NCBI RefSeq assembly: GCF_003148645.1
Contig: NZ_QGGP01000010.1
Location: 1 to 64,000, forward strand
DNA length: 64,000 bases
Source: Xanthomarina spongicola
GTDB lineage: Bacteria > Bacteroidota > Bacteroidia > Flavobacteriales > Flavobacteriaceae
Direction of reading: 5' to 3'
Shown here: piece by piece, positions 1 to 64,000 of the stretch
How positions within the stretch are numbered: position 1 is the first letter of the stretch
How the letters are laid out: each line of letters starts with the position of its first letter
The notes under the pieces: model-generated
Database searches by the model: none
The model's input: the letters and a program-made list of their open reading frames with translations, nothing else
What the model was told of the DNA's origin: nothing
Made by a program: the position numbers and the translations under genes

Positions 1-297
1 CTATGTAGTTATGTTGGAATTACACCCACGATACGGGAATCAGGTAGTAGTGTAAGAGGGAGAAGTAGAATTAGTAAAGTGGGTAATAAGAAATTAAGGA
101 ATCTACTATTTTTAGCAGCGTTTTCAGCTTGTAAATATAATAAAGCATGTAAGGCACTTTTTGATAGGATTGTAGCTAAAGGAAAGAGTAAGAAATTAGC
201 ATTAATTGCGGTGGCCAATAAGCTGTTAAAGCAAGCCTTTGCTATCGCAAAGAGTGGTTTGTCATACGATGAAAACTTTGTTTCAAAATTAGCTTAA
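1..297 (+). CDS. IS110-family transposase, C-terminal part (5' end outside window)
   Basis: The frame is open from base 1 and ends at TAA 295-297, leaving about 98 residues. It begins LCSYVGITPTIRESGSSVRG and continues through a KVGNKKLRNLLFLAA stretch and a basic C-terminus. This is the conserved end of the Transposase_20 domain of IS110/IS1111 elements. In that family the SG-S-G segment lies at the catalytic serine, so the S residues near the window start are probably the active-site region. The transposase performs DEDD/serine-type recombination, guided in this family by a bridge RNA from the element's non-coding end. Only about 30-40 bases separate its stop from the next gene, so the right end of the element must lie there. 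Whether the full copy is intact cannot be seen. An internal ATG at 79 is not the real start. Confidence 0.88.
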   Translation, partial: LCSYVGITPTIRESGSSVRGRSRISKVGNKKLRNLLFLAAFSACKYNKACKALFDRIVAKGKSKKLALIAVANKLLKQAFAIAKSGLSYDENFVSKLA

Positions 298-337
298 AAT
301 TGTTTGTTTTTTAACTCAGTTCTTTGTTGTGCTTTCG
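298..337. other. IS110 right end meeting a cassette-like gene end
   Basis: These 40 bases lie between the transposase stop and the stop of the next, convergent gene. They contain GTTGTGC at 326-332, which on the minus strand reads GCACAAC just after the stop codon of the 338-1171 gene. The mirror of this heptamer (GCACAAC on the plus strand) lies at 1193-1199, just upstream of that gene's start. The pair resembles the core sites that bound an integron gene cassette, each about one base off the RYYYAAC/GTTRRRY consensus. The IS would then have inserted in or beside the attC-like end. This is an inference from very short matches. Confidence 0.35.
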
Positions 338-1171
338 TTATTTTTCAGTTCCTTCTAACATTTTTTGAAGTTCAGAATTTGTTTTTTCTCCAATAATATC
401 AGTTAGTTTTTCTGTTTTATAATTATATTTTTTAATAATTGTTGGTTCGTTTATATCCTCATATTTTCCATCATTATTTTTATCAATTCCAAAACTGACA
501 ATTAAGTCTTTACTTTCGTTTAAGAATTTATAAGAAACAATATCCATTTCCGCGTTCTCAATTTTCTTTAATTTCTTTTCGTTTAATGAATAAATATAAA
601 GTGATTTAAAATCCGATAAATTGATTACTCCATCTTTGTATGTGTCTTTTTCAGCAACTTTAAACAGTAAAAGGATTTCATCAGAAAAATATTCCGTATC
701 AATATTATTGAAGTTAACTCTTTTGTCAAATAGTTTTTTTGTCAATTCATTTTTTTGATTATAAATAATTAGATTGTTATATGCTCCGTAATATTGTCTA
801 GAATATCTACTATCACTTGATTTATAACTACTGCTAGATGTTTTTCTAATATTCAAAAGTCCATTTATATCTTCTGCTTCATTTAAGTTTTTATGAGACA
901 CAGGAATTATATATACAGAATTTAAAGTGTCAATCAGTTTTGGATTTTGATATGAAATTACTTGTTCTCTTTTATTCTCTTTTTGTAATTCCTCAATTTT
1001 TTCATCTGATAGAATTCCAGTTTCAGTATCATCATAACTATTAAATCTCACAAGTTCCGAAATTGCTATTCCACCTATTCCTAAAATTGAAACAATGACT
1101 AGAATAATGGCAAGTGTTCCTAGAATTGCTAGAATTTTTTGATTGTAATTTTTTACTTTTTCTATTTTCAT
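338..1171 (-). CDS. membrane-anchored hypothetical protein with EF-hand-like loops
   Basis: I do not recognise this 277-residue protein. It has a short basic N-terminus, one strong transmembrane segment at about residues 14-38, and then a long hydrophilic, probably periplasmic part. Two calcium-loop-like stretches are visible: KDGVINLSDF (about 179-188) and DKNNDGKYEDINE (about 230-242, with D230, N232, D234 and G235). The middle is rich in Ser and Tyr. The ATG at 1169-1171 follows an upstream sequence (minus-strand GTTGTGC, then TTAAACCCGAACTATAA) that looks like the one before the 19905 gene. The gene stands alone between an IS110 end and the copper operon, has no operon partner, and is probably a recently acquired cassette-like gene. 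Function unknown. Confidence 0.75.
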   Translation of the reverse strand: MKIEKVKNYNQKILAILGTLAIILVIVSILGIGGIAISELVRFNSYDDTETGILSDEKIEELQKENKREQVISYQNPKLIDTLNSVYIIPVSHKNLNEAEDINGLLNIRKTSSSSYKSSDSRYSRQYYGAYNNLIIYNQKNELTKKLFDKRVNFNNIDTEYFSDEILLLFKVAEKDTYKDGVINLSDFKSLYIYSLNEKKLKKIENAEMDIVSYKFLNESKDLIVSFGIDKNNDGKYEDINEPTIIKKYNYKTEKLTDIIGEKTNSELQKMLEGTEK

Positions 1172-1281
1172 TTATAGTTCGGGTTTAATGAAGCACAACT
1201 CGTTATATAAACACTAATATACCTGTTTTTGGTTCATATTATCTGGAAACGACTGTTTTTTATTTACATATTTAAATCATA

Positions 1282-3282
1282 TTAATTTAAAACAAAGGAT
1301 GCATTTATATAAAAATTACGACCTTTTTGAGAAATGTTATTCCAATCTGCATAGGTTGAATAATTTGTGTCTAATATATTTTCAATTCCATATTTAAAAA
1401 CCAATTTGTTTTCTTTTAAATAGAATATATTCCCTAGATTCAGATTTAAAATTGCAAACGAAGCTGTTTCATTTTCACCATAAAAGCTACTGTAATTTGT
1501 CTGGTTTCCGTTACCATCTAATTGTATTGCTGCACTAAATAATTCTCTGGTATAATTAACTTCAGCTAAATAAGAAAATGGCTTTATAAGAGGTAAATTT
1601 TCGTTGTTACTTCCTTTTCCACAGTTATAACCAATGGTTCCATTTACAGAAAACGCATTAGATATTTTATATTCAGAATTTAAATAAACATCAAAAATTC
1701 TAGCGTTAGACAAGCTGTTATAGATTTTAACTCCATTTGCTCCAATTGTCATTGCGCTTAAGTCTGGATCTATTTCGCCAACTATATAATCCATAAGATA
1801 GAAGTAAGATGTTTCTAAACCAATTTTAAATTTTTTCATATAGTAATTTGTAGCAAAATTTGCTTCTAAGGCTTTTTCATTTTTTAAGGTTGGATTTCCT
1901 ATATAGTCGAAATTATCGAAACTATTATATAAGAAAAACCCGTAACCTTCACTAACAGAAGGTGCTCTCTCTCCATAACCAACTCCAAAAGTAGCATCGT
2001 ATTTTTCTTTCTTAATTTGATAATCTGTAGAAAAACTCATTAAAAACCGTGTTTTAGAATCGGTTAAATCTGGATAAAAAATCTGTAAGCTTTCCAAACC
2101 TACTTCTTCGGCAATGGTATTATTATGGTATCCAAATCTAGCCGAAGCAGAAATAGTTTTTTCTTCACTTAAAGCAAACCCATCTTTTACATAAATTCCA
2201 GTATATAGAGTTCTTATATCTGGCCAAGTATACATAAACATAGCTGGCTGATTAGAATCGTTTGGATACATAGTCATTTCGGCTAAAGAACGGTTATAAA
2301 ACCCATTAACATTGAATAACAGATTGTGTTTTCCTTCAATTAAAGTTGCTTTAGAATAGAATCCATAGGTATCACTCCAACCAGGCATATCCATTCTAAT
2401 AGGCACATCTGGACGTTTAGAATCGTCCATAATATGTGTAATGGTATTATAATATAATTTAGTTTCTAAAGATTTTATTGTAGTAGAATCGCTTTTAAAT
2501 GTATGTGTTACCGAAGTTATAAGAGCTTCTGCTAAAGACACATCCATTGGTAAGGCTGGATAGCCAACATCTGTTGCTTTATCGTAGATAACATTAGCTG
2601 CTAAAACATGGTTTTCTGAAAGCTTATAACCTCCTTGCAGAGAGATATTATACTTTTGAAACTGAGAATACAATACTTCCATATTTCCTCCAGCATCATA
2701 ATTATCAGACTTTCTAAAAATACCATCAGCATTTACATAGAATTTATCTCCAGTATATTCCAAATCTAAGCCTGCAGTTCTATAATTTCCATTAGTTTCA
2801 TAACCTAAATCGAAACTAGATTTTAAACCTGTACCATAAAATTTAGAACGAGGCATTTTTAAATCGATTCCTCCTCCTACACAATGGCCATTTTCTGTTC
2901 CTTCCTGTCCAGAATCGACACTTACTTTGTCTAGATTAGACACATCTACATAAGATGTAATTGGATCCATTTTATCTGTACATGCTCCAAATATTTGCAT
3001 TCCATCTATGGTAACAACCAATCTTTGACTTGCCATGTTATTCATAGCTGGTTCCCAAGCATAATTACCTCGTTTTATCATGGTAATTCTGTTTGATTTT
3101 TCTAGATAGTCGTCAATGCTAGATAGCGTTTTTTCTTGACAATAATTACTTAGTTTTCTTTGACCAATTAAAATAACTTCTTCTAATTGAGTTGTGTCTT
3201 TTTCAATTATATATGTGTCTTCTTGTGCATAGATAGAGACACCAATTAGAAAGCCAACACACAATAAGGTGAGCTTTTTCAT
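1282..3282 (-). CDS. TonB-dependent copper receptor, OprC/NosA-like
   Basis: This is a 666-residue outer-membrane receptor with signal peptide MKKLTLLCVGFLIGVSIYAQ, a plug domain (about 30-145) and a 22-strand-type barrel ending in an aromatic-containing strand (SFVLN). The plug contains DGMQIFGACTDKMDPITSY (93-111), the hallmark of the TonB-copper family. The C101-x3-M105 motif and H283-x-M285 (in THIMDD) reproduce the CxxxM/HxM copper site described for Pseudomonas OprC, and the distance between the two halves is nearly the same. It is the last gene of a three-gene operon (4718 to 1282) next to the nos cluster. The inferred role is copper uptake across the outer membrane for the copper sites of NosZ. 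The transport energy would come from a TonB such as the one at 28387-29118. Confidence 0.85.
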   Translation of the reverse strand: MKKLTLLCVGFLIGVSIYAQEDTYIIEKDTTQLEEVILIGQRKLSNYCQEKTLSSIDDYLEKSNRITMIKRGNYAWEPAMNNMASQRLVVTIDGMQIFGACTDKMDPITSYVDVSNLDKVSVDSGQEGTENGHCVGGGIDLKMPRSKFYGTGLKSSFDLGYETNGNYRTAGLDLEYTGDKFYVNADGIFRKSDNYDAGGNMEVLYSQFQKYNISLQGGYKLSENHVLAANVIYDKATDVGYPALPMDVSLAEALITSVTHTFKSDSTTIKSLETKLYYNTITHIMDDSKRPDVPIRMDMPGWSDTYGFYSKATLIEGKHNLLFNVNGFYNRSLAEMTMYPNDSNQPAMFMYTWPDIRTLYTGIYVKDGFALSEEKTISASARFGYHNNTIAEEVGLESLQIFYPDLTDSKTRFLMSFSTDYQIKKEKYDATFGVGYGERAPSVSEGYGFFLYNSFDNFDYIGNPTLKNEKALEANFATNYYMKKFKIGLETSYFYLMDYIVGEIDPDLSAMTIGANGVKIYNSLSNARIFDVYLNSEYKISNAFSVNGTIGYNCGKGSNNENLPLIKPFSYLAEVNYTRELFSAAIQLDGNGNQTNYSSFYGENETASFAILNLNLGNIFYLKENKLVFKYGIENILDTNYSTYADWNNISQKGRNFYINASFVLN

Positions 3283-3366
3283 AAAAAATAATTTTTAGTG
3301 ATTTTTTTAAAAGACACACTAACACATGTTAATGTGTCTTTTAAAATTTAGATAAATTGACTTTTG

Positions 3367-4221
3367 TTAGAATTCTAATTCTAAATAAAGACTGCTTTGT
3401 GGATTATCTTCAGTTACATCTTCACCTTTTAAAACAGTATCCATGTCATCTAAAAGTTTTAAGTTTAAAACCCAGTAACCTGTCATGGTTAAAGATAAAT
3501 TTCCTTGATAATTCCCTTCTACAGATCTATATGTTAAGTCTGTATTGTTTGGAGAACTATGGTTCCCCATTCCTGGCATTCTAGGATCTAGAGTAATTGT
3601 ATAATCTTCAACAATAGGAAAAGACATCATGTTTTCCATTTTGTATAAGCCAACTTTCATATTGTTAATAGCAATTTTTGGGTCTTTAGGCTCTATTAAA
3701 GCTAAGATATAACGTACATTATCGCTTCCCATAAAACTAGTTACATTTTGATCGTTATTTTGCAAAACTGTAATGGTGTCTGTTACTGAATAGATCATAC
3801 CATCAATAGCATAATCTAATGTTAAAGACCATCCAGAACCATCAGTATTTGTCATTTGATAAATAACGAAACCTTGATAAACTGTATCTCTTCCAGGTGC
3901 TTTTGTAATGGTAGATTTTGGACAAGAATGTTGCATGGTTGGCATTTGCATAACTGGCAACCAGCTGATTGTGAAATCTTCAAAAAAGGTATTGTTTGTA
4001 TTGTCTTTTATTCGAATACTGACATCGTTATATCCTGTATAAAAATCTCCAGATTTACTCCACAATTCAATTGTATGATTGTTGTTTATTATGTCTTGGA
4101 TTTTAGTTAACCCTTCCACTTCGTTGATTACAGGAGGTGTATCGTTATTATCATCGTCTGATGAACAAGCAGTAGACATTAAGGCAATAAATAGAATTGG
4201 TAATATATATTTTAATTTCAT
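3367..4221 (-). CDS. lipoprotein with two YtkA/FixH-like Met-His repeats
   Basis: This 284-residue lipoprotein has its lipobox Cys at residue 19, followed by SSDDDNND. It contains two copies of one pattern. Each has a methionine/histidine cluster (MQMPTMQHSCP at 91-101 and MPGMGNHSSPN at 215-225), followed 15-20 residues later by Y-x-G-x5-M-x-G-x-W-x-L. This layout resembles YtkA-like/FixH-type domains, in which the Met and His residues are plausible Cu(I)/Cu(II) ligands. Position in the operon between the small CNGKC protein and the copper receptor supports a role in binding or relaying copper in the periplasm or at the cell surface. The receptor gene begins 84 bp downstream. The domain name is assigned from motif pattern only. 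Confidence 0.7.
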   Translation of the reverse strand: MKLKYILPILFIALMSTACSSDDDNNDTPPVINEVEGLTKIQDIINNNHTIELWSKSGDFYTGYNDVSIRIKDNTNNTFFEDFTISWLPVMQMPTMQHSCPKSTITKAPGRDTVYQGFVIYQMTNTDGSGWSLTLDYAIDGMIYSVTDTITVLQNNDQNVTSFMGSDNVRYILALIEPKDPKIAINNMKVGLYKMENMMSFPIVEDYTITLDPRMPGMGNHSSPNNTDLTYRSVEGNYQGNLSLTMTGYWVLNLKLLDDMDTVLKGEDVTEDNPQSSLYLELEF

Positions 4222-4322
4222 TTTAGTATTTTTTAGTTTAATATTTCATGTAGCATATTACCCAACTTATATAAATAAGCCAGAAATTGCTTAAACTCAT
4301 TGAGTTTATGTGATAAGAAAAA

Positions 4323-4718
4323 TTAACTAAAAATTGGAGGTGGTGTGTCGATATCTAAATACGTTTTTACGATTTTAGGCGACTTATGTGTAAGTATTAT
4401 TTGAGGTAATTTGTATTCTATAAATTGTGAGTCTATAGTATTGATGCTTGAAACACAAAAAACATCTAAAGCTATTCTTTTACTTTCTTGAAGTGGATTC
4501 TGGCTATTAGATTCTGTACTGCTTTCAGATAATTGTTTGCTTAAATGACATTTACCATTACAACCTTGTTGGTCGTCTTTTTGAATACATAAAGTTTTAG
4601 CAATAAAGTCTTGATTTACAAGAAAATCTCCCACAATAACAAGTGTATTTATATTATGTGCAAATAATATAAACACAAGAACAAATGCTGTTATTTTATG
4701 AGTTATCGCTGAAATCAT
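4323..4718 (-). CDS. small membrane protein with conserved CNGKCH motif, first gene of copper operon
   Basis: The 131-residue protein starts with one hydrophobic segment (about residues 10-33) and carries a cysteine cluster: C44, then QQGCNGKCHLSKQL with C53, C57 and H58. It ends in a proline-rich tail (DTPPPIF). Proteins of this shape accompany copper or iron TonB receptor operons in Flavobacteriaceae, but I know no assigned function. The C-x3-C-H group could bind a metal. The start codon lies directly after the predicted transcription start, so the mRNA may be leaderless. The operon is controlled by the FNR-like promoter at 4723-4766. Confidence 0.65.
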   Translation of the reverse strand: MISAITHKITAFVLVFILFAHNINTLVIVGDFLVNQDFIAKTLCIQKDDQQGCNGKCHLSKQLSESSTESNSQNPLQESKRIALDVFCVSSINTIDSQFIEYKLPQIILTHKSPKIVKTYLDIDTPPPIFS

Positions 4719-4722
4719 AGGG

Positions 4723-4766
4723 CAAATTTAAGCAAGATATTACTTGCAAAACATGATTAAAGTCAG
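4723..4766 (-). promoter_or_regulatory. FNR-like activated promoter of the copper operon
   Basis: On the minus strand the half-sites CTGAC-TTTA-ATCAT (4766-4753) form an imperfect palindrome. A Bacteroidota -7 element TAAATTTG (4730-4723) lies downstream. The palindrome centre (4759.5) is 36.5 bp from the final G of the -7 element, which places it near -41.5, the class II position of CRP/FNR activators. No -33 TTTG box is needed or evident. Spacing and -7 sequence are identical to those at 12833-12876. Confidence 0.68.
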
Positions 4767-4794
4767 ATTTCAAAAAAATATATGTTATAAAAAA

Positions 4795-4818
4795 AGAGCT
4801 GAATTTACATCCAGCTCT
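4795..4818 (-). terminator. terminator after the first universal stress gene
   Basis: AGAGCTG and CAGCTCT form a 7-bp stem with a 10-base loop. On the minus strand it is followed by a run of T, 24 bp after the stop codon of the 4843-5676 gene. Confidence 0.75.
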
Positions 4819-4842
4819 CAACATATTTTTTAATAAGTTCTA

Positions 4843-5676
4843 TTACAATTTAAATGTCATTACTGGTAAAATAGCATGATTTGCAATGTCTTCTGAAATA
4901 CTACCTTCAAAGAAATGAGCAATTCCAGTTCTACCATGAGTAGCAACAGCAATTAAATCTGCTCCTATTTTATTAGCAAAGTTTAAAACACCTTTTTCAA
5001 CTGTATAATCAGATACAAAATTAATGTGCTGTAGGTTGTCTAAATTACCATCAGCTGTCATTAAAAAAGTAGCTACAATTTCATCTATCTCGTTAGTACT
5101 TTTAAACCTATCTGAAGGTAAGTTTACATAAAGCAAATGTAATTTAGCATTTAACGCCTTAAAAAGTTTTGAAGCTTTTAAATATACTGCTACAGATTTT
5201 GAAGAAAAATCGCTAGCAAATACAACATCTTTAAAATTGTCCTTTTCGAATTTATGTTTCAAAACAAGTACAGGAATATCTGCATGTCTTACAACTTTTT
5301 CAGTATTAGAACCAACAAATATTTCAGACAGTCCACTAGAACCATGAGAACCCATTATTATTAAGTCTGCATTATGTTCTAGAGCTACATCGTTAACTTC
5401 GCTAAACACTTTAAAATGTTTAACTATAGGAGTAATATTAACATTTTTTAAGTAAGGTTTATCAAGAAATTCGTTGAATCTCTTTTCAGCAAGCCTTAAA
5501 AAGAAAATAGCTTTTTGTTGTTGTTCAGAATCTGTTTTATTAAGTACTGCATCAGAAATTTCTAGCATGTGTAGTGCTAAAATTTCTGTATCACCATTTT
5601 TTGCTAATTTTACTGCAGCTTCTAAAGCATATTCTGAATGCTCTGAAAAGTCGATTGGTACGATGATTTTATTCAT
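4843..5676 (-). CDS. universal stress protein with two Usp domains
   Basis: The 277-residue cytosolic protein is a tandem of two UspA folds, starting KIIVPIDFSEHSEYALEAA. The first domain ends with the ATP-binding signature G109-x2-G112-x9-G122-S, followed by EKVVRHADIPVLVLKH. The second half has the related but altered ATHGRTGIAHFFEGS. A close paralogue lies at 12979-13812, and the two bracket the nos operon. The gene begins 117 bp after nosY and has its own terminator, so it may be read through from nos or have its own promoter. Usp proteins of this type respond to respiratory or redox stress. A specific role here is inferred only from location. Confidence 0.9.
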   Translation of the reverse strand: MNKIIVPIDFSEHSEYALEAAVKLAKNGDTEILALHMLEISDAVLNKTDSEQQQKAIFFLRLAEKRFNEFLDKPYLKNVNITPIVKHFKVFSEVNDVALEHNADLIIMGSHGSSGLSEIFVGSNTEKVVRHADIPVLVLKHKFEKDNFKDVVFASDFSSKSVAVYLKASKLFKALNAKLHLLYVNLPSDRFKSTNEIDEIVATFLMTADGNLDNLQHINFVSDYTVEKGVLNFANKIGADLIAVATHGRTGIAHFFEGSISEDIANHAILPVMTFKL

Positions 5677-5793
5677 TTTAAATAAATTTATAATGTTTGT
5701 TTCTAAACTTTAAAAGTAAATTAATTTACGCTTTTAATAGCAGAAATCAAAGACGAATTTCAAATATAAAACTTCAGTAGACAAATTTTACTA

Positions 5794-6576
5794 TTAAAAA
5801 TCTTTCCTTTTAGCTTTAAAAACGATTCTTAAAACTGGCATTATTACCCATACTGATAACATAGAAATGGAAATAATTAAACCAAAATTAGTGCCGAAAA
5901 ATTGTTTGAAAATAGCTCCTGTATAACCTAGTAATGCAGATATATCAAGCTTTAACAAAATAAGTGTTCTAGATAAATCTATAGGATTTAACATGGTACC
6001 TATTAATGATAATTTGTCTAAAGGATAATCTTCAAACAAAATTAAAGTCATTAAGAAAATTCCATCGTAAATAATGGCTAAAAACAACCAAAGTAATATG
6101 GCATAACCAAAACCTTTAATTTTATTTTCGTTAGATAAAGCAATATTAAATGCTAAAGCAGTAAAAATAAAGGTTAAAAAAGTACCTGTTATTAATAGAA
6201 GTGAAAAATCCCAAATGGCTGAAGATTTAAATAAACCATAAAAAATGAATGGGATTCCTAAACCTAAAATTAAACTCATAGACAATGAAATGGCAACACC
6301 TAAATACTGTCCTAAAAATATAGAGGATCGTTTTAAAGGTTGCGCTAATAGAAGCTCTGTAAATTCTTTGGAATTATAATAGTACATGACACCAAAAATG
6401 GTTCCAATTAATGGCACTAAAACAATTATAACATTCATTAAGGTTATTACTGCTTTAGAGAGGTCGTTATTTAAAAACAATAGCACTACTCCAAGCAATA
6501 AATAGAATGCAAAATACACGTAGCTCCAACGGCTTCTCATTAAATCGTAAAAACTATATTTTAATATTTTAAGCAT
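5794..6576 (-). CDS. nosY: NosY, ABC-transporter permease for NosZ maturation
   Basis: The 260-residue protein has about six transmembrane segments. It begins MLKILKYSFYDLMRSRWSYVYF, and EFTELLLAQPLKRSSIFLGQYLG is the usual coupling-helix region of NosY/ABC-2 permeases. It is the last gene of the nos operon and overlaps nosF by 8 bp, which indicates translational coupling. NosY forms the inner-membrane channel of the NosDFY complex, which with NosL supports assembly of the CuZ centre of N2O reductase in the periplasm. Confidence 0.92.
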   Translation of the reverse strand: MLKILKYSFYDLMRSRWSYVYFAFYLLLGVVLLFLNNDLSKAVITLMNVIIVLVPLIGTIFGVMYYYNSKEFTELLLAQPLKRSSIFLGQYLGVAISLSMSLILGLGIPFIFYGLFKSSAIWDFSLLLITGTFLTFIFTALAFNIALSNENKIKGFGYAILLWLFLAIIYDGIFLMTLILFEDYPLDKLSLIGTMLNPIDLSRTLILLKLDISALLGYTGAIFKQFFGTNFGLIISISMLSVWVIMPVLRIVFKAKRKDF

Positions 6577-7276
6577 GATTGTCTGTTAATATAGATGCGA
6601 TGGCATGTTCGAAATCTGGTTGATTGGTTTTGCTTTTAAGTTCGCTAATGGTACCTTTAAAATAAATTTGTCCTTCAAGGAGAAACACAATTTCATCTGA
6701 AATTTCTTCAACAAAACTCATAATATGCGATGTAATAAGAATGGTCTTTCCTTTTGCTTTTTCGGCTTGAATCAATTTTTTTAATCTTAATAATGAAATT
6801 GGATCTAGACCAGAAGTTGGCTCATCTAAGATTACTAAAGGGCTATCGAACATAAAAGTTAACACAAGGTTTACTTTTTGTTTGGTTCCTCCAGAGAGGT
6901 TCCCTAATTTTTTATCTAAAAATGGCTCTAGTTTAAAGAGACTAATTAATTCTTGATCTAGGGTTGTATTACCACGTAAATCCTTAATCATTTTAATTAA
7001 TTCTTTAACTTTTAGATTGTTAGGAAAATTTGCAATCTGTGGTAAATAATCTATTTTATGTCTGTAGGCTGAACCGTTTTTTACGTTTTCTCCTAGTACA
7101 TTAATGTTTCCTTTGTTAGGAATAACCATACCTAACAGGCATTTAATTAGTGTTGTTTTCCCTGAACCATTAGGTCCAAGAACAGCAAAAATGCCACCTT
7201 CTCCAATTTCCAGATCAAGACCACTTAAAACTTGGTTCTTTCCGAATTTTTTATGTAAATTTTGAATGCTTACCAT
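6569..7276 (-). CDS. nosF: NosF, ATPase subunit of the NosDFY transporter
   Basis: This 235-residue ABC ATPase has Walker A GPNGSGKTT (about 34-42), the signature LSGGTKQK (127-134), Walker B LVILDEP (147-153) and an H-loop His at about 184. Length and sequence fit NosF. The start overlaps the nosD stop by 7 bp, and its own end overlaps nosY, so the three are probably translated together. It powers NosDFY during copper-sulfur centre biogenesis for NosZ. Confidence 0.93.
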   Translation of the reverse strand: MVSIQNLHKKFGKNQVLSGLDLEIGEGGIFAVLGPNGSGKTTLIKCLLGMVIPNKGNINVLGENVKNGSAYRHKIDYLPQIANFPNNLKVKELIKMIKDLRGNTTLDQELISLFKLEPFLDKKLGNLSGGTKQKVNLVLTFMFDSPLVILDEPTSGLDPISLLRLKKLIQAEKAKGKTILITSHIMSFVEEISDEIVFLLEGQIYFKGTISELKSKTNQPDFEHAIASILTDNHA

Positions 7277-8505
7277 TCTATTTTTTTCATTTTAGGGTTA
7301 TTATCCAATAAATTATCTGGTGTAAATACAGGTGATACTTTTTCAGAAAAATCAATAATATCAATAAACAAACTACGAAGCAAAATAATAGTCTCAGGTG
7401 TTCTGTTTACAATATACGAAAACAGTTTTACTGGTCTGTATGGAATGTCTCCAATCCCATTTTTATCTAAATCATAACCTGTATAATTACTCCAGTAGTT
7501 ATTATTAAATATATTATCGTTTATATTACTGTTATAAGAAATGTCAAAGGAATTGTACAAGAAATTATTACTTATAAAATGATTGGTATAGCAAGCTCCA
7601 CGAACTTTAACTGCCCAACCGTTACTAATAAAGTTATTATTTTTATAATTAATTCTATTCGATCCTTCTATGTTAATACCAATGGTATTATCAGTAAAAG
7701 TATTTCCTTCTATTTCGGCATCGTTAATTTCTTTTAGAAGTAAGCCATAAGATGCTGTTCCCCAGTTTTCCTTAAAATTGTTGTTATACATTTTAATCTT
7801 TTTTGAAAACATGACAGCTACTCCTGCTCCATTGTTTTGGAAGATATTGTCTTGATAAATATCGTCGTTAGAGAACATAAAATGTAATCCATAACGGATA
7901 TTATTGGCACTTACATTGTTTTTTATAATACAATCGTCTGAAAATTCTAAATATATTCCATCTCGAACACGTTCAACAAAATTATGTTCAATTTCAACGT
8001 TCTTACTATACCATAATTGGATACCATTTCCCGAATTATATTCTTCTTTAGCATCTCCAATTATTTTATTATGAAATATCTTACCGTTACGCCCTTTTTC
8101 AATATAAATTCCAAAAAACAGCTTTTCTAAAACCAGATTTTTTATAACAAAATCGTTACTTCTTTTTACACGAATAGCTGCATAATCTTCCGTATAACTT
8201 GTTCCTACATTAATAATAAATAAGCCATCAACGGTAACACTATCTGAAACTATGGTGATTATTTCACCTTTCATTTCACCATCTATTACAGGATAATTTT
8301 CGCCAATAATGGTTAAAGGCTTATCTACTAAAATATCATGTTCTTTATAAGTCCCTTTTTTAACTACAATAGTGTCAAAGCTTTTTGCAACTTTAATCGC
8401 ATCGTTTAATTTTGATATCGGACAATCTTCGCATACATCAATTGTTTGAGCATGCAAGACACTGGCTAATAACATAGCTATAATAGAAACTATTTTAATT
8501 TTCAT
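7270..8505 (-). CDS. nosD: NosD, periplasmic beta-helix subunit of NosDFY
   Basis: The 411-residue exported protein has signal peptide MKIKIVSIIAMLLASVLHAQ. A long run of parallel beta-helix (CASH/PbH1) repeats follows, rich in NN, GI and IxxN turns such as GIYIEKGRNGKIFHNKI and GLHFMFSNDDIYQDN. The closing SNYTGYDLDKNGIGDIPYRP motif is characteristic of NosD. It sits on the periplasmic side of NosFY and is required for the CuZ cluster. nosD starts 1 base before the nosL stop codon in genome order (8505 versus 8507) and overlaps nosF. Confidence 0.94.
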   Translation of the reverse strand: MKIKIVSIIAMLLASVLHAQTIDVCEDCPISKLNDAIKVAKSFDTIVVKKGTYKEHDILVDKPLTIIGENYPVIDGEMKGEIITIVSDSVTVDGLFIINVGTSYTEDYAAIRVKRSNDFVIKNLVLEKLFFGIYIEKGRNGKIFHNKIIGDAKEEYNSGNGIQLWYSKNVEIEHNFVERVRDGIYLEFSDDCIIKNNVSANNIRYGLHFMFSNDDIYQDNIFQNNGAGVAVMFSKKIKMYNNNFKENWGTASYGLLLKEINDAEIEGNTFTDNTIGINIEGSNRINYKNNNFISNGWAVKVRGACYTNHFISNNFLYNSFDISYNSNINDNIFNNNYWSNYTGYDLDKNGIGDIPYRPVKLFSYIVNRTPETIILLRSLFIDIIDFSEKVSPVFTPDNLLDNNPKMKKIEW

Positions 8506-8506
8506 G

Positions 8507-8947
8507 TTAATCTTCTTTAAAATGAATCAATAATTCATCCCAAGAGTAAAGTGTTCCTTCTTTTTCAGCTTGAACTTTTAAGGCATCTTCTTTAGTTTTA
8601 AAAGCTGTTAAAAAAGCTCCCATAGGACTTGGAACATTCTTACTAATTAAAAAAGTTGCTTTAGTTGCATCGACAAGTGTTTCTGGTTCTGTATATATAT
8701 TTGTTAGATATAATTTTATTTCGGAAGCTTCAAAATCTTTCATGAAGTTTATCATACATTCTGAAGCATCAAACTTGTATACTTTACCTTTATTAGTTAC
8801 TATTTCTGCAGCATGAACCTTATCTACTATGGTCATTTTACAAAAATGACAACCATCAGTTCCATAGTCAATAGCTTGTGGCCCAACATTACAACTGGTT
8901 AATACCAATAGCAATGCTACAAAGGAAAATTGTTTTAATCTTTGCAT
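8507..8947 (-). CDS. nosL: NosL, copper chaperone lipoprotein
   Basis: The 146-residue lipoprotein has its lipobox Cys at residue 19 (LVLTSCN). It has the NosL core: C33-x2-C36-K-M38 (CHFCKM), VDKVHAAEIVTNKGKVYKFDASEC (C64) and M65. NosL delivers Cu(I) to NosD/NosZ in the periplasm, and the CxxCxM residues are the expected copper ligands or their neighbours. The gene stands between the NosB-like gene and nosD in the same operon, 36 bp after the former. Confidence 0.92.
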   Translation of the reverse strand: MQRLKQFSFVALLLVLTSCNVGPQAIDYGTDGCHFCKMTIVDKVHAAEIVTNKGKVYKFDASECMINFMKDFEASEIKLYLTNIYTEPETLVDATKATFLISKNVPSPMGAFLTAFKTKEDALKVQAEKEGTLYSWDELLIHFKED

Positions 8948-8983
8948 AATTTTAGTGTTTTGTTTGAGATTTTGTTAGATATA

Positions 8984-9601
8984 TTACTTAGCTGTTTTTA
9001 AGCTAAATTTTCTACCCAACCAAAATGCAACAAGGGTTAAAAACATTCCTACAAACATAAGATATCCTCCAATATGAGGCAAGGAAGTTACATCAAAGTT
9101 CAATAATTTTTGATGTCCAAATAATGGTGGTTTGTAAGACATAGGTGTACCATCTGGGTTTTTTAGTTTTAATATTGCCTTTGGATCTAAGTCACTACCA
9201 TATTCAGTTAACCAAAGATTAAAATCATACATTCCTAGAATACCTAAAACAGACATAAGCACAAACCAACCTAAAAAGAATTTATAACTTATTTTACCAG
9301 CAAATCCAAGAACTCCAATAAGAACTCCTAGTAGGCTCATTCCAAGTATTACTTTAGGGAATACTGAAAACTCCCACATTTCTTCTGCTTTTGGAATGGT
9401 TTTCATTCCAATGTAATGATTTAAACCATCGATGTTTTGAATATCGAATTCTTCGACACCTTGAATTCCATCAAGATGAATATTCATTCCTAATGGTTCT
9501 GGATATTGTGGAGCACCAAGCATGATATTCCATAAAGGAAATTTAAAAAGTCCTAACAACAAAAGTGATCCTATAACCATTATAATACCAGCCTTTTTCA
9601 T
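8984..9601 (-). CDS. membrane protein of clade II nos clusters, NosB-like
   Basis: The 205-residue protein has four predicted transmembrane helices: about 5-23, 83-103, 107-127 and 175-197. A periplasmic loop between TM1 and TM2 contains GMNIHLDGIQGVEEFDIQNIDGLNHYIGM, and an HQKLLNFDVTSLPHIGG segment precedes TM4. Its position directly after nosZ matches the membrane protein (NosB or equivalent) that occurs only in clade II nos clusters, but I assign it by position and topology and not by a diagnostic motif. It could help electron transfer or NosZ assembly. A hairpin between it and nosZ probably reduces its transcript level. Confidence 0.7.
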   Translation of the reverse strand: MKKAGIIMVIGSLLLLGLFKFPLWNIMLGAPQYPEPLGMNIHLDGIQGVEEFDIQNIDGLNHYIGMKTIPKAEEMWEFSVFPKVILGMSLLGVLIGVLGFAGKISYKFFLGWFVLMSVLGILGMYDFNLWLTEYGSDLDPKAILKLKNPDGTPMSYKPPLFGHQKLLNFDVTSLPHIGGYLMFVGMFLTLVAFWLGRKFSLKTAK

Positions 9602-9653
9602 AATATTAATTTACTATTGAGTTAACCATTTAGTTAATAGTGTTTAAAAAGAA

Positions 9654-9682
9654 AGGCGAGAGCGACAAATCAACTCTCGCCT
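9654..9682 (-). terminator. hairpin between nosZ and the downstream nos genes (attenuator)
   Basis: AGGCGAGAG and CTCTCGCCT form a perfect 9-bp GC-rich stem with an 11-base loop. On the minus strand it is followed by TTCTTTTT. It lies 62 bp after the nosZ stop and 52 bp before the next nos gene. With no clear promoter seen behind it, it probably works as a partial terminator or a 3'-stabiliser that keeps nosZ mRNA more abundant than the maturation genes. Confidence 0.75.
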
Positions 9683-9744
9683 TATATAGGAAAATAAACA
9701 CTAAAACAAAATTTTCCTAAACTTATATGCGTGTAAACTATTTA

Positions 9745-11706
9745 TTAATCTTCACCTAATGACCAAGATAATTCTATGTTAGAATCTGCTGGAGACACAC
9801 GAATATATCCTTGCATTTCTTGGTGTAAAGCAGAACAGAAATCTGTACAATAGAATGGCCACACACCAACTTGCTTAGCTTCCCAAGTTAAAGTTTTAGT
9901 TTGACCAGGAGCTATTAACAACTCAGCGTTATTAGCACCAATCATTGCAAAACCATGAGGTACATCGAAATCTTGCTCTAAGTTTGTTACATGGAAAAAC
10001 ACTTTATCACCTACTTTAATACCTTCAATATTATCTGGAGTAAAGTGGCTACGTATTAGTGTCATGTAAACATGTACGTTTTTACCGTCTCTAACTACTT
10101 TAGTTTCGCTTTCATTTGTAGCTTTTCTTGGGTGTTCATTTTCTGCTAGTTTATAGATCTTTCTAGATTTATCTTTAATAATTTCTGCTGGAATTGCTGC
10201 TGCATAGTGAGGTTCACCATGAGTAGGGAAATCTAAAAGTAATTCCATTTTATCTCCTGAAATATCATATAGTTGCGCAGAATGTTCCATTTCTGGACCA
10301 ACTGGTAAATAACGGTCTTTGGTAATTTTGTTCATAGCAAACATATATTTACCAAATGGCTCTCTTGAGTTACCTCCAGGAATTGTTAAGTGACCTACAG
10401 AATAATATGTTGGTTTTCTGTCTAATACTTCCCAAGTACCTAATTTCCATTTTACAACTTCAGAAGAGATAAAGAAAGTAGTATATGCGTTTCCTTGACC
10501 ATCAAATTCTGTATGTAAAGGTCCTAAACCTGGTTGCTCTACAGAACCTGCAAGCACATCTTCGAATTTTAAAATTGGAATTCCATAAGCATCTCCATCA
10601 AATTTCTCGTTCTCAATAGCATCAAGCATTTTAGTAAATGAGTGTACTGTTAAGTTAGCAGATAATTTACCATTTCCTACAATGTATTCTCCAGAAGGAT
10701 CAACGTCACAACCATGAGGTGATTTTGGAGTTGGTAATAAATATATTGCTCCAGGAACTTCTGATGGGTTGATAACACGTACTTCTTTTTTCATAGTAGA
10801 AGTTGCAGTGTGTGTGTTTTCGTCATAAACGTTATGTGCATAATTTGCTGGCATCATTGTACCACCACCATTATTTACATATTCTTCAATTTTTTTCCAG
10901 TTTATAGCTGCAATAAAATCTTTATCGTTTTGAGAAGCATTTACTTCTAACAACGTGCTAGCTTCTTCTGTATTATAAGTAGTAAAGAAGAACCATCCGT
11001 GAGATTTTCCACGACCTGGATGTGATAAATCGTAGTTAAAACCTGGCATTAGTACTTGGAATTTAATATCCATATGTCCATGTTCTGGATCTACAGAGAT
11101 AAAAGATAAAGCACCTTTAAAGTTTCCTTTATAGTCTTTTATAGCCATGTCTTTTTGTGGTACTGGTACAGAAAATCTTGTTCCTGCAACTACATACTCA
11201 GTATTCTCAGTAATAAAAGATGAACTGTGGTTACCAGCACTATTTGGAACTTCAATAATTTCTTCAGTTTCAAAAGATGTTAAACTAATTCTTGCAATAC
11301 GAGGTGTATTGTTTCCATTAATAAAAACCCAACGACCATCTAATTTACCGTTAGTTTGAGAGATATCTGGGTGATGCGAATCATCCCAAGGCACAAATCC
11401 GTAAGATGTTTCTAATAATGGTTTTGTTTCTTCAGAATATCCATATCCATTTGTTGGAAATTGAGAGAATACTGGAATTTCTTTAAACATTCTTCCTGAA
11501 GGTAAGCCATAAACAGTAAGGTTACCACTATATCCACCAGAAATAAATGCATAATGAGAATCGTGCTCTCCTGGTGCTACATATACTTTTTCTGCTTTAC
11601 TAGAGCTTAAAGCACCATTTGATTTGCTAGATTTTTGATCACCACAACTTGTAAAAGCTATAGCTGTAATTAAAAACCCAATTGATAATTTAAAAATGTT
11701 TTTCAT
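9745..11706 (-). CDS. nosZ: nitrous-oxide reductase NosZ, clade II, lipoprotein-type signal
   Basis: The 653-residue enzyme reduces N2O to N2 in the periplasm. The N-terminal beta-propeller carries the CuZ ligands: H111-H112 (DSHHPDIS), H160 (AGNHSSSF), H331 (SPHGCDVDPSG), H398 (LGPLHTEFDG) and H439 (VGHLTIPGG). A seventh His (H291 is a candidate) cannot be fixed by eye. The C-terminal cupredoxin domain has the CuA site: H584 (VPHGF), C620, C624, H628 and M631 in FYCTDFCSALHQEM. The signal is Sec-type with a lipobox (FTSC, Cys21) and no twin-arginine motif, as expected for clade II but suggesting membrane anchoring. It lies 22 bp after the fasciclin gene in the nos operon. Confidence 0.97.
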   Translation of the reverse strand: MKNIFKLSIGFLITAIAFTSCGDQKSSKSNGALSSSKAEKVYVAPGEHDSHYAFISGGYSGNLTVYGLPSGRMFKEIPVFSQFPTNGYGYSEETKPLLETSYGFVPWDDSHHPDISQTNGKLDGRWVFINGNNTPRIARISLTSFETEEIIEVPNSAGNHSSSFITENTEYVVAGTRFSVPVPQKDMAIKDYKGNFKGALSFISVDPEHGHMDIKFQVLMPGFNYDLSHPGRGKSHGWFFFTTYNTEEASTLLEVNASQNDKDFIAAINWKKIEEYVNNGGGTMMPANYAHNVYDENTHTATSTMKKEVRVINPSEVPGAIYLLPTPKSPHGCDVDPSGEYIVGNGKLSANLTVHSFTKMLDAIENEKFDGDAYGIPILKFEDVLAGSVEQPGLGPLHTEFDGQGNAYTTFFISSEVVKWKLGTWEVLDRKPTYYSVGHLTIPGGNSREPFGKYMFAMNKITKDRYLPVGPEMEHSAQLYDISGDKMELLLDFPTHGEPHYAAAIPAEIIKDKSRKIYKLAENEHPRKATNESETKVVRDGKNVHVYMTLIRSHFTPDNIEGIKVGDKVFFHVTNLEQDFDVPHGFAMIGANNAELLIAPGQTKTLTWEAKQVGVWPFYCTDFCSALHQEMQGYIRVSPADSNIELSWSLGED

Positions 11707-11728
11707 TGTTATAATATTTAATTAGTGT

Positions 11729-12298
11729 TTATTCTGTTGGTGGCAACATTACTTTATCTATTACATGCACTATTCCATTACCAGCTGGAACACTTGCAAT
11801 TATTTTTGCTCCTCCTACGTACACATCGTCTCCTTTTACTTCAACAGCGACGTATTGGTTATTTGCTTGACCTAATTTTTTAAACTTTTTCAAGAAATCT
11901 TTAGAATAGTTTCCAGGAGTAACATGATACTTTAATATATCTGCTAAGGCATCTTTATTTTCTGGTTTTAAAAGGTCGTCAACTGTACCTTCTGGCAAAG
12001 CAGCAAACGCTTCGTTTGTTGGCGCAAATACCATTAAAGGTCCAGCATTAACTAGAGCATTCTCTAATTGTGCAGCTTGTACTGCTGCTACTAAAGTTGT
12101 ATGATCTGGAGAACCAATTGCTATTTGTAATACGTTTGGCGTCGCTTCATCGTCTTCGATAAATGCCTGTCCTTGTCTTTCAGGTGCTTCTGTTGAAGCA
12201 GCTTCTACTTGTTCTGTTGTATTAGCTTCATTTTTGCAACTAATTAACAAAACAACTAAAAGTGTCGTAAATAAAAATTTAAGGTTAGTTGTTTTCAT
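11729..12298 (-). CDS. fasciclin (FAS1) domain lipoprotein of the nos operon
   Basis: This 189-residue lipoprotein (lipobox LLISC, Cys21) has one FAS1 domain at about 52-186. The domain shows both conserved boxes: GPLMVFAPTNEAFAALP and DILKYHVTPGNY, closing with NGIVHVIDKVMLP. FAS1 domains mediate adhesion or protein-protein contact. Bacteroidota often place one next to nosZ. Here it lies between the electron-donating cytochrome and NosZ, with 6 and 22 bp gaps. A role in holding the lipidated cytochrome and NosZ together is an inference. Confidence 0.9.
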   Translation of the reverse strand: MKTTNLKFLFTTLLVVLLISCKNEANTTEQVEAASTEAPERQGQAFIEDDEATPNVLQIAIGSPDHTTLVAAVQAAQLENALVNAGPLMVFAPTNEAFAALPEGTVDDLLKPENKDALADILKYHVTPGNYSKDFLKKFKKLGQANNQYVAVEVKGDDVYVGGAKIIASVPAGNGIVHVIDKVMLPPTE

Positions 12299-12304
12299 AT
12301 TGAA

Positions 12305-12811
12305 TTATTTAAGTGTTCTAAAATATTCTAATACAGCTCTTGCTTCTTCTTCAGTTAAATTTTGGTTTGCCATTGGCGAACCATTAAATTCAATTAATAA
12401 TTCTTTAGCTAGAGGATCTGATTTAGTCATTTCTTCTGGATTTAAAATCATGTTCATTACCCATTCTGGAGTTCTACGCTCTAGAATACCATTAGGAGCT
12501 GGACCGATAAATTTTTTGTCAACTCTATGGCAAGCTGTACACATTTTTTTAAATACATCTTCTCCTTTGGCAACCATAGATTGGTCTATATCTGCAGACA
12601 AGTCTACTGATGTAATTGGACCAACACCTTTATTAGTTAGATCTATTTTTTCTGAAGCTTTTACTGCAGTTTCGGTTTTAGGAGCTTCTTTTTTCTCAGT
12701 TGGAGCCTTTTGTTGAAAAGTAGGAGCTTCTTCTTTTTTTTCTTCTTTTCCTCCACAACTTATAAGTAGAGTAATAAATAATACGGTAATAATTTTTAGT
12801 GTTACTTTCAT
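12305..12811 (-). CDS. mono-haem cytochrome c lipoprotein, likely electron donor to NosZ
   Basis: The 168-residue lipoprotein has lipobox LLISC (Cys19), a charged Lys/Glu/Pro-rich linker (about 22-55) that could reach out from the membrane, and a class I cytochrome c domain. The haem site is C91-T-A-C94-H95, and the probable sixth ligand is M147 in GSPMANQNLTEEE. It is the first gene of the nos operon, directly behind the FNR-like promoter. No NosR or NosG/H-type gene is visible in the window, so this cytochrome is the best local candidate to feed electrons to the CuA site. Confidence 0.9.
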   Translation of the reverse strand: MKVTLKIITVLFITLLISCGGKEEKKEEAPTFQQKAPTEKKEAPKTETAVKASEKIDLTNKGVGPITSVDLSADIDQSMVAKGEDVFKKMCTACHRVDKKFIGPAPNGILERRTPEWVMNMILNPEEMTKSDPLAKELLIEFNGSPMANQNLTEEEARAVLEYFRTLK

Positions 12812-12832
12812 AATATATTTTAATTAATAGGG

Positions 12833-12876
12833 CAAATTTAATGGCTATACTTACAATAAAATATGACTTTAATCAT
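12833..12876 (-). promoter_or_regulatory. FNR-like activated promoter of the nos operon
   Basis: On the minus strand ATGAT-TAAA-GTCAT (12876-12863) is a near-perfect palindrome. The -7 element TAAATTTG (12840-12833) follows, with the palindrome centre at 12869.5, again 36.5 bp from its last base. The predicted start at about 12828 gives a 5' leader of about 17 bases before the cytochrome ATG. The stretch TTAAATTTGCCCTA is identical to that in the copper-operon promoter. Confidence 0.72.
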
Positions 12877-12978
12877 GTTTGAGATTATTTAGTCTTTTTT
12901 TATATCTTTTTTTAAAAAAAAGAGCTGAACAATTGCCCAACCCTTCTAAACTTTGAAAAAGTAATAAAAATTTTAATA

Positions 12979-13812
12979 TTATATTTTAAATGTCATAACT
13001 GGCAAGGTTGAATGATTTGCTATATCTTCAGAAATACTACCTTCAAAGAAATGAGAAATACCTTTTCTTCCTCGAGTTGCTACAGCTATTAAGTCGGCTC
13101 CAATAACATTCGAAAAGTTTAATATTCCTTGTTCTATAGTATAATCATTAACATAATTTACTTCTTTCATTTTTTCAATATTTCCTTCTGCTTTTCGTAA
13201 AAATGAAGCTACAAGTTTTTCCATTTCAGATGAACTTTTAAATCTTGAACTAGGCAAGTTAACATATACTAAATGCATTTTAGAGCCTAGTTTTTCAACC
13301 ATTTCTTTAGCTCTTATATATTGCTCAATGGCATCTTCTGAAAAATCGCAAGCAAAAACCACGTTTTCAAAATCCATTAATATTGGATTGTGCTTAATAA
13401 TTAAAACTGGTATATCTGAATGTCTAACAACCTTTTCAGTATTAGAACCAATAAAAACTTCTTTTAAGCCACTAGCTCCTTGCGAACCCATAACAATAAG
13501 GTCTGCTTCGTGTTCTTTTGCTACATCGTTAACTTCACTAAAAACCTTGAAATGCTTTATAATAGGAGTAACCTTAATGCCTTTTAAATAATTTTTATTT
13601 AAGAATTCTTCGAATCTCTTTTCTGCTAATTTTAAAAAGAAAAGAGATTCCATTTGTTTCATGCCATCCACCTTATTCATTACAGCGTTAGAAATTTCTA
13701 ACATATGCAAAGCTAAAATTTCTGCATTATTCTTTTTAGCCAACATAGATGCAGCTTCAAGAGCATATTCGGAATGCTCTGAGAAATCTACTGGTACAAT
13801 TATTTTTTTCAT
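12979..13812 (-). CDS. universal stress protein with two Usp domains, paralogue of 4843-5676
   Basis: The 277 residues match the length of the 4843-5676 protein, and most of the sequence is shared (MKKIIVPVDFSEHSEYALEAA; GSQGASGLKEVFIGSNTEKVVRHSDIPVLIIKH; ATRGRKGISHFFEGSISEDIANHSTLPVMTFK). The G-x2-G-x9-G-S nucleotide signature is intact in the first domain. It follows hemN by 16 bp and is probably cotranscribed with it from the FNR-like promoter at 15212-15255. Anaerobically induced Usp proteins are common, which fits. The 3' flank also begins AAAAGAGCTGAA like that of the other copy, a trace of duplication. Confidence 0.9.
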   Translation of the reverse strand: MKKIIVPVDFSEHSEYALEAASMLAKKNNAEILALHMLEISNAVMNKVDGMKQMESLFFLKLAEKRFEEFLNKNYLKGIKVTPIIKHFKVFSEVNDVAKEHEADLIVMGSQGASGLKEVFIGSNTEKVVRHSDIPVLIIKHNPILMDFENVVFACDFSEDAIEQYIRAKEMVEKLGSKMHLVYVNLPSSRFKSSSEMEKLVASFLRKAEGNIEKMKEVNYVNDYTIEQGILNFSNVIGADLIAVATRGRKGISHFFEGSISEDIANHSTLPVMTFKI

Positions 13813-13828
13813 TTTGTTTGGTTGTATT

Positions 13829-15193
13829 TTATATAGTCATAGAAAACAATTGTGTTTCTGGTTTCTTTTCTTGCAATAACAAGTCGAAAGCCATACAAAT
13901 GTTTCTTACAAATGGTTTTCCTTTTTCGGTAACACGAATTTCGTTAGAATCTATTTCCACCAATTTATCTAGCTCCATTTCTTTTAAACTTACAAGTACT
14001 TCAGGAAGTTCTTTAAAATATAGATGATTAGTAGTCCAAGTTGTTTTAAACTGACACATAAGGTTTAATATGTGCTTTCTAATAATTAAGTCCATATCAT
14101 TTAAAATATGACCTCTATATATTGGTATTTGATTTTCTTCTATTAATTGATAATACTCTTCTAAACCTTTTACATTTTGTGCAAAACCATACCAACTATC
14201 ACTTATGGAAGACACTCCTAACCCAATCATTGCCTGAGTTTTTGAAGCAGTATAACCCATAAAATTTCTATGTAATTTTTGTTGCTCTATAGATTTGTAG
14301 AGTGAATCTGTCTTTAAAGCAAAATGATCCATGCCAATTTCAACATATCCAGCCTTTGCTAACAATTCTTTGCCAAGCTCGTATTGCCTTCTTTTAGATT
14401 CTGCAGATGGTAAATTTTCTTCTTTAAAACCTCGCTGACCATTACCTTTAATCCATGGCACATGTGCATAACTATAAAACGCTAAACGGTCAGGCTTTAA
14501 TTCTTTTGTTTTAAGGATGGTTTCTTCTACATGCTCTTCTGTTTGAAAAGGAAGTCCAAAAATAATATCATGTCCTACAGATGTATAACCTATCTCTCTG
14601 GCTTGTTCTGTAACACGTTTTACGTTTTCGAATGGCTGAATTCTATGTATTGCTATTTGAACCGTTTTATTATAATCTTGAACACCAAAACTTACGCGTC
14701 TAAAACCCAAATCGAATAATGTCTGTAAATGTTCTTTAGTTGTATTGTTTGGATGTCCTTCGAAACTAAATTCGTAACCATCAGCTAAGATGGCTTTATC
14801 TAAAAGACCATTAATTAATTTTTTTAAATTATCTGTAGAAAAGAAAGTAGGTGTACCACCACCTAGATGTATTTCCTTAATTTTTGGTTTCGCATTAAAT
14901 AACTCGCAGTATAAAGCCCATTCTTTTAAAATGGCTGTTATGTATGGAGATTCTACTTCATGCCTTTTAGTAATTCTTTTATTACAACCACAAAACGTAC
15001 ATAAACTCTCACAAAAAGGTAAATGTAAATACAAGCTTAATCCTTCAGAACTATTACTTTCCTTAAAAGATTGCATTAAAGTTTCCTTCCATTTTTCAAA
15101 AGAAAAGGTTTTAATATCCCAATAAGGCACAGTTGGATAACTGGTATAACGTGGACCAGCAACATTGTATTTATTTACTAAAGAATTATTCAT
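13829..15193 (-). CDS. hemN: oxygen-independent coproporphyrinogen III oxidase HemN
   Basis: This is a 454-residue radical-SAM enzyme. It begins MNNSLVNKYNVAGPRYTSYPTVP and has the HemN-type cluster motif CESLCTFCGCNK with C61, C65, C68 and C70, a GGGTPTF SAM-binding motif, and the HemN C-terminal domain. It decarboxylates coproporphyrinogen III to protoporphyrinogen IX without O2, so haem can be made under anoxia. The ATG at 15193 is chosen over a TTG 9 bases earlier because it gives the conserved N-terminus. Its promoter carries the same FNR-like site as the nos operon. Confidence 0.95.
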   Translation of the reverse strand: MNNSLVNKYNVAGPRYTSYPTVPYWDIKTFSFEKWKETLMQSFKESNSSEGLSLYLHLPFCESLCTFCGCNKRITKRHEVESPYITAILKEWALYCELFNAKPKIKEIHLGGGTPTFFSTDNLKKLINGLLDKAILADGYEFSFEGHPNNTTKEHLQTLFDLGFRRVSFGVQDYNKTVQIAIHRIQPFENVKRVTEQAREIGYTSVGHDIIFGLPFQTEEHVEETILKTKELKPDRLAFYSYAHVPWIKGNGQRGFKEENLPSAESKRRQYELGKELLAKAGYVEIGMDHFALKTDSLYKSIEQQKLHRNFMGYTASKTQAMIGLGVSSISDSWYGFAQNVKGLEEYYQLIEENQIPIYRGHILNDMDLIIRKHILNLMCQFKTTWTTNHLYFKELPEVLVSLKEMELDKLVEIDSNEIRVTEKGKPFVRNICMAFDLLLQEKKPETQLFSMTI

Positions 15194-15211
15194 ATAAAAC
15201 AACTTCAGCTA

Positions 15212-15255
15212 CAAAAGTATATTTTAGCCCTTTTTAAAAATATGACTTTTATCAT
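15212..15255 (-). promoter_or_regulatory. FNR-like activated promoter of hemN-usp
   Basis: The minus strand reads ATGAT-AAAA-GTCAT (15255-15242). The -7 element TACTTTTG (15219-15212) follows, with the centre at 15248.5, 36.5 bp from the last G. The predicted start is near 15207, giving a leader of about 13 bases. The site lies between divergent hemN and sodC, so it could also influence sodC. Confidence 0.7.
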
Positions 15256-15295
15256 ATTAGGCAGTTTAAAATTTTAAAAACACTTAATTATTGTG

Positions 15296-15303
15296 TAACT
15301 TTG
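15296..15303 (+). promoter_or_regulatory. -7 element of the sodC promoter
   Basis: TAACTTTG matches the Bacteroidota housekeeping -7 consensus TAnnTTTG, 25 bp before the sodC ATG. No convincing -33 TTTG box is visible. Confidence 0.45.
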
Positions 15304-15328
15304 AGTAAACATTAAACAATATTTTATA

Positions 15329-15913
15329 ATGAAAAAATCAATATTATTTGCGCTATTACTAACTTTAAGTTTTGCTATTGGATGTAAAAAAGAGAAAAAA
15401 GAAAATACTCCAGAAGAAACGAAAACTGAAGAAAAAGTAGTTGAAACAGTAAATGAAGAAGTGAAAAAAATTAAAATAAAATTAGAACCAAAGAGTGACA
15501 GTAATGTCTCTGGAAATGCTGTTTTTACTGAAACCGAAGGAAAAGTAACAATGGTTGCTGTTTTTGATGGTTTAACTCCAGGAACACATGCCATCCATTT
15601 ACATGAAAAAGCAGATTGCTCTTCAGCTGATGGAAAATCTACTGGTGGACATTGGAATCCAACAAGCGAACCACATGGAAAATGGGGAGACGCTAAAGGC
15701 TACCATAAAGGAGATATAGGAAACATGGAAGCAGATGCTAACGGAAATGCAACTATTACTTTTAGTACAGACCAATGGTGTATAGGTTGTGGAGATTCTA
15801 ATAAAGAAATTATAGGAAAAGCTATTATAGTTCACCAAGGTGTGGACGATTTTACTACGCAGCCAACAGGTGATGCTGGCGGACGTGTAAGTTGTGGTGG
15901 AATTATTGAATAA
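15329..15913 (+). CDS. sodC: Cu/Zn superoxide dismutase, lipoprotein
   Basis: The 194-residue lipoprotein (lipobox FAIGC, Cys19) has a charged Glu/Lys linker and a complete SodC domain. Copper ligands are H90, H92, H108 and H169. Zinc ligands are H108, H116, H126 and D129. C97 and C189 form the conserved disulfide, and the sequence GGRVSCGGI near the end is diagnostic. It converts extracytoplasmic superoxide to peroxide and O2. Its place opposite the hemN/nos region fits a copper-handling, low-oxygen neighbourhood. Confidence 0.95.
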   Translation: MKKSILFALLLTLSFAIGCKKEKKENTPEETKTEEKVVETVNEEVKKIKIKLEPKSDSNVSGNAVFTETEGKVTMVAVFDGLTPGTHAIHLHEKADCSSADGKSTGGHWNPTSEPHGKWGDAKGYHKGDIGNMEADANGNATITFSTDQWCIGCGDSNKEIIGKAIIVHQGVDDFTTQPTGDAGGRVSCGGIIE

Positions 15914-15934
15914 ATTCTATAAAGTTTTAAATCT

Positions 15935-15960
15935 AAAAAGCTGCCAAATGGCAGCTTTTT
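15935..15960. terminator. bidirectional terminator between sodC and the TonB receptor
   Basis: AAAAAGCTGCC and GGCAGCTTTTT form an 11-bp stem with a 4-base loop, flanked by A- and T-runs. It can therefore serve sodC (plus) and the 15985-18213 gene (minus). Confidence 0.85.
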
Positions 15961-15984
15961 TTTTATTAAAAACCTTTTTATTTC

Positions 15985-18213
15985 TTAAAACCTATAACTA
16001 ACATTCGCTTTCAAAAAGAAAGGCGTTCCAGGTGTAAAATGAATTTCTTCAACTGGCTCTAATTCGTTTTCTAGTCTAGATTCGGTTGCAAATTGTGTTT
16101 CATTCCATTCGGTATCAAACAAATTTTCAATTGCTATCCCAAATACTAAATTATTTGTAAACTCGTAGCTTAAATTTAAATCGGTTACAAAATAACCATC
16201 TGCAACTATAGAGTTATCTTCGTTTGCTGGTCTATCATCTATATAACGATAACGAATGCCTCCAGAGAAACCTTTTAGATTATTAACCGACAAGCCTCCT
16301 GTAAGCGTAAAATCTGGTGCTAAAGGAATATAATCTTCGCCTGAAGGTTCATCGACACTTCTAGCATCTGTTAAGGTAGCATCTGTATCGAAATACAACC
16401 AATCTGTAATTTGATATCTCAGTCCTAAATCTAAACCATAACGCCTAGATTTCCCACTAGGCTCAACAATTCCTGCGTCTCCAACATATACAAACTCTTG
16501 TTCTAAGAATAAATACCATAAAGCTGTATTAAAAACTACTTTTGGAACGGGTTTCCAGATAGCTCCAAAATCGGCTCCATAAGCTCTTGGTAAAATATCT
16601 TCTCCTTGTTGCTGTACTACTACTCTAGCATCATTCGAGTGGAAGCCGATTCCTGTTTTTAAGAACCATTGTAAATTTTCATTCTGGTTAAAAAAGAAAT
16701 TTAATTTTGGGTTTACTATAGTTTTTGCTTCAGAAAGTGTTTCATAATCGCTAACCAAAGCATCATTATACATAAATTTAAAATAGTCTAAGCGCAAAGC
16801 TGGAGCTACAATAAACTTTCCGAATTCTAAATTAGCATTGACATAAGCATACAAATTGGTTTCGTTTACATCTCCTAAAGCCATGTAGCTTAATGTTTCA
16901 TTTCTGTTTACTGTATGAGATAATTCCACATCGTTTACAAAATCGTATCGCATACCAAATCCTCCAGAATAAGTAGCGTCTGCTGATCCTAATTTTGAAT
17001 CTTTAATAAATTCTGTATTAAACCCAAAAATATCTCTAGCTTCCTTTTGTTTAATCTGGTCGCCATTAATTGGGTCTTCTAAAAAGAATGTGAAGTTTGA
17101 ATATAATTCAAAGTTATATTGTGAATAAAACACGTTAGATTTAAACTGCAAATCTTCTCTTAGAATTGAATTATACTCAACATTCAAATTGGTTCTGGAC
17201 GTGTTACCTCCTTCAGTATCATCTATAGAACCCCAACGATTAATCATGCCATTATCTATAGCTCTTTGAGGAATCTGACCTGAAGCATCCCAACGACTAT
17301 TAAAATGTGAAAGCGTTACTGATAACTTATCATTTCCTTTTAAATAAGTAGTATATTTTCCGAAGAGATTGATTCTATTAAAATTTTGAGGTGATTGATA
17401 AGGTCCATCAAACTGAATATATTCGAAAGCCACGTAGGCATTTTGATTAGGTGTATTACCTAATAAATCGAACATAGCAAGTGTTCTTAAATAATTAAAT
17501 TGTCCGTAACTAAAGCTAATTTCACTAAATCCAATATCTTCTTTAGTATTAAACTCTACAAATCCAGCCGTATTGAAATCTCCTTTATTCGCGTAATAAG
17601 GACCTTTTCCGAAGTTAATATTATTTAAGGTTTCTGGTATTACAAAATGTAAATCGCTATAACCTTGTCCATGTGCATGAGACACCATATTTACCGGAAT
17701 ACCATCGACAGAGAGATTAATATCTGTTCCATGATCAATATCGAAACCACGTAGAAAAATTTGTTCGGCCTTTCCTCCTCCTGCATGTTGACCAATAATT
17801 AAACCAGGAACGGTACGCAATATTTCTTGTGAAGAATTTACTGGATTGGTTTCTAAATCTACTTTCGAAATACTATTTAATGCATCAATTTGTTCTGTAA
17901 TTACCAACTCGTCCAACAAAATAGTTTTCCCTTTTAAAGCAACTGTAATTCCTTTATCAAAGTGACTTTCGTTTAAAACAAGAAATGTTTTCTCATATCC
18001 CAATAATCCAATGGTTAAAGAATCTCCAGTTTTGTTATTCTCTATAACAAAAGAACCATTTGCAATAGTATGCGCATGACTTGAAGAATTTGTATTGAAT
18101 ATATAGACACCCTCAAGAGGTTGAAGATTTTTATCTGTAATAACACCTTTTATGTTTTGGGCGTTAAGATTAAAGACTATTAAAAGACAAAAAAAAGTAA
18201 AAATCTGTTTCAT
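15985..18213 (-). CDS. TonB-dependent receptor with carboxypeptidase-like N-domain
   Basis: The 742-residue protein has signal peptide MKQIFTFFCLLIVFNLNAQ and a CarboxypepD_reg-like beta-sandwich (about 20-95). The plug domain carries LDELVITEQ and a distinctive VDGIPVNMVSHAHGQGYSDLHF segment (about 169-190), and a long barrel ends in FLKANVSYRF. The His-rich HAHGQGYSDLH segment in the plug suggests a metal or chelate ligand, but the substrate is unknown. It is transcribed divergently from the ECF sigma/anti-sigma pair. The ECF-type promoter at 18345-18374 lies 130 bp upstream of its start, and the same promoter precedes the DUF4331 operon. Confidence 0.85.
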   Translation of the reverse strand: MKQIFTFFCLLIVFNLNAQNIKGVITDKNLQPLEGVYIFNTNSSSHAHTIANGSFVIENNKTGDSLTIGLLGYEKTFLVLNESHFDKGITVALKGKTILLDELVITEQIDALNSISKVDLETNPVNSSQEILRTVPGLIIGQHAGGGKAEQIFLRGFDIDHGTDINLSVDGIPVNMVSHAHGQGYSDLHFVIPETLNNINFGKGPYYANKGDFNTAGFVEFNTKEDIGFSEISFSYGQFNYLRTLAMFDLLGNTPNQNAYVAFEYIQFDGPYQSPQNFNRINLFGKYTTYLKGNDKLSVTLSHFNSRWDASGQIPQRAIDNGMINRWGSIDDTEGGNTSRTNLNVEYNSILREDLQFKSNVFYSQYNFELYSNFTFFLEDPINGDQIKQKEARDIFGFNTEFIKDSKLGSADATYSGGFGMRYDFVNDVELSHTVNRNETLSYMALGDVNETNLYAYVNANLEFGKFIVAPALRLDYFKFMYNDALVSDYETLSEAKTIVNPKLNFFFNQNENLQWFLKTGIGFHSNDARVVVQQQGEDILPRAYGADFGAIWKPVPKVVFNTALWYLFLEQEFVYVGDAGIVEPSGKSRRYGLDLGLRYQITDWLYFDTDATLTDARSVDEPSGEDYIPLAPDFTLTGGLSVNNLKGFSGGIRYRYIDDRPANEDNSIVADGYFVTDLNLSYEFTNNLVFGIAIENLFDTEWNETQFATESRLENELEPVEEIHFTPGTPFFLKANVSYRF

Positions 18214-18344
18214 ATTTGAAAATTTTTGATTGGCAACGGTTTAACTGGTAAAAATAAGACGACATATTCAAGACCTTTTTATCATTAACAGCTTTTTAAC
18301 TTTTAAGCAACTACTAATATTAAAGTCTTAGACTTTCTTACTAT

Positions 18345-18374
18345 TACCTACGAAAAAAAAGGCGAGTCGGTTTT
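18345..18374 (-). promoter_or_regulatory. ECF-type promoter of the 15985-18213 receptor gene
   Basis: On the minus strand AAAACCGAC (18374-18366) is followed after exactly 13 bases by CGTAGGTA (18352-18345). AACC near -35 and CGTA near -10 are the usual marks of group IV sigma promoters. The same pair with the same spacing is at 23835-23864. The adjacent sigma factor gene (18459) is the obvious candidate to read it. The expected leader is about 120 bases. Confidence 0.65.
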
Positions 18375-18458
18375 AAAAAAGATATCTTACAAATAAAAGC
18401 TTGTTACTTATTACTTCCTTAGAATTTAATTAGTATTTTAGAACTCTATAAACATTAT

Positions 18459-18989
18459 ATGCAGTTAGAACAACTAGTATCTAAATTTCAAGATAAAGAT
18501 GAAAAGGCTTTCGAAACCTTATACAACATGTATAGCGAGAGCATGCTTGGTGTTATATACAATATTGTTAGAGATCATGATATAGCCCAAGATGTGATGC
18601 AAGAAGTTTTTATTAAAGCTTGGCATAGTGCAGACAGCTATTCTTCTAAAAAAGGACGATTTTTCACTTGGCTGATCAACATTTCTCGAAATGCAGCAAT
18701 AGATAAAATACGTTCAAAAAGCTTTAAAAACGCAGGTAAAAACCTCAACTCAGATTATTTCGTAGATATTATACAGGACCATGACAGTTTGGAAGACAAA
18801 ACCGATGCTATTGGCATTAAGAAGTTTGTTGGGAAGTTAAAAAAGAAGTGTATTGAGGTGATAGAGCTTTTATATTTTAAAGGTTATACACAAAAAGAAG
18901 CTTCAGAAACCTTAGAAATGCCTATTGGAACTATAAAAACAAGAAATAGAAATTGTATCAACGAATTAAGGTTGATGCTTGAAGTGTAG
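18459..18989 (+). CDS. ECF sigma factor (group IV, SigK-like)
   Basis: The 176-residue sigma factor has region 2 at about 10-85 (DEKAFETLYNMYSESMLGVIYNIV, DIAQDVMQEVFIKAWH and the RFFTWLINISRNAAIDKIRSK part) and region 4 at about 125-172 (CIEVIELLYFKGYTQKEASE then GTIKTRNRNCINELR, the -35-binding helix-turn-helix). The gene is followed after 1 base by the anti-sigma factor. It probably drives the two matching promoters at 18345-18374 and 23835-23864. No copy of that promoter faces its own start, so autoregulation is not evident. Confidence 0.92.
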   Translation: MQLEQLVSKFQDKDEKAFETLYNMYSESMLGVIYNIVRDHDIAQDVMQEVFIKAWHSADSYSSKKGRFFTWLINISRNAAIDKIRSKSFKNAGKNLNSDYFVDIIQDHDSLEDKTDAIGIKKFVGKLKKKCIEVIELLYFKGYTQKEASETLEMPIGTIKTRNRNCINELRLMLEV

Positions 18990-18990
18990 A

Positions 18991-19800
18991 ATGGATATTA
19001 AAGAATACATAGAATCTGGAATTTTAGAACTGTATGTTGCAGGAACACTTTCTGAAAAAGAAAATCAGGAAATCTATGCCCTTTTATTAAAACATCCAGA
19101 ATTACTTGACGAAGTTCTAAAAATAGAATCTGCTATAGTTACATTAACTGCAGCAGTATCACCAACAGACACAAAACATCTTTTTCAAGCAGTAAAAGAA
19201 AAATTAGGCATCCAAACAGACAAAGACACACCTGTAAGACCACTACACAAACCTGGAACAAATTGGTTTAGTTATGTAGGTTGGGCAGCAACACTTGTTA
19301 TTGGACTTGGACTAATGTGGTTTGTAAACCAAAATAACAACTTAAAAGACCAAATACAAACCGTTGAAACCGATAAGGAGCTTTTAGAAGTTACACTTGA
19401 AAAATACAGTAACGATTTAACAGAAACCAAACAATTAATCACTTTCTTAAGAGATAAAGATATTATAGCAGTTCCACTTGCTGGACAAGCTGTGTCTCCA
19501 GACTCTTATGCAAAAGCCTATTGGGATAAAAAAACCAATACAGTTGTTTTAGACGTACAAGGTTTACCAGAACCACCACAAGGAAAAGTGTATCAAGTTT
19601 GGTCGTTAACATTGAATCCGTTAACGCCTACTAGTCTTGGCACTATAGATGACTTTAGCACAGACGACAACAAGCTCTTTACTATAGAAAATGCCAATGC
19701 TTCTGAAGCCTTTGGGATTACTTTAGAACCAGCTGGAGGAAGCGAATCTCCAACGCTAGAACAACTTTACACGCTTGGTGCTGTTGAACAAACTTCTTAA
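18991..19800 (+). CDS. RskA-like anti-sigma factor
   Basis: The 269-residue membrane protein has a cytoplasmic N-terminal sigma-binding region (DIKEYIESGILELYVAGTLSEKE), a transmembrane helix at about 86-107 and a short coiled coil. The C-terminal RskA domain is extracytoplasmic (PLAGQAVSPDSYAKAYWD, then GLPEPPQGKVYQVWSLT and EAFGITLEPAGGSESPT). It should hold the preceding sigma factor inactive until regulated proteolysis. The ATG at 18991 is chosen, since a TTG 12 bases earlier lies inside the sigma gene. No typical zinc HxxxCxxC motif is seen. Confidence 0.9.
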   Translation: MDIKEYIESGILELYVAGTLSEKENQEIYALLLKHPELLDEVLKIESAIVTLTAAVSPTDTKHLFQAVKEKLGIQTDKDTPVRPLHKPGTNWFSYVGWAATLVIGLGLMWFVNQNNNLKDQIQTVETDKELLEVTLEKYSNDLTETKQLITFLRDKDIIAVPLAGQAVSPDSYAKAYWDKKTNTVVLDVQGLPEPPQGKVYQVWSLTLNPLTPTSLGTIDDFSTDDNKLFTIENANASEAFGITLEPAGGSESPTLEQLYTLGAVEQTS

Positions 19801-19883
19801 ATTTTATTGAACTGTTTACTTACTAAATCTCTGTTATCCAAAAACATTTATGGATAATGAGTATATTAGTGCTTATATCCCTA

Positions 19884-19890
19884 GTTGGCT
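19884..19890 (+). other. cassette-like 5' boundary heptamer
   Basis: GTTGGCT differs by one base from the integron core site GTTRRRY. It lies 21 bases before the 19905 start and is followed by TGAACCGA. The other cassette-like gene has GTTGTGC followed by TTAAACCCGAAC in the same place. With the structure at 20816-20965 it would delimit one inserted gene. Confidence 0.35.
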
Positions 19891-19904
19891 GTAATTTGAA
19901 CCGA

Positions 19905-20831
19905 ATGAAAAATTTCCTAAATTTTATACTGTTTTTTCTCGCAACATATTGTTTCGGACAAAACCATTCTATAGAAATTGGCGAAAATTTTGATAATATT
20001 GAATTCGGTTATTCAACTTTATCTGACGTTCGTTCTGAATATCAAAACTTCGAATTAAACGAGACAAAAACTCTGAATTGTCCACATACAGATGACTGTG
20101 ATTCTTCTTACGGATTTAACTCGTCAATTGAAATTCCAAGTAATGGAATAATTTTTCAGACGGATTACAAAACTGAACAATTGATAGAGAAAATTTTGCT
20201 CTACAAACCATTTAATGGTGAGTTAAATAATTCATTAAAAATAGATTTAGACAGTACAACTGTCAAAGAAGTTTTTGAAAAGTTTCCGAACTCAAAACTT
20301 ACTTCAACGAATCGAAAAAAATACTGGATAATAAAAAATGAGAATATCACATTTCTTGTTAATCGTTTTGACAACGATAATGAATATCCAATTGAACCAA
20401 CGGAAATTTATAATCGTAAGATTCATTCAATAATTTTAACAGGGAAAAGAAAACCTGTTGAATCCAACGATTGTAAAAAACCTCTTTTTGCACCTAAAAC
20501 TGAAAGTCATAAAAACTGTTTAGTAAAACAACATAAAGGTGGAATCTATTATATTTCTTGGGGAGATGAACCAACTCACGAATATGTGAAAAATGGATTT
20601 TGGAAAGAGTTTTATCCAAACCACAAAATTAAAGAACAAGGGAATTACATAAAAGGTGTGAAAGTTGGAACTTTTGAATATTTCGACCAAAATGGAGAAT
20701 TATCAAATACGAAAAGTCATTTTAGCGGATATTTTAAGTTACACAAATGGAAAATTATATTTGGAGTAATCCTGATTTTAATAATAATATTGAGAATTAA
20801 AAAGAAAAAAACTACAGCCAACACCGTATAA
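19905..20831 (+). CDS. exported hypothetical protein with MORN-like repeats and C-terminal membrane helix
   Basis: The 308-residue protein starts at ATG 19905 because MKNFLNFILFFLATYCFGQ is a clean signal peptide; an upstream ATG at 19857 would spoil it. The first half has Cys-containing segments (CPHTDDCDSSYGF) and no family I recognise. The second half has two or three MORN/YwqK-like units (GFWKEFYPNHKIKEQGNYIKG, VGTFEYFDQNGEL). It ends with a transmembrane helix (WKIIFGVILILIIILRI) and a KKKK tail. The last codons run into an attC-like structure. It looks like a recently acquired cassette gene; no function is assigned. Confidence 0.75.
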   Translation: MKNFLNFILFFLATYCFGQNHSIEIGENFDNIEFGYSTLSDVRSEYQNFELNETKTLNCPHTDDCDSSYGFNSSIEIPSNGIIFQTDYKTEQLIEKILLYKPFNGELNNSLKIDLDSTTVKEVFEKFPNSKLTSTNRKKYWIIKNENITFLVNRFDNDNEYPIEPTEIYNRKIHSIILTGKRKPVESNDCKKPLFAPKTESHKNCLVKQHKGGIYYISWGDEPTHEYVKNGFWKEFYPNHKIKEQGNYIKGVKVGTFEYFDQNGELSNTKSHFSGYFKLHKWKIIFGVILILIIILRIKKKKTTANTV

Positions 20832-20965
20832 AATTAATTGCTGGTGCAAGCCTACTTACGAAAGTCCTCGCGGACTTTCTATCTGTGATTTATTTGCTAA
20901 CTTTAGTGCTTAAACACCTGCCTACGACAGGCAGGCGCCACTAATCATTCACAAACACGTTAGGT
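20816..20965 (+). repeat. attC-like imperfect palindrome after the 19905 gene
   Basis: The 150-bp structure begins AGCCAAC (20816-20822, one base off RYYYAAC) inside the end of the gene and finishes with a full GTTRRRY match, GTTAGGT (20959-20965). Inside are two strong hairpins: GAAAGTCC/GGACTTTC (20860-20879, TCGC loop) and CCTGCCT/AGGCAGG (20917-20935), the latter extended by TAGTG/CACTA. Neither is followed by a T-run, so this is not an ordinary terminator. The layout is that of an integron attC site. From 20966 to 21031 I see nothing else. Confidence 0.5.
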
Positions 20966-21031
20966 TACAATCTACTAAAGAAGATTTATTTTATGTACTT
21001 AAACCGCTAAATTTAAGCTTAAAAAACAAAA

Positions 21032-21060
21032 AACGCCAAGTTTAAACAAACTTGACGCTT
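21032..21060 (-). terminator. terminator of the DUF4331/TPR operon
   Basis: The arms AACGCCAAGTTT and AAACTTGACGCTT pair with one bulge around a 4-base loop. On the minus strand the hairpin runs into TTTTTTGTTTTTT. It lies 100 bp after the TPR gene's stop. Confidence 0.75.
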
Positions 21061-21160
21061 CCCAAAAAACCAACAAAAAACACTACCAAATCCCTCAATT
21101 TTTTTATACTATTAATAAAACAGGTTTTTCGTTGGTTCCGACTATTTCAATCTTTTAATA

Positions 21161-22456
21161 TTATATTTTTTTAATATCTCTTTCCATAACTGGTCCAAGC
21201 TCAAATGTGCTTTCCAGTAATTCCATTTTTAAACTTTCGGCTTCAGAAAGCTTTCCGTTAGCTTTATAAATTTTAGCTAAATGGTATAAAGTTTCAGGTT
21301 CAAAGGTTTTATTAGCCACATGCTCTTCGGCTATTAATAAGGCATTTATATAATTCCCTCTATGGTAGTATGTCCAAGCCAATAAATCGTAAGATTGTGG
21401 TGTTGGCCTGTTGTTGATTTCAGTTTGTGCAATCTGTAAAGCTTCATCAAGTTTTTGTAACTCTTCGGCATATAAAATAGCATTGTGTTTATTATACATG
21501 TTGCCATATTTCGTATTAGCAACTGCTTTAAAATAAGCATTTAAGTTTTCTTCTTTAGCCTCAAAATTATTTTGATATTCAGCAATTTCAGCTTTAAGCA
21601 AATAATAATCTGGCGCTTGATAATTTTCAGAAATACTATTTAAAATACGAAGCGCTTCATCTGCATTTTTTTCATAAGAATATACAATCCACGCAATACC
21701 TTTTTTAGCATAGGCATCGTCTGGATTTAAAGCCAATGCTTTTAAGTAATAGTCATAAGACTTCTCTATTTGTCCGTTGTGACCATAAAAATCAGCAATA
21801 TTGGTGTAGGTCCATTGCATAAAACCAGACACATTTGATGCTACAGAAATTGCCATAGCTTGTTCCATATACTTTATGGCAGACTGTAAATCTCCTTGAT
21901 AATCACTCCATTTTGATAAACGGATTAAATAATCGAAATCTGAAACATCTTTAATTTTATAGAGATAGTCTTTTGCAGAATCTATATTTCCTAATTCTAA
22001 ATAGACATCAAATAACATTTTTTGAGATCCTTTTAAATTATCGCCATTTGTTTCAGCTTTCTTTAAAATCTCTAATGCTTCTTTAAACTTATGCTGAGAA
22101 ATATAATTTCTAGCTAAGGCACGTAAATATCCTGATTGCTTATAATTTGTATGCTCATTGACTTGAACTAAGCTTTTTTCGGCATCTATTAAATAATCTA
22201 TGTTTCCTGTAGTTTGGAACATTTGAGATTGTGCCGAAGCAATTTTAGCCAAATAAGGATACTGACTCGGTTCTTTTTCTAGCTTTTCTTCCCAAAAATT
22301 TAGTTCCTCAGTGGCTTTTTGCTTCGTTGTATTTTCTTTTGAATTTAGATATAGATTGTAATCTTCTACATCTGTAATGTTATTTTGGTTTGTATGACAA
22401 CTTGTTAAAAACAGAAGTAATAAAACCATAGGTAGGAATTTGTTATACGTGTTCAT
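21161..22456 (-). CDS. TPR-repeat lipoprotein
   Basis: The 431-residue lipoprotein (MNTYNKFLPMVLLLLFLTSC, Cys20) consists of about ten tetratricopeptide helix pairs, recognisable by repeats such as A-x3-G-x2-A-x8-A-x2-L-x-P. An example is YDYYLKALALNPDDAYAKKG. TPR arrays bind other proteins or peptides. It is the third gene of the DUF4331 operon under the ECF promoter and lies 89 bp after the second. It may dock partners of the secreted DUF4331 proteins at the membrane; this is inferred from the operon only. Confidence 0.82.
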   Translation of the reverse strand: MNTYNKFLPMVLLLLFLTSCHTNQNNITDVEDYNLYLNSKENTTKQKATEELNFWEEKLEKEPSQYPYLAKIASAQSQMFQTTGNIDYLIDAEKSLVQVNEHTNYKQSGYLRALARNYISQHKFKEALEILKKAETNGDNLKGSQKMLFDVYLELGNIDSAKDYLYKIKDVSDFDYLIRLSKWSDYQGDLQSAIKYMEQAMAISVASNVSGFMQWTYTNIADFYGHNGQIEKSYDYYLKALALNPDDAYAKKGIAWIVYSYEKNADEALRILNSISENYQAPDYYLLKAEIAEYQNNFEAKEENLNAYFKAVANTKYGNMYNKHNAILYAEELQKLDEALQIAQTEINNRPTPQSYDLLAWTYYHRGNYINALLIAEEHVANKTFEPETLYHLAKIYKANGKLSEAESLKMELLESTFELGPVMERDIKKI

Positions 22457-22545
22457 CTTGTTGTTGTTTATTGTTGTTGATTTTTGATTTTGGCTTTATA
22501 AAAACCATTAGAGCATGAAACCATGCTCCAATGGTTATTAAAATC

Positions 22546-23121
22546 TTACCAAGCCGAAGCTAAGTAAGGAAATGAAGCAGAAAAAGGTTTATCGTTTGCA
22601 TCAACATTATCGTTAGATAGTTGTGGGTTTTCAGAAAAATCTTCACCACCAAAAATTAATAGTAGTTCTACTGTAATTACATCGTCTGCTAAAGCACGAC
22701 CTGTTAACACATTGGTACCATCGTAAAAAGTTGTTGTACCATCTAAAGACAGATTTAATACATCAGTAGCTAACAAACCTGTGAAAGTTGCAGCATCTAA
22801 ACCAAGTGCATTAGTATCTCCTGGATTAGCATAAGCTGGACTTAAAGCCATTAAATTTGTTTGAAACATGCTTTGAAACGCTGCATTTTGTTGTGATGGA
22901 GGCGTTACATTATACATATCTTTACTTGATGAGGATACAAAAACAGTATTTACTGCTGGTCTTCCCATTTGGTCTTGTTGTGCATAAATACCTGAGAAAT
23001 CTGGTTCTGTTGGCATTGGGTTTCCACTATTCATAGCATCATCGTCATTTGAGCAATTAAATGCTAGTAGTGATATAAATAAGATGCCAAGGATGTTTTT
23101 TATATTTAATAAGTTTTTCAT
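22546..23121 (-). CDS. DUF4331-like lipoprotein, C-terminal-half type
   Basis: The 191-residue lipoprotein has a lipobox Cys at 23 (LLAFNC) followed by SNDDDAMNSG. Its body (QMGRPAVNTVFVSSSSKDMYNVTPPSQQ, and later GRALADDVITVELLLIFGGE) resembles the second half of DUF4331 proteins, which contain GRP-x-NTV and GR-x-L-x-DDV motifs. The gene before it supplies the first half, so the family's usual single chain appears to be split here into two exported proteins. The gap between them is 21 bp. Function unknown. Confidence 0.7.
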   Translation of the reverse strand: MKNLLNIKNILGILFISLLAFNCSNDDDAMNSGNPMPTEPDFSGIYAQQDQMGRPAVNTVFVSSSSKDMYNVTPPSQQNAAFQSMFQTNLMALSPAYANPGDTNALGLDAATFTGLLATDVLNLSLDGTTTFYDGTNVLTGRALADDVITVELLLIFGGEDFSENPQLSNDNVDANDKPFSASFPYLASAW

Positions 23122-23142
23122 AATTCTTGTTTTTAAAGGTTA

Positions 23143-23793
23143 TTATTGTTTTCTCTTAGATTCTACCCAAGTGTTAACAGTTCCAGAACCACCTAGCATG
23201 CTTTTTGGTACTTCTACCACAATAGACATGACATTAGATCCTGCAAAAGTATCTGAGCCAGGATTATTAAATCCAGTTGCATTTCCAGCAAGTATTTCGC
23301 CATATTGCGCAAAATCCATAAAGAATGGATCGTCTCTAGGTCCAGCAAATATTTTCAAACCATTACTAGTTTTAATAATCGCGTCTGTTCCATAAGGAGT
23401 AATATCTACTATAGATTGAGCTCCTAAAGTTTCAATCATACTGTTAAGACCAGTTGTTCCCGGATTTGTTGGTCCGAAGAAATACATTTTCCCATCTCTT
23501 GGAATGGCTTGTATTACCAGATTTTCAACATAGTCACCTGTTGTGTCTATATTAAATTCTATTAATACATTTTCATCGAAAGTGGCATCAGCAGTTGCCG
23601 AAGGACTTAAAAGACCTTGAACATTTGCAACAAATACTACATTGTCTGAGTTTTGCGCCTGAAAGGCATAAAAATCTGTGATATCGCTTGTACCACCTTG
23701 TACAGCAGGAGCATCGATGTGATCTGCTGCTACCATAAAGAAACTAGCTACTGCTAATGCGCTAATTCCTAAAATTACTTTCATTGTTTTCAT
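23143..23793 (-). CDS. DUF4331-like exported protein, N-terminal-half type
   Basis: The 216-residue protein starts MKTMKVILGISALAVASFFMVAA, a signal peptide, and then shows ADHIDAPAVQGGTSDITDFYAFQ, the hallmark start of DUF4331. An in-frame ATG at 23835 is rejected because it overlaps the promoter -10 element, upstream of the expected transcription start. The chain ends after VPKSMLGGSGTVNTWVESKRKQ, about half the family's usual length. The next gene carries the rest. It is the first gene of an operon driven by the ECF-type promoter at 23835-23864. Biochemical role unknown. Confidence 0.8.
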   Translation of the reverse strand: MKTMKVILGISALAVASFFMVAADHIDAPAVQGGTSDITDFYAFQAQNSDNVVFVANVQGLLSPSATADATFDENVLIEFNIDTTGDYVENLVIQAIPRDGKMYFFGPTNPGTTGLNSMIETLGAQSIVDITPYGTDAIIKTSNGLKIFAGPRDDPFFMDFAQYGEILAGNATGFNNPGSDTFAGSNVMSIVVEVPKSMLGGSGTVNTWVESKRKQ

Positions 23794-23834
23794 AATAGTG
23801 AGTTTTTTGTTAATTAATAATTGTCTCTCACACA

Positions 23835-23864
23835 TACCTACGAAAAAAAGTAGAGGTCGGTTTT
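23835..23864 (-). promoter_or_regulatory. ECF-type promoter of the DUF4331 operon
   Basis: Minus-strand AAAACCGAC (23864-23856), 13 bases, CGTAGGTA (23842-23835). Elements, spacing and the T-rich spacer end are the same as at 18345-18374. The predicted start near 23827 leaves a leader of about 34 bases to the ATG at 23793. Confidence 0.7.
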
Positions 23865-23940
23865 ATATTTTTTTTACACCACAAAGTTTTGCTAGGTTTT
23901 AGATATAAAAATTATCTTTACACTTAGAAATAATTGCATC

Positions 23941-25116
23941 ATGAATCCATCGGCAAGTGGCTGGATAAAAAAGTTACTCAAAGAATTAAGCAAAACTCCA
24001 ATTTGGAATCAGACAGACTATAACACGTTTTATGATTCTTTAAGAGAAAGTGGTTTTATATATGGAAGCAATATTAAGGTAGTAAAAGACTATCTTAATT
24101 ATCCTGAAATGACTGAAGAAGAAATTTGCAAAGTGAATTTTTTACTTGCATTGAACTTTATATATAGAGAAAATAACACATCGAAACATGATTTTGTTGA
24201 AAGCATTATTAATTTTTATGTTGAAATTAATGCCCATTCCACCTCTATTTTTGCTGAAATTTTAGGTGAAAAGAAGTCTGCTTCCTTATTAGAGAAAATT
24301 ATTCATAAGCGTATTCAAATAGACGATAACCTAATTGATAGAAGCTTTAATTATTTTATTACAAACGCGTTACTTTTTACAGATATCTTGGCTTACAAAG
24401 CGTTTCTGCAAACTCAAATAATTTCTGAAAAACACATACAACATTTAGAATCTGCCATTGAAACTATTGTTAGTGAAGTTTTAAATTCTAAAAAGAAAAA
24501 AACCGAATACGACAATAGTTTAATAAAATTAGTTGAACAATCTATAAGATATAAATCCCATAAAAATCTAACTTTTAAAGAGGCATTAGAATTTGTAAAT
24601 ACCGATTTAGAAAAATATTATATCATGGATATTGCCAGTATGGCAACTTGGGGAGATTTACAAATTGATAAAAACGAAAAAACCTTACTTTTAAAACTTG
24701 GAGAACAACTAAATTTAGAACAAGAACGCATTGATAATTCCATCAATTTTATTGAAGAGTTTTACAATAATAATAAAGATAAAATTGCATTATTAAGTTC
24801 GCAAAACATAGTAAAAACCTTTTACTCTAACTCGAGTAAAATGGTTACTAAATTAATATCCAGAAATAGTAAACGTTTACAGAAAGAACTTTTAGAAAGC
24901 AAGGAATTAATGGTCTTATTATCTAAATCGACTGTTAGAGATTTAAACGACGAAGAACAAAAAAAAGTTCAATCACAGTTATTAGATATTTTTAAATCCA
25001 TACCAAGTCTGGCTATTTTTATGCTTCCAGGAGGTGCTCTATTACTACCTTTAGTTATTAAGTTTATTCCTAAATTATTACCTTCATCTTTTGATGATAA
25101 TAGGATTGAAGATTAA
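23941..25116 (+). CDS. LETM1-related protein (flavobacterial type)
   Basis: This 391-residue, mostly helical protein has an acidic/basic mid-region with a TerB-like helical stretch (about 215-280: DIASMATWGDLQIDKNEKTLL). It ends with SIPSLAIFMLPGGALLLPLVIKFIPKLLPSSF, a hydrophobic motif like the LETM1/ribosome-binding domain. Proteins of this composition in Flavobacteriaceae are named LETM1-related and have been linked to biofilm or adhesion, but the mechanism is unknown. It is a single gene, divergent from the DUF4331 operon, with its 3' end 2 bp from the convergent LytTR gene. Confidence 0.75.
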   Translation: MNPSASGWIKKLLKELSKTPIWNQTDYNTFYDSLRESGFIYGSNIKVVKDYLNYPEMTEEEICKVNFLLALNFIYRENNTSKHDFVESIINFYVEINAHSTSIFAEILGEKKSASLLEKIIHKRIQIDDNLIDRSFNYFITNALLFTDILAYKAFLQTQIISEKHIQHLESAIETIVSEVLNSKKKKTEYDNSLIKLVEQSIRYKSHKNLTFKEALEFVNTDLEKYYIMDIASMATWGDLQIDKNEKTLLLKLGEQLNLEQERIDNSINFIEEFYNNNKDKIALLSSQNIVKTFYSNSSKMVTKLISRNSKRLQKELLESKELMVLLSKSTVRDLNDEEQKKVQSQLLDIFKSIPSLAIFMLPGGALLLPLVIKFIPKLLPSSFDDNRIED

Positions 25117-25118
25117 TT

Positions 25119-25871
25119 TTATTCTAACCAGTTTTTAAAATCTTTAACACGTTCTCTTGCTACAATAACGTCTTGATCTTTATAAGAATGTAGTTTAATC
25201 TGTAAACGCGAATTCGTATAACTAACCATGTCTTTTATGGCTTTAATATTTACATAAAATGTTCTGTTTACCCTGAAAAACAAATCTGGATCAAGTTCAC
25301 TTTCTAATTGTTCTAAGGTTAAATCTATTAAATAATTTCTACCTGCAACAGTGTGTAAATATGTTCCTTTATTTTCGCTATAAACACATTCTATTTCATT
25401 TATTGCAATAAGCTTTAAATGCTGACCAACTTTTACAGAAAAACGTTTTTTATATTCTTTTTGAGGAGATACTAGTAAACTTTTAATTTCATCAAAATTT
25501 AATGTTATTGGTTGTTGTTTATGATGATTAGCATTAAACTTATTTACAGCTAGTTCCATTTCCTCTGGATCTATTGGCTTTAATAAATAATCTACACTAT
25601 TTAGTTTAAATGCTTGAAGTGCATATTCATCATAAGCTGTTGTGAAAATAATTGAAGATTTAACCTCTACTAAGTCGAAAATTTCAAATGAAAGACCATC
25701 ACTTAATTGAATATCTAAAAATATTAAATCTGGATGTTCATTTTTTTGAAACCACGCTACAGATTCTTCAACAGAATGTAACATAGTTTCTGCTTGAATC
25801 CCCATTTTATCTAGCATTCTTTGTAAGCGCCTTGCAGAAGGTTTTTCGTCTTCAATAATAATGACTTTCAT
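25119..25871 (-). CDS. LytTR-family response regulator
   Basis: The 250-residue regulator has a receiver domain (1-120) with acidic pocket E7/D8, phospho-acceptor D53 (LIFLDIQLSDG) and the conserved K in LLKPID. Its LytTR DNA-binding domain (about 140-248) contains FSVKVGQHLKLIAINEIECVYSENKGTYLHT and FFRVNRTFYVN. It should be phosphorylated by the LytS-type kinase two genes upstream. It ends the four-gene operon 28202-25119. Targets are unknown; LytTR proteins bind direct repeats in promoters. Confidence 0.93.
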   Translation of the reverse strand: MKVIIIEDEKPSARRLQRMLDKMGIQAETMLHSVEESVAWFQKNEHPDLIFLDIQLSDGLSFEIFDLVEVKSSIIFTTAYDEYALQAFKLNSVDYLLKPIDPEEMELAVNKFNANHHKQQPITLNFDEIKSLLVSPQKEYKKRFSVKVGQHLKLIAINEIECVYSENKGTYLHTVAGRNYLIDLTLEQLESELDPDLFFRVNRTFYVNIKAIKDMVSYTNSRLQIKLHSYKDQDVIVARERVKDFKNWLE

Positions 25872-25916
25872 ATTTTAATAAGTTGGTTGGTTCGTATTCA
25901 TTTAATCAAAAAAAGC

Positions 25917-26240
25917 TTATTTCCAATGCTTTTTATCGTTATTCATATACTCTTTAATTTTGCGCTCTTCCCAGTTTTTCCCTAATATAAAATCTGGTAA
26001 AAACACACTTAATCCATGAACTGCTAAGCCAATTCCCCAGAAAAATAATGTGAAGAAATTTTTATACTGAAAATAACTTTCTCCAGGTGCCAAGTCTTGA
26101 ATGTTAATAATAACAATCATGATATTAATTACTACATACACTAATAAATGTGAGTAAAACCCTTTAATCTTTTTAACGCGTTTTCTAGCACGTTCTAAAC
26201 GCTCTAGTTCTGAAAAATCTCGTTCCATAATTATTTCCAT
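25917..26240 (-). CDS. 2TM-domain protein
   Basis: The 107-residue protein has a basic N-terminal helix (RARKRVKKIKGFYSHLLVYVVIN), two transmembrane segments (about 32-52 and 66-90) and the closing motif FILGKNWEERKIKEYMNNDK. The same module is fused to the C-terminus of the kinase just before it, whose last 10 bases overlap this start. ATG 26228 (MERDF) is an equally possible start. 2TM proteins accompany LytS/LytTR pairs in Flavobacteriaceae, perhaps as membrane partners of the kinase. Confidence 0.82.
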   Translation of the reverse strand: MEIIMERDFSELERLERARKRVKKIKGFYSHLLVYVVINIMIVIINIQDLAPGESYFQYKNFFTLFFWGIGLAVHGLSVFLPDFILGKNWEERKIKEYMNNDKKHWK

Positions 26241-27568
26241 TTATTTTGATTAAACTCGTCTTCTTTTTCTAAAATCTCTTGTATTTTTCTTTGTTCCCAA
26301 GATTTACCATATCCAAATACTGCAAATCCGTGAAATACCAAGCCCATTCCCCAACCTAACATTGGAAACCAGAACCATTGGAAATTCCATGATGTTTGAT
26401 AATTTAAAAATGCTAAAAAAGGAATAACAATACAATAAGAAATTAAATTCCCATAAAAGCCTTTAATTTCTTCTACTTGCTTTTTTGCTCTGTAATAAGC
26501 GTCTTCTCTGTTGTGTGATGATTTTGTTTCCATAATGGTAATTTGTTTAGTAAGCATAGGTATTGACACTGCAAAACTGTCTGCTTGTTGATTGATGTTT
26601 ACTTTTCTTTTTGTTAATAATTGGTAACGTTCTGTTATATTACTCAAACCAACGCCACTACTCTTTTTGACTATTTGTTTTAGCTGTAAATTATTCTCTA
26701 CAACTAAACTTCCTTCATCTTCATAAATTTTAATATGCAACGGTTTACTTTCTGTAACCATGTTATGCTTTACAGCATTCTCTAATAATAATTGAAGAGA
26801 CAACGGAACAACTTTGCTATCTGGATTTGATGCTTGTTCTGGAATATCGAAAATAATACTGTCTTCAAACCTCATTTTTAATAAAGACATGTATGTTTTT
26901 GCAAATTTAAGCTCTTCGTCTACAGATACTAAATCTTTATTTTTTTGCTCCAAAACATAACGATATATTTTAGATAAAGACGTAGTAAAATCCTGTGCTT
27001 TTTCTGGATTCTCTTCAATTAAACTGGTCAACACATTTAAACTATTAAATAAAAAATGTGGGTCTAACTGATTTTTTAAGGCATCGAATTTAGCAGTTTG
27101 TGTTTTAGCTACAATTTGAGATTCTTTAACTTTTTTCTCTTGATTCTTTTTAAAGAAATAAATAGCATGAAACGTAATAACTATAGAGAGTGTAATCCAC
27201 AATCCAAATGTGTAATTTCTATATGATTCGTTGGTTATAAATTCTTCAAACGTTTTATCTCCATAAAACACAGCTGTTAACATTCTTAATATAAATAGCC
27301 CAATAAGAGTAATAACGATAGAGCCTACAATACCAACAATAATCCTCTTAATACTATCGTTTTCTTTCCATGGATATTTTTCTAGATAACCAAAAAAGTA
27401 CATATTAGAATATCCAAGAACGAATGCATATAGTTGATAGAATGAAAAATGAATTAGAAATTCATTAACACTTTCAAATTCAAAACCATTGAAAATGGCA
27501 TTTCCTATTACAAAAACTACACAACCAATGCCAAAGGTTATTAAGATATTTTTAGTGTTACTATTCAT
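26231..27568 (-). CDS. LytS-family histidine kinase with fused C-terminal 2TM domain
   Basis: This 445-residue sensor kinase has about four transmembrane helices (1-140), then a short coiled segment and a His_kinase domain with NQLDPHFLFNSLN (phospho-acceptor H171). The HATPase part shows LLLENAVKHN and SGVGLSNITERY. After VSIPMLTKQ (about 345) it continues in frame into a second membrane module, RAKKQVEEIKGFYGNLISYC...GKSWEQRKIQEILEK. This is a 2TM domain homologous to the next gene's product, and the fusion is unusual for LytS kinases. It lies 5 bp after the TPR-like gene at 27573. Confidence 0.9.
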   Translation of the reverse strand: MNSNTKNILITFGIGCVVFVIGNAIFNGFEFESVNEFLIHFSFYQLYAFVLGYSNMYFFGYLEKYPWKENDSIKRIIVGIVGSIVITLIGLFILRMLTAVFYGDKTFEEFITNESYRNYTFGLWITLSIVITFHAIYFFKKNQEKKVKESQIVAKTQTAKFDALKNQLDPHFLFNSLNVLTSLIEENPEKAQDFTTSLSKIYRYVLEQKNKDLVSVDEELKFAKTYMSLLKMRFEDSIIFDIPEQASNPDSKVVPLSLQLLLENAVKHNMVTESKPLHIKIYEDEGSLVVENNLQLKQIVKKSSGVGLSNITERYQLLTKRKVNINQQADSFAVSIPMLTKQITIMETKSSHNREDAYYRAKKQVEEIKGFYGNLISYCIVIPFLAFLNYQTSWNFQWFWFPMLGWGMGLVFHGFAVFGYGKSWEQRKIQEILEKEDEFNQNKWK

Positions 27569-27572
27569 GATT

Positions 27573-28202
27573 TTATTTACATTCTTTTAATACCTGTTCT
27601 GCTCTCTCTTTTCCCCATGTTGGCGAAAAATTTGTTTCTGGTTTAAAGTTAGCAAAAAGTTCTAACGATTTTTCAATCTCTTTACAATAAGGAGCTGTGT
27701 CTTGTCCAAAATATTGAGCACTTCCATAACCCCAATCTGCTTTACTAAATACAACTCTTGGATTTTCTGGAGCTAACCTGTAGGCTTTTTCATATAATTC
27801 TGAAATAGTAGCTCCATATTTCATTCCATAAAATGCACCATCAAAAACAACCCAATTGGTGTAAATATGAGCTTGCATTACCAATATTTCTGGATTGTCC
27901 TTACTTATGGATTTTGCAACATCTAAAAAAGTTTGAGCTTTATCTAATTGTGCTTTTATAATATTAGCATCCTTTTCTTCCCAACTTTTTAAGCTATTAA
28001 TTTGAGCCACATAGTAATTAGGCAACCATTCGTTAGGTTCTGCATTTGCAATACGCTCAAAAAATTGTTCGGCTGCAGTAAGGCCTTCTACTTCCCATAA
28101 TGAAAATGCTTTTTCCATAGCTTTTTCGTAATCTGTTTGAGACTGTATACTTCCAGTTAGTACAATTGCAACAATTACTATTAGTTGTTTTATTTGTGTC
28201 AT
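27573..28202 (-). CDS. exported TPR-like protein preceding the LytS kinase
   Basis: The 209-residue protein has a signal peptide (MTQIKQLIVIVAIVLTGSIQSQ) and alpha-helical repeats of tetratricopeptide type: AEQFFERIANAEPNEWLPNYYVAQ, AKSISKDNPEILVMQAHIY and YEKAYRLAPENPRVV. Two Cys (in APYCKEI and LKECK) may pair. It is the first gene of the operon with the kinase, 2TM protein and LytTR regulator. A role as periplasmic partner of the sensor is inferred from the operon. Confidence 0.8.
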   Translation of the reverse strand: MTQIKQLIVIVAIVLTGSIQSQTDYEKAMEKAFSLWEVEGLTAAEQFFERIANAEPNEWLPNYYVAQINSLKSWEEKDANIIKAQLDKAQTFLDVAKSISKDNPEILVMQAHIYTNWVVFDGAFYGMKYGATISELYEKAYRLAPENPRVVFSKADWGYGSAQYFGQDTAPYCKEIEKSLELFANFKPETNFSPTWGKERAEQVLKECK

Positions 28203-28315
28203 AATATATCTTTTTAATGTTAAGACAAATATCTAACTAACAAGGTAACATTTAAAAAGAGTTCCCTTGAACTGTTAAATATTATTTCTGAATTGTAATT
28301 AGTATACAATTAATA

Positions 28316-28350
28316 AAAAAAACACCTTCTTAGTTTAAGAAAGTGTTTTT
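28316..28350. terminator. terminator after tonB
   Basis: AAAACACCTTCTTA and TAAGAAAGTGTTTTT pair around a short loop and run into T on the minus strand (A/T-rich on both sides). It lies 37 bp after the stop of the 28387-29118 gene. Confidence 0.75.
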
Positions 28351-28386
28351 AATTATTTTTAATAATACTCAAATTACTTATGAATA

Positions 28387-29118
28387 CTAATTCTGAATTT
28401 GAAAATTTATGGGAATACTATATGGTACTGATACTGGTCTACCTCTTTGATAACCAGGTTTCATTTGTGGTAGCAAACCAATGATACGTTCTGCCTCTTT
28501 TTCTAACATTTTATCTGGTCCACGAGATTTAATATTTGCAACATTACCATCTTTATCGATAGTAAAAAGCACAAATACTTTACCATAAATTCCTAATTCT
28601 AAAGCTGCTTGTGGGTATCTAAAGTTCTTAATAATATGATCGTTTATTTTTTTACTAAAGCATGCTTTTAATTCATCGTTAGAATTTCCATCACAACCTG
28701 GAAAAACTGGTACTTCTTCTACAACTGAAAATGGAACAGATACTTCTTCATCTATATCTTCAACATCAACATCACTCACTTCTACAATACGTTCTTCAAT
28801 TTTTTCATCTTGACTAGTTTCAGAACTCTCTATTACAGTTTCTTCAATTTCTTTTGCATCTTCAACAATTGTAATTGTTTCGGGAGCCGAAAGAACTGGA
28901 GGTGGTGGAGGTGGTGGAGGCATATTCAAATCTGTAATAGGAATATCTTCTTCAAACTCCTCTATAAGAGTAAGATTCTCTAATAAAACATCCGGTTTAT
29001 CAAACGTTTTATACTCTAGGGACAGCCAAGTAATAAGCAACATAACATTTAATCCGATAGCGAAATAAAGGCTACTGTTTCTGCTTACTGCAATATTTGG
29101 ATTCTTTTTTACTTCCAT
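28387..29118 (-). CDS. TonB-family energy transducer
   Basis: The 243-residue protein has one N-terminal transmembrane helix (about 17-34), a proline run of eight residues (about 67-74), a Glu/Asp/Val-rich periplasmic spacer and the TonB C-terminal domain (about 150-243). The domain is marked by NFRYPQAALELGIYGKVFVLFTI and SVPYSIPINFQIQN. It couples the proton motive force to TonB-dependent receptors. Its promoter has the FNR-like site found before the copper and nos operons, so it may supply the copper receptor under low oxygen. Confidence 0.93.
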   Translation of the reverse strand: MEVKKNPNIAVSRNSSLYFAIGLNVMLLITWLSLEYKTFDKPDVLLENLTLIEEFEEDIPITDLNMPPPPPPPPVLSAPETITIVEDAKEIEETVIESSETSQDEKIEERIVEVSDVDVEDIDEEVSVPFSVVEEVPVFPGCDGNSNDELKACFSKKINDHIIKNFRYPQAALELGIYGKVFVLFTIDKDGNVANIKSRGPDKMLEKEAERIIGLLPQMKPGYQRGRPVSVPYSIPINFQIQN

Positions 29119-29138
29119 GACGATACAATTTATAGTAT

Positions 29139-29182
29139 TAAAGTTAATACTCTAACTTTCAAAATACTATGACATTCGTCAT
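29139..29182 (-). promoter_or_regulatory. FNR-like promoter of tonB
   Basis: ATGAC-GAAT-GTCAT (minus strand, 29182-29169) is a perfect 5-bp inverted repeat. It is centred 36.5 bp from the last base of TAACTTTA (29146-29139), which matches TAnnTTTG in all but the final base. The predicted leader is about 16 bases. The geometry matches that of the other three sites. Confidence 0.6.
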
Positions 29183-29214
29183 GTTTAAAATACAATAAAG
29201 ATGAAGAAATCTAC

Positions 29215-31368
29215 TTACAAATTATCCAGTTGATTATCTGTCCCTTTCTCGCTAATTGTCCAAAAGAAGCCTACAAAAAAGAACTGATCTGCTGCTGGTC
29301 TTAATGCTCTACTAGCGTAGTTTCCATTAATATCTGGAGCATCTGCATATTGGTAACCATTTATGTTCTTAATTCCTAAGACATTATTTACAGAAAAATA
29401 TAGAATTTTTTGCTGTGATATTAAATACGCCCAGTTAAGACTTAAACTATTATAAGATTTTGTTTTCTGATTTAAAAAACCTTCCAAATTTGGATTAGTA
29501 TATGTTCTACCTGAAGCAAAACTATAACTCATCCCAATTTGACTTTTCCAATTTTCAATCCAATATTTAGTTACAACCGAAAGGTTGTGTGTATTTACAA
29601 AATTTGGAGTTGCTGTTATTGGATAGTTTTTATAATCCCTTTCGCTATCCAAAAAACTATAACTAACCCAGTAGTCTAAGTTTTTAATACTTTTATTATC
29701 TCTCCAAAATAGGTCTATTCCTTTTGCATAAGCAGTACCTGAATTATTATAATTACTTGTAAAATCTGCATATTCTGTATCGTATTTTATTAAATTATCA
29801 TACTGTTTATAATAAGCTTCAGCTCTAAATATTTTACCCTCATTATTAAGTTGATAATTTAATATATAGTGTCTGGTGTTTTCAGCATTTAAATCCTGTT
29901 CAAACTTTAAGATATTGTTATTTGGATTCTGATAAAAATTACCATAGGCTAGAGATATCTGACTTTTTGCAGATGTTTTATATGCCAAAGATATTCTGGG
30001 AGATAAAGTTAATTCCTTAAACAATTCGCTATACTCCAGCCTTAAGCCAGTCTTTAATGCCAAGTTTTTTGAGAAAAACACATCTACTTCTGTAAATGCA
30101 GCAGATATGTTGTTTTTAAACCCATAAGAGATTTCATTAATAAAAGGATTATTATAGTTTTCATTAAAATTAGTTGAAAAATATTCTGCTCCAAAATTCA
30201 ATTTAAACCTATTATTAAAATGATGTTTCATCTTAAACTTAGCGTGATACGAATTTTCCTTATCTTCAATCTTATCGTCTATTACTTCAAAGTCAATTTT
30301 ATTATAGGTATAACTTAAGCCACCAAAAACAGACCAATTATTACTTAATACGCCTTTATAAGATCCATTAAAATAAAGGTTTTTATTGTTTAATTTATTA
30401 TGAATTCCTTCAGGGAAATTTATATCTTCTTGAATAAGATCAAAACTACTAAACTCAAAAGCAGAATACATTTTAAGCAAACCATTATTTAACTTTTTTC
30501 TAAAAACAGCTTCTCCAGATCCACCTTGAAAAGGCTCAATCCAATCGTTTCTATCTGGAAATAAAGCCACATAAGGTGCTAAATTAATATAAGCTCCATT
30601 GACACTTAAAGAGCTTGTTTCCCATTTTTCAGTATGTCCTAGAACTGCTCCAACACTCATGATACCAATATCTGTTTTCTCCTGATCTGGTTCTTCAATA
30701 GTATTTAAAAGTAATACAGAAGATAATGCCTGACCATATTCGGCCGAATATCCTCCAGTTGAAAAAGTAATCCCATCGAACAAAAAAGGCGAATAACGTC
30801 CTCTTGTTGGCGTATTGCTAGTTGTTGGTACATAAGGTGTAAATACACGAATGCCATCAATAAATATTTGAGTTTCATCAGCCTCTCCTCCTCTAACAAA
30901 CAATCTACCATCTTCTGCGACTGTTGTTGTTCCAGGTAAGGTTTGCAAAGCACCAACAAAATCTCCTAAAGCACTAGCAGTTGTTACTACATCTAATGGT
31001 TTTAATACTGAAATTTTACTATTGTCTCCAGCTGAAAATGTACCAGCTGAAATTACTACAGTATCTAATGCATTGATATCATCGCGAAGTTTAATTTTCA
31101 AATTATTTAATGCAGAAACATCTTTTGAGAGAGAAAATGTTTCGTATGCTAAAAATGAAATTTTTAGAATTTTCTCTCCTGCCTCATCGGTTTTAAATGA
31201 AAATTCACCGTTTTCGTTTGTTGTAGTTCCATCGTAAGTACCATCTAAATATACGTTGGCTCCTTCTATAGGATTATCTTTATTATCTGTTACTATTCCA
31301 CTAACTATGGTTTGAGAAACACTTGATAAAGTAGCGAATAAAAAAATAAAAAGGATAGATAGTTTCAT
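29215..31368 (-). CDS. TonB-dependent receptor with carboxypeptidase-like N-domain
   Basis: The 717-residue receptor starts at ATG 31368 (MKLSILFIFLFATLSSVSQ); a TTG 42 bases earlier is rejected because it precedes the signal peptide. It has a CarboxypepD_reg-like domain (TIVSGIVTDNKDNPIEGANVYLDGT), then a plug with LDTVVISAG, PGTTTVAEDGRLFVRGG and FIDGIRVF, then a barrel. The C-terminus (FFWTISEKGTDNQLDNL) is somewhat longer than usual after the last strand. The ligand is unknown. It lies about 100 bp upstream of tonB in transcription order and could be cotranscribed, but the FNR-like tonB promoter lies between. Confidence 0.88.
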   Translation of the reverse strand: MKLSILFIFLFATLSSVSQTIVSGIVTDNKDNPIEGANVYLDGTYDGTTTNENGEFSFKTDEAGEKILKISFLAYETFSLSKDVSALNNLKIKLRDDINALDTVVISAGTFSAGDNSKISVLKPLDVVTTASALGDFVGALQTLPGTTTVAEDGRLFVRGGEADETQIFIDGIRVFTPYVPTTSNTPTRGRYSPFLFDGITFSTGGYSAEYGQALSSVLLLNTIEEPDQEKTDIGIMSVGAVLGHTEKWETSSLSVNGAYINLAPYVALFPDRNDWIEPFQGGSGEAVFRKKLNNGLLKMYSAFEFSSFDLIQEDINFPEGIHNKLNNKNLYFNGSYKGVLSNNWSVFGGLSYTYNKIDFEVIDDKIEDKENSYHAKFKMKHHFNNRFKLNFGAEYFSTNFNENYNNPFINEISYGFKNNISAAFTEVDVFFSKNLALKTGLRLEYSELFKELTLSPRISLAYKTSAKSQISLAYGNFYQNPNNNILKFEQDLNAENTRHYILNYQLNNEGKIFRAEAYYKQYDNLIKYDTEYADFTSNYNNSGTAYAKGIDLFWRDNKSIKNLDYWVSYSFLDSERDYKNYPITATPNFVNTHNLSVVTKYWIENWKSQIGMSYSFASGRTYTNPNLEGFLNQKTKSYNSLSLNWAYLISQQKILYFSVNNVLGIKNINGYQYADAPDINGNYASRALRPAADQFFFVGFFWTISEKGTDNQLDNL

Positions 31369-31504
31369 TTGATTGATTTTACAGTTCGTTTTTTTATATT
31401 GATAGAACAAATCTCTTTAGAAATATAATGCCTAGAAACTAAAAATAACCGAATTGTAAAAATTGTATGACGAATTGAATATATTTGGTTTTAACATAAA
31501 ACTG

Positions 31505-32173
31505 ATGCTTACAAAATCTGAAAAATCGTTTTCAATTATATTTATTATTCTACTTGTCTTAGAAATAACGACCTCTAGTTTTGAAAGTATTGCAAACTTC
31601 AACTACGTAGCAAAACCAGCTTTACTGATTTCATTGATTTTGTTTTTCTGGAAACAAGGCTCTCACATTGAAAAGAAAATTAAATATATGATTTTTTTAG
31701 CTTTGGTTTTTTCCTTACTTGGAGATATTCTACTCATGTTTGTAAACCAATCTGCTAACTTTTTTATTGGAGGATTACTAGCTTTTTTAACAGCCCATAT
31801 TTTTTATGTACTGGTATTTTTAAAGCAAAGAAATAGATCTAAAAATCCATACTATTTTATTGTTTTAATGTTGTTATATGGCATAATATTATACTACTTT
31901 TTAAAAGATGGTTTAGGCTCTATGTTGATACCTGTTATTTTATATATGGCAGTTATTTTAAGTATGGCAACTACAGCTTTCTTAAGACAAGGTTTCGTAG
32001 TAAAAAATAGTTTTATTTTGGTATTTATTGGAGCGATTTTATTTATGGTTTCGGATAGTATTCTGGCATTAAATAAATTTTATCAACCTTTGCCTTATTC
32101 AAATTTTAGTATTATGTTTACCTATGCTTTTGCACAACTCTGCATCGTATTTGGGCTTCTAAAACAACGATAG
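31505..32173 (+). CDS. YhhN-family membrane protein (lysoplasmalogenase-like)
   Basis: The 222-residue protein has about eight transmembrane helices. LVFSLLGDILLMF and IGAILFMVSDSILALNKF are the conserved acidic motifs (GD and SD) of the YhhN/TMEM86 family, some members of which hydrolyse the vinyl-ether bond of lysoplasmalogens. ATG 31505 is preferred over a TTG at 31463. It is a single gene, divergent from the receptor. Substrate unproven. Confidence 0.85.
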   Translation: MLTKSEKSFSIIFIILLVLEITTSSFESIANFNYVAKPALLISLILFFWKQGSHIEKKIKYMIFLALVFSLLGDILLMFVNQSANFFIGGLLAFLTAHIFYVLVFLKQRNRSKNPYYFIVLMLLYGIILYYFLKDGLGSMLIPVILYMAVILSMATTAFLRQGFVVKNSFILVFIGAILFMVSDSILALNKFYQPLPYSNFSIMFTYAFAQLCIVFGLLKQR

Positions 32174-32238
32174 ATTATATCTATAGTAGATTCATATGTA
32201 TTTTAATATCAATTGCTTAATACTTAAATACTAAACAA

Positions 32239-33516
32239 CTAATTTAACTTTTTAAAAGGCCTTATTATCAACCTTGCTGCTTTATCAAAATTGATATAAT
32301 TATAAGTCCAATTAAAGAAAACCACTACACGATTTCTAAAACCAACCAAAGACATTAAGTGCACAAACATCCAAACAAACCAAGCAAAAAAGCCAGCAAA
32401 TTTATAAGCTTTTAAATCTACTACAGCTTTATTTCTTCCTATAGTTGCCATAGAACCTTTGTCTTTATATTCAAACTTTTTTAAGGGCTTTTCTTCTATT
32501 AATTTAATCAGGTTTTTTCCTAATAATTTACCTTGTTGAATAGCAGGTTGAGCCACTTGAGGATGACCATTTGGATACGCTTCTGTTTCCATTAAAGCAA
32601 TATCGCCAAGAGCAAAAATATTATTATATCCTTCTACTTGATTGTATCTATTTACACGATATCTGTTAGCTTTCTCTATTAAAGAATTTGCAGTTAGACC
32701 ATGAATTGGATTTCCAGTAACACCAGCTGCCCAAATTAGAGTTTCTGTTTCAAGAATTAAATCTGTATTTGTAGACACTTTTAATCCGTTATAATCTTTA
32801 ACAAATGTGTTACAATGCACAATAACTCCTAATTCTTCTAAAAACTCTAAAGATTTATTAGAAGCATGCGCACTCATAGGAGGTAAAATTTTAGAACCAC
32901 CTTCTAACAAGTGTATTTGCATATCTTTAGGATTCAAATCATGATAATCTCTTGGTAAAATATGATTCTTGAGCTCAGCTATAGCTCCAGCCAACTCTAC
33001 TCCTGTTGGTCCTCCTCCAACTATTACAAAATTTAGATAAGCTTCTCTATCTTCTTTAGAATCTGCAATAGCAGCTTTTTCAAAGTTTTGAAGAATTAAA
33101 CTTCTAATGTTTAATGCTTGAGGAACAGTTTTCATTGGCATACTATTCAATTCAATAGCTTTATTACCAAAATAATTTGTTTTTGTTCCTGTGGCAATTA
33201 CTAGATAATCGAAAGCTAATTCGCCAATATCTGTTATCACTTTTTTAGAAGATGAATCAATAGAATTAACTTCTGCCAATCTAAAAAATGTGTTGTTTTG
33301 TCTTTTAATAATTTTTCTTAAAGGATATGCAATTGAATCAGGCTCTAAACCTGCTGAAGACACTTGGTATAATAAGGGTTGAAATGTATGGTAATTTCGT
33401 TTGTCTAATAAAACTACTTGCACCTTTTTATTTGCAAGCATCTTTACCAAATTAACACCTGCAAAGCCACCACCAATAATTACAATTCTAGGAAATTTAG
33501 ATTTTGGGATATTCAT
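32239..33516 (-). CDS. ndh: type II NADH dehydrogenase (NDH-2)
   Basis: This 425-residue flavoprotein has the FAD-binding GGGFAGVNLVKML near the N-terminus (about 15-27). It also has the NDH-2 marker KRNYHTFQPLLYQVSSAGLEP and an NADH-binding GGGPTGVELAGAIAEL (about 165-180). IFALGDIALM is the second FAD contact, and an amphipathic/hydrophobic C-terminal anchor follows (FAGFFAWFVWMFVHLMSLVGF). It oxidises NADH and reduces quinone without pumping protons. It is a single gene with convergent and divergent neighbours. Confidence 0.93.
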   Translation of the reverse strand: MNIPKSKFPRIVIIGGGFAGVNLVKMLANKKVQVVLLDKRNYHTFQPLLYQVSSAGLEPDSIAYPLRKIIKRQNNTFFRLAEVNSIDSSSKKVITDIGELAFDYLVIATGTKTNYFGNKAIELNSMPMKTVPQALNIRSLILQNFEKAAIADSKEDREAYLNFVIVGGGPTGVELAGAIAELKNHILPRDYHDLNPKDMQIHLLEGGSKILPPMSAHASNKSLEFLEELGVIVHCNTFVKDYNGLKVSTNTDLILETETLIWAAGVTGNPIHGLTANSLIEKANRYRVNRYNQVEGYNNIFALGDIALMETEAYPNGHPQVAQPAIQQGKLLGKNLIKLIEEKPLKKFEYKDKGSMATIGRNKAVVDLKAYKFAGFFAWFVWMFVHLMSLVGFRNRVVVFFNWTYNYINFDKAARLIIRPFKKLN

Positions 33517-33592
33517 AATAAGAAAAAAACCTATATCAAAGATACAATTTAAGCTTGTTAAACACTATTTTTAAATAATGTTTCAAGTTTTT

Positions 33593-33620
33593 GTAACAAA
33601 TTAAAAAAAAGGCTACCTAT
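33593..33620 (+). promoter_or_regulatory. ECF-type promoter of the second sigma gene
   Basis: GTAACA (33593-33598), 14 bases, CTACCTAT (33613-33620), ending 20 bases before the sigma gene. The AAC core and the CTA-TAT box look like an autoregulated group IV sigma promoter. The pattern differs from the AACCGAC/CGTAGGTA class above, so the two sigma factors probably have different regulons. Confidence 0.45.
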
Positions 33621-33640
33621 AGTATAACTAAACCAACAGT

Positions 33641-34135
33641 TTGAATAAAGAATTAGAACATAATTTTATTGAAGAGCTAGAAAAGAATCAAAACATTGTG
33701 CATAAGGTGTGTAGAATTTACACAAACAATCAAGAAGCACATAACGATTTATTTCAAGAAATAACCATACAACTTTGGAAAGCCTACCCTAAATTTCGAG
33801 GCGATTCAAAATTTAGTACATGGATGTATCGTGTTGGCCTAAATACTGCCATTACACTTTATAGAAAACGAAAAAGATCTATTAAAACTGAAGAATTTGA
33901 TGCCTTTCAATATAAGCTTTCATCTGAACCATATGATGATACTGAGGAAGAACAATTAAAGTTGTTATACAAGGCTGTACACCAATTAAACGATATTGAG
34001 AAAGCACTTGTCTTTCTTTATTTAGAAGACAAAAATTATAAAGAAATTAGTGAAACAATAGGAATTAGCGAAGTAAATGCAAGAGTAAAGATGAATCGAG
34101 TGAAAAACAAATTAAGGACTATTTTAAATCCGTAA
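33641..34135 (+). CDS. ECF sigma factor (TTG start)
   Basis: The 164-residue group IV sigma factor has region 2 (NIVHKVCRIYTNNQEAHNDLFQEITIQLWKAYPKF, then STWMYRVGLNTAITLYRKRKR) and region 4 (LNDIEKALVFLYLEDKNYKEISETIGISEVNARVKMNRVKNKL). The only start giving a complete region 2 is TTG at 33641; the first in-frame ATG is far inside. TTG may keep expression low. The next gene, 4 bp downstream, encodes a membrane protein that could be its regulator. Confidence 0.9.
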   Translation: MNKELEHNFIEELEKNQNIVHKVCRIYTNNQEAHNDLFQEITIQLWKAYPKFRGDSKFSTWMYRVGLNTAITLYRKRKRSIKTEEFDAFQYKLSSEPYDDTEEEQLKLLYKAVHQLNDIEKALVFLYLEDKNYKEISETIGISEVNARVKMNRVKNKLRTILNP

Positions 34136-34139
34136 ACAT

Positions 34140-34784
34140 ATGGATGAATTAGAATTATTAAAAAAAGATTGGAAGAAGGATGAGGATTCAAAATATCCAA
34201 AACTTTCTTATAACGAAATTTATAAAATGATATTGAAGAAATCTTCTTCAATTGTTAAATGGATTTTTATTATAAGTTTATTGGAGTTTGCTTTTTGGAC
34301 ATTAATCTCCTTAGCTTTTAAAGGCACTGAATATAATAAACGTTTTGAAAGCTATCATGCAGATAATATTATGATTCCTTTAATGGTTATAGCATATGCC
34401 ATACTAATTTATTTTTTCTATAGATTTTACATGAATTATAGAACTATTTCTGCTACAGATAATGCTAAAGTTTTAATGGAAAATATATTAAAAACAAGAC
34501 GTACTGTAAAACAATATGTAGGTTTTAATTTAATATTTATGGCTATTTCAGCTTTTATTGCTTTAGGAATACAGTTTGACAGAGACCAAGAAATGATTTC
34601 TCTAATTGAAAATGCGAGTGCAAATGGTGAGGTGTTTAAATTTTATGCTATTACAATTATTATAACCATTGTATTTTTAGGCATCTTAATTGCAATTATA
34701 CTAGGATTTTACTACTTAATTTATGGCATTTTATTAAAACGCTTAAATGGAAATTACAAAGAACTTAAAAAACTAGAGGTCTAA
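34140..34784 (+). CDS. membrane protein coupled to ECF sigma, possible anti-sigma
   Basis: The 214-residue protein has a hydrophilic N-terminus of about 35 residues (MDELELLKKDWKKDEDSKYPKLSYNEIYKMI) and about four transmembrane helices (about 41-60, 80-100, 130-150, 175-200). The N-terminal motif L-L-K-K-D-W-K occurs in membrane proteins encoded after ECF sigma genes in Flavobacteriaceae. It would sit in the cytoplasm, where it could bind the sigma factor. No zinc anti-sigma motif is present. The anti-sigma role is inferred from gene pairing. Confidence 0.7.
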   Translation: MDELELLKKDWKKDEDSKYPKLSYNEIYKMILKKSSSIVKWIFIISLLEFAFWTLISLAFKGTEYNKRFESYHADNIMIPLMVIAYAILIYFFYRFYMNYRTISATDNAKVLMENILKTRRTVKQYVGFNLIFMAISAFIALGIQFDRDQEMISLIENASANGEVFKFYAITIIITIVFLGILIAIILGFYYLIYGILLKRLNGNYKELKKLEV

Positions 34785-34838
34785 TTCAAGACTTCTAACA
34801 AGTTTACGAGGTCTTAGAAAAATATTTTTAAAATTAAA

Positions 34839-35654
34839 TTAATAATTGTCTTCAAGACGCCATTTTCGCTTTTTATTTAGTTCTTCCTTTTCTTCTAAAT
34901 CTTCACGAGGAATTACTTTTAAAAATGAAGGATGTTGTTCGATAGCATATTCTATTTTCTCAACAATATCTGCTATACTTTCATTTTCATAATCAATTAC
35001 TAGAGGCTCTTTAATTTCAAAAGTCTGTAAGATGTTTTTCTTTTTAACTCTTAAACCTTTTTTATCGAAAGAACGCCTAAAGCCATCAATTACTATTGGA
35101 ACAACAGTAGGTTTATAATGTTTAATTATATGGGCTGTTCCTTTTCTAATAGGCTTAAATGGTGTTGTAGTACCTTGTGGAAAGGTAATTACCCAACCAT
35201 CGTCTAGAGCTTTTTTTATATTAGAAATATCGCTCATCTTCACTTGTCTTTTTACATCTTCTCCTTTTGCTCGCCAAGTACGTTCTATACTAATAGAACC
35301 AGCATAAGCTAAAATTTTAGGTAATAAACCAGATTTCATAGTTTCTTTTGCAGCAACATAATAGATGTTCAATTTTGGATTCCATAAGTAACCAATATTT
35401 TTAATATTATCTTCTCTATTACTTAAACTAGCATTAAAAACATGAAACATGGCAACAACATCAGCAAAATATGTTTGATGATTTGAAATAAACAAAACGT
35501 TTGTTTCCGGTAAATTTTTAATGATTTCAGATCCTTCTATTTGAAGTTCATTAAACCCTCTAAATCTTCTGTGAGATAAAGATCCAATGATTCTAATAAC
35601 CCATTTTTTTATAAAAAGTATATGTCCGAAAGGATTTCTTTTAAACAAACCCAT
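34839..35654 (-). CDS. lysophospholipid acyltransferase (PlsC-like)
   Basis: The 271-residue protein has the glycerolipid acyltransferase motif I NHQTYFAD (H-x4-D, about residues 58-65). The substrate motif FPQGTTTPFKPIRKGTAHI follows (about 152-170; G-T replaces the usual E-G-T-R) and then VPIVIDGF. It transfers an acyl chain to a lysophosphatidate-like acceptor at the inner membrane. The altered motif III (QGTT in place of EGTR) suggests a different acceptor from classical PlsC. It lies 48 bp after the NUDIX gene, in probable operon. Confidence 0.85.
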   Translation of the reverse strand: MGLFKRNPFGHILFIKKWVIRIIGSLSHRRFRGFNELQIEGSEIIKNLPETNVLFISNHQTYFADVVAMFHVFNASLSNREDNIKNIGYLWNPKLNIYYVAAKETMKSGLLPKILAYAGSISIERTWRAKGEDVKRQVKMSDISNIKKALDDGWVITFPQGTTTPFKPIRKGTAHIIKHYKPTVVPIVIDGFRRSFDKKGLRVKKKNILQTFEIKEPLVIDYENESIADIVEKIEYAIEQHPSFLKVIPREDLEEKEELNKKRKWRLEDNY

Positions 35655-35702
35655 AAAGTAGTATTCTTAGTTAGTTAATGCAAAGGTAATAAAACAGAAC
35701 CT

Positions 35703-36341
35703 TTACATGACTTGTTTTAACAAGTCTTTAATTTCGCTTAGCATCATGGCTGTTGCTCCCCAAACTATATGTCCATTTAAGTTAAATGCTGGAACTAAAA
35801 CATCTCTATTATAAGATGTTGCCACTTTTTTTTGCACCACATTAATATCGTTAATAAAATCTTGTAAAGTTATTTCTAAAATATCTTCAACCTCATCATC
35901 TTGTTTAATAAAACTTGGAGTCATTCTAGAAATTCCAATAAATGGCTGAACAAAAAAATTACTTGGTGGTATGTAAACTTGCGTTAATTGTCTTAAAACC
36001 TCTATACAATTTTCAGGCACTCCAACTTCTTCAAAAGTTTCTCTTACAGCTGCAGCCTCAATAGAAGCATCTGCCTCTTCCAGTTTCCCTCCCGGAAATC
36101 CTACTTGTGCAGAATGTACTCCTTTGTATGTTTTTCGCAATATTAAAACCAAATAAGTTTGTTCATTATTTGGATAAAACAAAGCCATAACTCCTGCTCT
36201 CTTAGCATCCTTAATCATGTGTTTTTGCCGTTCTTGTAGAGCTTCTCTAAATGGTGGCGACATTTTTAACTGAGATGTTTCGGCTGGAAGTGGTATATTT
36301 TCTATTTTTGAAATTAGCTTACAAAATTTATCAAATTCCAT
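35703..36341 (-). CDS. NUDIX hydrolase, CoA pyrophosphatase type
   Basis: The 212-residue protein has a complete Nudix box GKLEEADASIEAAAVRETFEEVGV (about 93-116, G-x5-E-x7-R-E-x2-E-E-x-G). The preceding VLILRKTYKGVHSAQVGFPGG is the UPF0035/NudL signature of CoA diphosphatases, which cut CoA or acyl-CoA to phosphopantetheine and ADP. It is divergent from the cyclophilin gene and the first of a two-gene operon with the acyltransferase, which fits a lipid-related role. Confidence 0.9.
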   Translation of the reverse strand: MEFDKFCKLISKIENIPLPAETSQLKMSPPFREALQERQKHMIKDAKRAGVMALFYPNNEQTYLVLILRKTYKGVHSAQVGFPGGKLEEADASIEAAAVRETFEEVGVPENCIEVLRQLTQVYIPPSNFFVQPFIGISRMTPSFIKQDDEVEDILEITLQDFINDINVVQKKVATSYNRDVLVPAFNLNGHIVWGATAMMLSEIKDLLKQVM

Positions 36342-36411
36342 AGTATTCTATATGACATCTATTAAAGCAACTATTAATAAATCTGATTTAAAAAAGTATC
36401 AAAATTCATTA

Positions 36412-37128
36412 ATGAAATATATTTCTATAGTTGTAGTTTGTTTCTTTTTATTGAATTGTGAAGATAAACAATCTGATAAAAAAACGAATACATCAAATAC
36501 AGAAACAACCAAAATAATTAAAAAAGATACTTTTTCTGAAAGTGAAATCGAAATTAAAGCTGAAACTGAAGAGTCATTTAGATTAACAGACGAAAATGCC
36601 ATGGAGTTTTTTCTTCAATATGAAAAAGAAAATAAAGAAAACAAAGTTCGGATCACTACCAGTTTTGGTGATATTGAGATTTTATTATTTAATGAAACCA
36701 AATTTCATCGCGCCAATTTTATTTACTTAACCAAACAAGATTATTTTAATGATACCCAGTTTTATCGCGTGATAAATAACTTTATAATTCAAGCAGGAAA
36801 TTCAGATAATCCAGAAGTATCTAAAAAACGCAATAAAATTGGTAGATACCTCTTGCCAACAGACACCAAAAGAGGCTTTAAACATGATAGAGGTGTTATT
36901 AGTATGCCTAGTGGTGAAATAGATAATCCGTATAAATTAGCCTCACCTTTCGAGTTTTTCATTGTTCAGCAGGAAGGTGGTGCTCATCATTTAGATGGAG
37001 ATTATACCATTTTTGGAAAAGTTACTAAAGGGTTAGAAGTAGTTGATAAAATTGCAGCCCAAAAAACAGACGTTGCAGATTGGCCTCTTAGCAATATTTA
37101 CATTGAAAAAGTTGAAATTATTGAATAG
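36412..37128 (+). CDS. cyclophilin-type peptidyl-prolyl isomerase, lipoprotein
   Basis: The 238-residue lipoprotein starts at ATG 36412, giving MKYISIVVVCFFLLNC with lipobox Cys16; a longer frame from 36352 would bury this signal. After an acidic/Lys linker the cyclophilin domain (about 80-238) shows VRITTSFGDIEILLFNE, FYRVINNFIIQAGN (the F-x-R and I-Q-x-G active-site strand), GVISMPSG and FEFFIVQ. It should assist folding of envelope proteins by proline isomerisation. It is a single gene. Confidence 0.88.
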   Translation: MKYISIVVVCFFLLNCEDKQSDKKTNTSNTETTKIIKKDTFSESEIEIKAETEESFRLTDENAMEFFLQYEKENKENKVRITTSFGDIEILLFNETKFHRANFIYLTKQDYFNDTQFYRVINNFIIQAGNSDNPEVSKKRNKIGRYLLPTDTKRGFKHDRGVISMPSGEIDNPYKLASPFEFFIVQQEGGAHHLDGDYTIFGKVTKGLEVVDKIAAQKTDVADWPLSNIYIEKVEIIE

Positions 37129-37157
37129 TGAATTATATTAGTTTACTTATTTGCAAA

Positions 37158-37760
37158 CTAATCGCGATATAAACTTGGCAAACTAATTTTAAACTTAATA
37201 GCCAATAACCTAATAAGTATAACAATAACTCCAGCCAAAGCAAAGGCTATATCTATTTCAATTGGTAATTTTTTAATAATAAAATAAGAAAACCCTCCAA
37301 CTATACATGCAGTAGCATAAATTTCTTTTCTAAAAATAACTGGAATATCGTTACAAAGAATATCCCTAATAACTCCTCCAAAACATGCAGAAATAGTTCC
37401 TAATGCTACACAAATAATTGGATTCAATCCTGCTGAAATTCCTTTTTCTACTCCTACAACAGTATATAGACCTATTCCAATAGTATCGAACAATAGCAAC
37501 GATTTCCTAAGGTATTCTAATCTCTTTCTAAACACAACTGCAAATACAGTAGATATTATTATAACATAAGTATATGTCATATTATTCATCCAACTAACTG
37601 GTGTGTCTCCTATTAAAACATCACGAAGTGTACCACCTCCAACTGCAGTAACAAAAGCAATAATCAATATTCCAAATGGATCCATTCTTTTACTTAATGC
37701 CACCAAAACTCCCGAAATAGAAAAAGCTATGGTTCCTAAAATATCTATAGCATAAAACAT
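37158..37760 (-). CDS. TRIC/UPF0126 family membrane channel-like protein
   Basis: The 200-residue protein has seven hydrophobic segments made of two tandem glycine-rich repeats: AVGGGTLRDVLIG and CFGGVIRDILCND, each with the GG-x3-RD motif. This is the prokaryotic TRIC fold (a monovalent-cation channel in characterised members). In older annotation it is UPF0126, or glycine transporter domain. It lies convergent to the cyclophilin gene. Confidence 0.88.
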   Translation of the reverse strand: MFYAIDILGTIAFSISGVLVALSKRMDPFGILIIAFVTAVGGGTLRDVLIGDTPVSWMNNMTYTYVIIISTVFAVVFRKRLEYLRKSLLLFDTIGIGLYTVVGVEKGISAGLNPIICVALGTISACFGGVIRDILCNDIPVIFRKEIYATACIVGGFSYFIIKKLPIEIDIAFALAGVIVILIRLLAIKFKISLPSLYRD

Positions 37761-38011
37761 ATATTACAATAATCTTATTATGAAAATTTTATTCTAATTT
37801 GTTTACAAAATAAAGGTAAATACTAACAATATTAAAGGTTCTAACAAATTAATTCTCTTTACAATTACAAACAACATGCATTCGTTTCATTCTAGTAATT
37901 ATATATTTATAACAATTCAAGCTAATTAAATTACAATTGAGTAACTAATGTTATTCAACCTCCATTAATTTTTTGACTTTTGAATTATATTAATCAATAA
38001 AAAATAATTAA

Positions 38012-38434
38012 ATGAAAACTCTAGCTTTAATTTTATCACTCGTTTTAACTACAACTTTAAGTCACTCTCAAGACAACATAGAAACATACAGTATTACTGT
38101 TAAAGTAGACAATGCTTTAAGCGATAATGGCAGCATGCTTATTGGTCTACATAATGAAGATACTTTTATGAAAGGCAAAGGCTTGCAAAACTCTAAAAGT
38201 GAGATTGTAGATGGTATTGTAACTGTTACTTTTGAAAATGTTGCTCCTGGAAATTATGCTATTATGGTTTTACATGATGAGAATGATAACAGTAAAATGG
38301 ATTTCGATGCAACTGGAAGACCAAGCGAATCTTATGGTATGTCTAATAATCCAATGTTATTTGGACCTCCAACATTTACAGATGCTAAATTTGAACTTTT
38401 AAAAGAAAACTTAGAAATACATATTCGTTTCTAA
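38012..38434 (+). CDS. DUF2141 exported protein
   Basis: The 140-residue protein has a signal peptide (MKTLALILSLVLTTTLSHSQ) and a beta-sandwich DUF2141 domain. Markers are GNYAIMVLHDENDNSKMDFDATGRPSE and then YGMSNNPMLFGPPTFTDAKF. DUF2141 proteins are widespread in Bacteroidota with no known function. The Asp-rich D-x-N-x-NSKMDFD part may bind calcium. It is a single gene with its own terminator, preceded by about 250 bp of AT-rich DNA in which I see no gene. Confidence 0.88.
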   Translation: MKTLALILSLVLTTTLSHSQDNIETYSITVKVDNALSDNGSMLIGLHNEDTFMKGKGLQNSKSEIVDGIVTVTFENVAPGNYAIMVLHDENDNSKMDFDATGRPSESYGMSNNPMLFGPPTFTDAKFELLKENLEIHIRF

Positions 38435-38450
38435 AATAAATTATTTTATT

Positions 38451-38487
38451 AAAAAAGCGACCTAATATATTTATTGGTCGCTTTTTT
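38451..38487 (+). terminator. terminator of the DUF2141 gene
   Basis: AAAAAAGCGACC and GGTCGCTTTTTT form a 12-bp stem with a 13-base loop and T-run. The stem sequence GCGACC/GGTCGC is the same as in the next gene's terminator. Confidence 0.88.
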
Positions 38488-38578
38488 AATATTTACTACA
38501 ATTTTATTCTATTATTAACAGTCTTAACTATAAGTTTTATTGATAGTTTTTATATTTTTATAGTCTAATTTGATAGAT

Positions 38579-39517
38579 ATGACCATTACACAATTGTATT
38601 ATGTATTAGCAGTTGCCGAAAATCAGAATTTCACTAAAGCTGCAGAAAAGTGCTTTGTTACTCAACCTACTTTAAGTATGCAAATACAAAAATTAGAAGA
38701 TGAATTAGATGTCTTAATTTTTGATAGAAGCAAAAAGCCAATTGAACTAACTGAAGTTGGAAAAAAAATTGTAAATCAAGCAAAGAATATTGTCAATGAG
38801 TCTTATAGAATTCAAGATATAGTAGATCAACAAAAAGGATTTATAGGTGGCGAATTTAAACTTGGTATTATTCCAACTATTATGCCTACTCTATTACCTA
38901 TGTTTTTAAAAGCTTTTGTGAAAAAATACCCGAAAATTAAGCTTAAAATTGAAGAACTAACAACAGAAGAAATTATTTCCAGACTAAACGAAGGACATCT
39001 TGATGCTGCTATTGCAGCTACACCTTTAGAATCTGAAAACATTAAAGAACGTGTGCTATATTTTGAGCCTTTTGTTGGTTACATACCTGAACACCATAGA
39101 CTACATGGTAAAAAGAAAATTAACACTTCGGATTTAGATATTGACGACATGCTACTTCTTGAAGATGGCCATTGTTTTAGAGATGGCGTAATAAACCTTT
39201 GTAAGGCATTTAAAAATCAATCAGATTCTCATTTTCAAATAGAAAGTGGAAGTATAGAAACGTTAATTAAGCTTTCTAACGAAGGCTTGGGAATGACGCT
39301 TCTTCCATATCTACACACATTAGATTTAAATGATAAAGCCAAGGAAAATCTACATTATTTTAATGAACCAAGTCCTGCTCGAGAAGTAAGCCTTATATAC
39401 CATAAAAGCGAACTTAAAATGCAAATTATTGAAGCTATGCAGAATGTAATATCTGGAATTATTAGAGGAGCAATTGCATTTCAGAATGTTGAAATAATTA
39501 GTCCGTTACCTAAATAA
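38579..39517 (+). CDS. oxyR: OxyR-type hydrogen-peroxide-responsive LysR regulator
   Basis: The 312-residue LysR-family protein starts at ATG 38579; a TTG 9 bases earlier is rejected. Its winged helix (2-60) contains NFTKAAEKCFVTQPTLSMQIQKLEDELD, followed by a substrate-type domain. Two cysteines in GHCFRDGVINLC fall at residues 199 and 208, the same numbers as the redox pair of E. coli OxyR, so disulfide sensing of H2O2 is expected. It is followed by its own terminator. Targets are not visible nearby. Confidence 0.93.
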   Translation: MTITQLYYVLAVAENQNFTKAAEKCFVTQPTLSMQIQKLEDELDVLIFDRSKKPIELTEVGKKIVNQAKNIVNESYRIQDIVDQQKGFIGGEFKLGIIPTIMPTLLPMFLKAFVKKYPKIKLKIEELTTEEIISRLNEGHLDAAIAATPLESENIKERVLYFEPFVGYIPEHHRLHGKKKINTSDLDIDDMLLLEDGHCFRDGVINLCKAFKNQSDSHFQIESGSIETLIKLSNEGLGMTLLPYLHTLDLNDKAKENLHYFNEPSPAREVSLIYHKSELKMQIIEAMQNVISGIIRGAIAFQNVEIISPLPK

Positions 39518-39518
39518 A

Positions 39519-39540
39519 AAAGCGACCTGTTGGTCGCTTT
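39519..39540 (+). terminator. terminator of oxyR
   Basis: AAAGCGACC and GGTCGCTTT pair perfectly around TGTT. It follows directly after the oxyR stop and may also serve the convergent 39549 gene. Confidence 0.87.
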
Positions 39541-39548
39541 CGTTTTAT

Positions 39549-39746
39549 TTAAGATTTTAAATAGATTAGACATTGATTTAAGTCCGGGTTTTGCTGTACA
39601 AGAGATTGTATATAAATCTTCAACTCTTCAATTTCATAAGGTAATAATCTTTGAAGGGCTTTTTGTACTTCTTTGCAAAACAATGTAGCATCAAAACTTA
39701 CTTTATTAAGCACAGTTTTTGTGTACTCAAACATTGCTCTCGCCAT
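39549..39746 (-). CDS. small conserved flavobacterial protein
   Basis: The 65-residue soluble protein is largely helical (MARAMFEYTKTVLNKVSFDATLFCKEVQKALQRLLPYE...). It has no motif I can name beyond one or two Cys. Composition and the conserved-looking F-x-K-E-x-x-K-A-x-x-x-L-P-x-E pattern suggest a real small gene, as does its fit between terminators. ATG at 39734 (MFEYT) is an alternative start. Function unknown. Confidence 0.65.
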   Translation of the reverse strand: MARAMFEYTKTVLNKVSFDATLFCKEVQKALQRLLPYEIEELKIYIQSLVQQNPDLNQCLIYLKS

Positions 39747-39876
39747 AATTATTTTAGTTTAGGTTAAAAAAAGTAGATTTGTTTAATAGGCTTATATGTT
39801 TTTTTAGTTGTCTAAATTTAATAAAAAAAAGGATTGGTTTTCAATTTAAACAAAACTTTAACAGTGATTTGTCTTC

Positions 39877-40677
39877 TTAAAACCTATTATCTCCATCTAA
39901 TAAATCTCCTAAACCTCCAAGAATACTGCCTTCTCCTTTATCTTTACCTCCACCTTTTGGTGCTGATGCTAAAACACGATCTGCTAATCTACTAAATGGC
40001 AGAGATTGTATATAAACTGTTCCTGGACCTTGTAGTTTTGCAAAGAATAAACCTTCACCACCAAAAACAGTGTTTTTAATGCCTCCTATAAACTCAATAT
40101 CGTAATTAATATCTTGTGTAAATCCAATAATACAGCCTGTATCTACTTTTAATACTTCTCCAGCTTGTAATTCTTTTTTAGCCATAGTTCCTCCAGCATG
40201 AACAAATGCCATACCATCGCCTTCAAGTTTTTGCATAATAAAACCTTCACCTCCAAAAAGTCCACGACCTAATTTTTTAGAAAATTCAATCCCTACACTT
40301 ACACCTTTTGCTGCACATAGGAACGCATCTTTCTGACAGATAAATTTACCTCTAAAGTCTGTTAAATCTATTGGAATAATTTTTCCAGGATAAGGCGAAG
40401 CAAAACTAACATTTCTTTTACCTGAAAGTGTATTGTAAAAAGCTGTCATGAACAAACTTTCACCAGTTAGAATACGTTTTCCTGCTCCAAGTATTGAACC
40501 TAAAAACCCTTCATTCTTTTTAGAGCCATCGCCAAAAATAGTTTCCATTTTAATACCATCGTCCATCATCATAAAACTACCTGCTTCTGCCACAACTCCT
40601 TCTTGTGGATCTAATTCAATTTCAACAAATTGCATTTCTTCGCCATGTATTTTGTAATCGATTTCGTGTGCTGTCAT
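39877..40677 (-). CDS. TIGR00266/AIM24-family protein
   Basis: The 266-residue protein is a beta-rich AIM24 (tryptophan-RNA-binding-attenuator-like) fold. Repeated GG-E-G-x-F/L-F-x-K-L motifs mark the family: [25 protein letters not shown] and [24 protein letters not shown]. It has a Gly/Lys-rich C-terminal tail ([18 protein letters not shown]). The molecular function is unknown in bacteria; the eukaryotic relative acts in mitochondrial membrane organisation. It is followed by the DUF4442 gene's operon mate upstream (59 bp). Confidence 0.88.
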
Positions 40678-40736
40678 TTTTTTATTTTTTTAGTTAATGC
40701 TACAAATAAGTAGTAAAAAATATTTTTTTGTTACAC

Positions 40737-41192
40737 TTAAGTTCTGACTTTCATTGACCAAGTAAAACTAAATCTAGAAACTTCTTCTCCTTTACTATTA
40801 CTTCCAACTACATTAAGTGTTACTGTTTGTCCTTCTCCTGTTTTTATAGCTTCTTCTATAACTGAATCTATTAAATCTCCTTCAAGACATTCGAAAGTAA
40901 TTCTTCCAGTAGCCTTTTTAGAATAGCTTGCATCATTCTTTACTAAAAGCATTGCAATATTTTTGTCTGATGCCTTTATTTTATTTATTATTAATGCACC
41001 TGTAGTTAGTTCGGCTGCCATACCTTGTACTGCCCAAAACAAAGATTTAAACGGATTTTGATTAATCCATCTATGCTTTACTGTTACAATACATTTTACA
41101 TTGTCAATATACTTTGTACGAACACCAGTAAAATAAGCTGCTGGTAATTTAAAAAGTAAAAAGGCATTAAGTTTTCTTGGAGATATCTTCAT
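40737..41192 (-). CDS. DUF4442 hotdog-fold thioesterase-like protein
   Basis: The 151-residue protein begins MKISPRKLNAFLLFKLPAAYFTGVR. It has the DUF4442 core HRWINQNPFKSLFWAVQGMAAELTTGALI, in which the N-P-F-x-S-x-F-x-A-x-x-x-M-A-A-E helix corresponds to the hotdog thioesterase catalytic helix with Glu. It is probably a thioesterase or acyl-thioester binder. It is cotranscribed with the downstream AIM24-like gene. Confidence 0.85.
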   Translation of the reverse strand: MKISPRKLNAFLLFKLPAAYFTGVRTKYIDNVKCIVTVKHRWINQNPFKSLFWAVQGMAAELTTGALIINKIKASDKNIAMLLVKNDASYSKKATGRITFECLEGDLIDSVIEEAIKTGEGQTVTLNVVGSNSKGEEVSRFSFTWSMKVRT

Positions 41193-41256
41193 TTTATAGT
41201 TTAAAAGATTAAAAAAGTTTAACCTACCAAAGGTAAGATTTCAAAAATTATAGTGA

Positions 41257-42426
41257 TTATTTCTTTTCAACGATAAAAGCAGGTGGATATTCTGTAATAA
41301 ATAATCCATTCCAACTACTTGCAAACATAATTTTTGTACCATCTCTATTTGGCACAGCATGAGGCTCCTGCTGATAGGAATCTTTATAAGTAGCATGATG
41401 ATACCCAAATCTTTCAATGGTATTACTTCCATCTAATTTAATAGCAAAGATTTCTTTTTTTCCAATAGTTTCACAACAACCTTCACTAACATAAGCCCAA
41501 CCTGGTCTGTTTATATTTCTAGCACTTATATGTCCACTCCATACACCATAACCATTTGGATGATAAAATAAAGGCGTTGTAACGCCATCACTTAACCTTA
41601 CCATTTTCATATAGTAATCATTAGGTCTAGTTTCTAAATCACCAAAAGCTATATAAACCTCATTACCAAAAGAATCTATTCCAAAATCTGAATGTGTTGT
41701 ATAATTAGTAATCGCTCTAGGAGCTTGTGTTAAATCAATATCATATACATCTACTCTTGAAAAAGAATAATGTGCTACAGCGTAATTACCAAGAGGTGAT
41801 ATAGTAATCCAATTTGGTTGACTAGGCAAACTTACTTGAGCATGAACCTTATTTAGTTTTAAGTCAAAAACTATTAATTCTATAACACCACTAGCTTTTC
41901 CAAGTATAGGCATGTATTTATCATTATTAGTTATATTACCCTTGTTTATACCGTAATCAATTTCTTCATATTGTAGAAAAGTTTTTAATGTGGTTCTAAC
42001 ATTTGTAACAACATTATAACTAACTATGCTTTTACCTGAAGTTCCATACATCTTTAATGGGTCTATATTACTCCATGTTGCCGAACTAGGTATATTTCTC
42101 CAGTATAAAAACTTATAAGTCTTACCATCTAATATTGCTGCTGGATAACCAGCTAATTTAATTAATGTCCCATCTGAGTTCCAAGGTTGGTCTAAACTAT
42201 AGTGATGTCTTAAATTTTGTCCTGTTGTACCAAATACTCCAGCATCACTAATTCTAGTAATTTCATTCCCTTGCTCATTTAAAAATGGCACTAAATATTT
42301 AGGTGTATTTGTTGGTGGTTGGTAGTCTTCCCAAACTGATTCCATAATATTCTCATCAATAGGATAGGTTTGAGAAAAACAAATAGAACATAGTAAAACA
42401 AAGACAATAGAATATTTTCTAACCAT
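41257..42426 (-). CDS. exported beta-propeller-like protein
   Basis: The 389-residue protein (ATG 42426; a TTG 6 bases earlier rejected) has signal peptide MVRKYSIVFVLLCSICFSQ. Its body consists of WD/NHL-like beta strands with repeated GN-x-I/V, SPLGNYAVAHY, DSFGNEVYIAF and NRDGTKIMFASSWNG motifs, suggesting a six- or seven-bladed propeller. A Cys pair (EGCCETIG) stands in the fourth blade. No enzymatic motif or sorting domain is recognisable. It is a single gene. Confidence 0.75.
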   Translation of the reverse strand: MVRKYSIVFVLLCSICFSQTYPIDENIMESVWEDYQPPTNTPKYLVPFLNEQGNEITRISDAGVFGTTGQNLRHHYSLDQPWNSDGTLIKLAGYPAAILDGKTYKFLYWRNIPSSATWSNIDPLKMYGTSGKSIVSYNVVTNVRTTLKTFLQYEEIDYGINKGNITNNDKYMPILGKASGVIELIVFDLKLNKVHAQVSLPSQPNWITISPLGNYAVAHYSFSRVDVYDIDLTQAPRAITNYTTHSDFGIDSFGNEVYIAFGDLETRPNDYYMKMVRLSDGVTTPLFYHPNGYGVWSGHISARNINRPGWAYVSEGCCETIGKKEIFAIKLDGSNTIERFGYHHATYKDSYQQEPHAVPNRDGTKIMFASSWNGLFITEYPPAFIVEKK

Positions 42427-42583
42427 AAACAATCTAATATTGAAACATACTAACTAAGTCACAATTTATTAAAAATAACTGAATAAACATTTGTTAATTT
42501 TTTGTTAAATTTTAGTACTTTGTATTGCATAATACCTTCTTTTAGATATATATTTGCATAAGAAACTATTATATGCTTTTAAA

Positions 42584-43030
42584 ATGTTAGATAATCATCA
42601 GAAAAATATTGCCACTTTTATACATCTTTCAACATTCTCTAGATTTATTATTCCTCTAGGAAATTTTATTGGTCCATTAATTTTATGGATTGCTAATAAA
42701 GACAAATCAGAATTTGTTGATGATCATGGAAAACAGGCCATTAATTTTCAAATAAGTATTTTATTATATGCCATTGTATTAGGAATGATTACTATTCCCT
42801 TTTTTATATTCAACCTATTTAATGGCTTAGACTTTATTGATATTAACACGTTTGATAGCATCCATTTGAGTCTAACAAAACCTTCACCACTTTTGTATAT
42901 AACTGGAGGATTAGGTTTTATTGCTTTTACAGGATTTATACTGGAATTAGTTTTTATAGTTAAAGCAAGTTTGGCTGCAAAAGATGGAGAATATTATAAA
43001 TACCCATTAACAATCAACTTTTTGAAATAA
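42584..43030 (+). CDS. DUF4870 membrane protein
   Basis: The 148-residue protein (ATG 42584, MLDNHQKN; a TTG at 42554 rejected) has three to four transmembrane helices and the DUF4870 signature FIIPLGNFIGPLILWIANKDKSEFVDDHGKQAINFQ. The family is common next to PspC/GIN genes, as here (PadR and PspC genes follow 86 bp downstream). Function unknown; a role in envelope stress is inferred from neighbours. Confidence 0.88.
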   Translation: MLDNHQKNIATFIHLSTFSRFIIPLGNFIGPLILWIANKDKSEFVDDHGKQAINFQISILLYAIVLGMITIPFFIFNLFNGLDFIDINTFDSIHLSLTKPSPLLYITGGLGFIAFTGFILELVFIVKASLAAKDGEYYKYPLTINFLK

Positions 43031-43116
43031 ATCATCAATCCTTTTATGTTAAATACGTAGAAGCATAAATCAAATCAAAAAATGAACAGTTTAAAAAAAT
43101 TAAAACGAATGACACT

Positions 43117-43458
43117 ATGAAGATAGAAAACACAAAGGCACAAATGCGAAAAGGTGTGTTAGAATACTGCATATTATCTGTCCTTAAAGATGAGGATGCA
43201 TATGTAGCAGAAATTTTAGGAACACTTAAAGATGCAAAATTGTTAGTAGTAGAAGGTACTATTTACCCTTTACTAACTCGCCTTAAAAATGCAGGACTTC
43301 TCAACTACAGATGGGAAGAATCTACCTCTGGACCACCAAGAAAATATTATGGTCTTACAGAAACAGGTAAACTGTTTCTAAATGAATTAAACACCACTTG
43401 GAGTGAATTACAAAATGCAGTTAATATAGTAACCAGACAAAAAAACACAACAAAATGA
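43117..43458 (+). CDS. PadR-family transcriptional regulator
   Basis: The 113-residue winged-helix protein (QMRKGVLEYCILSVLKDEDAYVAEILGTL, VVEGTIYPLLTRLKNAGLL, GPPRKYYGLTETG) is a typical small PadR. It overlaps the PspC gene by 4 bp (ATGA), so it very probably regulates its own operon. In Bacteroidota this PadR-PspC-GIN order is conserved. The inducing signal is unknown. Confidence 0.93.
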   Translation: MKIENTKAQMRKGVLEYCILSVLKDEDAYVAEILGTLKDAKLLVVEGTIYPLLTRLKNAGLLNYRWEESTSGPPRKYYGLTETGKLFLNELNTTWSELQNAVNIVTRQKNTTK

Positions 43459-45278
43459 ATAAAACAGTCAACATAAATTTAGCAGGTATATTTTTTCACA
43501 TAGATGAAGATGCATATCTTAAATTACAACGCTATCTTGAGGCTATAAAACGTTCATTTACAGACTCTCAAGGACGCTCTGAAATAATAGCTGATATAGA
43601 AGCTAGAATTGCAGAACTTTTTAGCGAACGTGTAAAACACGAAAAACAAGTTATTGGAAACAAAGAGGTTGATGAAGTGATTACAATCATGGGACAACCG
43701 GAAGATTATCTTGTGGATGACGAAATCTTTGAAGATGAACCAAAAACATATCAAAGTAGACCATCTGGACGTGCTAAAAAGCTATTTAGAGATACAGACA
43801 ACTCATATATTGGAGGCGTTTGTTCTGGTCTAGGTCATTACTTAGGCATAGATACGCTTTGGGTTAGACTACTTTGGATTTTACTAGCTTTAGGTTCTGG
43901 TGGTACATTTATCTTTATATATTTATTATTCTGGATTTTAGTTCCAGAAGCTGTATCAACAGCCGACAAGCTAACTATGACAGGTGAACCTGTAAATATT
44001 AGCAACATCGAAAAAAAAATTAAAGACGGTTTTGAAAATGTAACAGATACTATTTCAGAAAAAGCCAAAAATGTTTCAGATTCAGTTTCAGATGCAGCAA
44101 AAAACGTAGATTTTCAAAAACAAGGAAATCGTTTAAAATCAACATCTAAATCGTTTTTCGAAACTATTGGAGATATCATAATGTTTTTCCTTAAAGTATT
44201 TGCAAAATTTATTGGCATCATGCTAATAATTGTTGGAGCAGCGACATTAATAGGGTTAATAATCGGATTCTTTACAGTTGGAGCTACAGATTTAATACAT
44301 GTTCCTGGATTCGACTTTATTGATGCAGCAAATGCAGCAAACACACCTATTTGGCTAGTTTCTTTATTAATGTTATTTGCTATTGGAATCCCATTCTTTT
44401 TTGTTTTCTATTTAGGATTGAAAATTCTAATAAACAACTTAAAGTCTATTGGAAACATAGCTAAGTTTTCATTATTAGGAATCTGGTTTATAGCAATAAT
44501 CAGCTTAATTGTTATTGGTGTTAAACAAGCTTCAGAACACGCTTTCGATGCTAGTGTAAACAATAAAGAAACACTTAATATTACGGCTAATGATACGCTT
44601 AGAGTTAAAATGGCTTCTAATGATGCTTATAAAAATAACGCTTACAGAAGTGGAAATTCAGTTAGATTAGTTTACAATGATAATGATGAAAAAATTATCT
44701 ATTCTTCAGATATCAGATTGATTGTAAGATCTACAAAAGATAGTCTGGCATATTTAAAAATAGAAAAAAGTGCCGAAGGAAGTAGTTATCAACAAGCTAA
44801 AGAAAGAGCAAAAAACATTAATTACAACTATGCTTTAATTGGAAATGAACTCTTATTAGACGCTTTCTTAACTACTGCTTACGAAAATAAATTTAGCGAC
44901 CAAGAAGTAGAACTTATCTTGTATTTACCTGAAGGCACTACGCTTTATGCAGATGACAACACCTATAGTTTTCATAGAAACTCTAGTTATCATGACGATA
45001 TTTTAGACAATGGTATGGAAGAGCATTATTTAAAAATCATGCAAAACGAAATTAAATGTTTAGATTGTCCTGATGAAGAATATAAAGTAAGAGTAAATAT
45101 TAACGACAACGATTCTCATATAAAAATAGATGATAATGGCTTAGAAATTAAAGCTGAAGGTTCTAATCTTAAAATCGACGACGAAGGAGTAAAAGCTGAA
45201 AGTGAAACTGTTAGAGTAAACATAGATGAAAATGGTATTAATATCACTTCGGAAGATAAAGATACAGTTGAGGAATAA
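43455..45278 (+). CDS. PspC-domain membrane protein
   Basis: The 607-residue protein begins with a helical part (about 1-100, KTVNINLAGIFFHIDEDAYLKLQRYLEAI) rich in Glu/Asp. The PspC domain is at about 108-172 (RAKKLFRDTDNSYIGGVCSGLGHYLGID, ending FWILVPEA). Two further transmembrane pairs (about 235-280 and 295-365) and a long extracytoplasmic C-terminus follow. The C-terminus ends with repeats of the form I-K-I-D-D-x-G-L/V-x-I/V-K (three or four copies, 540-605). PspC in other bacteria takes part in phage-shock/envelope-stress control. Regulation is by PadR. Confidence 0.92.
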   Translation: MNKTVNINLAGIFFHIDEDAYLKLQRYLEAIKRSFTDSQGRSEIIADIEARIAELFSERVKHEKQVIGNKEVDEVITIMGQPEDYLVDDEIFEDEPKTYQSRPSGRAKKLFRDTDNSYIGGVCSGLGHYLGIDTLWVRLLWILLALGSGGTFIFIYLLFWILVPEAVSTADKLTMTGEPVNISNIEKKIKDGFENVTDTISEKAKNVSDSVSDAAKNVDFQKQGNRLKSTSKSFFETIGDIIMFFLKVFAKFIGIMLIIVGAATLIGLIIGFFTVGATDLIHVPGFDFIDAANAANTPIWLVSLLMLFAIGIPFFFVFYLGLKILINNLKSIGNIAKFSLLGIWFIAIISLIVIGVKQASEHAFDASVNNKETLNITANDTLRVKMASNDAYKNNAYRSGNSVRLVYNDNDEKIIYSSDIRLIVRSTKDSLAYLKIEKSAEGSSYQQAKERAKNINYNYALIGNELLLDAFLTTAYENKFSDQEVELILYLPEGTTLYADDNTYSFHRNSSYHDDILDNGMEEHYLKIMQNEIKCLDCPDEEYKVRVNINDNDSHIKIDDNGLEIKAEGSNLKIDDEGVKAESETVRVNIDENGINITSEDKDTVEE

Positions 45279-45378
45279 ATATTAACAGTTAAGTAACTAA
45301 TTTTTTATAAATATCCATATATAATCAATCTTTGAATCATCAATCAAAAAAAATTAATCAATCAAAAAACGAACAGTT

Positions 45379-46107
45379 ATGAGTACACTAACAAAAATTA
45401 TGGTTTCCATCATCCTAGCCATCTTAATGATGTCTTGCAATTTCGATGCTAATTTTGGAACTGGAGTAAATGGAAACGGAAACGTTATAACCAAAGAACG
45501 ACCTTTAGATGGATCTTTTAATACTATTAAAATAAGCAGAGGTCTAGATGTCTATTTAACACAAAGCGACTCAGAAAGTTTACGTGTTGAAGCAGACGAA
45601 AATCTTCACGACATTATAACTACTAACATAGAAAACGATGTACTTGTTATTACAGCAAGTGAAAATATTGGCAGATCATCTGCTAAAAAAGTGATGTTAC
45701 ATTTCAATCATATTTCAGCCATAAAAGCAATTAGTGGTAGTGATGTAGTTTCAACAAATACTATTCGTGTTTCAGATTTAGAAATTAATTCTACTAGTGG
45801 TAGCGATATTGAGTTATCTATAGATGCTGAATCTGTTAATTGCCACTCAACAAGTGGAAGCGATATAGAATTAAAAGGTAAAACTAACAGTTTTATTGCT
45901 GAAGCAACTAGTGGAAGCTCTATTGAAGCCGAAGATCTGAACACATTAAATGCTCAAGTAAAAGCAACAAGTGGTGCAAACATTAGAGTTAACACTTCTA
46001 AGAAGCTAACTGCAAAGGCATCTAGTGGTGGCGATATAAGATACTCAGGAAATCCAGAAGTTATTAAAACTAGCGATGGTGTTTCTGGTTCTATAAGAGG
46101 ACATTAA
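45379..46107 (+). CDS. GIN-domain (DUF2807) lipoprotein
   Basis: The 242-residue lipoprotein (ILMMSC, Cys20) has a right-handed beta-solenoid GIN domain made of ladder repeats around TSGSDIEL, TSGSSIEA and SSGGDIRY. It opens with GNGNVITKERPLDGSFNTIKIS, the family start. GIN domains are surface or periplasmic proteins of unknown task, usually following PspC genes. The leader (ATCAAAAAACGAACAGTT before the ATG) resembles the leader of the PadR gene, so the two promoters may be coordinated. Confidence 0.92.
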   Translation: MSTLTKIMVSIILAILMMSCNFDANFGTGVNGNGNVITKERPLDGSFNTIKISRGLDVYLTQSDSESLRVEADENLHDIITTNIENDVLVITASENIGRSSAKKVMLHFNHISAIKAISGSDVVSTNTIRVSDLEINSTSGSDIELSIDAESVNCHSTSGSDIELKGKTNSFIAEATSGSSIEAEDLNTLNAQVKATSGANIRVNTSKKLTAKASSGGDIRYSGNPEVIKTSDGVSGSIRGH

Positions 46108-46134
46108 AAAAACAACAATCAACCATAGTAAAAG

Positions 46135-46177
46135 CCATCTTAATCTTTGACACTTAAAGATTGGGATGGTTTTTTTG
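46135..46177 (+). terminator. terminator of the PadR-PspC-GIN operon
   Basis: CCATCTTAATCTTT and AAAGATTGGGATGG pair with small internal mismatches around GACACTT, followed by TTTTTTT. Confidence 0.82.
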
Positions 46178-46185
46178 TAAGCGTA

Positions 46186-46678
46186 TTATTCAAAAAATTC
46201 CTTTGGGTACTCTACCAATCCATTAACTCCATCTAATCCATTTTTAGTTAATTCTATAGCCATACAATTCTCTTTTGGAGCATTAAATGGAAATTCGATA
46301 TGGAATTTAACTGCTTGCTTGTAACCAAATCTCGGATAATAATTTTTGTGACCTAATAAAACAATAGAGTTATATCCTAATTCATTTGCTCTTTTATGAG
46401 CATGTTTGATTAATATACTTCCAATTCCTTTACCTTGGAGTTCAGGTAGAACAGAGACTGGAGCAAGTGCTAATGAATTGAATACGTTTTAGTTATTTTT
46501 TATTTCCAATTTCTGCTATTATAGATAGCTCAGGAATAAAGTTCTTTGATTTCCTTAAGCGTTCAACTAAAAATTGCTCTTTATGATCGCTTAACATTAC
46601 TGGTTCAAAAGCCTTTTCAATAACAATAAATTCCTCTACATAATCTTTAGGATGTTCTTGTCTTAAGTTTAAATTCAT
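46186..46678 (-). pseudogene. decayed GNAT N-acetyltransferase
   Basis: Two parts of one gene are visible. The first (46678-46493) encodes MNLNLRQEHPKDYVEEFIVIEKAF through LVERLRKSKNFIPELSIIAEIGNKK and a stop. The second (46488-46186) follows after a few bases and encodes NVFNSLALAPVSVLPELQGKGIGS, then LGYNSIVLLGHKNYYPRFGY, ending EYPKEFFE. Together they match a GNAT acetyltransferase, with the acetyl-CoA loop Q-G-K-G-I-G present. About 20-25 residues between them (normally a GHI-x-L-T/S strand) are missing, and the join carries stops. The deletion removes the central beta-strands, so activity is not expected. Confidence 0.85.
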
Positions 46679-46743
46679 TTTAATTCTTAAATTATAATCA
46701 ACTTTCAGGCTTATAATTTAACTTTTTCTTGTCTCTATAAAAT

Positions 46744-46774
46744 AAAATCCGAAACATGAAGTTTCGGATTTTTT
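46744..46774 (-). terminator. terminator of the prolyl oligopeptidase gene
   Basis: AAAATCCGAAAC and GTTTCGGATTTT pair perfectly around ATGAA, 7 bp after the stop of the 46781-48940 gene. T-runs lie on both strands. Confidence 0.85.
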
Positions 46775-46780
46775 ATGACA

Positions 46781-48940
46781 TTAATTTTTCACTTTTTCTT
46801 TAAGTTTAAAATCTGGATGACCAGATTGCCAGTAAAAGAATGTAAAAATGTTTGAAAAGTTATTCAATGCTTGAGTTAATGCAACTCCACCACCATGACC
46901 ACCATCAAAATCAGTCAAAAATAAAATAGGAGAATCTCCTGCATTATCATGCTGCATTTTAGCAGCAAATTTAGCTGGCTGCCAAGCTATAACTCGAGGG
47001 TCATTAATTCCAGCAGTTATTAACATAGCTGGATAATCTGTTCCAGGTTCTAAATGATGATAAGAGTCCATTTCTAACAGTCCTTTAAACTCTTCAGGGT
47101 CCTTAACAGTTCCAAACTCAGGCGTATTAACTGGACCATTTGGTGTTTCTTCCATTCTTACAGTATTCATGGCTCCTACCATTGGAGATGCTGCAACAAA
47201 TAAGTCAGGACGTTCGGTAACAGATCTTCCAACCAAAATACCACCAGCACTACCACCAAAAAACGAGAGTTTATCAGCCGAAGTATATCCTTCATCAATA
47301 AGATACTCTGCTGTTGCAATAGCATCCTTCCAGGTATTAGGTTTGTTAAGTTTTTGCCCAGCTTTATGCCAAGCATCTCCTAGTTCGCCTCCTCCTCTAA
47401 CATGTGGAACTACCAAAACACCTCCATATATAGTATAAGCCAATGTTATAGGACTGAAAAATGGACTAGTAGAATTCCCATAAGAACCATAGCTATACAT
47501 AACTGCAGGAGTTTGACCATCCATTTTCATGTCTTTATTATAAATAATTGATACAGGAACCATAACTCCATCATGAGATTTCACCATAACTTCTTTAGCA
47601 ACAAGATTTTCTAATTCTGGATATTCAGCTGGAGTAGATAAAGGTTCATAGGTAAACGTATTGTTTTCAGCATTATATAAATACCTTTTGTTTGGTGAGG
47701 TCCAGCCAGATATATTTACCCATACCTCACTATAATCACTTCCTCTAGTTGAAACACTAGCACTTCCTGCTGTAAAAGGCAGTCCTAATTCAATAGGAAT
47801 TGTTTTGTTTGAAGGTAAAAAATACACTTTTGCCTCTACTCCATTTTTTACAGTACAATAATATAGACCATCTTTAGACGTTGCAATTTGAGTTATATTC
47901 TCTGTTTTAGATTCTTCTATAACAATCGTAGCATTTGAAAATTCTGGACTACTTATTGGCGCTTTAACAATTTTATAATTTGGTGCTTCATTATAAGTCA
48001 AATAATAAACATCTGTTGAATTAAATGTTGTACTAGTAACTTTATTTTCTCTTGTTAATATAGGCTTCCAATTATTAGGAATATTAAAATCCTCTACATA
48101 TAATTTTGAGTTCTTATCTACTGAGCTTGTAAACAAAAAATTCTTATTTGCCTCCTTTGAATAAGAAATATAAGGATACTCAGACTCAAAAATATTTAAT
48201 GGACCATAATCATCTTTTGAAAAATATTTTTCATCTAAAGATTGATCTGTACCTATTCTATGAACATAATTTGAAGTATATATTTGTCTGTTCATATCTT
48301 TTAAATCGGCTGAATTTAGTTTATTATAAAAGAAACTATCTCCTGATTTATGCCATGAAATTCCACTGGCTAGATGCAAAACCTCATTAAATTGTTCTCC
48401 TGATTTTTTAAAGATGAGTAATTCTGGGTTTTCAGAACCATCAGCTGAAACAGAAACTGCTATTTTATCACCTTTAATATTTGGAGTAATACTTGAAACC
48501 GTATAAGTTCCTTCTTCTTTTTTATATTGTGTCGGATCGAAAAACAAAACTTCATTTCCATCATAACCATCACGTTTATACATCTTACTAATTTCTTCAC
48601 CTGGAACTCTCTTTAAATAAAAATAAGTATTATCATCTGTTATTCTTAAACTTCCAATGGCTGCAGTAGTTCTATTAATAAGCTCCAACATTTTATCAAG
48701 TATTTCTTGCTTTCCTGATATATTATCAAGAATTGAATTTGCATAATTAGTGTTATCCTTCATCCAAGCAACAACACTAGGATCATCTAGGTTTTCGAGA
48801 TATTGATAAGGGTCATTTAATGTTATACCATGATACGTATTTGTAACATTTTTTTGTGGTGGTGGTTCAGGCTTTACAGATTCTTGAGAAAAAACTGAAA
48901 AAGAAAATAAAAATAACAGAGCAAAAAATAGTTGTTTCAT
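46781..48940 (-). CDS. prolyl oligopeptidase (S9A), exported
   Basis: The 719-residue enzyme has a signal peptide (MKQLFFALLFLFSFSVFSQ), a seven-bladed propeller (about 80-430) and an alpha/beta-hydrolase domain. The catalytic serine is S564 in FFGGSAGG, the aspartate D647 in GINDPRV and the histidine H682 in DGGHGGG. It cleaves short peptides after proline, probably in the periplasm. Length fits the family (about 700). It is a single gene with its own terminator. Confidence 0.95.
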   Translation of the reverse strand: MKQLFFALLFLFSFSVFSQESVKPEPPPQKNVTNTYHGITLNDPYQYLENLDDPSVVAWMKDNTNYANSILDNISGKQEILDKMLELINRTTAAIGSLRITDDNTYFYLKRVPGEEISKMYKRDGYDGNEVLFFDPTQYKKEEGTYTVSSITPNIKGDKIAVSVSADGSENPELLIFKKSGEQFNEVLHLASGISWHKSGDSFFYNKLNSADLKDMNRQIYTSNYVHRIGTDQSLDEKYFSKDDYGPLNIFESEYPYISYSKEANKNFLFTSSVDKNSKLYVEDFNIPNNWKPILTRENKVTSTTFNSTDVYYLTYNEAPNYKIVKAPISSPEFSNATIVIEESKTENITQIATSKDGLYYCTVKNGVEAKVYFLPSNKTIPIELGLPFTAGSASVSTRGSDYSEVWVNISGWTSPNKRYLYNAENNTFTYEPLSTPAEYPELENLVAKEVMVKSHDGVMVPVSIIYNKDMKMDGQTPAVMYSYGSYGNSTSPFFSPITLAYTIYGGVLVVPHVRGGGELGDAWHKAGQKLNKPNTWKDAIATAEYLIDEGYTSADKLSFFGGSAGGILVGRSVTERPDLFVAASPMVGAMNTVRMEETPNGPVNTPEFGTVKDPEEFKGLLEMDSYHHLEPGTDYPAMLITAGINDPRVIAWQPAKFAAKMQHDNAGDSPILFLTDFDGGHGGGVALTQALNNFSNIFTFFYWQSGHPDFKLKEKVKN

Positions 48941-49009
48941 ATTTTTGAGTTTAGGTGTTAATAAAATATTACTAATAATTTCTTGGGGAAAGTGACAACA
49001 AGGTACAAA

Positions 49010-49034
49010 AAAACCGAAACATTTGTTTCGGTTT
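49010..49034 (-). terminator. terminator of trxB
   Basis: AAACCGAAAC and GTTTCGGTTT form a 10-bp stem with a 4-base loop and a T-run on the minus strand, 24 bp after the trxB stop. Confidence 0.85.
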
Positions 49035-49057
49035 CTATATTTTATAAATATACCTAA

Positions 49058-50038
49058 TTAGTTATACGTCGAAGTAGAAACTTCAAACGTAGAATCTTTT
49101 GCTGCTAACCATCTTTCGGCATCTAAAGCAGCCATACATCCTGTTCCTGCTGCTGTAACTGCTTGTCTGTACACATGATCTGCTGCATCACCAGAAACAA
49201 AAACACCTTCTATATTGGTTTTAGAAGTTCCTGGAACGTTTATAATATATCCTGTTTCGTCTAAGTTTAAAAAGTCTTTAAAGATATCTGTGTTTGGTTT
49301 GTGACCTATAGCTACAAAAAATCCAGTTGCTGGAATCTCATGTTTTTCCTGAGTTTGATTATTAAATACACGAACTCCTGTAACTACTTGTCCATCTCCT
49401 AAAACTTCATCTGTTTCTGTATTAAATAATATTTCAATATTTGGAGTGTTTTTTACACGAGCAGCCATAATTTTAGATGCTCTAAACTCGTCGCGTCTTA
49501 CCAACATGGTTACTTTTTTACACAATTTAGATAAGTAATGTGCTTCTTCGCAAGCAGAATCTCCTGCTCCAACAATCACCACTTCTTGATTTCTGTAAAA
49601 GAAACCATCACATACAGCACAAGCAGAAACGCCTCCACCAAGTTTTAAATATTTTTGTTCAGAATCTAATCCTAAATACTTAGCCGAAGCTCCTGTAGAA
49701 ATAATAACTGTATCACAATGTATTTCTTTAGTATCGTTTACCCAAACTTTGTGTACATCTCCAGAGAAATCAACTTTAGTTACCCAACCATCACGAACAT
49801 CTGTTTCAAAACGTTCAGCTTGTTTTTGTAATTCCATCATCATTTCTGGTCCAGTAATCCCATCTGGATAACCAGGAAAGTTTTCAACCTCGTTAGTTGT
49901 GGTTAATTGTCCACCTGGTTGCGTTCCTTGGTATAAAACAGGTTTCATATTTGCTCTGGCAGCATATATAGCTGCAGTATATCCTGCAGGTCCAGATCCT
50001 ATTATTAAACACTTTACTTTTTCTATTGTTTCAGACAT
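49058..50038 (-). CDS. trxB: thioredoxin reductase
   Basis: The 326-residue flavoenzyme has FAD-binding GSGPAGYTAAIYAARA (14-29), the NADPH-binding GAGDSACEEAHYLS and the redox-active C140-A-V-C143 in SACAVCDGFFYR. It transfers electrons from NADPH to thioredoxin in the cytosol. A -7 element TACTTTTG (50068-50061, minus) is 23 bp upstream of the ATG. Confidence 0.97.
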   Translation of the reverse strand: MSETIEKVKCLIIGSGPAGYTAAIYAARANMKPVLYQGTQPGGQLTTTNEVENFPGYPDGITGPEMMMELQKQAERFETDVRDGWVTKVDFSGDVHKVWVNDTKEIHCDTVIISTGASAKYLGLDSEQKYLKLGGGVSACAVCDGFFYRNQEVVIVGAGDSACEEAHYLSKLCKKVTMLVRRDEFRASKIMAARVKNTPNIEILFNTETDEVLGDGQVVTGVRVFNNQTQEKHEIPATGFFVAIGHKPNTDIFKDFLNLDETGYIINVPGTSKTNIEGVFVSGDAADHVYRQAVTAAGTGCMAALDAERWLAAKDSTFEVSTSTYN

Positions 50039-50185
50039 TTTTCTATTTATTTTAATAGAACAAAAGTAGGTTTTTTGTACAAAACCTTACTTATAAGTTA
50101 TTAACAGTTATTATGGTTCTATTGATATTTATTATTGTGTAAAACATTTAGTTGCTTTAAACCTGTACTGAGCTAATTCGAAGAA

Positions 50186-50386
50186 TTACTTTAAAAATTT
50201 CTTCAATAGCACGTAAAAACCATATTTGCCTGCAACAGCTAATACAGTTGTAAACCAATTTGTTGGTTTTAAACCTTCTTTAAACTCGCTTTTAAGAAGT
50301 TTCATTTCTTCTAATGCTATTTTACGTTCCAAGCTTAGTCGCTTTAAATCTGCTTCTATATCTTCAAAAGATTGATATTTCTTCAT
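50186..50386 (-). CDS. small YtxH/holin-operon protein (DUF6327-like)
   Basis: The 66-residue protein begins MKKYQSFEDIEADLKRLSLERKIALEEMKLLKSEFKE (a helix, probably coiled coil), followed by one hydrophobic segment (TVLAVAGKYGFYVLLKKFLK). It is the third gene of an operon with a phage-holin-like and a YtxH-like protein, 3 bp downstream. I know no function; the set recurs in Flavobacteriaceae and may act in envelope stress. Confidence 0.78.
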   Translation of the reverse strand: MKKYQSFEDIEADLKRLSLERKIALEEMKLLKSEFKEGLKPTNWFTTVLAVAGKYGFYVLLKKFLK

Positions 50387-50389
50387 AGT

Positions 50390-50740
50390 CTAAGAATCAA
50401 AAAATTTAGATGAAAGTGCTTGAATAATTTTTTTGTTTATAACATGTCTGTTGTAATATAAAATAACTGTTATAATTAAAAATAAAGCAGCTATAATTAA
50501 ATAGCCTAAAGCTAGGCTATCTAACCATTTACCAATGGCAAATGCTAACGAAAATGCTAGAAAAAATAATGCTAAAAATAAGACACCTCCAATAATAAGT
50601 CCTTTTGTAACAAAACTTATGGAGACAGTAATTTGTTGAAATACCTTTAATTTATAATATTCCTCTGTTTTTTTAACATACGTCTCTCCTGCATCTGCCA
50701 TCTTACCAGATGTTTCTTTAATTGTTTCTAAAATATTCAT
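50390..50740 (-). CDS. phage-holin-family / Actinobacterial-type DUF1469-like membrane protein
   Basis: The 116-residue protein has an amphipathic N-terminus, two transmembrane helices (about 48-70 and 76-97) and the GGVLFLALFFLAFSLAFAIGKWLDSLALGYL core that automatic annotation labels phage holin family. It is not phage-associated here. It lies 5 bp after the YtxH gene and forms an operon with it. Function unknown. Confidence 0.82.
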   Translation of the reverse strand: MNILETIKETSGKMADAGETYVKKTEEYYKLKVFQQITVSISFVTKGLIIGGVLFLALFFLAFSLAFAIGKWLDSLALGYLIIAALFLIITVILYYNRHVINKKIIQALSSKFFDS

Positions 50741-50745
50741 TCAGA

Positions 50746-51075
50746 TTAAGATTTTTGATATTTCTTATTTTTAGCTTTTAAATCATTCAACCTTTTTTCT
50801 AATGAAGTTATAACATCTTCCGTTTTATGACTAGCGTCACTTATAATATGATCTAGTTTTTCATCTAAACTTTCTCTTTTAGATGAAACCGTATCTGCTA
50901 CTTTATCTCGTAAATGTTCTGCTCCTTCAGACATTTTATCTCTTACTGTAGCTGCTTCATCTGCAATTCTTTGCCTTGTTTTTGACCCTTTATCTGGAGC
51001 AAATAATATTCCTAAAGTTGCACCAATTGCTGTTCCAGCTAATATTCCTAATAACGTACTACTTTCTTTTCCCAT
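50746..51075 (-). CDS. YtxH-domain protein
   Basis: The 109-residue protein starts MGKESSTLLGILAGTAIGATLGILFAPDKGSKTR, the YtxH glycine-rich transmembrane segment. A long amphipathic helix with repeated A/E/K/D heptads follows (about 35-105), a likely coiled coil. It is the first gene of the three-gene operon. YtxH proteins are general-stress membrane proteins in Firmicutes; the role here is unproven. Confidence 0.9.
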   Translation of the reverse strand: MGKESSTLLGILAGTAIGATLGILFAPDKGSKTRQRIADEAATVRDKMSEGAEHLRDKVADTVSSKRESLDEKLDHIISDASHKTEDVITSLEKRLNDLKAKNKKYQKS

Positions 51076-51257
51076 GTTCTTTAATATAATTTTAAGTTAA
51101 TAAATTGACTTACTATAATATAACCAAAAAAAATGATTTTACCTTATGGATTATAGATATTTTAACATATAAAAACTATTTCATTTCAATTATATATTTT
51201 GACTTAATATGTTATTTAGTTACTTTGGCTAAAACTAAATATTCTATATTTCCTTAA

Positions 51258-52235
51258 ATGACAAAACAGCAACAAATAAGCCTTACTGGAGGAAGTGGTC
51301 ATTTAGGAACTTGTTTAATTCAACTTCTTTTAGAACAAGATTTTAGCATTAAAGCTTTATATAGGAATACCATTCCTAAAATAAATCATCCAAATTTAAC
51401 TTGGATAAAAGGTGACGTTACAGATAAGGATTGCATTGAAAAACTTATTGAAAACACATCCATCCTAATTCACTCTGCAAGTATCATTTCTATAGGTGAT
51501 AAAGATCGAGATATTGTTTACAATACAAATGTTCATGGAACCGAAGTCGCCATTAAAGCCAGTTTGAATAAAAATAAACGATTAATTTATATTAGTTCTT
51601 CAAATGCTGTTACAGAAACTAAAAACAATGCTGTTTTTGATGAAAACAGACCTTATAAAACAAAAACCGATTTTCTTTATGGTTACACCAAAGCACTTTC
51701 TGAGCAAAATGTTTTAAATGCTGTACACAAAAAGCAATTAGATGCATTTATAATTAGACCAACTTCTATTATTGGTCCTCCAGATTATATACCTTCGCAT
51801 TTTGGTCAAACTATTCTTGACATGTATAATGGTAGCATTCCTGCATTAACAACTGGAGGATATAATTTAGTGGATGTTAGAGATGTTTCTCAAACCATAA
51901 TTAATAGTTTTAAAAAAGGAAAAACTGGTGAGGTTTATTTAGTTGGTGGCAATTATTATAGCTTGAAAGACATAGCTGCAATTACTAACAAAAAAAGAAA
52001 TCCTATAATTATTCCATTAGGGTTTTTGATTTTTTTAAGTCCTATTTTATATGTTTTCAATATACTATTTAAGATGAGGTGGCCAGTAACAAGAGAAAGT
52101 TTAGTTATCTTAAAAAAAGCACCAAAAAACGTAGATTCGTCTAAAGCAATTAAAGATTTAAACCATAATATTAGACCAATTAAAAACACGATTGGTGATT
52201 TAATTACATGGTTTAAAACAGAAAACAAAACATGA
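51258..52235 (+). CDS. extended SDR, 3beta-hydroxysteroid dehydrogenase-like
   Basis: The 325-residue protein has the NAD-binding GGSGHLG (11-17), a DVT motif and the catalytic Y141-x3-K145 (YGYTK) with Ser about 114, in the order of extended SDRs. The C-terminal half has a hydrophobic segment (PLGFLIFLSPILYVFNILFKMRWPVTRE), seen in membrane-associated 3beta-HSD/NSDHL-like enzymes. It oxidises or reduces a hydroxyl or keto group, perhaps on a polycyclic lipid. It overlaps the 5alpha-reductase-like gene by 4 bp (ATGA), so the two are coupled and probably act on one substrate. The substrate is unknown. Confidence 0.8.
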   Translation: MTKQQQISLTGGSGHLGTCLIQLLLEQDFSIKALYRNTIPKINHPNLTWIKGDVTDKDCIEKLIENTSILIHSASIISIGDKDRDIVYNTNVHGTEVAIKASLNKNKRLIYISSSNAVTETKNNAVFDENRPYKTKTDFLYGYTKALSEQNVLNAVHKKQLDAFIIRPTSIIGPPDYIPSHFGQTILDMYNGSIPALTTGGYNLVDVRDVSQTIINSFKKGKTGEVYLVGGNYYSLKDIAAITNKKRNPIIIPLGFLIFLSPILYVFNILFKMRWPVTRESLVILKKAPKNVDSSKAIKDLNHNIRPIKNTIGDLITWFKTENKT

Positions 52236-52981
52236 GTTTAGAACAATTTAATTCCATCTGTATTATTTGGGCAATTATTGGAATTGCTACATTTATATTA
52301 TTACAATTTGTTACTGCACCTTATGGCAGACACATTAAAAAAGGTTGGGGACCAGAAATATCAAATAAATTAGGTTGGATTCTAATGGAACTACCTTCTT
52401 TTGCAATTATCTTATATTTCTATTTAAATTTTAGTCAGAGTTCTTACGCACAATTTCTTAGCATTTTTTGGCTTATACATTATTTTAACAGAACATTTAT
52501 CTTTCCTTTTAGAATACGTACTAAAGGAAAAAAAATGCCATTAACCATAGTGTTTTCAGCCATCTTCTTCAATTTTATAAATGCAGGATTAAATGGTTAT
52601 TTCTTAGCACATTTTGAAAACTATAGTGAATTAGCTTTTGAAAATTGGACGTTTTACTTAGGACTAACTATTTTTGTACTTAGCTTCATAACAAATCAAA
52701 TTAGTGATAACATTCTAATTAATTTAAGGAAACCTAACGAAGTAGGCTACAAAATTCCTAATGGTTTTTTGTTTAAATATATTTCTTGTCCAAATCATTT
52801 AAGTGAGATGTTTCAATGGACAGGTTTTGCAATAATGGCTTGGAATTTACCAGCTACATGCTTCCTAATCTGGACTGTAGCGAACCTACTACCAAGAGCT
52901 TTAAAACATCATAAATGGTATCAAGAATATTTTGATGATTATCCAAAAAACAGAAAAGCTATTATTCCAAAAATATGGTAA
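52232..52981 (+). CDS. steroid 5alpha-reductase-family membrane enzyme
   Basis: The 249-residue protein has six to seven transmembrane helices. It shows the 3-oxo-5alpha-steroid 4-dehydrogenase pattern: APYGRHIKKGWGPEISNKLGWILMELPSF, then HYFNRTFIFPFRIRTKGKKMP and IPNGFLFKYISCPNHLSEMFQW, ending HHKWYQEYFDDYPKNRKAIIP. This layout matches the eukaryotic SRD5A1/2 type and not just DUF1295. The family reduces a C=C double bond in an enone with NADPH. It is coupled to the preceding SDR. The natural substrate in a bacterium that is not known to make steroids is open. Confidence 0.87.
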   Translation: MSLEQFNSICIIWAIIGIATFILLQFVTAPYGRHIKKGWGPEISNKLGWILMELPSFAIILYFYLNFSQSSYAQFLSIFWLIHYFNRTFIFPFRIRTKGKKMPLTIVFSAIFFNFINAGLNGYFLAHFENYSELAFENWTFYLGLTIFVLSFITNQISDNILINLRKPNEVGYKIPNGFLFKYISCPNHLSEMFQWTGFAIMAWNLPATCFLIWTVANLLPRALKHHKWYQEYFDDYPKNRKAIIPKIW

Positions 52982-53053
52982 TCCATTTGTACTTTAAACT
53001 AAATAAATTCACGATATTTATATATTGATTCTACGATTCAGATTCGTTAAAAT

Positions 53054-55306
53054 ATGGCATTTAACAGCAATAATATCTACAAAAAAATAATCTCTTTTAG
53101 ATGGATTACCATAATCTTGGTAATTATAAGTACTTGCTTCTTCGGATTTCAACTATCTAACTTAACCATTGATGCAGACATTATTAAATCTTTACCAGAC
53201 GACGATAAAAATGCGAAACTTTTAAAGCACATTAGCAAAAATTTTGGTGGCAATAATATGGGAGTTATTATCTTGGAAACAGATAATATCTATCAAACAA
53301 AAGTTCTGGAGCATGTAAGGATTTTAACCGATTCTCTTTCAAAAATAGATGGTATAGCCTCTGTTTCAAGCTTAACAAACATTATCAATATTAAAGGAAG
53401 TGATTATGGTATTGAAGTTGGTAGACTTGTCGATGAATTTGAATTACCTACAAGTCCTGAAGAGTTTCAAACACTTAGAAACAACATTCTTTCAAATAAT
53501 ATGTATAAAGGCACTATTGTGTCTGAAGACGAAACCTCAACCTTAATCATTTTTAATCTCGAAGACGAAGCCAATGTCAATGCCGTTGCCAAAAATGTTC
53601 TAGATAAAACAAAACAGCTCAATTTACCAGAAACACTATATTATACAGGCTCTCCAATGCTTGTTACTTATATTTCAGAGTTAATGAAAAGTGATCTAAC
53701 TAGATTATTACCTCTTGCTTTTTTAGTTATTGCTTTTATTTTATTCTTTAGTTTTAAAACTATTTCAGGAGTTATTTTACCACTTTTAACAGCCGTTATT
53801 TCTATAGTTTGGAGTTTAGGCCTTATGGCATTTTTAGGCTTTAGCATGTCTATGATTTCCAATAATATTCCTATCATTTTATTAGCAATCGGAAGCGCTT
53901 ATGCCATACATGTTATTAACAGAATTAACCAACTTCATGCTCAAAATAGAAGTGATACTGTTCAAACTGCTCTAGCCTATGTATTGGTTCCAGTAATTTT
54001 AGCAGCCACAACAACTATGATTGGTTTTGTATCTTTTATCTTTGGAGCCTATTTAGAAATGATAGTAGATTTTGGCATTTTCACAGCCTTAGGAACTTTA
54101 TTTGCTTGCCTATTATCAATCTTTTTTGTTCCTGCCATCATGTCTTTTAAAAAGACAAAAAAGGTAACTACAGAAATAAAAAATCCAAACAATTCATCTA
54201 TTACCACCTATCTTTTAGAACCTTTAAACAAACTCCTCTTTAAGTACCCAAAACGTATTTTAGTTATTTGGATTCTGCTAATAGCCACAAGCATCTTTGG
54301 TCTGTTTTCCATTAAACGAAGTGTAGATATCCAAGAGTACTTTAAAAAAAATAATCCAACCAGATTAGCCGAAAAAATAATGGTTGATAAGTTTGGAGGC
54401 ACCAAACCTGTATTTGTTTTATTTAAAGGAAACATGCAAAGTCCAGAAGTTTTAAAAACCATGCAAAAGACAGCTGAATATATGGAGCAAAGTCCAGATA
54501 TTTATACGTCTATGTCTATTGCTGTTTTAATTTCTGAATTAAATTTTGCTATAACTGGAAATCGAGATATTCCTGAAGATCCTGTACAAATTGAACAACT
54601 TTGGTTTTTATTAGATGGTAACGAAGCTTTAGAGAGATTTGTCAGTGATGACTTAGTTGAAGGCATTATTATTTCGAAATTCAAATCGCCAGACAATCAA
54701 TCTAAAAAAGTGTTTGCAGAATATATGAATGCTTTTATTAAAGAAAATTCAACCGAAAACTGTCAGATTGAAATAACTGGAATGCCTTTTGTAGATATCA
54801 CTATGGATCAAAGTTTAATAAACAGTCAAATGGGAAGCATATCTATAGCCATTATATTCGTCATCTTTATAGTTGGACTTATTTTACGCTCATTAAAAAG
54901 TGGTTTTTATGCTTCTATTCCAATTATTGCAGCCATATTAATTCTCTTTGGAGTTATGGGATTATCTGGTATTTCATTAAATATTGCAACGGTTCTAGTA
55001 GCAAGTGTTGCTTTAGGAATAGGAATCGATTATTCAATTCATATTATTTCACATTTCAATCATGTGTTTAAAAACACGCAAAATTTTAAAACTGCCATTA
55101 AAGAATCAATCATAATAAGTGGAAATGCCATTATTATTAATGTTATTGCAGTTTCTGCTGGCTTTTTAATGTTGGTTTTTTCAGATATGGTTCCTCTGCA
55201 ATATTTCGGATTACTTATTGCTATTAGCATGATAAGTTCTGGACTTGGAGCCATTACTTTGCTTCCAGCCATTTTAATTTTAGTAAACAAAAAACATATT
55301 AAATAA
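53054..55306 (+). CDS. MMPL/RND-superfamily exporter
   Basis: The 750-residue membrane protein has about twelve transmembrane helices and two large periplasmic loops (about 35-210 and 430-590). Each half has the RND-type motif: GSAYAIHVINRINQ in the first and GIGIDYSIHIISHFNHV in the second, where Asp is the proton relay. Size and single-chain layout match MMPL/HpnN-type lipid exporters and not tripartite drug pumps (about 1,040 residues). The gene is followed after 8 bp by a LolA-like protein, a pairing typical of lipid-transport systems. Confidence 0.88.
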   Translation: MAFNSNNIYKKIISFRWITIILVIISTCFFGFQLSNLTIDADIIKSLPDDDKNAKLLKHISKNFGGNNMGVIILETDNIYQTKVLEHVRILTDSLSKIDGIASVSSLTNIINIKGSDYGIEVGRLVDEFELPTSPEEFQTLRNNILSNNMYKGTIVSEDETSTLIIFNLEDEANVNAVAKNVLDKTKQLNLPETLYYTGSPMLVTYISELMKSDLTRLLPLAFLVIAFILFFSFKTISGVILPLLTAVISIVWSLGLMAFLGFSMSMISNNIPIILLAIGSAYAIHVINRINQLHAQNRSDTVQTALAYVLVPVILAATTTMIGFVSFIFGAYLEMIVDFGIFTALGTLFACLLSIFFVPAIMSFKKTKKVTTEIKNPNNSSITTYLLEPLNKLLFKYPKRILVIWILLIATSIFGLFSIKRSVDIQEYFKKNNPTRLAEKIMVDKFGGTKPVFVLFKGNMQSPEVLKTMQKTAEYMEQSPDIYTSMSIAVLISELNFAITGNRDIPEDPVQIEQLWFLLDGNEALERFVSDDLVEGIIISKFKSPDNQSKKVFAEYMNAFIKENSTENCQIEITGMPFVDITMDQSLINSQMGSISIAIIFVIFIVGLILRSLKSGFYASIPIIAAILILFGVMGLSGISLNIATVLVASVALGIGIDYSIHIISHFNHVFKNTQNFKTAIKESIIISGNAIIINVIAVSAGFLMLVFSDMVPLQYFGLLIAISMISSGLGAITLLPAILILVNKKHIK

Positions 55307-55314
55307 ATACTCAA

Positions 55315-56052
55315 ATGAACTTTAAATTATTATCTACGCTAACCTTTATTCTGCTTGTATTTCCAGTTTCAATTAAAGCACAAAATGCTGAAACTTTATT
55401 ACAAAATATGGACAATCTTATGTCTGCACCAAAAGATAAAATAGCAATTGTAGAAATGACAGTTACTAATAAATATGAAGACGAAAAAGTACGTGAAGCT
55501 ATTTTAAAACAAAAAGGAACAGATAGAAAAATGTATAGATATACCAAGCCTGAGAAAAAAGCTGGCATTGCTACATTAAGCCTTCCTGGAGATATTATGT
55601 GGCTTTATATGCCATCTTTTGGGAAGCCAATAAAGATTTCGTTATTAAGTAAAAACCAATCTTTTACTGGAACAGATTTTTCTTATGAAGACATGAGTGG
55701 CACGCCTTATAGTGAAAGGTATACTCCTAAATTGCTTAAATCTGATAAACCAGACACATACATGTTAGAATTAACACCTAAAACAAATAAGACAACTTAT
55801 TCTAAAATTGTTATTTCTATAGATAAAAAACATAATTACCCAGTAAAAATGGCATTTTTTGATAAAGATAAAGCCTATGAAAAACTGGCTACTTACAAAT
55901 ATGTTAAAAAAGGAAACTACTGGTATGCTCAAGAAGTATTAATGGAAGATTTACAAAAAAATCATTCCACAAAAATTGTTATGAAAAACGTAAAATTCGA
56001 TCAAGGTCTTAAAGATGAAGAATTTGAAGTTGAAAAATTAATGACTAATTAA
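55315..56052 (+). CDS. LolA-like outer-membrane lipid/lipoprotein-sorting protein
   Basis: The 245-residue exported protein (MNFKLLSTLTFILLVFPVSIKAQ) has the LolA/LppX-type half-barrel fold signature. Examples are REAILKQKGTDRKMYRYTKPEKKAGIATLSLPGDIMWLYMPSFGKP and then GTDFSYEDMSGTPYSERYTPKLL. Proteins of this kind next to an MMPL pump are thought to carry hydrophobic cargo across the periplasm. It follows the pump by 8 bp and overlaps the convergent START gene by 8 bp at the 3' end. Confidence 0.85.
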   Translation: MNFKLLSTLTFILLVFPVSIKAQNAETLLQNMDNLMSAPKDKIAIVEMTVTNKYEDEKVREAILKQKGTDRKMYRYTKPEKKAGIATLSLPGDIMWLYMPSFGKPIKISLLSKNQSFTGTDFSYEDMSGTPYSERYTPKLLKSDKPDTYMLELTPKTNKTTYSKIVISIDKKHNYPVKMAFFDKDKAYEKLATYKYVKKGNYWYAQEVLMEDLQKNHSTKIVMKNVKFDQGLKDEEFEVEKLMTN

Positions 56053-56689
56053 TAAAACTATAGGTCTTATTCTGATACTTTTTATTTTTAACCACTTTTT
56101 GAAGTTCAAACATCGTATAATAAGGCGAATCATCTGCAAACATATTGGCCATCCAAGCTGGAATTCCTCCTCCTGGATCTACTTCCATTTCGAAAACAAT
56201 TTCAAGTTTTCCAGAAGTTAAAACTTTAGCTTTCCAATATCCTTTTCCTGTTAACCTTACTAAACCTTCTTTTTCAGCAATATATTTATCTAGAAGTTTA
56301 ATTTCAACATGAAGTATTTTGGCGTTAGCATCCCATTTAAAAGTATTTGCATATACTCCATCTCTATTCTTATATGGAAAAGGCACTTTAGCTTCAGCAT
56401 AATAAATTTGAAGAGAATCTCCAGATTTTTTAAGCAATGAAGCGTCTTCCAATTTATAACCCCAACTTGTAAGTCCTTCTATATCATATAAAACCGAAAG
56501 AAATGATTGAATACTTTCATCTATAGTCATTGTAGCCTTAAAAGCCTTAAAATCTGATGTACTAACTGGTTTCGTATAAACTTTTATACCATCTTCTTCC
56601 TTAACCATTTCCCAATCTTCTTGCGCCAACACATTTTGAAACATCAAAATAAAAAGCAACCAACTATATTTAAAACAATTTTTAATCAT
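56045..56689 (-). CDS. START-domain (StAR-related) lipid-binding protein, exported
   Basis: The 214-residue protein has a signal peptide (about 1-22, ending in AQ) and a START domain. Signatures are EDWEMVKEEDGIKVYTKPVSTSDFKAFKATMTID, YDIEGLTSWGYKLEDASLLKK and IYYAEAKVPFPYKNRDGVYANTF, ending with GKLEIVFEMEVDPGGGIPAWMAN. The cavity of this fold binds a sterol, phospholipid or aromatic molecule. It overlaps the upstream sulfotransferase gene by 8 bp. Its location suggests handling the same lipid as the surrounding enzymes. Confidence 0.9.
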   Translation of the reverse strand: MIKNCFKYSWLLFILMFQNVLAQEDWEMVKEEDGIKVYTKPVSTSDFKAFKATMTIDESIQSFLSVLYDIEGLTSWGYKLEDASLLKKSGDSLQIYYAEAKVPFPYKNRDGVYANTFKWDANAKILHVEIKLLDKYIAEKEGLVRLTGKGYWKAKVLTSGKLEIVFEMEVDPGGGIPAWMANMFADDSPYYTMFELQKVVKNKKYQNKTYSFIN

Positions 56690-57827
56690 TTATAATTTCT
56701 ATATTTTCTGGAATATTATAATTGTATTCCTCAAAAGCAAATTTACAAGAAGTCATTAATGTCTCTAAATGACTTTTAGTTATTTTATGCGTATTCTTTT
56801 TATAACTTTTTTTACTTTCAATATAGGTTTTAAATTTAGGCTCAGCTGCTTCAAAACCTAATAGATTCAATTTTTTATAAATATTATTTAGCACTTTCAT
56901 TGGATCTTCCTGAAGATTATCAAAAGACACTTCCACCAGATTTTCTTTAGGAATTAGGTCACGTTGAGCAAAATAATCACTCATCAAATTTTTATATAAA
57001 TCTAAAACTATATCATCAATTTCCTCTTTAGGCATATTTTGCAATTGCAAATGTGGCAACATCTTTGAGAAAAAATTATGTGTCGACAAAAAGACTTCTA
57101 CTGGATTTCTATGAATATGAATAAATTTTGCTTCGGGAAACATGTCTAACAACACCTTAATTCTTCCTGTATTTGGAGGGTTTTTAGAAAGATAAATTTC
57201 CTTATTCGTGTTTTTCAGAGATTTATTAATTAGCAATTTATAGTTAACTTTCCAATGCTCTAATTGACTGTAATCAACTCTCTTAAACTGAATAAATCGG
57301 TAATAATATTCTTTAATTTTTTGAGGAAACATCCAGAAATAATAAAAACTAATAGGTGTTTTATCTCCCAATGCAAACTCTTCTTCTTGAGGTAATTTTG
57401 TCCCTAAAACCACATTATCTCCTGCTCTTTTTCCTGGGATTAATATTTTAGCAAATCCTTCAAACAAGAAATTTCCAAAGAAATTAAAAATAGTATCTGG
57501 AAATACACTTTGAAACGTGGTTGTATAACCCATTTGTGCATCTTGACAAAGCAAATTATGTAAATGTGTGGTACCACTTCTCCAATGACCTAATATAAAA
57601 ATAGGATGATTTTTAACATTTTGCTTTATATACTTCGGGTTGATAAAGAGACGTTCGTAAGTTCTAAAGGGGAAGTTTATTAAATTAATAATTAATATAA
57701 TAATAAGCCTAATATAATAACGAAAAGAAATTTTATTGTCCCAGATTAAACCAAAAACAATTCTAAATGAGTAGCCAACAGCTGGAGGTAATAAGATTCC
57801 TTTTTTACTATTATTTTTTTGAGACAT
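56682..57827 (-). CDS. sulfotransferase-family enzyme, membrane-associated
   Basis: The 381-residue protein (ATG 57827, MSQKNNSKKG; a TTG 15 bases earlier rejected) has a hydrophobic N-terminal segment (about 35-55). It also has the PAPS 5'-phosphosulfate-binding motif ILGHWRSGTTHLHNLL (about 78-93) and the 3'-phosphate motif KFIHIHRNPVEVFLSTHNFF. It should transfer sulfate from PAPS to a hydroxyl or amine. It is similar to sulfotransferase family 3 (carbohydrate or lipid acceptors). It is translationally coupled to the START protein, which may present the acceptor. Confidence 0.88.
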   Translation of the reverse strand: MSQKNNSKKGILLPPAVGYSFRIVFGLIWDNKISFRYYIRLIIILIINLINFPFRTYERLFINPKYIKQNVKNHPIFILGHWRSGTTHLHNLLCQDAQMGYTTTFQSVFPDTIFNFFGNFLFEGFAKILIPGKRAGDNVVLGTKLPQEEEFALGDKTPISFYYFWMFPQKIKEYYYRFIQFKRVDYSQLEHWKVNYKLLINKSLKNTNKEIYLSKNPPNTGRIKVLLDMFPEAKFIHIHRNPVEVFLSTHNFFSKMLPHLQLQNMPKEEIDDIVLDLYKNLMSDYFAQRDLIPKENLVEVSFDNLQEDPMKVLNNIYKKLNLLGFEAAEPKFKTYIESKKSYKKNTHKITKSHLETLMTSCKFAFEEYNYNIPENIEIIND

Positions 57828-57903
57828 GACCAAATTTATCAAAAAAAACCTTGAAGATTAATACACTTCAAGGTTTATTTATAATAAGTTCTATAATATT
57901 ATT

Positions 57904-58743
57904 TTATTCTGTAACAGGTTCTGCTTTTTTACTTTTTCTTTTAAATGTATAAGCATAACCTAAAGAGAATGTAAAGCTTCCCATGTGTACAGTACCATAA
58001 GTATCTGTATCGTTTTGTAAAGGAATAAAACCATAAGATCCTCTCATATCAAAAATAATCTCACCTGTTTCACAAACTTTGTAGCTAACTCCAGCTCCAA
58101 ACATAGCACCAAAATCCATATCGGCTAAATCACTATCTATATCTGTAGTTGCAGTTAAATCTTGTGCTGGAAGATCAACCAACACCCAATTCTCTGGTGG
58201 ATCTTGTGGATTTGCAACTATTTGAACTGGCATATTACCTGCTTCATCATAATATAACTGACTTGAACCAGAAGTTTCTTGTTTTGGACTTAAAATAAAT
58301 TCCACATATAATCCTGCATTTGCATATACACCCCATTTATCACCTAAATTCCATTCGTATTTAGCTAAAACTGGTATACCTATATAATCAAAAACTGCTC
58401 TGTTATCAAAATTTGCATAAATTGGAACACCACCTGTTAATGCCGATAACTGTGGGTCTAATTGAGCAGGTGGTATAGGTTGCATCCCATTTCTTTCTCC
58501 ACCTTTTCTAGCATAATATAATTCTGTTTTAATAGAAAAGTTTTCGGTTAGACCATAATCTAAATAGATACCACCATCAAAGCCTGCAACAGTTTTATAA
58601 TCTTTACTATAAATATTGTCGTCGGTACTTTTAAGATTAGGTAACCCTACTCCTAGTCGAATACCCCATTTTGTTTCTTGTGCAAAACTACCTGTTGTTA
58701 GCAATACTAGTGCTAATACTATTAGTTTATTAAAATGTTTCAT
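57904..58743 (-). CDS. porin-like outer-membrane beta-barrel protein (PorT family-like)
   Basis: The 279-residue protein has a signal peptide (MKHFNKLIVLALVLLTTGSFAQ) and alternating strands (KWGIRLGVGLPNL, FDGGIYLDYGLTENFSIKTELYYARKGGER, WGVYANAGLYVEFIL, ISYKVCETG-like region, GSFTFSLGYAYTFKR). This is typical of the eight- to ten-stranded OMP_b-brl_2 family. It is probably a structural or small-substrate porin in the outer membrane. It is a single gene, 76 bp from the sulfotransferase start. Confidence 0.82.
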   Translation of the reverse strand: MKHFNKLIVLALVLLTTGSFAQETKWGIRLGVGLPNLKSTDDNIYSKDYKTVAGFDGGIYLDYGLTENFSIKTELYYARKGGERNGMQPIPPAQLDPQLSALTGGVPIYANFDNRAVFDYIGIPVLAKYEWNLGDKWGVYANAGLYVEFILSPKQETSGSSQLYYDEAGNMPVQIVANPQDPPENWVLVDLPAQDLTATTDIDSDLADMDFGAMFGAGVSYKVCETGEIIFDMRGSYGFIPLQNDTDTYGTVHMGSFTFSLGYAYTFKRKSKKAEPVTE

Positions 58744-58831
58744 TTATTTGTTATTAGTTGGTTAATTAATGGCTAATATATGCAAAAAAATATAAAATGA
58801 TATATGGTTAAAAATAAGAAATTCAACTTTT

Positions 58832-59761
58832 TTATCTTTTTAATTTCATTGGAAAAAAACGTGATACTCGTTTTTTATAATTAGTATATTCTGGATATTT
58901 ACTAGCACTAATTTCTTCTGAAAAATCTGAACTTCCTTGAAAGAGCACAATTAATAATAAGCATCCTGCTATGCTCCAATTAATCCATTGTCCAGATGCA
59001 GAAACACTAAACAGATAAAAACTAACCCAAATACTTTGTTCTGCAAAATAATTTGGATGTCTTGAAAGAGCCCATAATCCCTTATCTAAGAAACCTTTTT
59101 TATAATCGCCTGTAAGCTCATCGCCATTCTTTATCATTTCATGTTTCTTACTCTGGTATTTCCATTGTTGTTCATCTGCAATGGTTTCATAAGCTATAAA
59201 AAACAACATAAAACCAGCTGCCAAATAATCTAGATAACCTAAAGGTGTGTTGTTAAATTGTAAAGCTACTAGTATTGGTAGTGTAAAAAGTAGAATTAGA
59301 ATATTTTGATACCCAGAAATAAAGAACAAATTAAAAAGTGTCCATTTCCATTTAGCTTGAAATTCTGGTTTACTCCTTAAAACTTGCCATCTATAATCCT
59401 CCGTTCCTTCCCAAAATTTTATGGTAAACGCTCCATGTCTGGAAAAGTTATAAGTTAATCTTAATCCCCAAATAGTAACTAATACAGACATTAAAATCAA
59501 TCTTGAAGAATAATTACCAAAATCTGTAATAACCCAAGCATAAACTATAGGAATTAAACTCCATAATTTATCGACTTGACTTTTATTATCTGTCAATTCT
59601 CCAATCACAAAACAATATATAATAACCCCTAGATTAATATATAAAACGGTTTTTAATGCTAATAAGTCTGTATCACTTAATGGTGTTCCAAAAAAATAAC
59701 TAATAACTGGTACAATAAGAAGTGTGGTAATTAATAGGGACGCAATTTTTATAATGTTCAT
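58832..59761 (-). CDS. DUF1295 / steroid 5alpha-reductase-superfamily membrane protein
   Basis: The 309-residue protein has about seven transmembrane helices and the DUF1295 markers. These are WSLIPIVYAWVITDF, FSRHGAFTIKFWEGTEDYRWQVLRSKPEFQAKWKW and LWALSRHPNYFAEQSIWVSFYLFS, ending SKYPEYTNYKKRVSRFFPMKLK. The family includes NAD(P)H-dependent reductases of C=C bonds and isoprenylcysteine-methyltransferase-like proteins. It is the second 5alpha-reductase-superfamily gene within 7 kb of the first. Confidence 0.9.
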   Translation of the reverse strand: MNIIKIASLLITTLLIVPVISYFFGTPLSDTDLLALKTVLYINLGVIIYCFVIGELTDNKSQVDKLWSLIPIVYAWVITDFGNYSSRLILMSVLVTIWGLRLTYNFSRHGAFTIKFWEGTEDYRWQVLRSKPEFQAKWKWTLFNLFFISGYQNILILLFTLPILVALQFNNTPLGYLDYLAAGFMLFFIAYETIADEQQWKYQSKKHEMIKNGDELTGDYKKGFLDKGLWALSRHPNYFAEQSIWVSFYLFSVSASGQWINWSIAGCLLLIVLFQGSSDFSEEISASKYPEYTNYKKRVSRFFPMKLKR

Positions 59762-59812
59762 ATATATTTAATTTGAGGAATTAAAAGTAACTAAATTAAA
59801 CAATAAAAAAAA

Positions 59813-59830
59813 CCTGAGAATCAACTCAGG
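59813..59830 (-). terminator. terminator of the FKBP-type isomerase gene
   Basis: CCTGAG and CTCAGG pair around AATCAA, with A- and T-runs on both sides (T8 on the minus strand). Confidence 0.8.
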
Positions 59831-59857
59831 CTTTTTTAAAAATATATTTTGAAAATA

Positions 59858-60286
59858 TTATTTTATTTCAACTAATTCAAGATCAAAAGTAAGATCTTGA
59901 CCTGCCAAAGGATGATTTCCATCAACTATAATATGATCTTCGTTTACAGCAGCAACACGAAATTGATTTTCAGAACCATCTGGATTTTTAGAAGCTAACC
60001 CCATTCCTACTTCAGGAGCCATATCCTGTGGCAATTGTTCTTTTTTTACTTCATGAAATAATTCTTTCTGAATTTCTCCATAAGCTTCTTCTTTAGCAAT
60101 AACAATTGTTTTTTTATCGTTTACTTTCATATTTAATACTGCTTTTTCAAAACCAGGAATAAGCATTCCTTGACCTAGCGTAAACTCTAGTGGATCTCTA
60201 TCTGCAGAACTATCAAAAACTTGACCATTGCTTAATTTTCCTGTGTAATGAACTTTTACAGTATCATTCTCTTTTACTTGACTCAT
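59858..60286 (-). CDS. FKBP-type peptidyl-prolyl isomerase, SlyD-like
   Basis: The 142-residue protein starts at ATG 60286 (MSQVKENDTV; the longer TTG start is rejected). Its FKBP domain has VKVHYTGKLSNGQVFDSSADRDPLEFTLGQGMLIPGFEKAV, interrupted by an insert-in-flap domain (about 70-120), as in SlyD. The flap contains EEAYGEIQKELFHEVKKEQLPQD. It lacks SlyD's metal-binding C-terminal tail. It is a cytosolic foldase/chaperone. Confidence 0.92.
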   Translation of the reverse strand: MSQVKENDTVKVHYTGKLSNGQVFDSSADRDPLEFTLGQGMLIPGFEKAVLNMKVNDKKTIVIAKEEAYGEIQKELFHEVKKEQLPQDMAPEVGMGLASKNPDGSENQFRVAAVNEDHIIVDGNHPLAGQDLTFDLELVEIK

Positions 60287-60400
60287 AAAAATGTTTTTTA
60301 ATAATTTGGACAAAACTATTGATATCTAAATTGGAAATCAATAATTTAGGCTGAAAATCCTTTAAATTAATAAAACATTAACAAAATAATTAAAACAAAA

Positions 60401-60424
60401 AAGCCGAACCTAAGTTCAGCTTTA
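60401..60424 (-). terminator. terminator of the tRNA-Pro gene
   Basis: On the minus strand AAAGCTGAAC and GTTCGGCTTT (one T-G pair) form a stem around TTAG and are followed by TTTTTTG. It starts a few bases after the tRNA 3' end. Confidence 0.78.
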
Positions 60425-60428
60425 AAAG

Positions 60429-60503
60429 TCGGGGTGGCAGGATTCGAACCTGCGGCCTCCACGTCCCAAACGTGGCGCGATAACCGGGCTACGCTACACC
60501 CCG
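60429..60503 (-). tRNA. tRNA-Pro (anticodon TGG)
   Basis: A 75-base cloverleaf. The acceptor stem CGGGGTG/CACCCCG pairs over 7 bp, with discriminator A at 60429. The anticodon stem CCACG/CGTGG encloses the loop TTTGGGA with anticodon TGG. The T arm contains GGTTCGAATCC. CCA is not encoded. TGG reads all or most Pro codons. Confidence 0.97.
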
Positions 60504-60599
60504 AATCAGTTATCAAAAATTTGAGGTGCAAATATATAGCTTTTCTTTAACAACAAACAACTTTTTATTTTTTAAATTTATAGCTTAAACATTCAAAAA

Positions 60600-61706
60600 A
60601 TGAAACTACGTTATTCTTCTTATATTATTATATGCCTAATTAGCATTTTAGCTTGTGCACAAACAAAAAAGAAAACAGCTTCAAAAGAAACTTATCAGGT
60701 TGTTGTGCCTGAATTAAATATCCCTTGGGGTTTTGCTTTTCTACCAGATAATTCTATGTTGATTACTGAGAAAAAAGGTAGTCTTATTCATTTTAAAGAT
60801 GGAAAAAAAACCCTTATTGAAGGGCTTCCTGAAATTGAACTTCTTGGTCAAGGTGGCTTTATGGATATTGAATTACATCCTGACTATAAAAACAACGGTT
60901 GGATTTATTTTTCCTATGCGTCTCCCGAAGGTGAAGAAGAAGGTTGCAACACTGCCATAATGAGAGCACAAATAAAAGACAACCAACTTATAAACAAGGA
61001 ACTGCTTTATAAAGCCAGCCCAAACACTTCTGTAGGCTATCATTTTGGTTCAAGAATCGTGTTTGATAAAGAAGGCTATTTGTATTTTACCATTGGAGAC
61101 AGAGGCGAAGAAGACATCAATCCTCAGGACCTTACTAGAGATGGTGGAAAGGTTTACAGGCTTTTTGATGATGGTCGCATTCCAGAAAACAATCCATTTT
61201 ACAATACCCCAAATGCCAAAAAAGCTATTTACACCTATGGCAACCGAAATCCTCAAGGCATGAAAATACATCCTGAGACTGGAGAAATCTGGTCTCATGA
61301 GCATGGCCCAAAAGGTGGCGACGAGATTAACATTATAAAAGCTGGTGAAAATTACGGTTGGCCAAAAGTGTCTTACGGCGTTAATTATGTTGGCACTAAA
61401 ATTTCAGATTACACCACCTTGCCAGGAATTGAACCTCCTATTCATTATTGGGTACCTTCTATTGCTCCAAGTGGCATGGCTTTTATTTCTAGTGATAAAT
61501 ATCCCGATTGGAAAGGCAACTTATTAGTTGGATCCCTAAAATTTCAATACGTAAGTAGATGTATTTTAAAAGGAGATGAAGTTTTAAGTGAAGAAAAAAT
61601 ATTGGAAGGTCTTGGCAGAGTTCGTTCCATAGAACAAGGTCCAGATGGTTTTATATATGTTGGGATAGAAAACTTAGGAATTGTAAAACTAATACCTGAA
61701 AAGTAA
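60600..61706 (+). CDS. PQQ-dependent sugar dehydrogenase (YliI/aldose-type), lipoprotein
   Basis: The 368-residue protein has lipobox SILAC (Cys19) and a six-bladed propeller of the GSDH family. Markers are LNIPWGFAFLPDNSMLITEKKG, GQGGFMDIELHPDYKNNGWIYFSYA, GSRIVFDKEGYLYFTIGDRG, YTYGNRNPQGMKIHPETGEIWSHEHGP and GGDEINIIKAGENYGWP. The His (EHGP) and Asp/Asn residues form the PQQ/calcium site. It oxidises aldoses at C1 in the periplasm. PQQ synthesis genes are not in this window. Confidence 0.92.
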   Translation: MKLRYSSYIIICLISILACAQTKKKTASKETYQVVVPELNIPWGFAFLPDNSMLITEKKGSLIHFKDGKKTLIEGLPEIELLGQGGFMDIELHPDYKNNGWIYFSYASPEGEEEGCNTAIMRAQIKDNQLINKELLYKASPNTSVGYHFGSRIVFDKEGYLYFTIGDRGEEDINPQDLTRDGGKVYRLFDDGRIPENNPFYNTPNAKKAIYTYGNRNPQGMKIHPETGEIWSHEHGPKGGDEINIIKAGENYGWPKVSYGVNYVGTKISDYTTLPGIEPPIHYWVPSIAPSGMAFISSDKYPDWKGNLLVGSLKFQYVSRCILKGDEVLSEEKILEGLGRVRSIEQGPDGFIYVGIENLGIVKLIPEK

Positions 61707-61785
61707 AAACATTTAAGTTTCAGAAATACAACCCATATTTAAAATGTAAATAACTAAATTTGTGCTTAAATTTAAATAATAATTC

Positions 61786-62394
61786 ATGCTAATAATTGGT
61801 ATTGCTGGTGGAACAGGTTGTGGAAAAACAACCGTTGTAAATCAAATTTTAGATCAATTGCCTGAAGGTGAAGTTGGCGTTATTTCACAAGATTCTTATT
61901 ATAAAGACACCTCGCATTTAAACTATGATGAGCGAGTTAAAATAAATTTCGACCATCCAAGATCCATCGATTTTGAATTACTTGAATCTCATTTAAAAGA
62001 ACTTAGAAAAGGTAACGACATACACCAACCTGTATATTCATTTATAAAACACAATAGAACTGGAGATACTATCTTAACGCACCCAAGAAAAGTCATGATT
62101 GTTGAAGGTATTTTAATTCTAACCAATCCAGAATTAAGAGACATGTTCGACATTAAAATATTTGTTCATGCAGATAGTGACGAACGATTAATACGTCGTT
62201 TAAAACGTGACATTTCAGAACGTGGTAGAGATATAGACGAAGTACTCTCGCGTTATCAAAACACTTTAAAGCCTATGCATCAACAATTTATTGAGCCTAT
62301 GAAAGAGTATGCAGATATTATTATTCCTAACAATAAATATAATACGGTTGCAGTAGATATCGTTAAAACTATAATCAATCAAAGACTCGCTTAA
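61786..62394 (+). CDS. udk: uridine kinase
   Basis: The 202-residue P-loop kinase has Walker A GGTGCGKTT (8-16), then SQDSYYKDTSHLNYDERVKINFDHPRSIDFELL and VEGILILTNPELRDMFDIKIFVHADSDERLIRRLKRD. Conservation over its whole length gives the assignment. It phosphorylates uridine and cytidine with ATP or GTP for pyrimidine salvage. Its stop overlaps the next gene's start (TAATG). Confidence 0.96.
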   Translation: MLIIGIAGGTGCGKTTVVNQILDQLPEGEVGVISQDSYYKDTSHLNYDERVKINFDHPRSIDFELLESHLKELRKGNDIHQPVYSFIKHNRTGDTILTHPRKVMIVEGILILTNPELRDMFDIKIFVHADSDERLIRRLKRDISERGRDIDEVLSRYQNTLKPMHQQFIEPMKEYADIIIPNNKYNTVAVDIVKTIINQRLA

Positions 62395-62723
62395 TGGCTA
62401 AAAACAGAAACAAATACTTAAAACCTTTTAGAAACATCTTTGTTTTAATATTAGTAGTATTTGCTGTTTGGATGATTTTTTTCGATGCTAATTCTTGGCT
62501 TATTCATAATGAATTAAATTCCGATATAAACGAATTAGAAGATGAAAAAGATTTTTATAAAAACGAAATAATAAAAGACCGTAAAGCTATAAAAGAATTA
62601 AGTACAGAAGAAGGTGTTGAGAAACTTGCTAGAGAAAAATATTTTATGAAGAAAGAAAATGAAGATATATACATTATTGAATATGAAGACAGTATTGCTA
62701 AAGTAAAGAAAGATGAAAAATAA
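62394..62723 (+). CDS. septum formation initiator, FtsB/DivIC-like
   Basis: The 109-residue protein has a short cytoplasmic part, one transmembrane helix (about 11-30, NIFVLILVVFAVWMIFFDANSW) and a periplasmic coiled coil (about 35-75). It has the conserved C-terminal EEGVEKLAREKYFMKKENEDIYIIE of the FtsB/DivIC family. It belongs to the divisome complex with FtsL/FtsQ. It is coupled to udk by 1 bp and overlaps the mutA start by 11 bp. Confidence 0.9.
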   Translation: MAKNRNKYLKPFRNIFVLILVVFAVWMIFFDANSWLIHNELNSDINELEDEKDFYKNEIIKDRKAIKELSTEEGVEKLAREKYFMKKENEDIYIIEYEDSIAKVKKDEK

Positions 62724-64000
62724 ATTATTTAATGAGTTTAGCGATGTTTCATCTAAAGAATGGAAACAAAAAATTCAGGCTGATTTAAAAGGTGCCGATT
62801 ATAACGAAACTCTTATTTGGAAAACAAACGAAGGTATAGATGTAAAACCATTCTATCATGCAGATGAGTTTTCTACCTTACCTAGTATCTCATCTTCTCA
62901 AGCATCGCAATGGCTTATTTGCGATACTATTTTTGTTTCAGATATTAAAAAATCTAACCATTATGCTAAAGAATTCTTAAGTAGAGGTGCTCAAAGTATT
63001 AAGTTTATTATTCCTTCAAAAGATGTTTCAATTAAAACCCTTTTAGAAGGTATCGATGCTTATGCTGCTTCGTTATATTTTGAACTACAATTTTTAGATT
63101 CAGAATTTGTTAAAACACTTAGCCAATTTCAATCTAAAGCAGAAATTTATATCCATACAGATATTATTGGTAATTTGGCTAGAACTGGAAACTGGTTCTC
63201 TTCTATTCAAGAAGATCATAAACAATTAGAAATTATAGCTGAAGAAACATCAACCATAAGTGTTGATTTATCCTTATATCAAAATGCTGGAGCAACAATA
63301 ATTCAACAATTAGGGTATGCAATAGCTCATACAAACGAATACTTAAATCATTTAGAAAATAAAGAATCACTTCAAGTTATTTTCAATGTTTCAGTAGGCA
63401 CAAATTACTTTTTCGAAATTGCTAAACTTAGAGCTTTACGCATCTTATGGAAAACTTTAGCTTCAGAATATAAGATAACTACAGATTGCCATATTTTTGC
63501 ATTTCCAACCAAACGTAATAAAACACTTTACGACTATAACACAAACTTGCTACGTACTACAACCGAATGTATGAGTGCTATTTTAGGTGGAGCAAACACG
63601 ATTAACAATGTTGCTTACGATGCTATTTATCATAAGTCTAACGAATTTGGCAATCGTATTTCCAGAAATCAACTCTTAATTTTAAAACATGAAAGCTATT
63701 TCGATAAGGTTAACAATCCTGCAGATGGCACTTATTATATTGAAAATCTAACTCAGCAATTAGCAGAAAAAGCATTGAATTTATTTAAAGACATTGAAAG
63801 AAATGGTGGTTTTTTAAAACAATTAAAAGAAGGTATTATTCAAAGAAAAATAAAAGAAAGTGCAGAAACTGAACAAAACCAATTTAATAATGGCGAAGAA
63901 ATCTTGTTAGGTACAAATAAACACCCAAATCCTAATGATAAAATGTCGCACGAATTAGAACTTTATCCGTTTGTAAAAACCAATCCAAGAAAAACACTTG
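62713..64000 (+). CDS. mutA: methylmalonyl-CoA mutase small subunit (3' end outside window)
   Basis: The frame is open from ATG 62713 to the window end (about 429 codons). It begins MKNKLFNEFSDVSSKEWKQK and continues QADLKGADYNETLIWKTNEGIDVKPFYHADE, the start conserved in MutA. Later parts include TYYIENLTQQLAEKA and the TIM-barrel segments of the mutase fold. With MutB, which should follow outside the window, it converts methylmalonyl-CoA and succinyl-CoA. Cobalamin binding is in MutB, not here. The start overlaps the previous gene by 11 bp. Confidence 0.95.
   Translation, partial: MKNKLFNEFSDVSSKEWKQKIQADLKGADYNETLIWKTNEGIDVKPFYHADEFSTLPSISSSQASQWLICDTIFVSDIKKSNHYAKEFLSRGAQSIKFIIPSKDVSIKTLLEGIDAYAASLYFELQFLDSEFVKTLSQFQSKAEIYIHTDIIGNLARTGNWFSSIQEDHKQLEIIAEETSTISVDLSLYQNAGATIIQQLGYAIAHTNEYLNHLENKESLQVIFNVSVGTNYFFEIAKLRALRILWKTLASEYKITTDCHIFAFPTKRNKTLYDYNTNLLRTTTECMSAILGGANTINNVAYDAIYHKSNEFGNRISRNQLLILKHESYFDKVNNPADGTYYIENLTQQLAEKALNLFKDIERNGGFLKQLKEGIIQRKIKESAETEQNQFNNGEEILLGTNKHPNPNDKMSHELELYPFVKTNPRKTL

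Follow-up and report, generated by a model that had tools for sequence, protein, structure and literature searches.

A phased CRP/FNR-type palindrome as the probable site of a common low-oxygen activator: promoters of genes for nitrous oxide reduction, low-oxygen respiration and haem synthesis in Xanthomarina spongicola and many relatives

Flavobacteriaceae are frequent carriers of nos genes (NosZ in 71 of the 149 genomes sampled, own included). The regulation of N2O reduction outside the Proteobacteria is described as poorly known in the available part of one report (PMC6264515). The window analyzed here, a stretch of 64,000 nucleotides from Xanthomarina spongicola (contig NZ_QGGP01000010.1), contains a nos operon, a copper operon, a hemN-usp pair and tonB, and raises the question of whether these genes are activated by the same kind of regulator. 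The initial annotation had claimed that their four promoters carry one palindrome, ATGAY-N4-RTCAT, at identical spacing from the -7 element, with the copper box one base off. Direct reading of the sequence bears out both points. The gap between palindrome and -7 element is 22 bp in all four promoters (22 counted from the 14-mer box is 23 counted from the core dyad, TGAY-N4-RTCA), the palindrome centre lies 36.5 bp from the last base of the -7 element in each, and the copper box has an outer C for A (Table 1). A divergent sodC-like gene at 15329 was considered as a further target and rejected; its TAACTTTG lies 40 bp from the hemN palindrome, out of phase.

Table 1. Boxes, -7 elements and genes of the four promoter regions, in window positions
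Feature	Position	Strand	Remarks
Copper operon box	4753-4766	(-)	CTGACTTTAATCAT; C for A at the outer position
Copper operon -7 element	4723-4730	(-)	TAAATTTG; 4 nt further on, ATG at 4718
Copper operon first gene, 131 aa	4323-4718	(-)	no family hit; matches in 23/40 genomes, own included
YtkA-like protein, copper operon	3367-4221	(-)	score below curated cut-off
TonB-dependent receptor	1282-3282	(-)	best NCBIfam match is the copper receptor model, below cut-off
nos operon box	12863-12876	(-)	ATGATTAAAGTCAT
nos operon -7 element	12833-12840	(-)	TAAATTTG
nos operon first gene, cytochrome c-like	12305-12811	(-)	matches below cut-offs
NosZ, Sec-dependent nitrous-oxide reductase	9745-11706	(-)	TIGR04246, 941.9 bits, cut-off 625
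NosL	8507-8947	(-)	nos operon, family match
NosD	7270-8505	(-)	nos operon, family match
ABC ATPase, nos operon	6569-7276	(-)	family match
ABC-2 permease-like, nos operon	5794-6576	(-)	below cut-off
hemN-usp box	15242-15255	(-)	ATGATAAAAGTCAT
hemN -7 element	15212-15219	(-)	TACTTTTG
HemN, oxygen-independent coproporphyrinogen III oxidase	13829-15202	(-)	first ATG of frame at 15193
Universal stress protein, after hemN	12979-13812	(-)	family match
tonB box	29169-29182	(-)	ATGACGAATGTCAT
tonB -7 element	29139-29146	(-)	TAACTTTA; one base off
TonB	28387-29118	(-)	family match

AT-rich DNA yields palindromes and TAnnTTTG elements, and four promoters picked by eye could owe their likeness to chance. 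Counts of the palindrome alone would fit such a reading, with 34 in the genome against 23 for the reversed pattern, a mild enrichment only. However, the pattern CAAANNTA-N{8,38}-TGAYN4RTCA has 25 matches in the genome, and 12 of these have a gap of 23, one of the 31 spacings (binomial p ~4e-12 against uniform gaps). The genome-wide scan proposed in the initial annotation thus reveals one dominant spacing rather than random ones, and the view that the shared phasing is unlikely to be accidental is upheld. The perfect composite of palindrome and phased -7 element is found at 8 of the 34 palindromes, and with two mismatches tolerated the composite occurs 64 times against 28 in the reversed control. 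When the own genome was searched together with 39 relatives, 29 of the 40 genomes contained the exact composite, at 138 sites in total, and none of the 40 contained the reversed pattern. Around 80 loci (968 kb) of R1, an FNR-like regulator, selected with a recognition-helix pattern, 76 core composites were counted; the ten Markov sequences used as a control had at most 1 each. The sites are also conserved at orthologous promoters. Chance is already refuted by the phasing statistics and is given practically no weight here. Gaps of 36–38 recur too, as a class I position would have them, but this reading was set aside; these sites are probably not promoters, and at the cco locus the direction enters the 3' end of ccoI.

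The spacing recurs far outside the window. Among the matches listed, the gap is 22 in 60 of 97 from other genera (a listing that covers, besides these, part of the own genus) and, in other families of the class, 23 in 60 of 150; the 14-mer pattern fixes the outer base, and only the core-dyad searches left it free. An ORF lies downstream in 68 of 76 composites from other genera. Of these ORFs, 39 match one of 37 reference proteins from the flanks of palindromes in the own genome; this reference set includes products of downstream operon genes and proteins whose palindrome has no phased -7 element. The matched ORFs encode the nos cytochrome (7), CcoS (7), HemN (5), thioredoxin-like proteins (4), Usp (3), MlaE (3), CcoI (2), cytochrome c (2), NirK (2) and four singles. 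At nos, the composite is perfect in 57/69 loci and has at most one mismatch in 65/69 (own included), against 4/690 at control gaps; the set comprises 69 of the 71 NosZ genomes (the upstream sequence was too short in G253 and G273), and G281 (L382) is scored as a miss though its contig ends before the promoter. No dyad was seen in the examined stretch at nos in G292 and G353, despite a good R1. Within the genus, the tonB box is kept in 8/8 genomes (own included) with at most one box mismatch, and the last base of the tonB -7 element is A in all eight. The copper box is kept in 7/8 (own included) and is seen outside the genus with 1 mismatch in G012 and, less well kept, with 2 in G020; its orthologues retain C or G as the outer base. 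TonB paralogues (~55% identity) were tested in seven of eight cases, the eighth having an internal stop.

Bacteroidota promoters have -33 and -7 elements, TTTG...TAnnTTTG, and -41.5 is the position of class II activators, which work by touching sigma region 4 / alpha. A YR step is found at bases 4–5 after the -7 element in 59 of 114 phased promoters against 28 expected, which suggests a start (+1) five bases after the -7 element. The predicted +1 is less sharp because a second, lower YR peak lies at bases 6–7 (46/114). A +1 at this place would put the palindrome centre at -41.5, and the centre of about -41.5 claimed earlier agrees with this start, which is predicted from sequence. The phased set has TAnnTTTG in common with known Bacteroidota promoters, but it shows no conserved TTTG at -33, where the palindrome, extended by AAAY/RTTTT, sits instead. 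The 73 unphased TAnnTTTG sites likewise show no more than a faint TTTG, the comparison sets being small (31 sites, later 73); activation without a -33 box, as suggested in the initial annotation, is a tentative reading.

The most likely main activator is R1, whose gene adjoins the cbb3 oxidase (cco) genes. R1 belongs to the CRP/FNR superfamily, with PF00027 and PF13545 above cut-off, and scores 86.1 bits against the NCBIfam Fnr model, below its cut-off of 228. It has the fold of E. coli FNR in common; the best PDB match of its profile is 2gau_A (Crp/Fnr family, 5e-43), followed by FNR structures at ~2e-36 (5cvr/5e44). Cysteines C4, C7, C53 and C106 are present in 80/80 loci. C4, C7 and C106 of R1 correspond in the alignment to C20, C23 and C122 (usual FNR numbering); as in FNR, the N-terminal region carries a CxxC pair and C122 has its counterpart, whereas the C29 position is not Cys and R1 has the invariant C53 instead. 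FNR itself dimerises under the control of an oxygen-labile [4Fe-4S] cluster. The signal of R1 is probably oxygen, sensed by an oxygen-labile Fe-S cluster. In the recognition helix, E191 and R195 match FNR E209 and R213, whereas S212 of FNR is I194 in R1. The constancy of this helix over the 80 loci is not independent because the helix was the search pattern, and the claim leaves out a 30-locus set, 9 of which a helix pattern had removed. Phased sites occur in 29/33 genomes with an R1 match (E 1e-10) and in 0/7 without, a correlation confounded by size because all seven match-less genomes are small (at most 1.9 Mb).

The box also lies within 160 nt of R1 in 73/80 loci. On the ccoI side of these boxes, xAnnTTTG stands at gap 22 in 71/73, the activating phase, and on the R1 side TAnnTTTR stands at gap 8 in 52/73, overlapping the R1 core promoter; R1 therefore probably represses itself. 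Palindromes near promoters are often operators, and this overlap would also suit a repressor operator whose fixed spacing just covers one promoter face. The positions of repressor sites usually vary, however, and here one spacing dominates in the own genome, the genus, the family and the class. The -7 element of ccoI is without its first T in 70/71 loci, which would fit a promoter in need of an activator, and a centre at -41.5 is that of a class II activator. A repressor operator is thus regarded as very improbable, and activation by R1 remains the preferred reading.

The expectation that genomes without R1 would have no nos box failed. G257, G320, G248 and G014 have no R1, yet the nos box is present with a single mismatch, and a second protein, R2, was therefore made part of the explanation. 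In the own genome R2 combines a receiver with a cNMP and a Crp HTH domain and lies next to a histidine kinase gene; its helix, IATETLIR, is of the type E-[ST]-x-I-R, as is that of R1. Among 12 R2-type genes, assigned by frame length (~350–371 aa) save in the own genome (domains) and four helix-read loci (L421–L424), a phased site is found no further than 80 bp away in 6 cases and no further than 1.2 kb in 8. G257, G320 and G014 have an R2-type protein with the same helix, and in G239 nosZ is preceded, ~0.85 kb away and in the same orientation, by an R2-type gene. These observations on R2 would also fit a box that is mainly the site of kinase-fed R2, with R1 minor at nos, hemN, copper and tonB. 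Against it, R1 is the sole protein passing E 1e-10 in G001, G007, G013, G015 and G023, which still have 2–8 phased sites (in G013, G015 and G023 including nos, CcoS, CcoI, HemN, thioredoxin-like and MlaE genes), and the dyad precedes R1 itself in most R1 loci. We consider such dominance of R2 unlikely, and the box is probably common to R1 and R2, a receiver-CRP fusion. The CRP/FNR-type class II arrangement that the initial annotation saw linking nos, hemN, copper and tonB stands, but a single regulator is not established, because R1 and R2 have the same helix type and four R1-less genomes keep the nos box. A third candidate regulator, R3 (L038:2938-3570, Crp-type), was rejected; its helix is without the E-x-x-I-R pattern.

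Class II activation at TAnnTTTG promoters by a CRP/FNR-family protein, chiefly R1, is the best explanation overall and a likely one. The palindrome would be the candidate operator of an activator dimer centred at -41.5, which, at TAnnTTTG, may contact RNA polymerase loaded with the primary sigma factor of Bacteroidota. With falling oxygen, R1 would turn on nos, nirK, the cbb3 oxidase and its assembly genes and hemN; copper import and tonB would be added to its targets in this genus. At a stress island, R2 probably acts through this box too, and it may replace R1 at nos in some genomes. The sites with their spacing and conservation, the gene content, the protein families and the conserved residues were observed here, whereas binding, activation, the signal, autorepression and the way R1 and R2 divide their tasks are proposed. 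A wider reading, which we put forward tentatively and think somewhat doubtful, is that a rigid class II code throughout the Bacteroidia (TGAY-N4-RTCA before TAnnTTTG, 23 bp from the core dyad or 22 from the 14-mer) allows the unusual primary sigma factor to dispense with a -33 element. R1, with a different cluster ligand set, and phosphorelay-driven R2 would in flavobacteria read the same box in the same phase; nos and related promoters would integrate oxygen and a two-component signal, and lineages would swap regulators with the promoter unchanged. The data define a precise cis code upstream of nos, nirK, the cbb3 oxidase genes and hemN and name two regulators that may read it; they also provide a defined system for studying activation of Bacteroidota RNA polymerase.

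E. coli FNR is one of the closest known comparisons. Class II FNR and CRP promoters of E. coli have the same TGAY-N4-RTCA dyad centred at -41.5, and the FNR regulon likewise includes anaerobic respiration and hemN. However, the E. coli box is TTGAT-N4-ATCAA and the promoter TATAAT, compared to ATGAY-N4-RTCAT and TAnnTTTG here. The FNR core seen in the initial annotation thus holds for the core dyad only; with A (C once) in place of T at the outer position, the box is not the classical FNR one. The available part of one study (PMC1274295) describes HcpR1 and HcpR2, the latter occurring in Bacteroides, which are of the CRP/FNR family as well. In each half, the HcpR1-type box, TTGACnnnnGTCAA, departs from the box here by a single base, whereas the HcpR2 box, GTAACnnnnGTTAC, differs from it and the main HcpR target is hcp. 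The same source states that HcpR, DNR and NnrR have no cysteine motif of the FNR type; in R1, by contrast, four cysteines are invariant. The system here does not match HcpR2, since the window boxes differ from its box and no hcp was seen among the downstream-gene families listed (25 of 54 in the Pfam tally). A further base specificity of FNR-type boxes would fit the link between helix residues and box bases reported there (PMC1274295). A preprint, in its available part, deals with HcpR and a regulatory RNA in Bacteroides, a different system (PMC13370916). In the partly available open-access literature, no report of this box or of class II spacing in Bacteroidota was found.

Anr, Dnr and FixK-type regulons of the Proteobacteria comprise hemN, cbb3 oxidase, usp and denitrification genes. 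The targets here are similar, but box and promoter type differ, and the regulator gene here lies beside ccoI with the box between them.

The phased palindrome arrangement of the copper, nos, hemN and tonB promoters is real and extends far beyond the window. Direct reading of the minus strand places 22 bases between the palindrome and the -7 element at all four, the latter being TAAATTTG at the copper and nos promoters, TACTTTTG at hemN and TAACTTTA at tonB, so that the palindrome centre lies 36.5 bp from the last -7 base, as the initial annotation had claimed. A single outer base of the copper palindrome departs from ATGAY-N4-RTCAT. The gene names given there also hold. NosZ, Sec-dependent (clade II type), is accompanied by NosD, NosL and ABC genes, a universal stress protein comes after HemN, and the tonB gene encodes a TonB; the nearest model of the copper operon TonB receptor is a copper receptor, with a score below cut-off.

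The genome (3.16 Mb, 29 contigs) was searched by sequence patterns. The full palindrome shows a weak excess, with 34 places versus 23 for the reversed pattern; at eight of those 34 it is part of a perfect composite (palindrome, 22 nt and TAnnTTTG). When gaps of 8 to 38 were permitted between CAAANNTA and the core dyad TGAY-N4-RTCA, 12 of 25 pairs had gap 23, that of the window sites (p ~4e-12 versus uniform gaps), and the non-random phasing proposed from four promoters is thus upheld genome-wide. Composites with at most two mismatches number 64 versus 28 reversed, so nearly half of these loose composites can be noise. The eight perfect ones precede ccoS/ccoNO (cbb3 oxidase), NirK with fused cytochrome c, NadA, a cytochrome c, a thioredoxin-like protein, MlaE, nos and hemN. 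The 14 with one mismatch include a ccoI-like P-type ATPase, OmpW, a Usp, copper and tonB, the remainder preceding less clear genes or lying inside coding sequence.

Among relatives, the exact composite occurs 138 times in 29 of 40 genomes (own included), and the reversed composite was found in none of the 40. With the gap left free, gap 22 accounts for 40 of 53 among the matches listed for the same genus and 60 of 97 among those listed for other genera. Downstream genes were examined for 76 composites of other genera, 68 of which were followed within 320 nt by an ORF of 60 aa or longer; 39 of these ORFs match one of 37 reference proteins (drawn from beside palindromes in the window's genome) and 29 match none. 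The top matches are the nos cytochrome (7), CcoS (7), HemN (5) and the thioredoxin-like protein (4). A Pfam tally of the 68 ORFs agrees, adding two S30AE (ribosome-hibernation type) proteins, one PEP carboxykinase and one phosphate acetyltransferase. The tonB composite is kept with at most one box mismatch in orthologues of all eight genus genomes (own included), its -7 always ending in A; the seven TonB paralogues tested, about 55% identical, show no such arrangement (5–6 mismatches). The copper composite, with C or G as its outer base, is kept by 7 of the 8 genus genomes and by G012; in G020 it has two mismatches. In a phylum-level sample of 198 genomes, the matches listed belong to 20 genomes that lie in the same class but in other families; gap 23 accounts for 60 of these 150, and the gaps on either side for 16 and 17 (about 11.5 expected each). 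The outer base was free in this search, which therefore supports the spacing code there and not the ATGAY box.

Of 149 family genomes (own included), 71 have NosZ. The composite was found at 65 of 69 nos loci examined (57 perfect, 8 with one mismatch), and ten other gaps per locus reach at most one mismatch in only 4 of 690 cases. No dyad was found at the nos loci of G292 and G353, that of G239 has a dyad and lacks a good -7, and that of G281, counted as a miss, lies on a contig that ends too early.

In the logo of 114 non-redundant composites the dyad is preceded by AAAY and followed by RTTTT, the spacer is otherwise flat, and weak signals stand at bases 3–5 and 8 past the -7. Pyrimidine-purine steps peak at bases 4–5 (59 of 114 versus 28 expected, the top of the positions counted), followed by bases 6–7 (46 of 114). 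The peak suggests a +1 five bases past the -7 and hence a dyad centre at -41.5. In E. coli, -41.5 is the class II position. The logo has no conserved TTTG at -33; unphased TAnnTTTG sites have only a faint one near gap 18 (3 versus 0.4 expected, n=73), so activation without a -33 box, as initially suggested, is unproven as a special feature. Only 3–4 nt separate the -7 from the copper operon ATG in 9 of 11 orthologue rows. With such a +1, the first base of the copper transcript would fall on or within the ATG, giving a leaderless mRNA, or the real start codon would lie further down.

The genome yielded three proteins with a Crp-type HTH. For a profile of R1, the FNR-like protein of the cbb3 locus, and 14 homologues, the best match is 2gau_A (Crp/Fnr-family protein; 5e-43), and FNR structures match at ~2e-36. 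Against FNR residues C20, C23, C29, C122, E209, S212 and R213, C4/C7 of R1 align with C20/C23, C106 with C122 and E191/R195 with E209/R213, whereas a cysteine is missing at C29 and Ile194 stands at S212. All of 80 named orthologues (Xanthomarina, Bizionia, Winogradskyella, Kordia, Flavobacterium, Tenacibaculum and others) retain C4, C7, C53 and C106, pointing to a putative cluster whose ligand set differs from that of FNR. According to PMC1274295, the residues found at positions 180 and 181 of CRP correlate with box bases 3 and 6; the residue before the invariant Glu of R1 is Thr (position 180 by alignment) and box base 3 is A, which would fit that scheme.

The 80 R1 loci (968 kb) hold 76 core composites versus 0 or 1 per sequence in ten Markov sequences, and 9 loci have none. 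In 73 of the 80, a core dyad stands no more than 160 nt upstream of R1, facing ccoI with xAnnTTTG at gap 22 in 71 and R1 with TAnnTTTR at gap 8 in 52. At gap 8 the R1 promoter would be covered by a bound dimer, so a single shared palindrome probably serves both to activate ccoI and to repress R1. In the ccoI -7 (L195-L274, ~70–110 nt upstream of R1), x is T in only 1 of 71, the consensus base being conservedly avoided.

The initial annotation proposed one CRP/FNR-type class II regulator. The class II, FNR-like reading has good support; the idea of a single regulator does not. G257, G320 and G014 lack R1 (no match above 36% identity), carry R2-type receiver-CRP fusions with E-[ST]-L-I-R and keep the nos box. 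G248 also keeps it, with a 237-aa homologue of different helix (KETVNR) and two proteins that have the length of an R2-type. The expectation that the nos box disappears with R1 is thus contradicted, and sequence alone cannot name the regulator of a given promoter. For 12 genes called R2-type by frame length, a phased site lies within 80 bp of 6 and within 1.2 kb of 8; in G239 an R2-type gene lies ~0.85 kb before nosZ. The nos -7 ends in TTTA in L397 (G320), L396 (G248), L404 (G257) and L384 (G318). R1 is absent from the first three genomes, and the R2-type helix of G257 and G320 is TESLIR; the final base of the -7 at nos promoters may correlate with the regulator.

Coordinates of features in the window and of regulator loci in its genome
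Feature	Position	Observation
Copper operon start	4718-4723	ATG starts 4 nt past TAAATTTG
Sigma factor pair	18459-19800	ECF-type sigma factor, then RskA-type anti-sigma factor
DUF4331 ORFs	22546-23835	Two adjoining same-strand ORFs matching different DUF4331 parts (best stretches profile 248-420, 137-236); perhaps one gene split by frameshift or stop
Gap with tonB box	29119-29214	96 nt, just past the end of a TonB-receptor-like gene, same strand
R1	L036:9944-10621	Adjoins ccoI and cbb3 genes
R2	L029:6185-7237	Receiver-cNMP-HTH fusion adjoining histidine kinase; helix IATETLIR
R2 island	G000 (own genome) C1:432000-456000; L029, L039, L040	Holds 12 of the 64 loose composites, with Usp and other genes around them; 5 of 12 begin CTGA, and in 6 of 12 the -7 ends in TTTA
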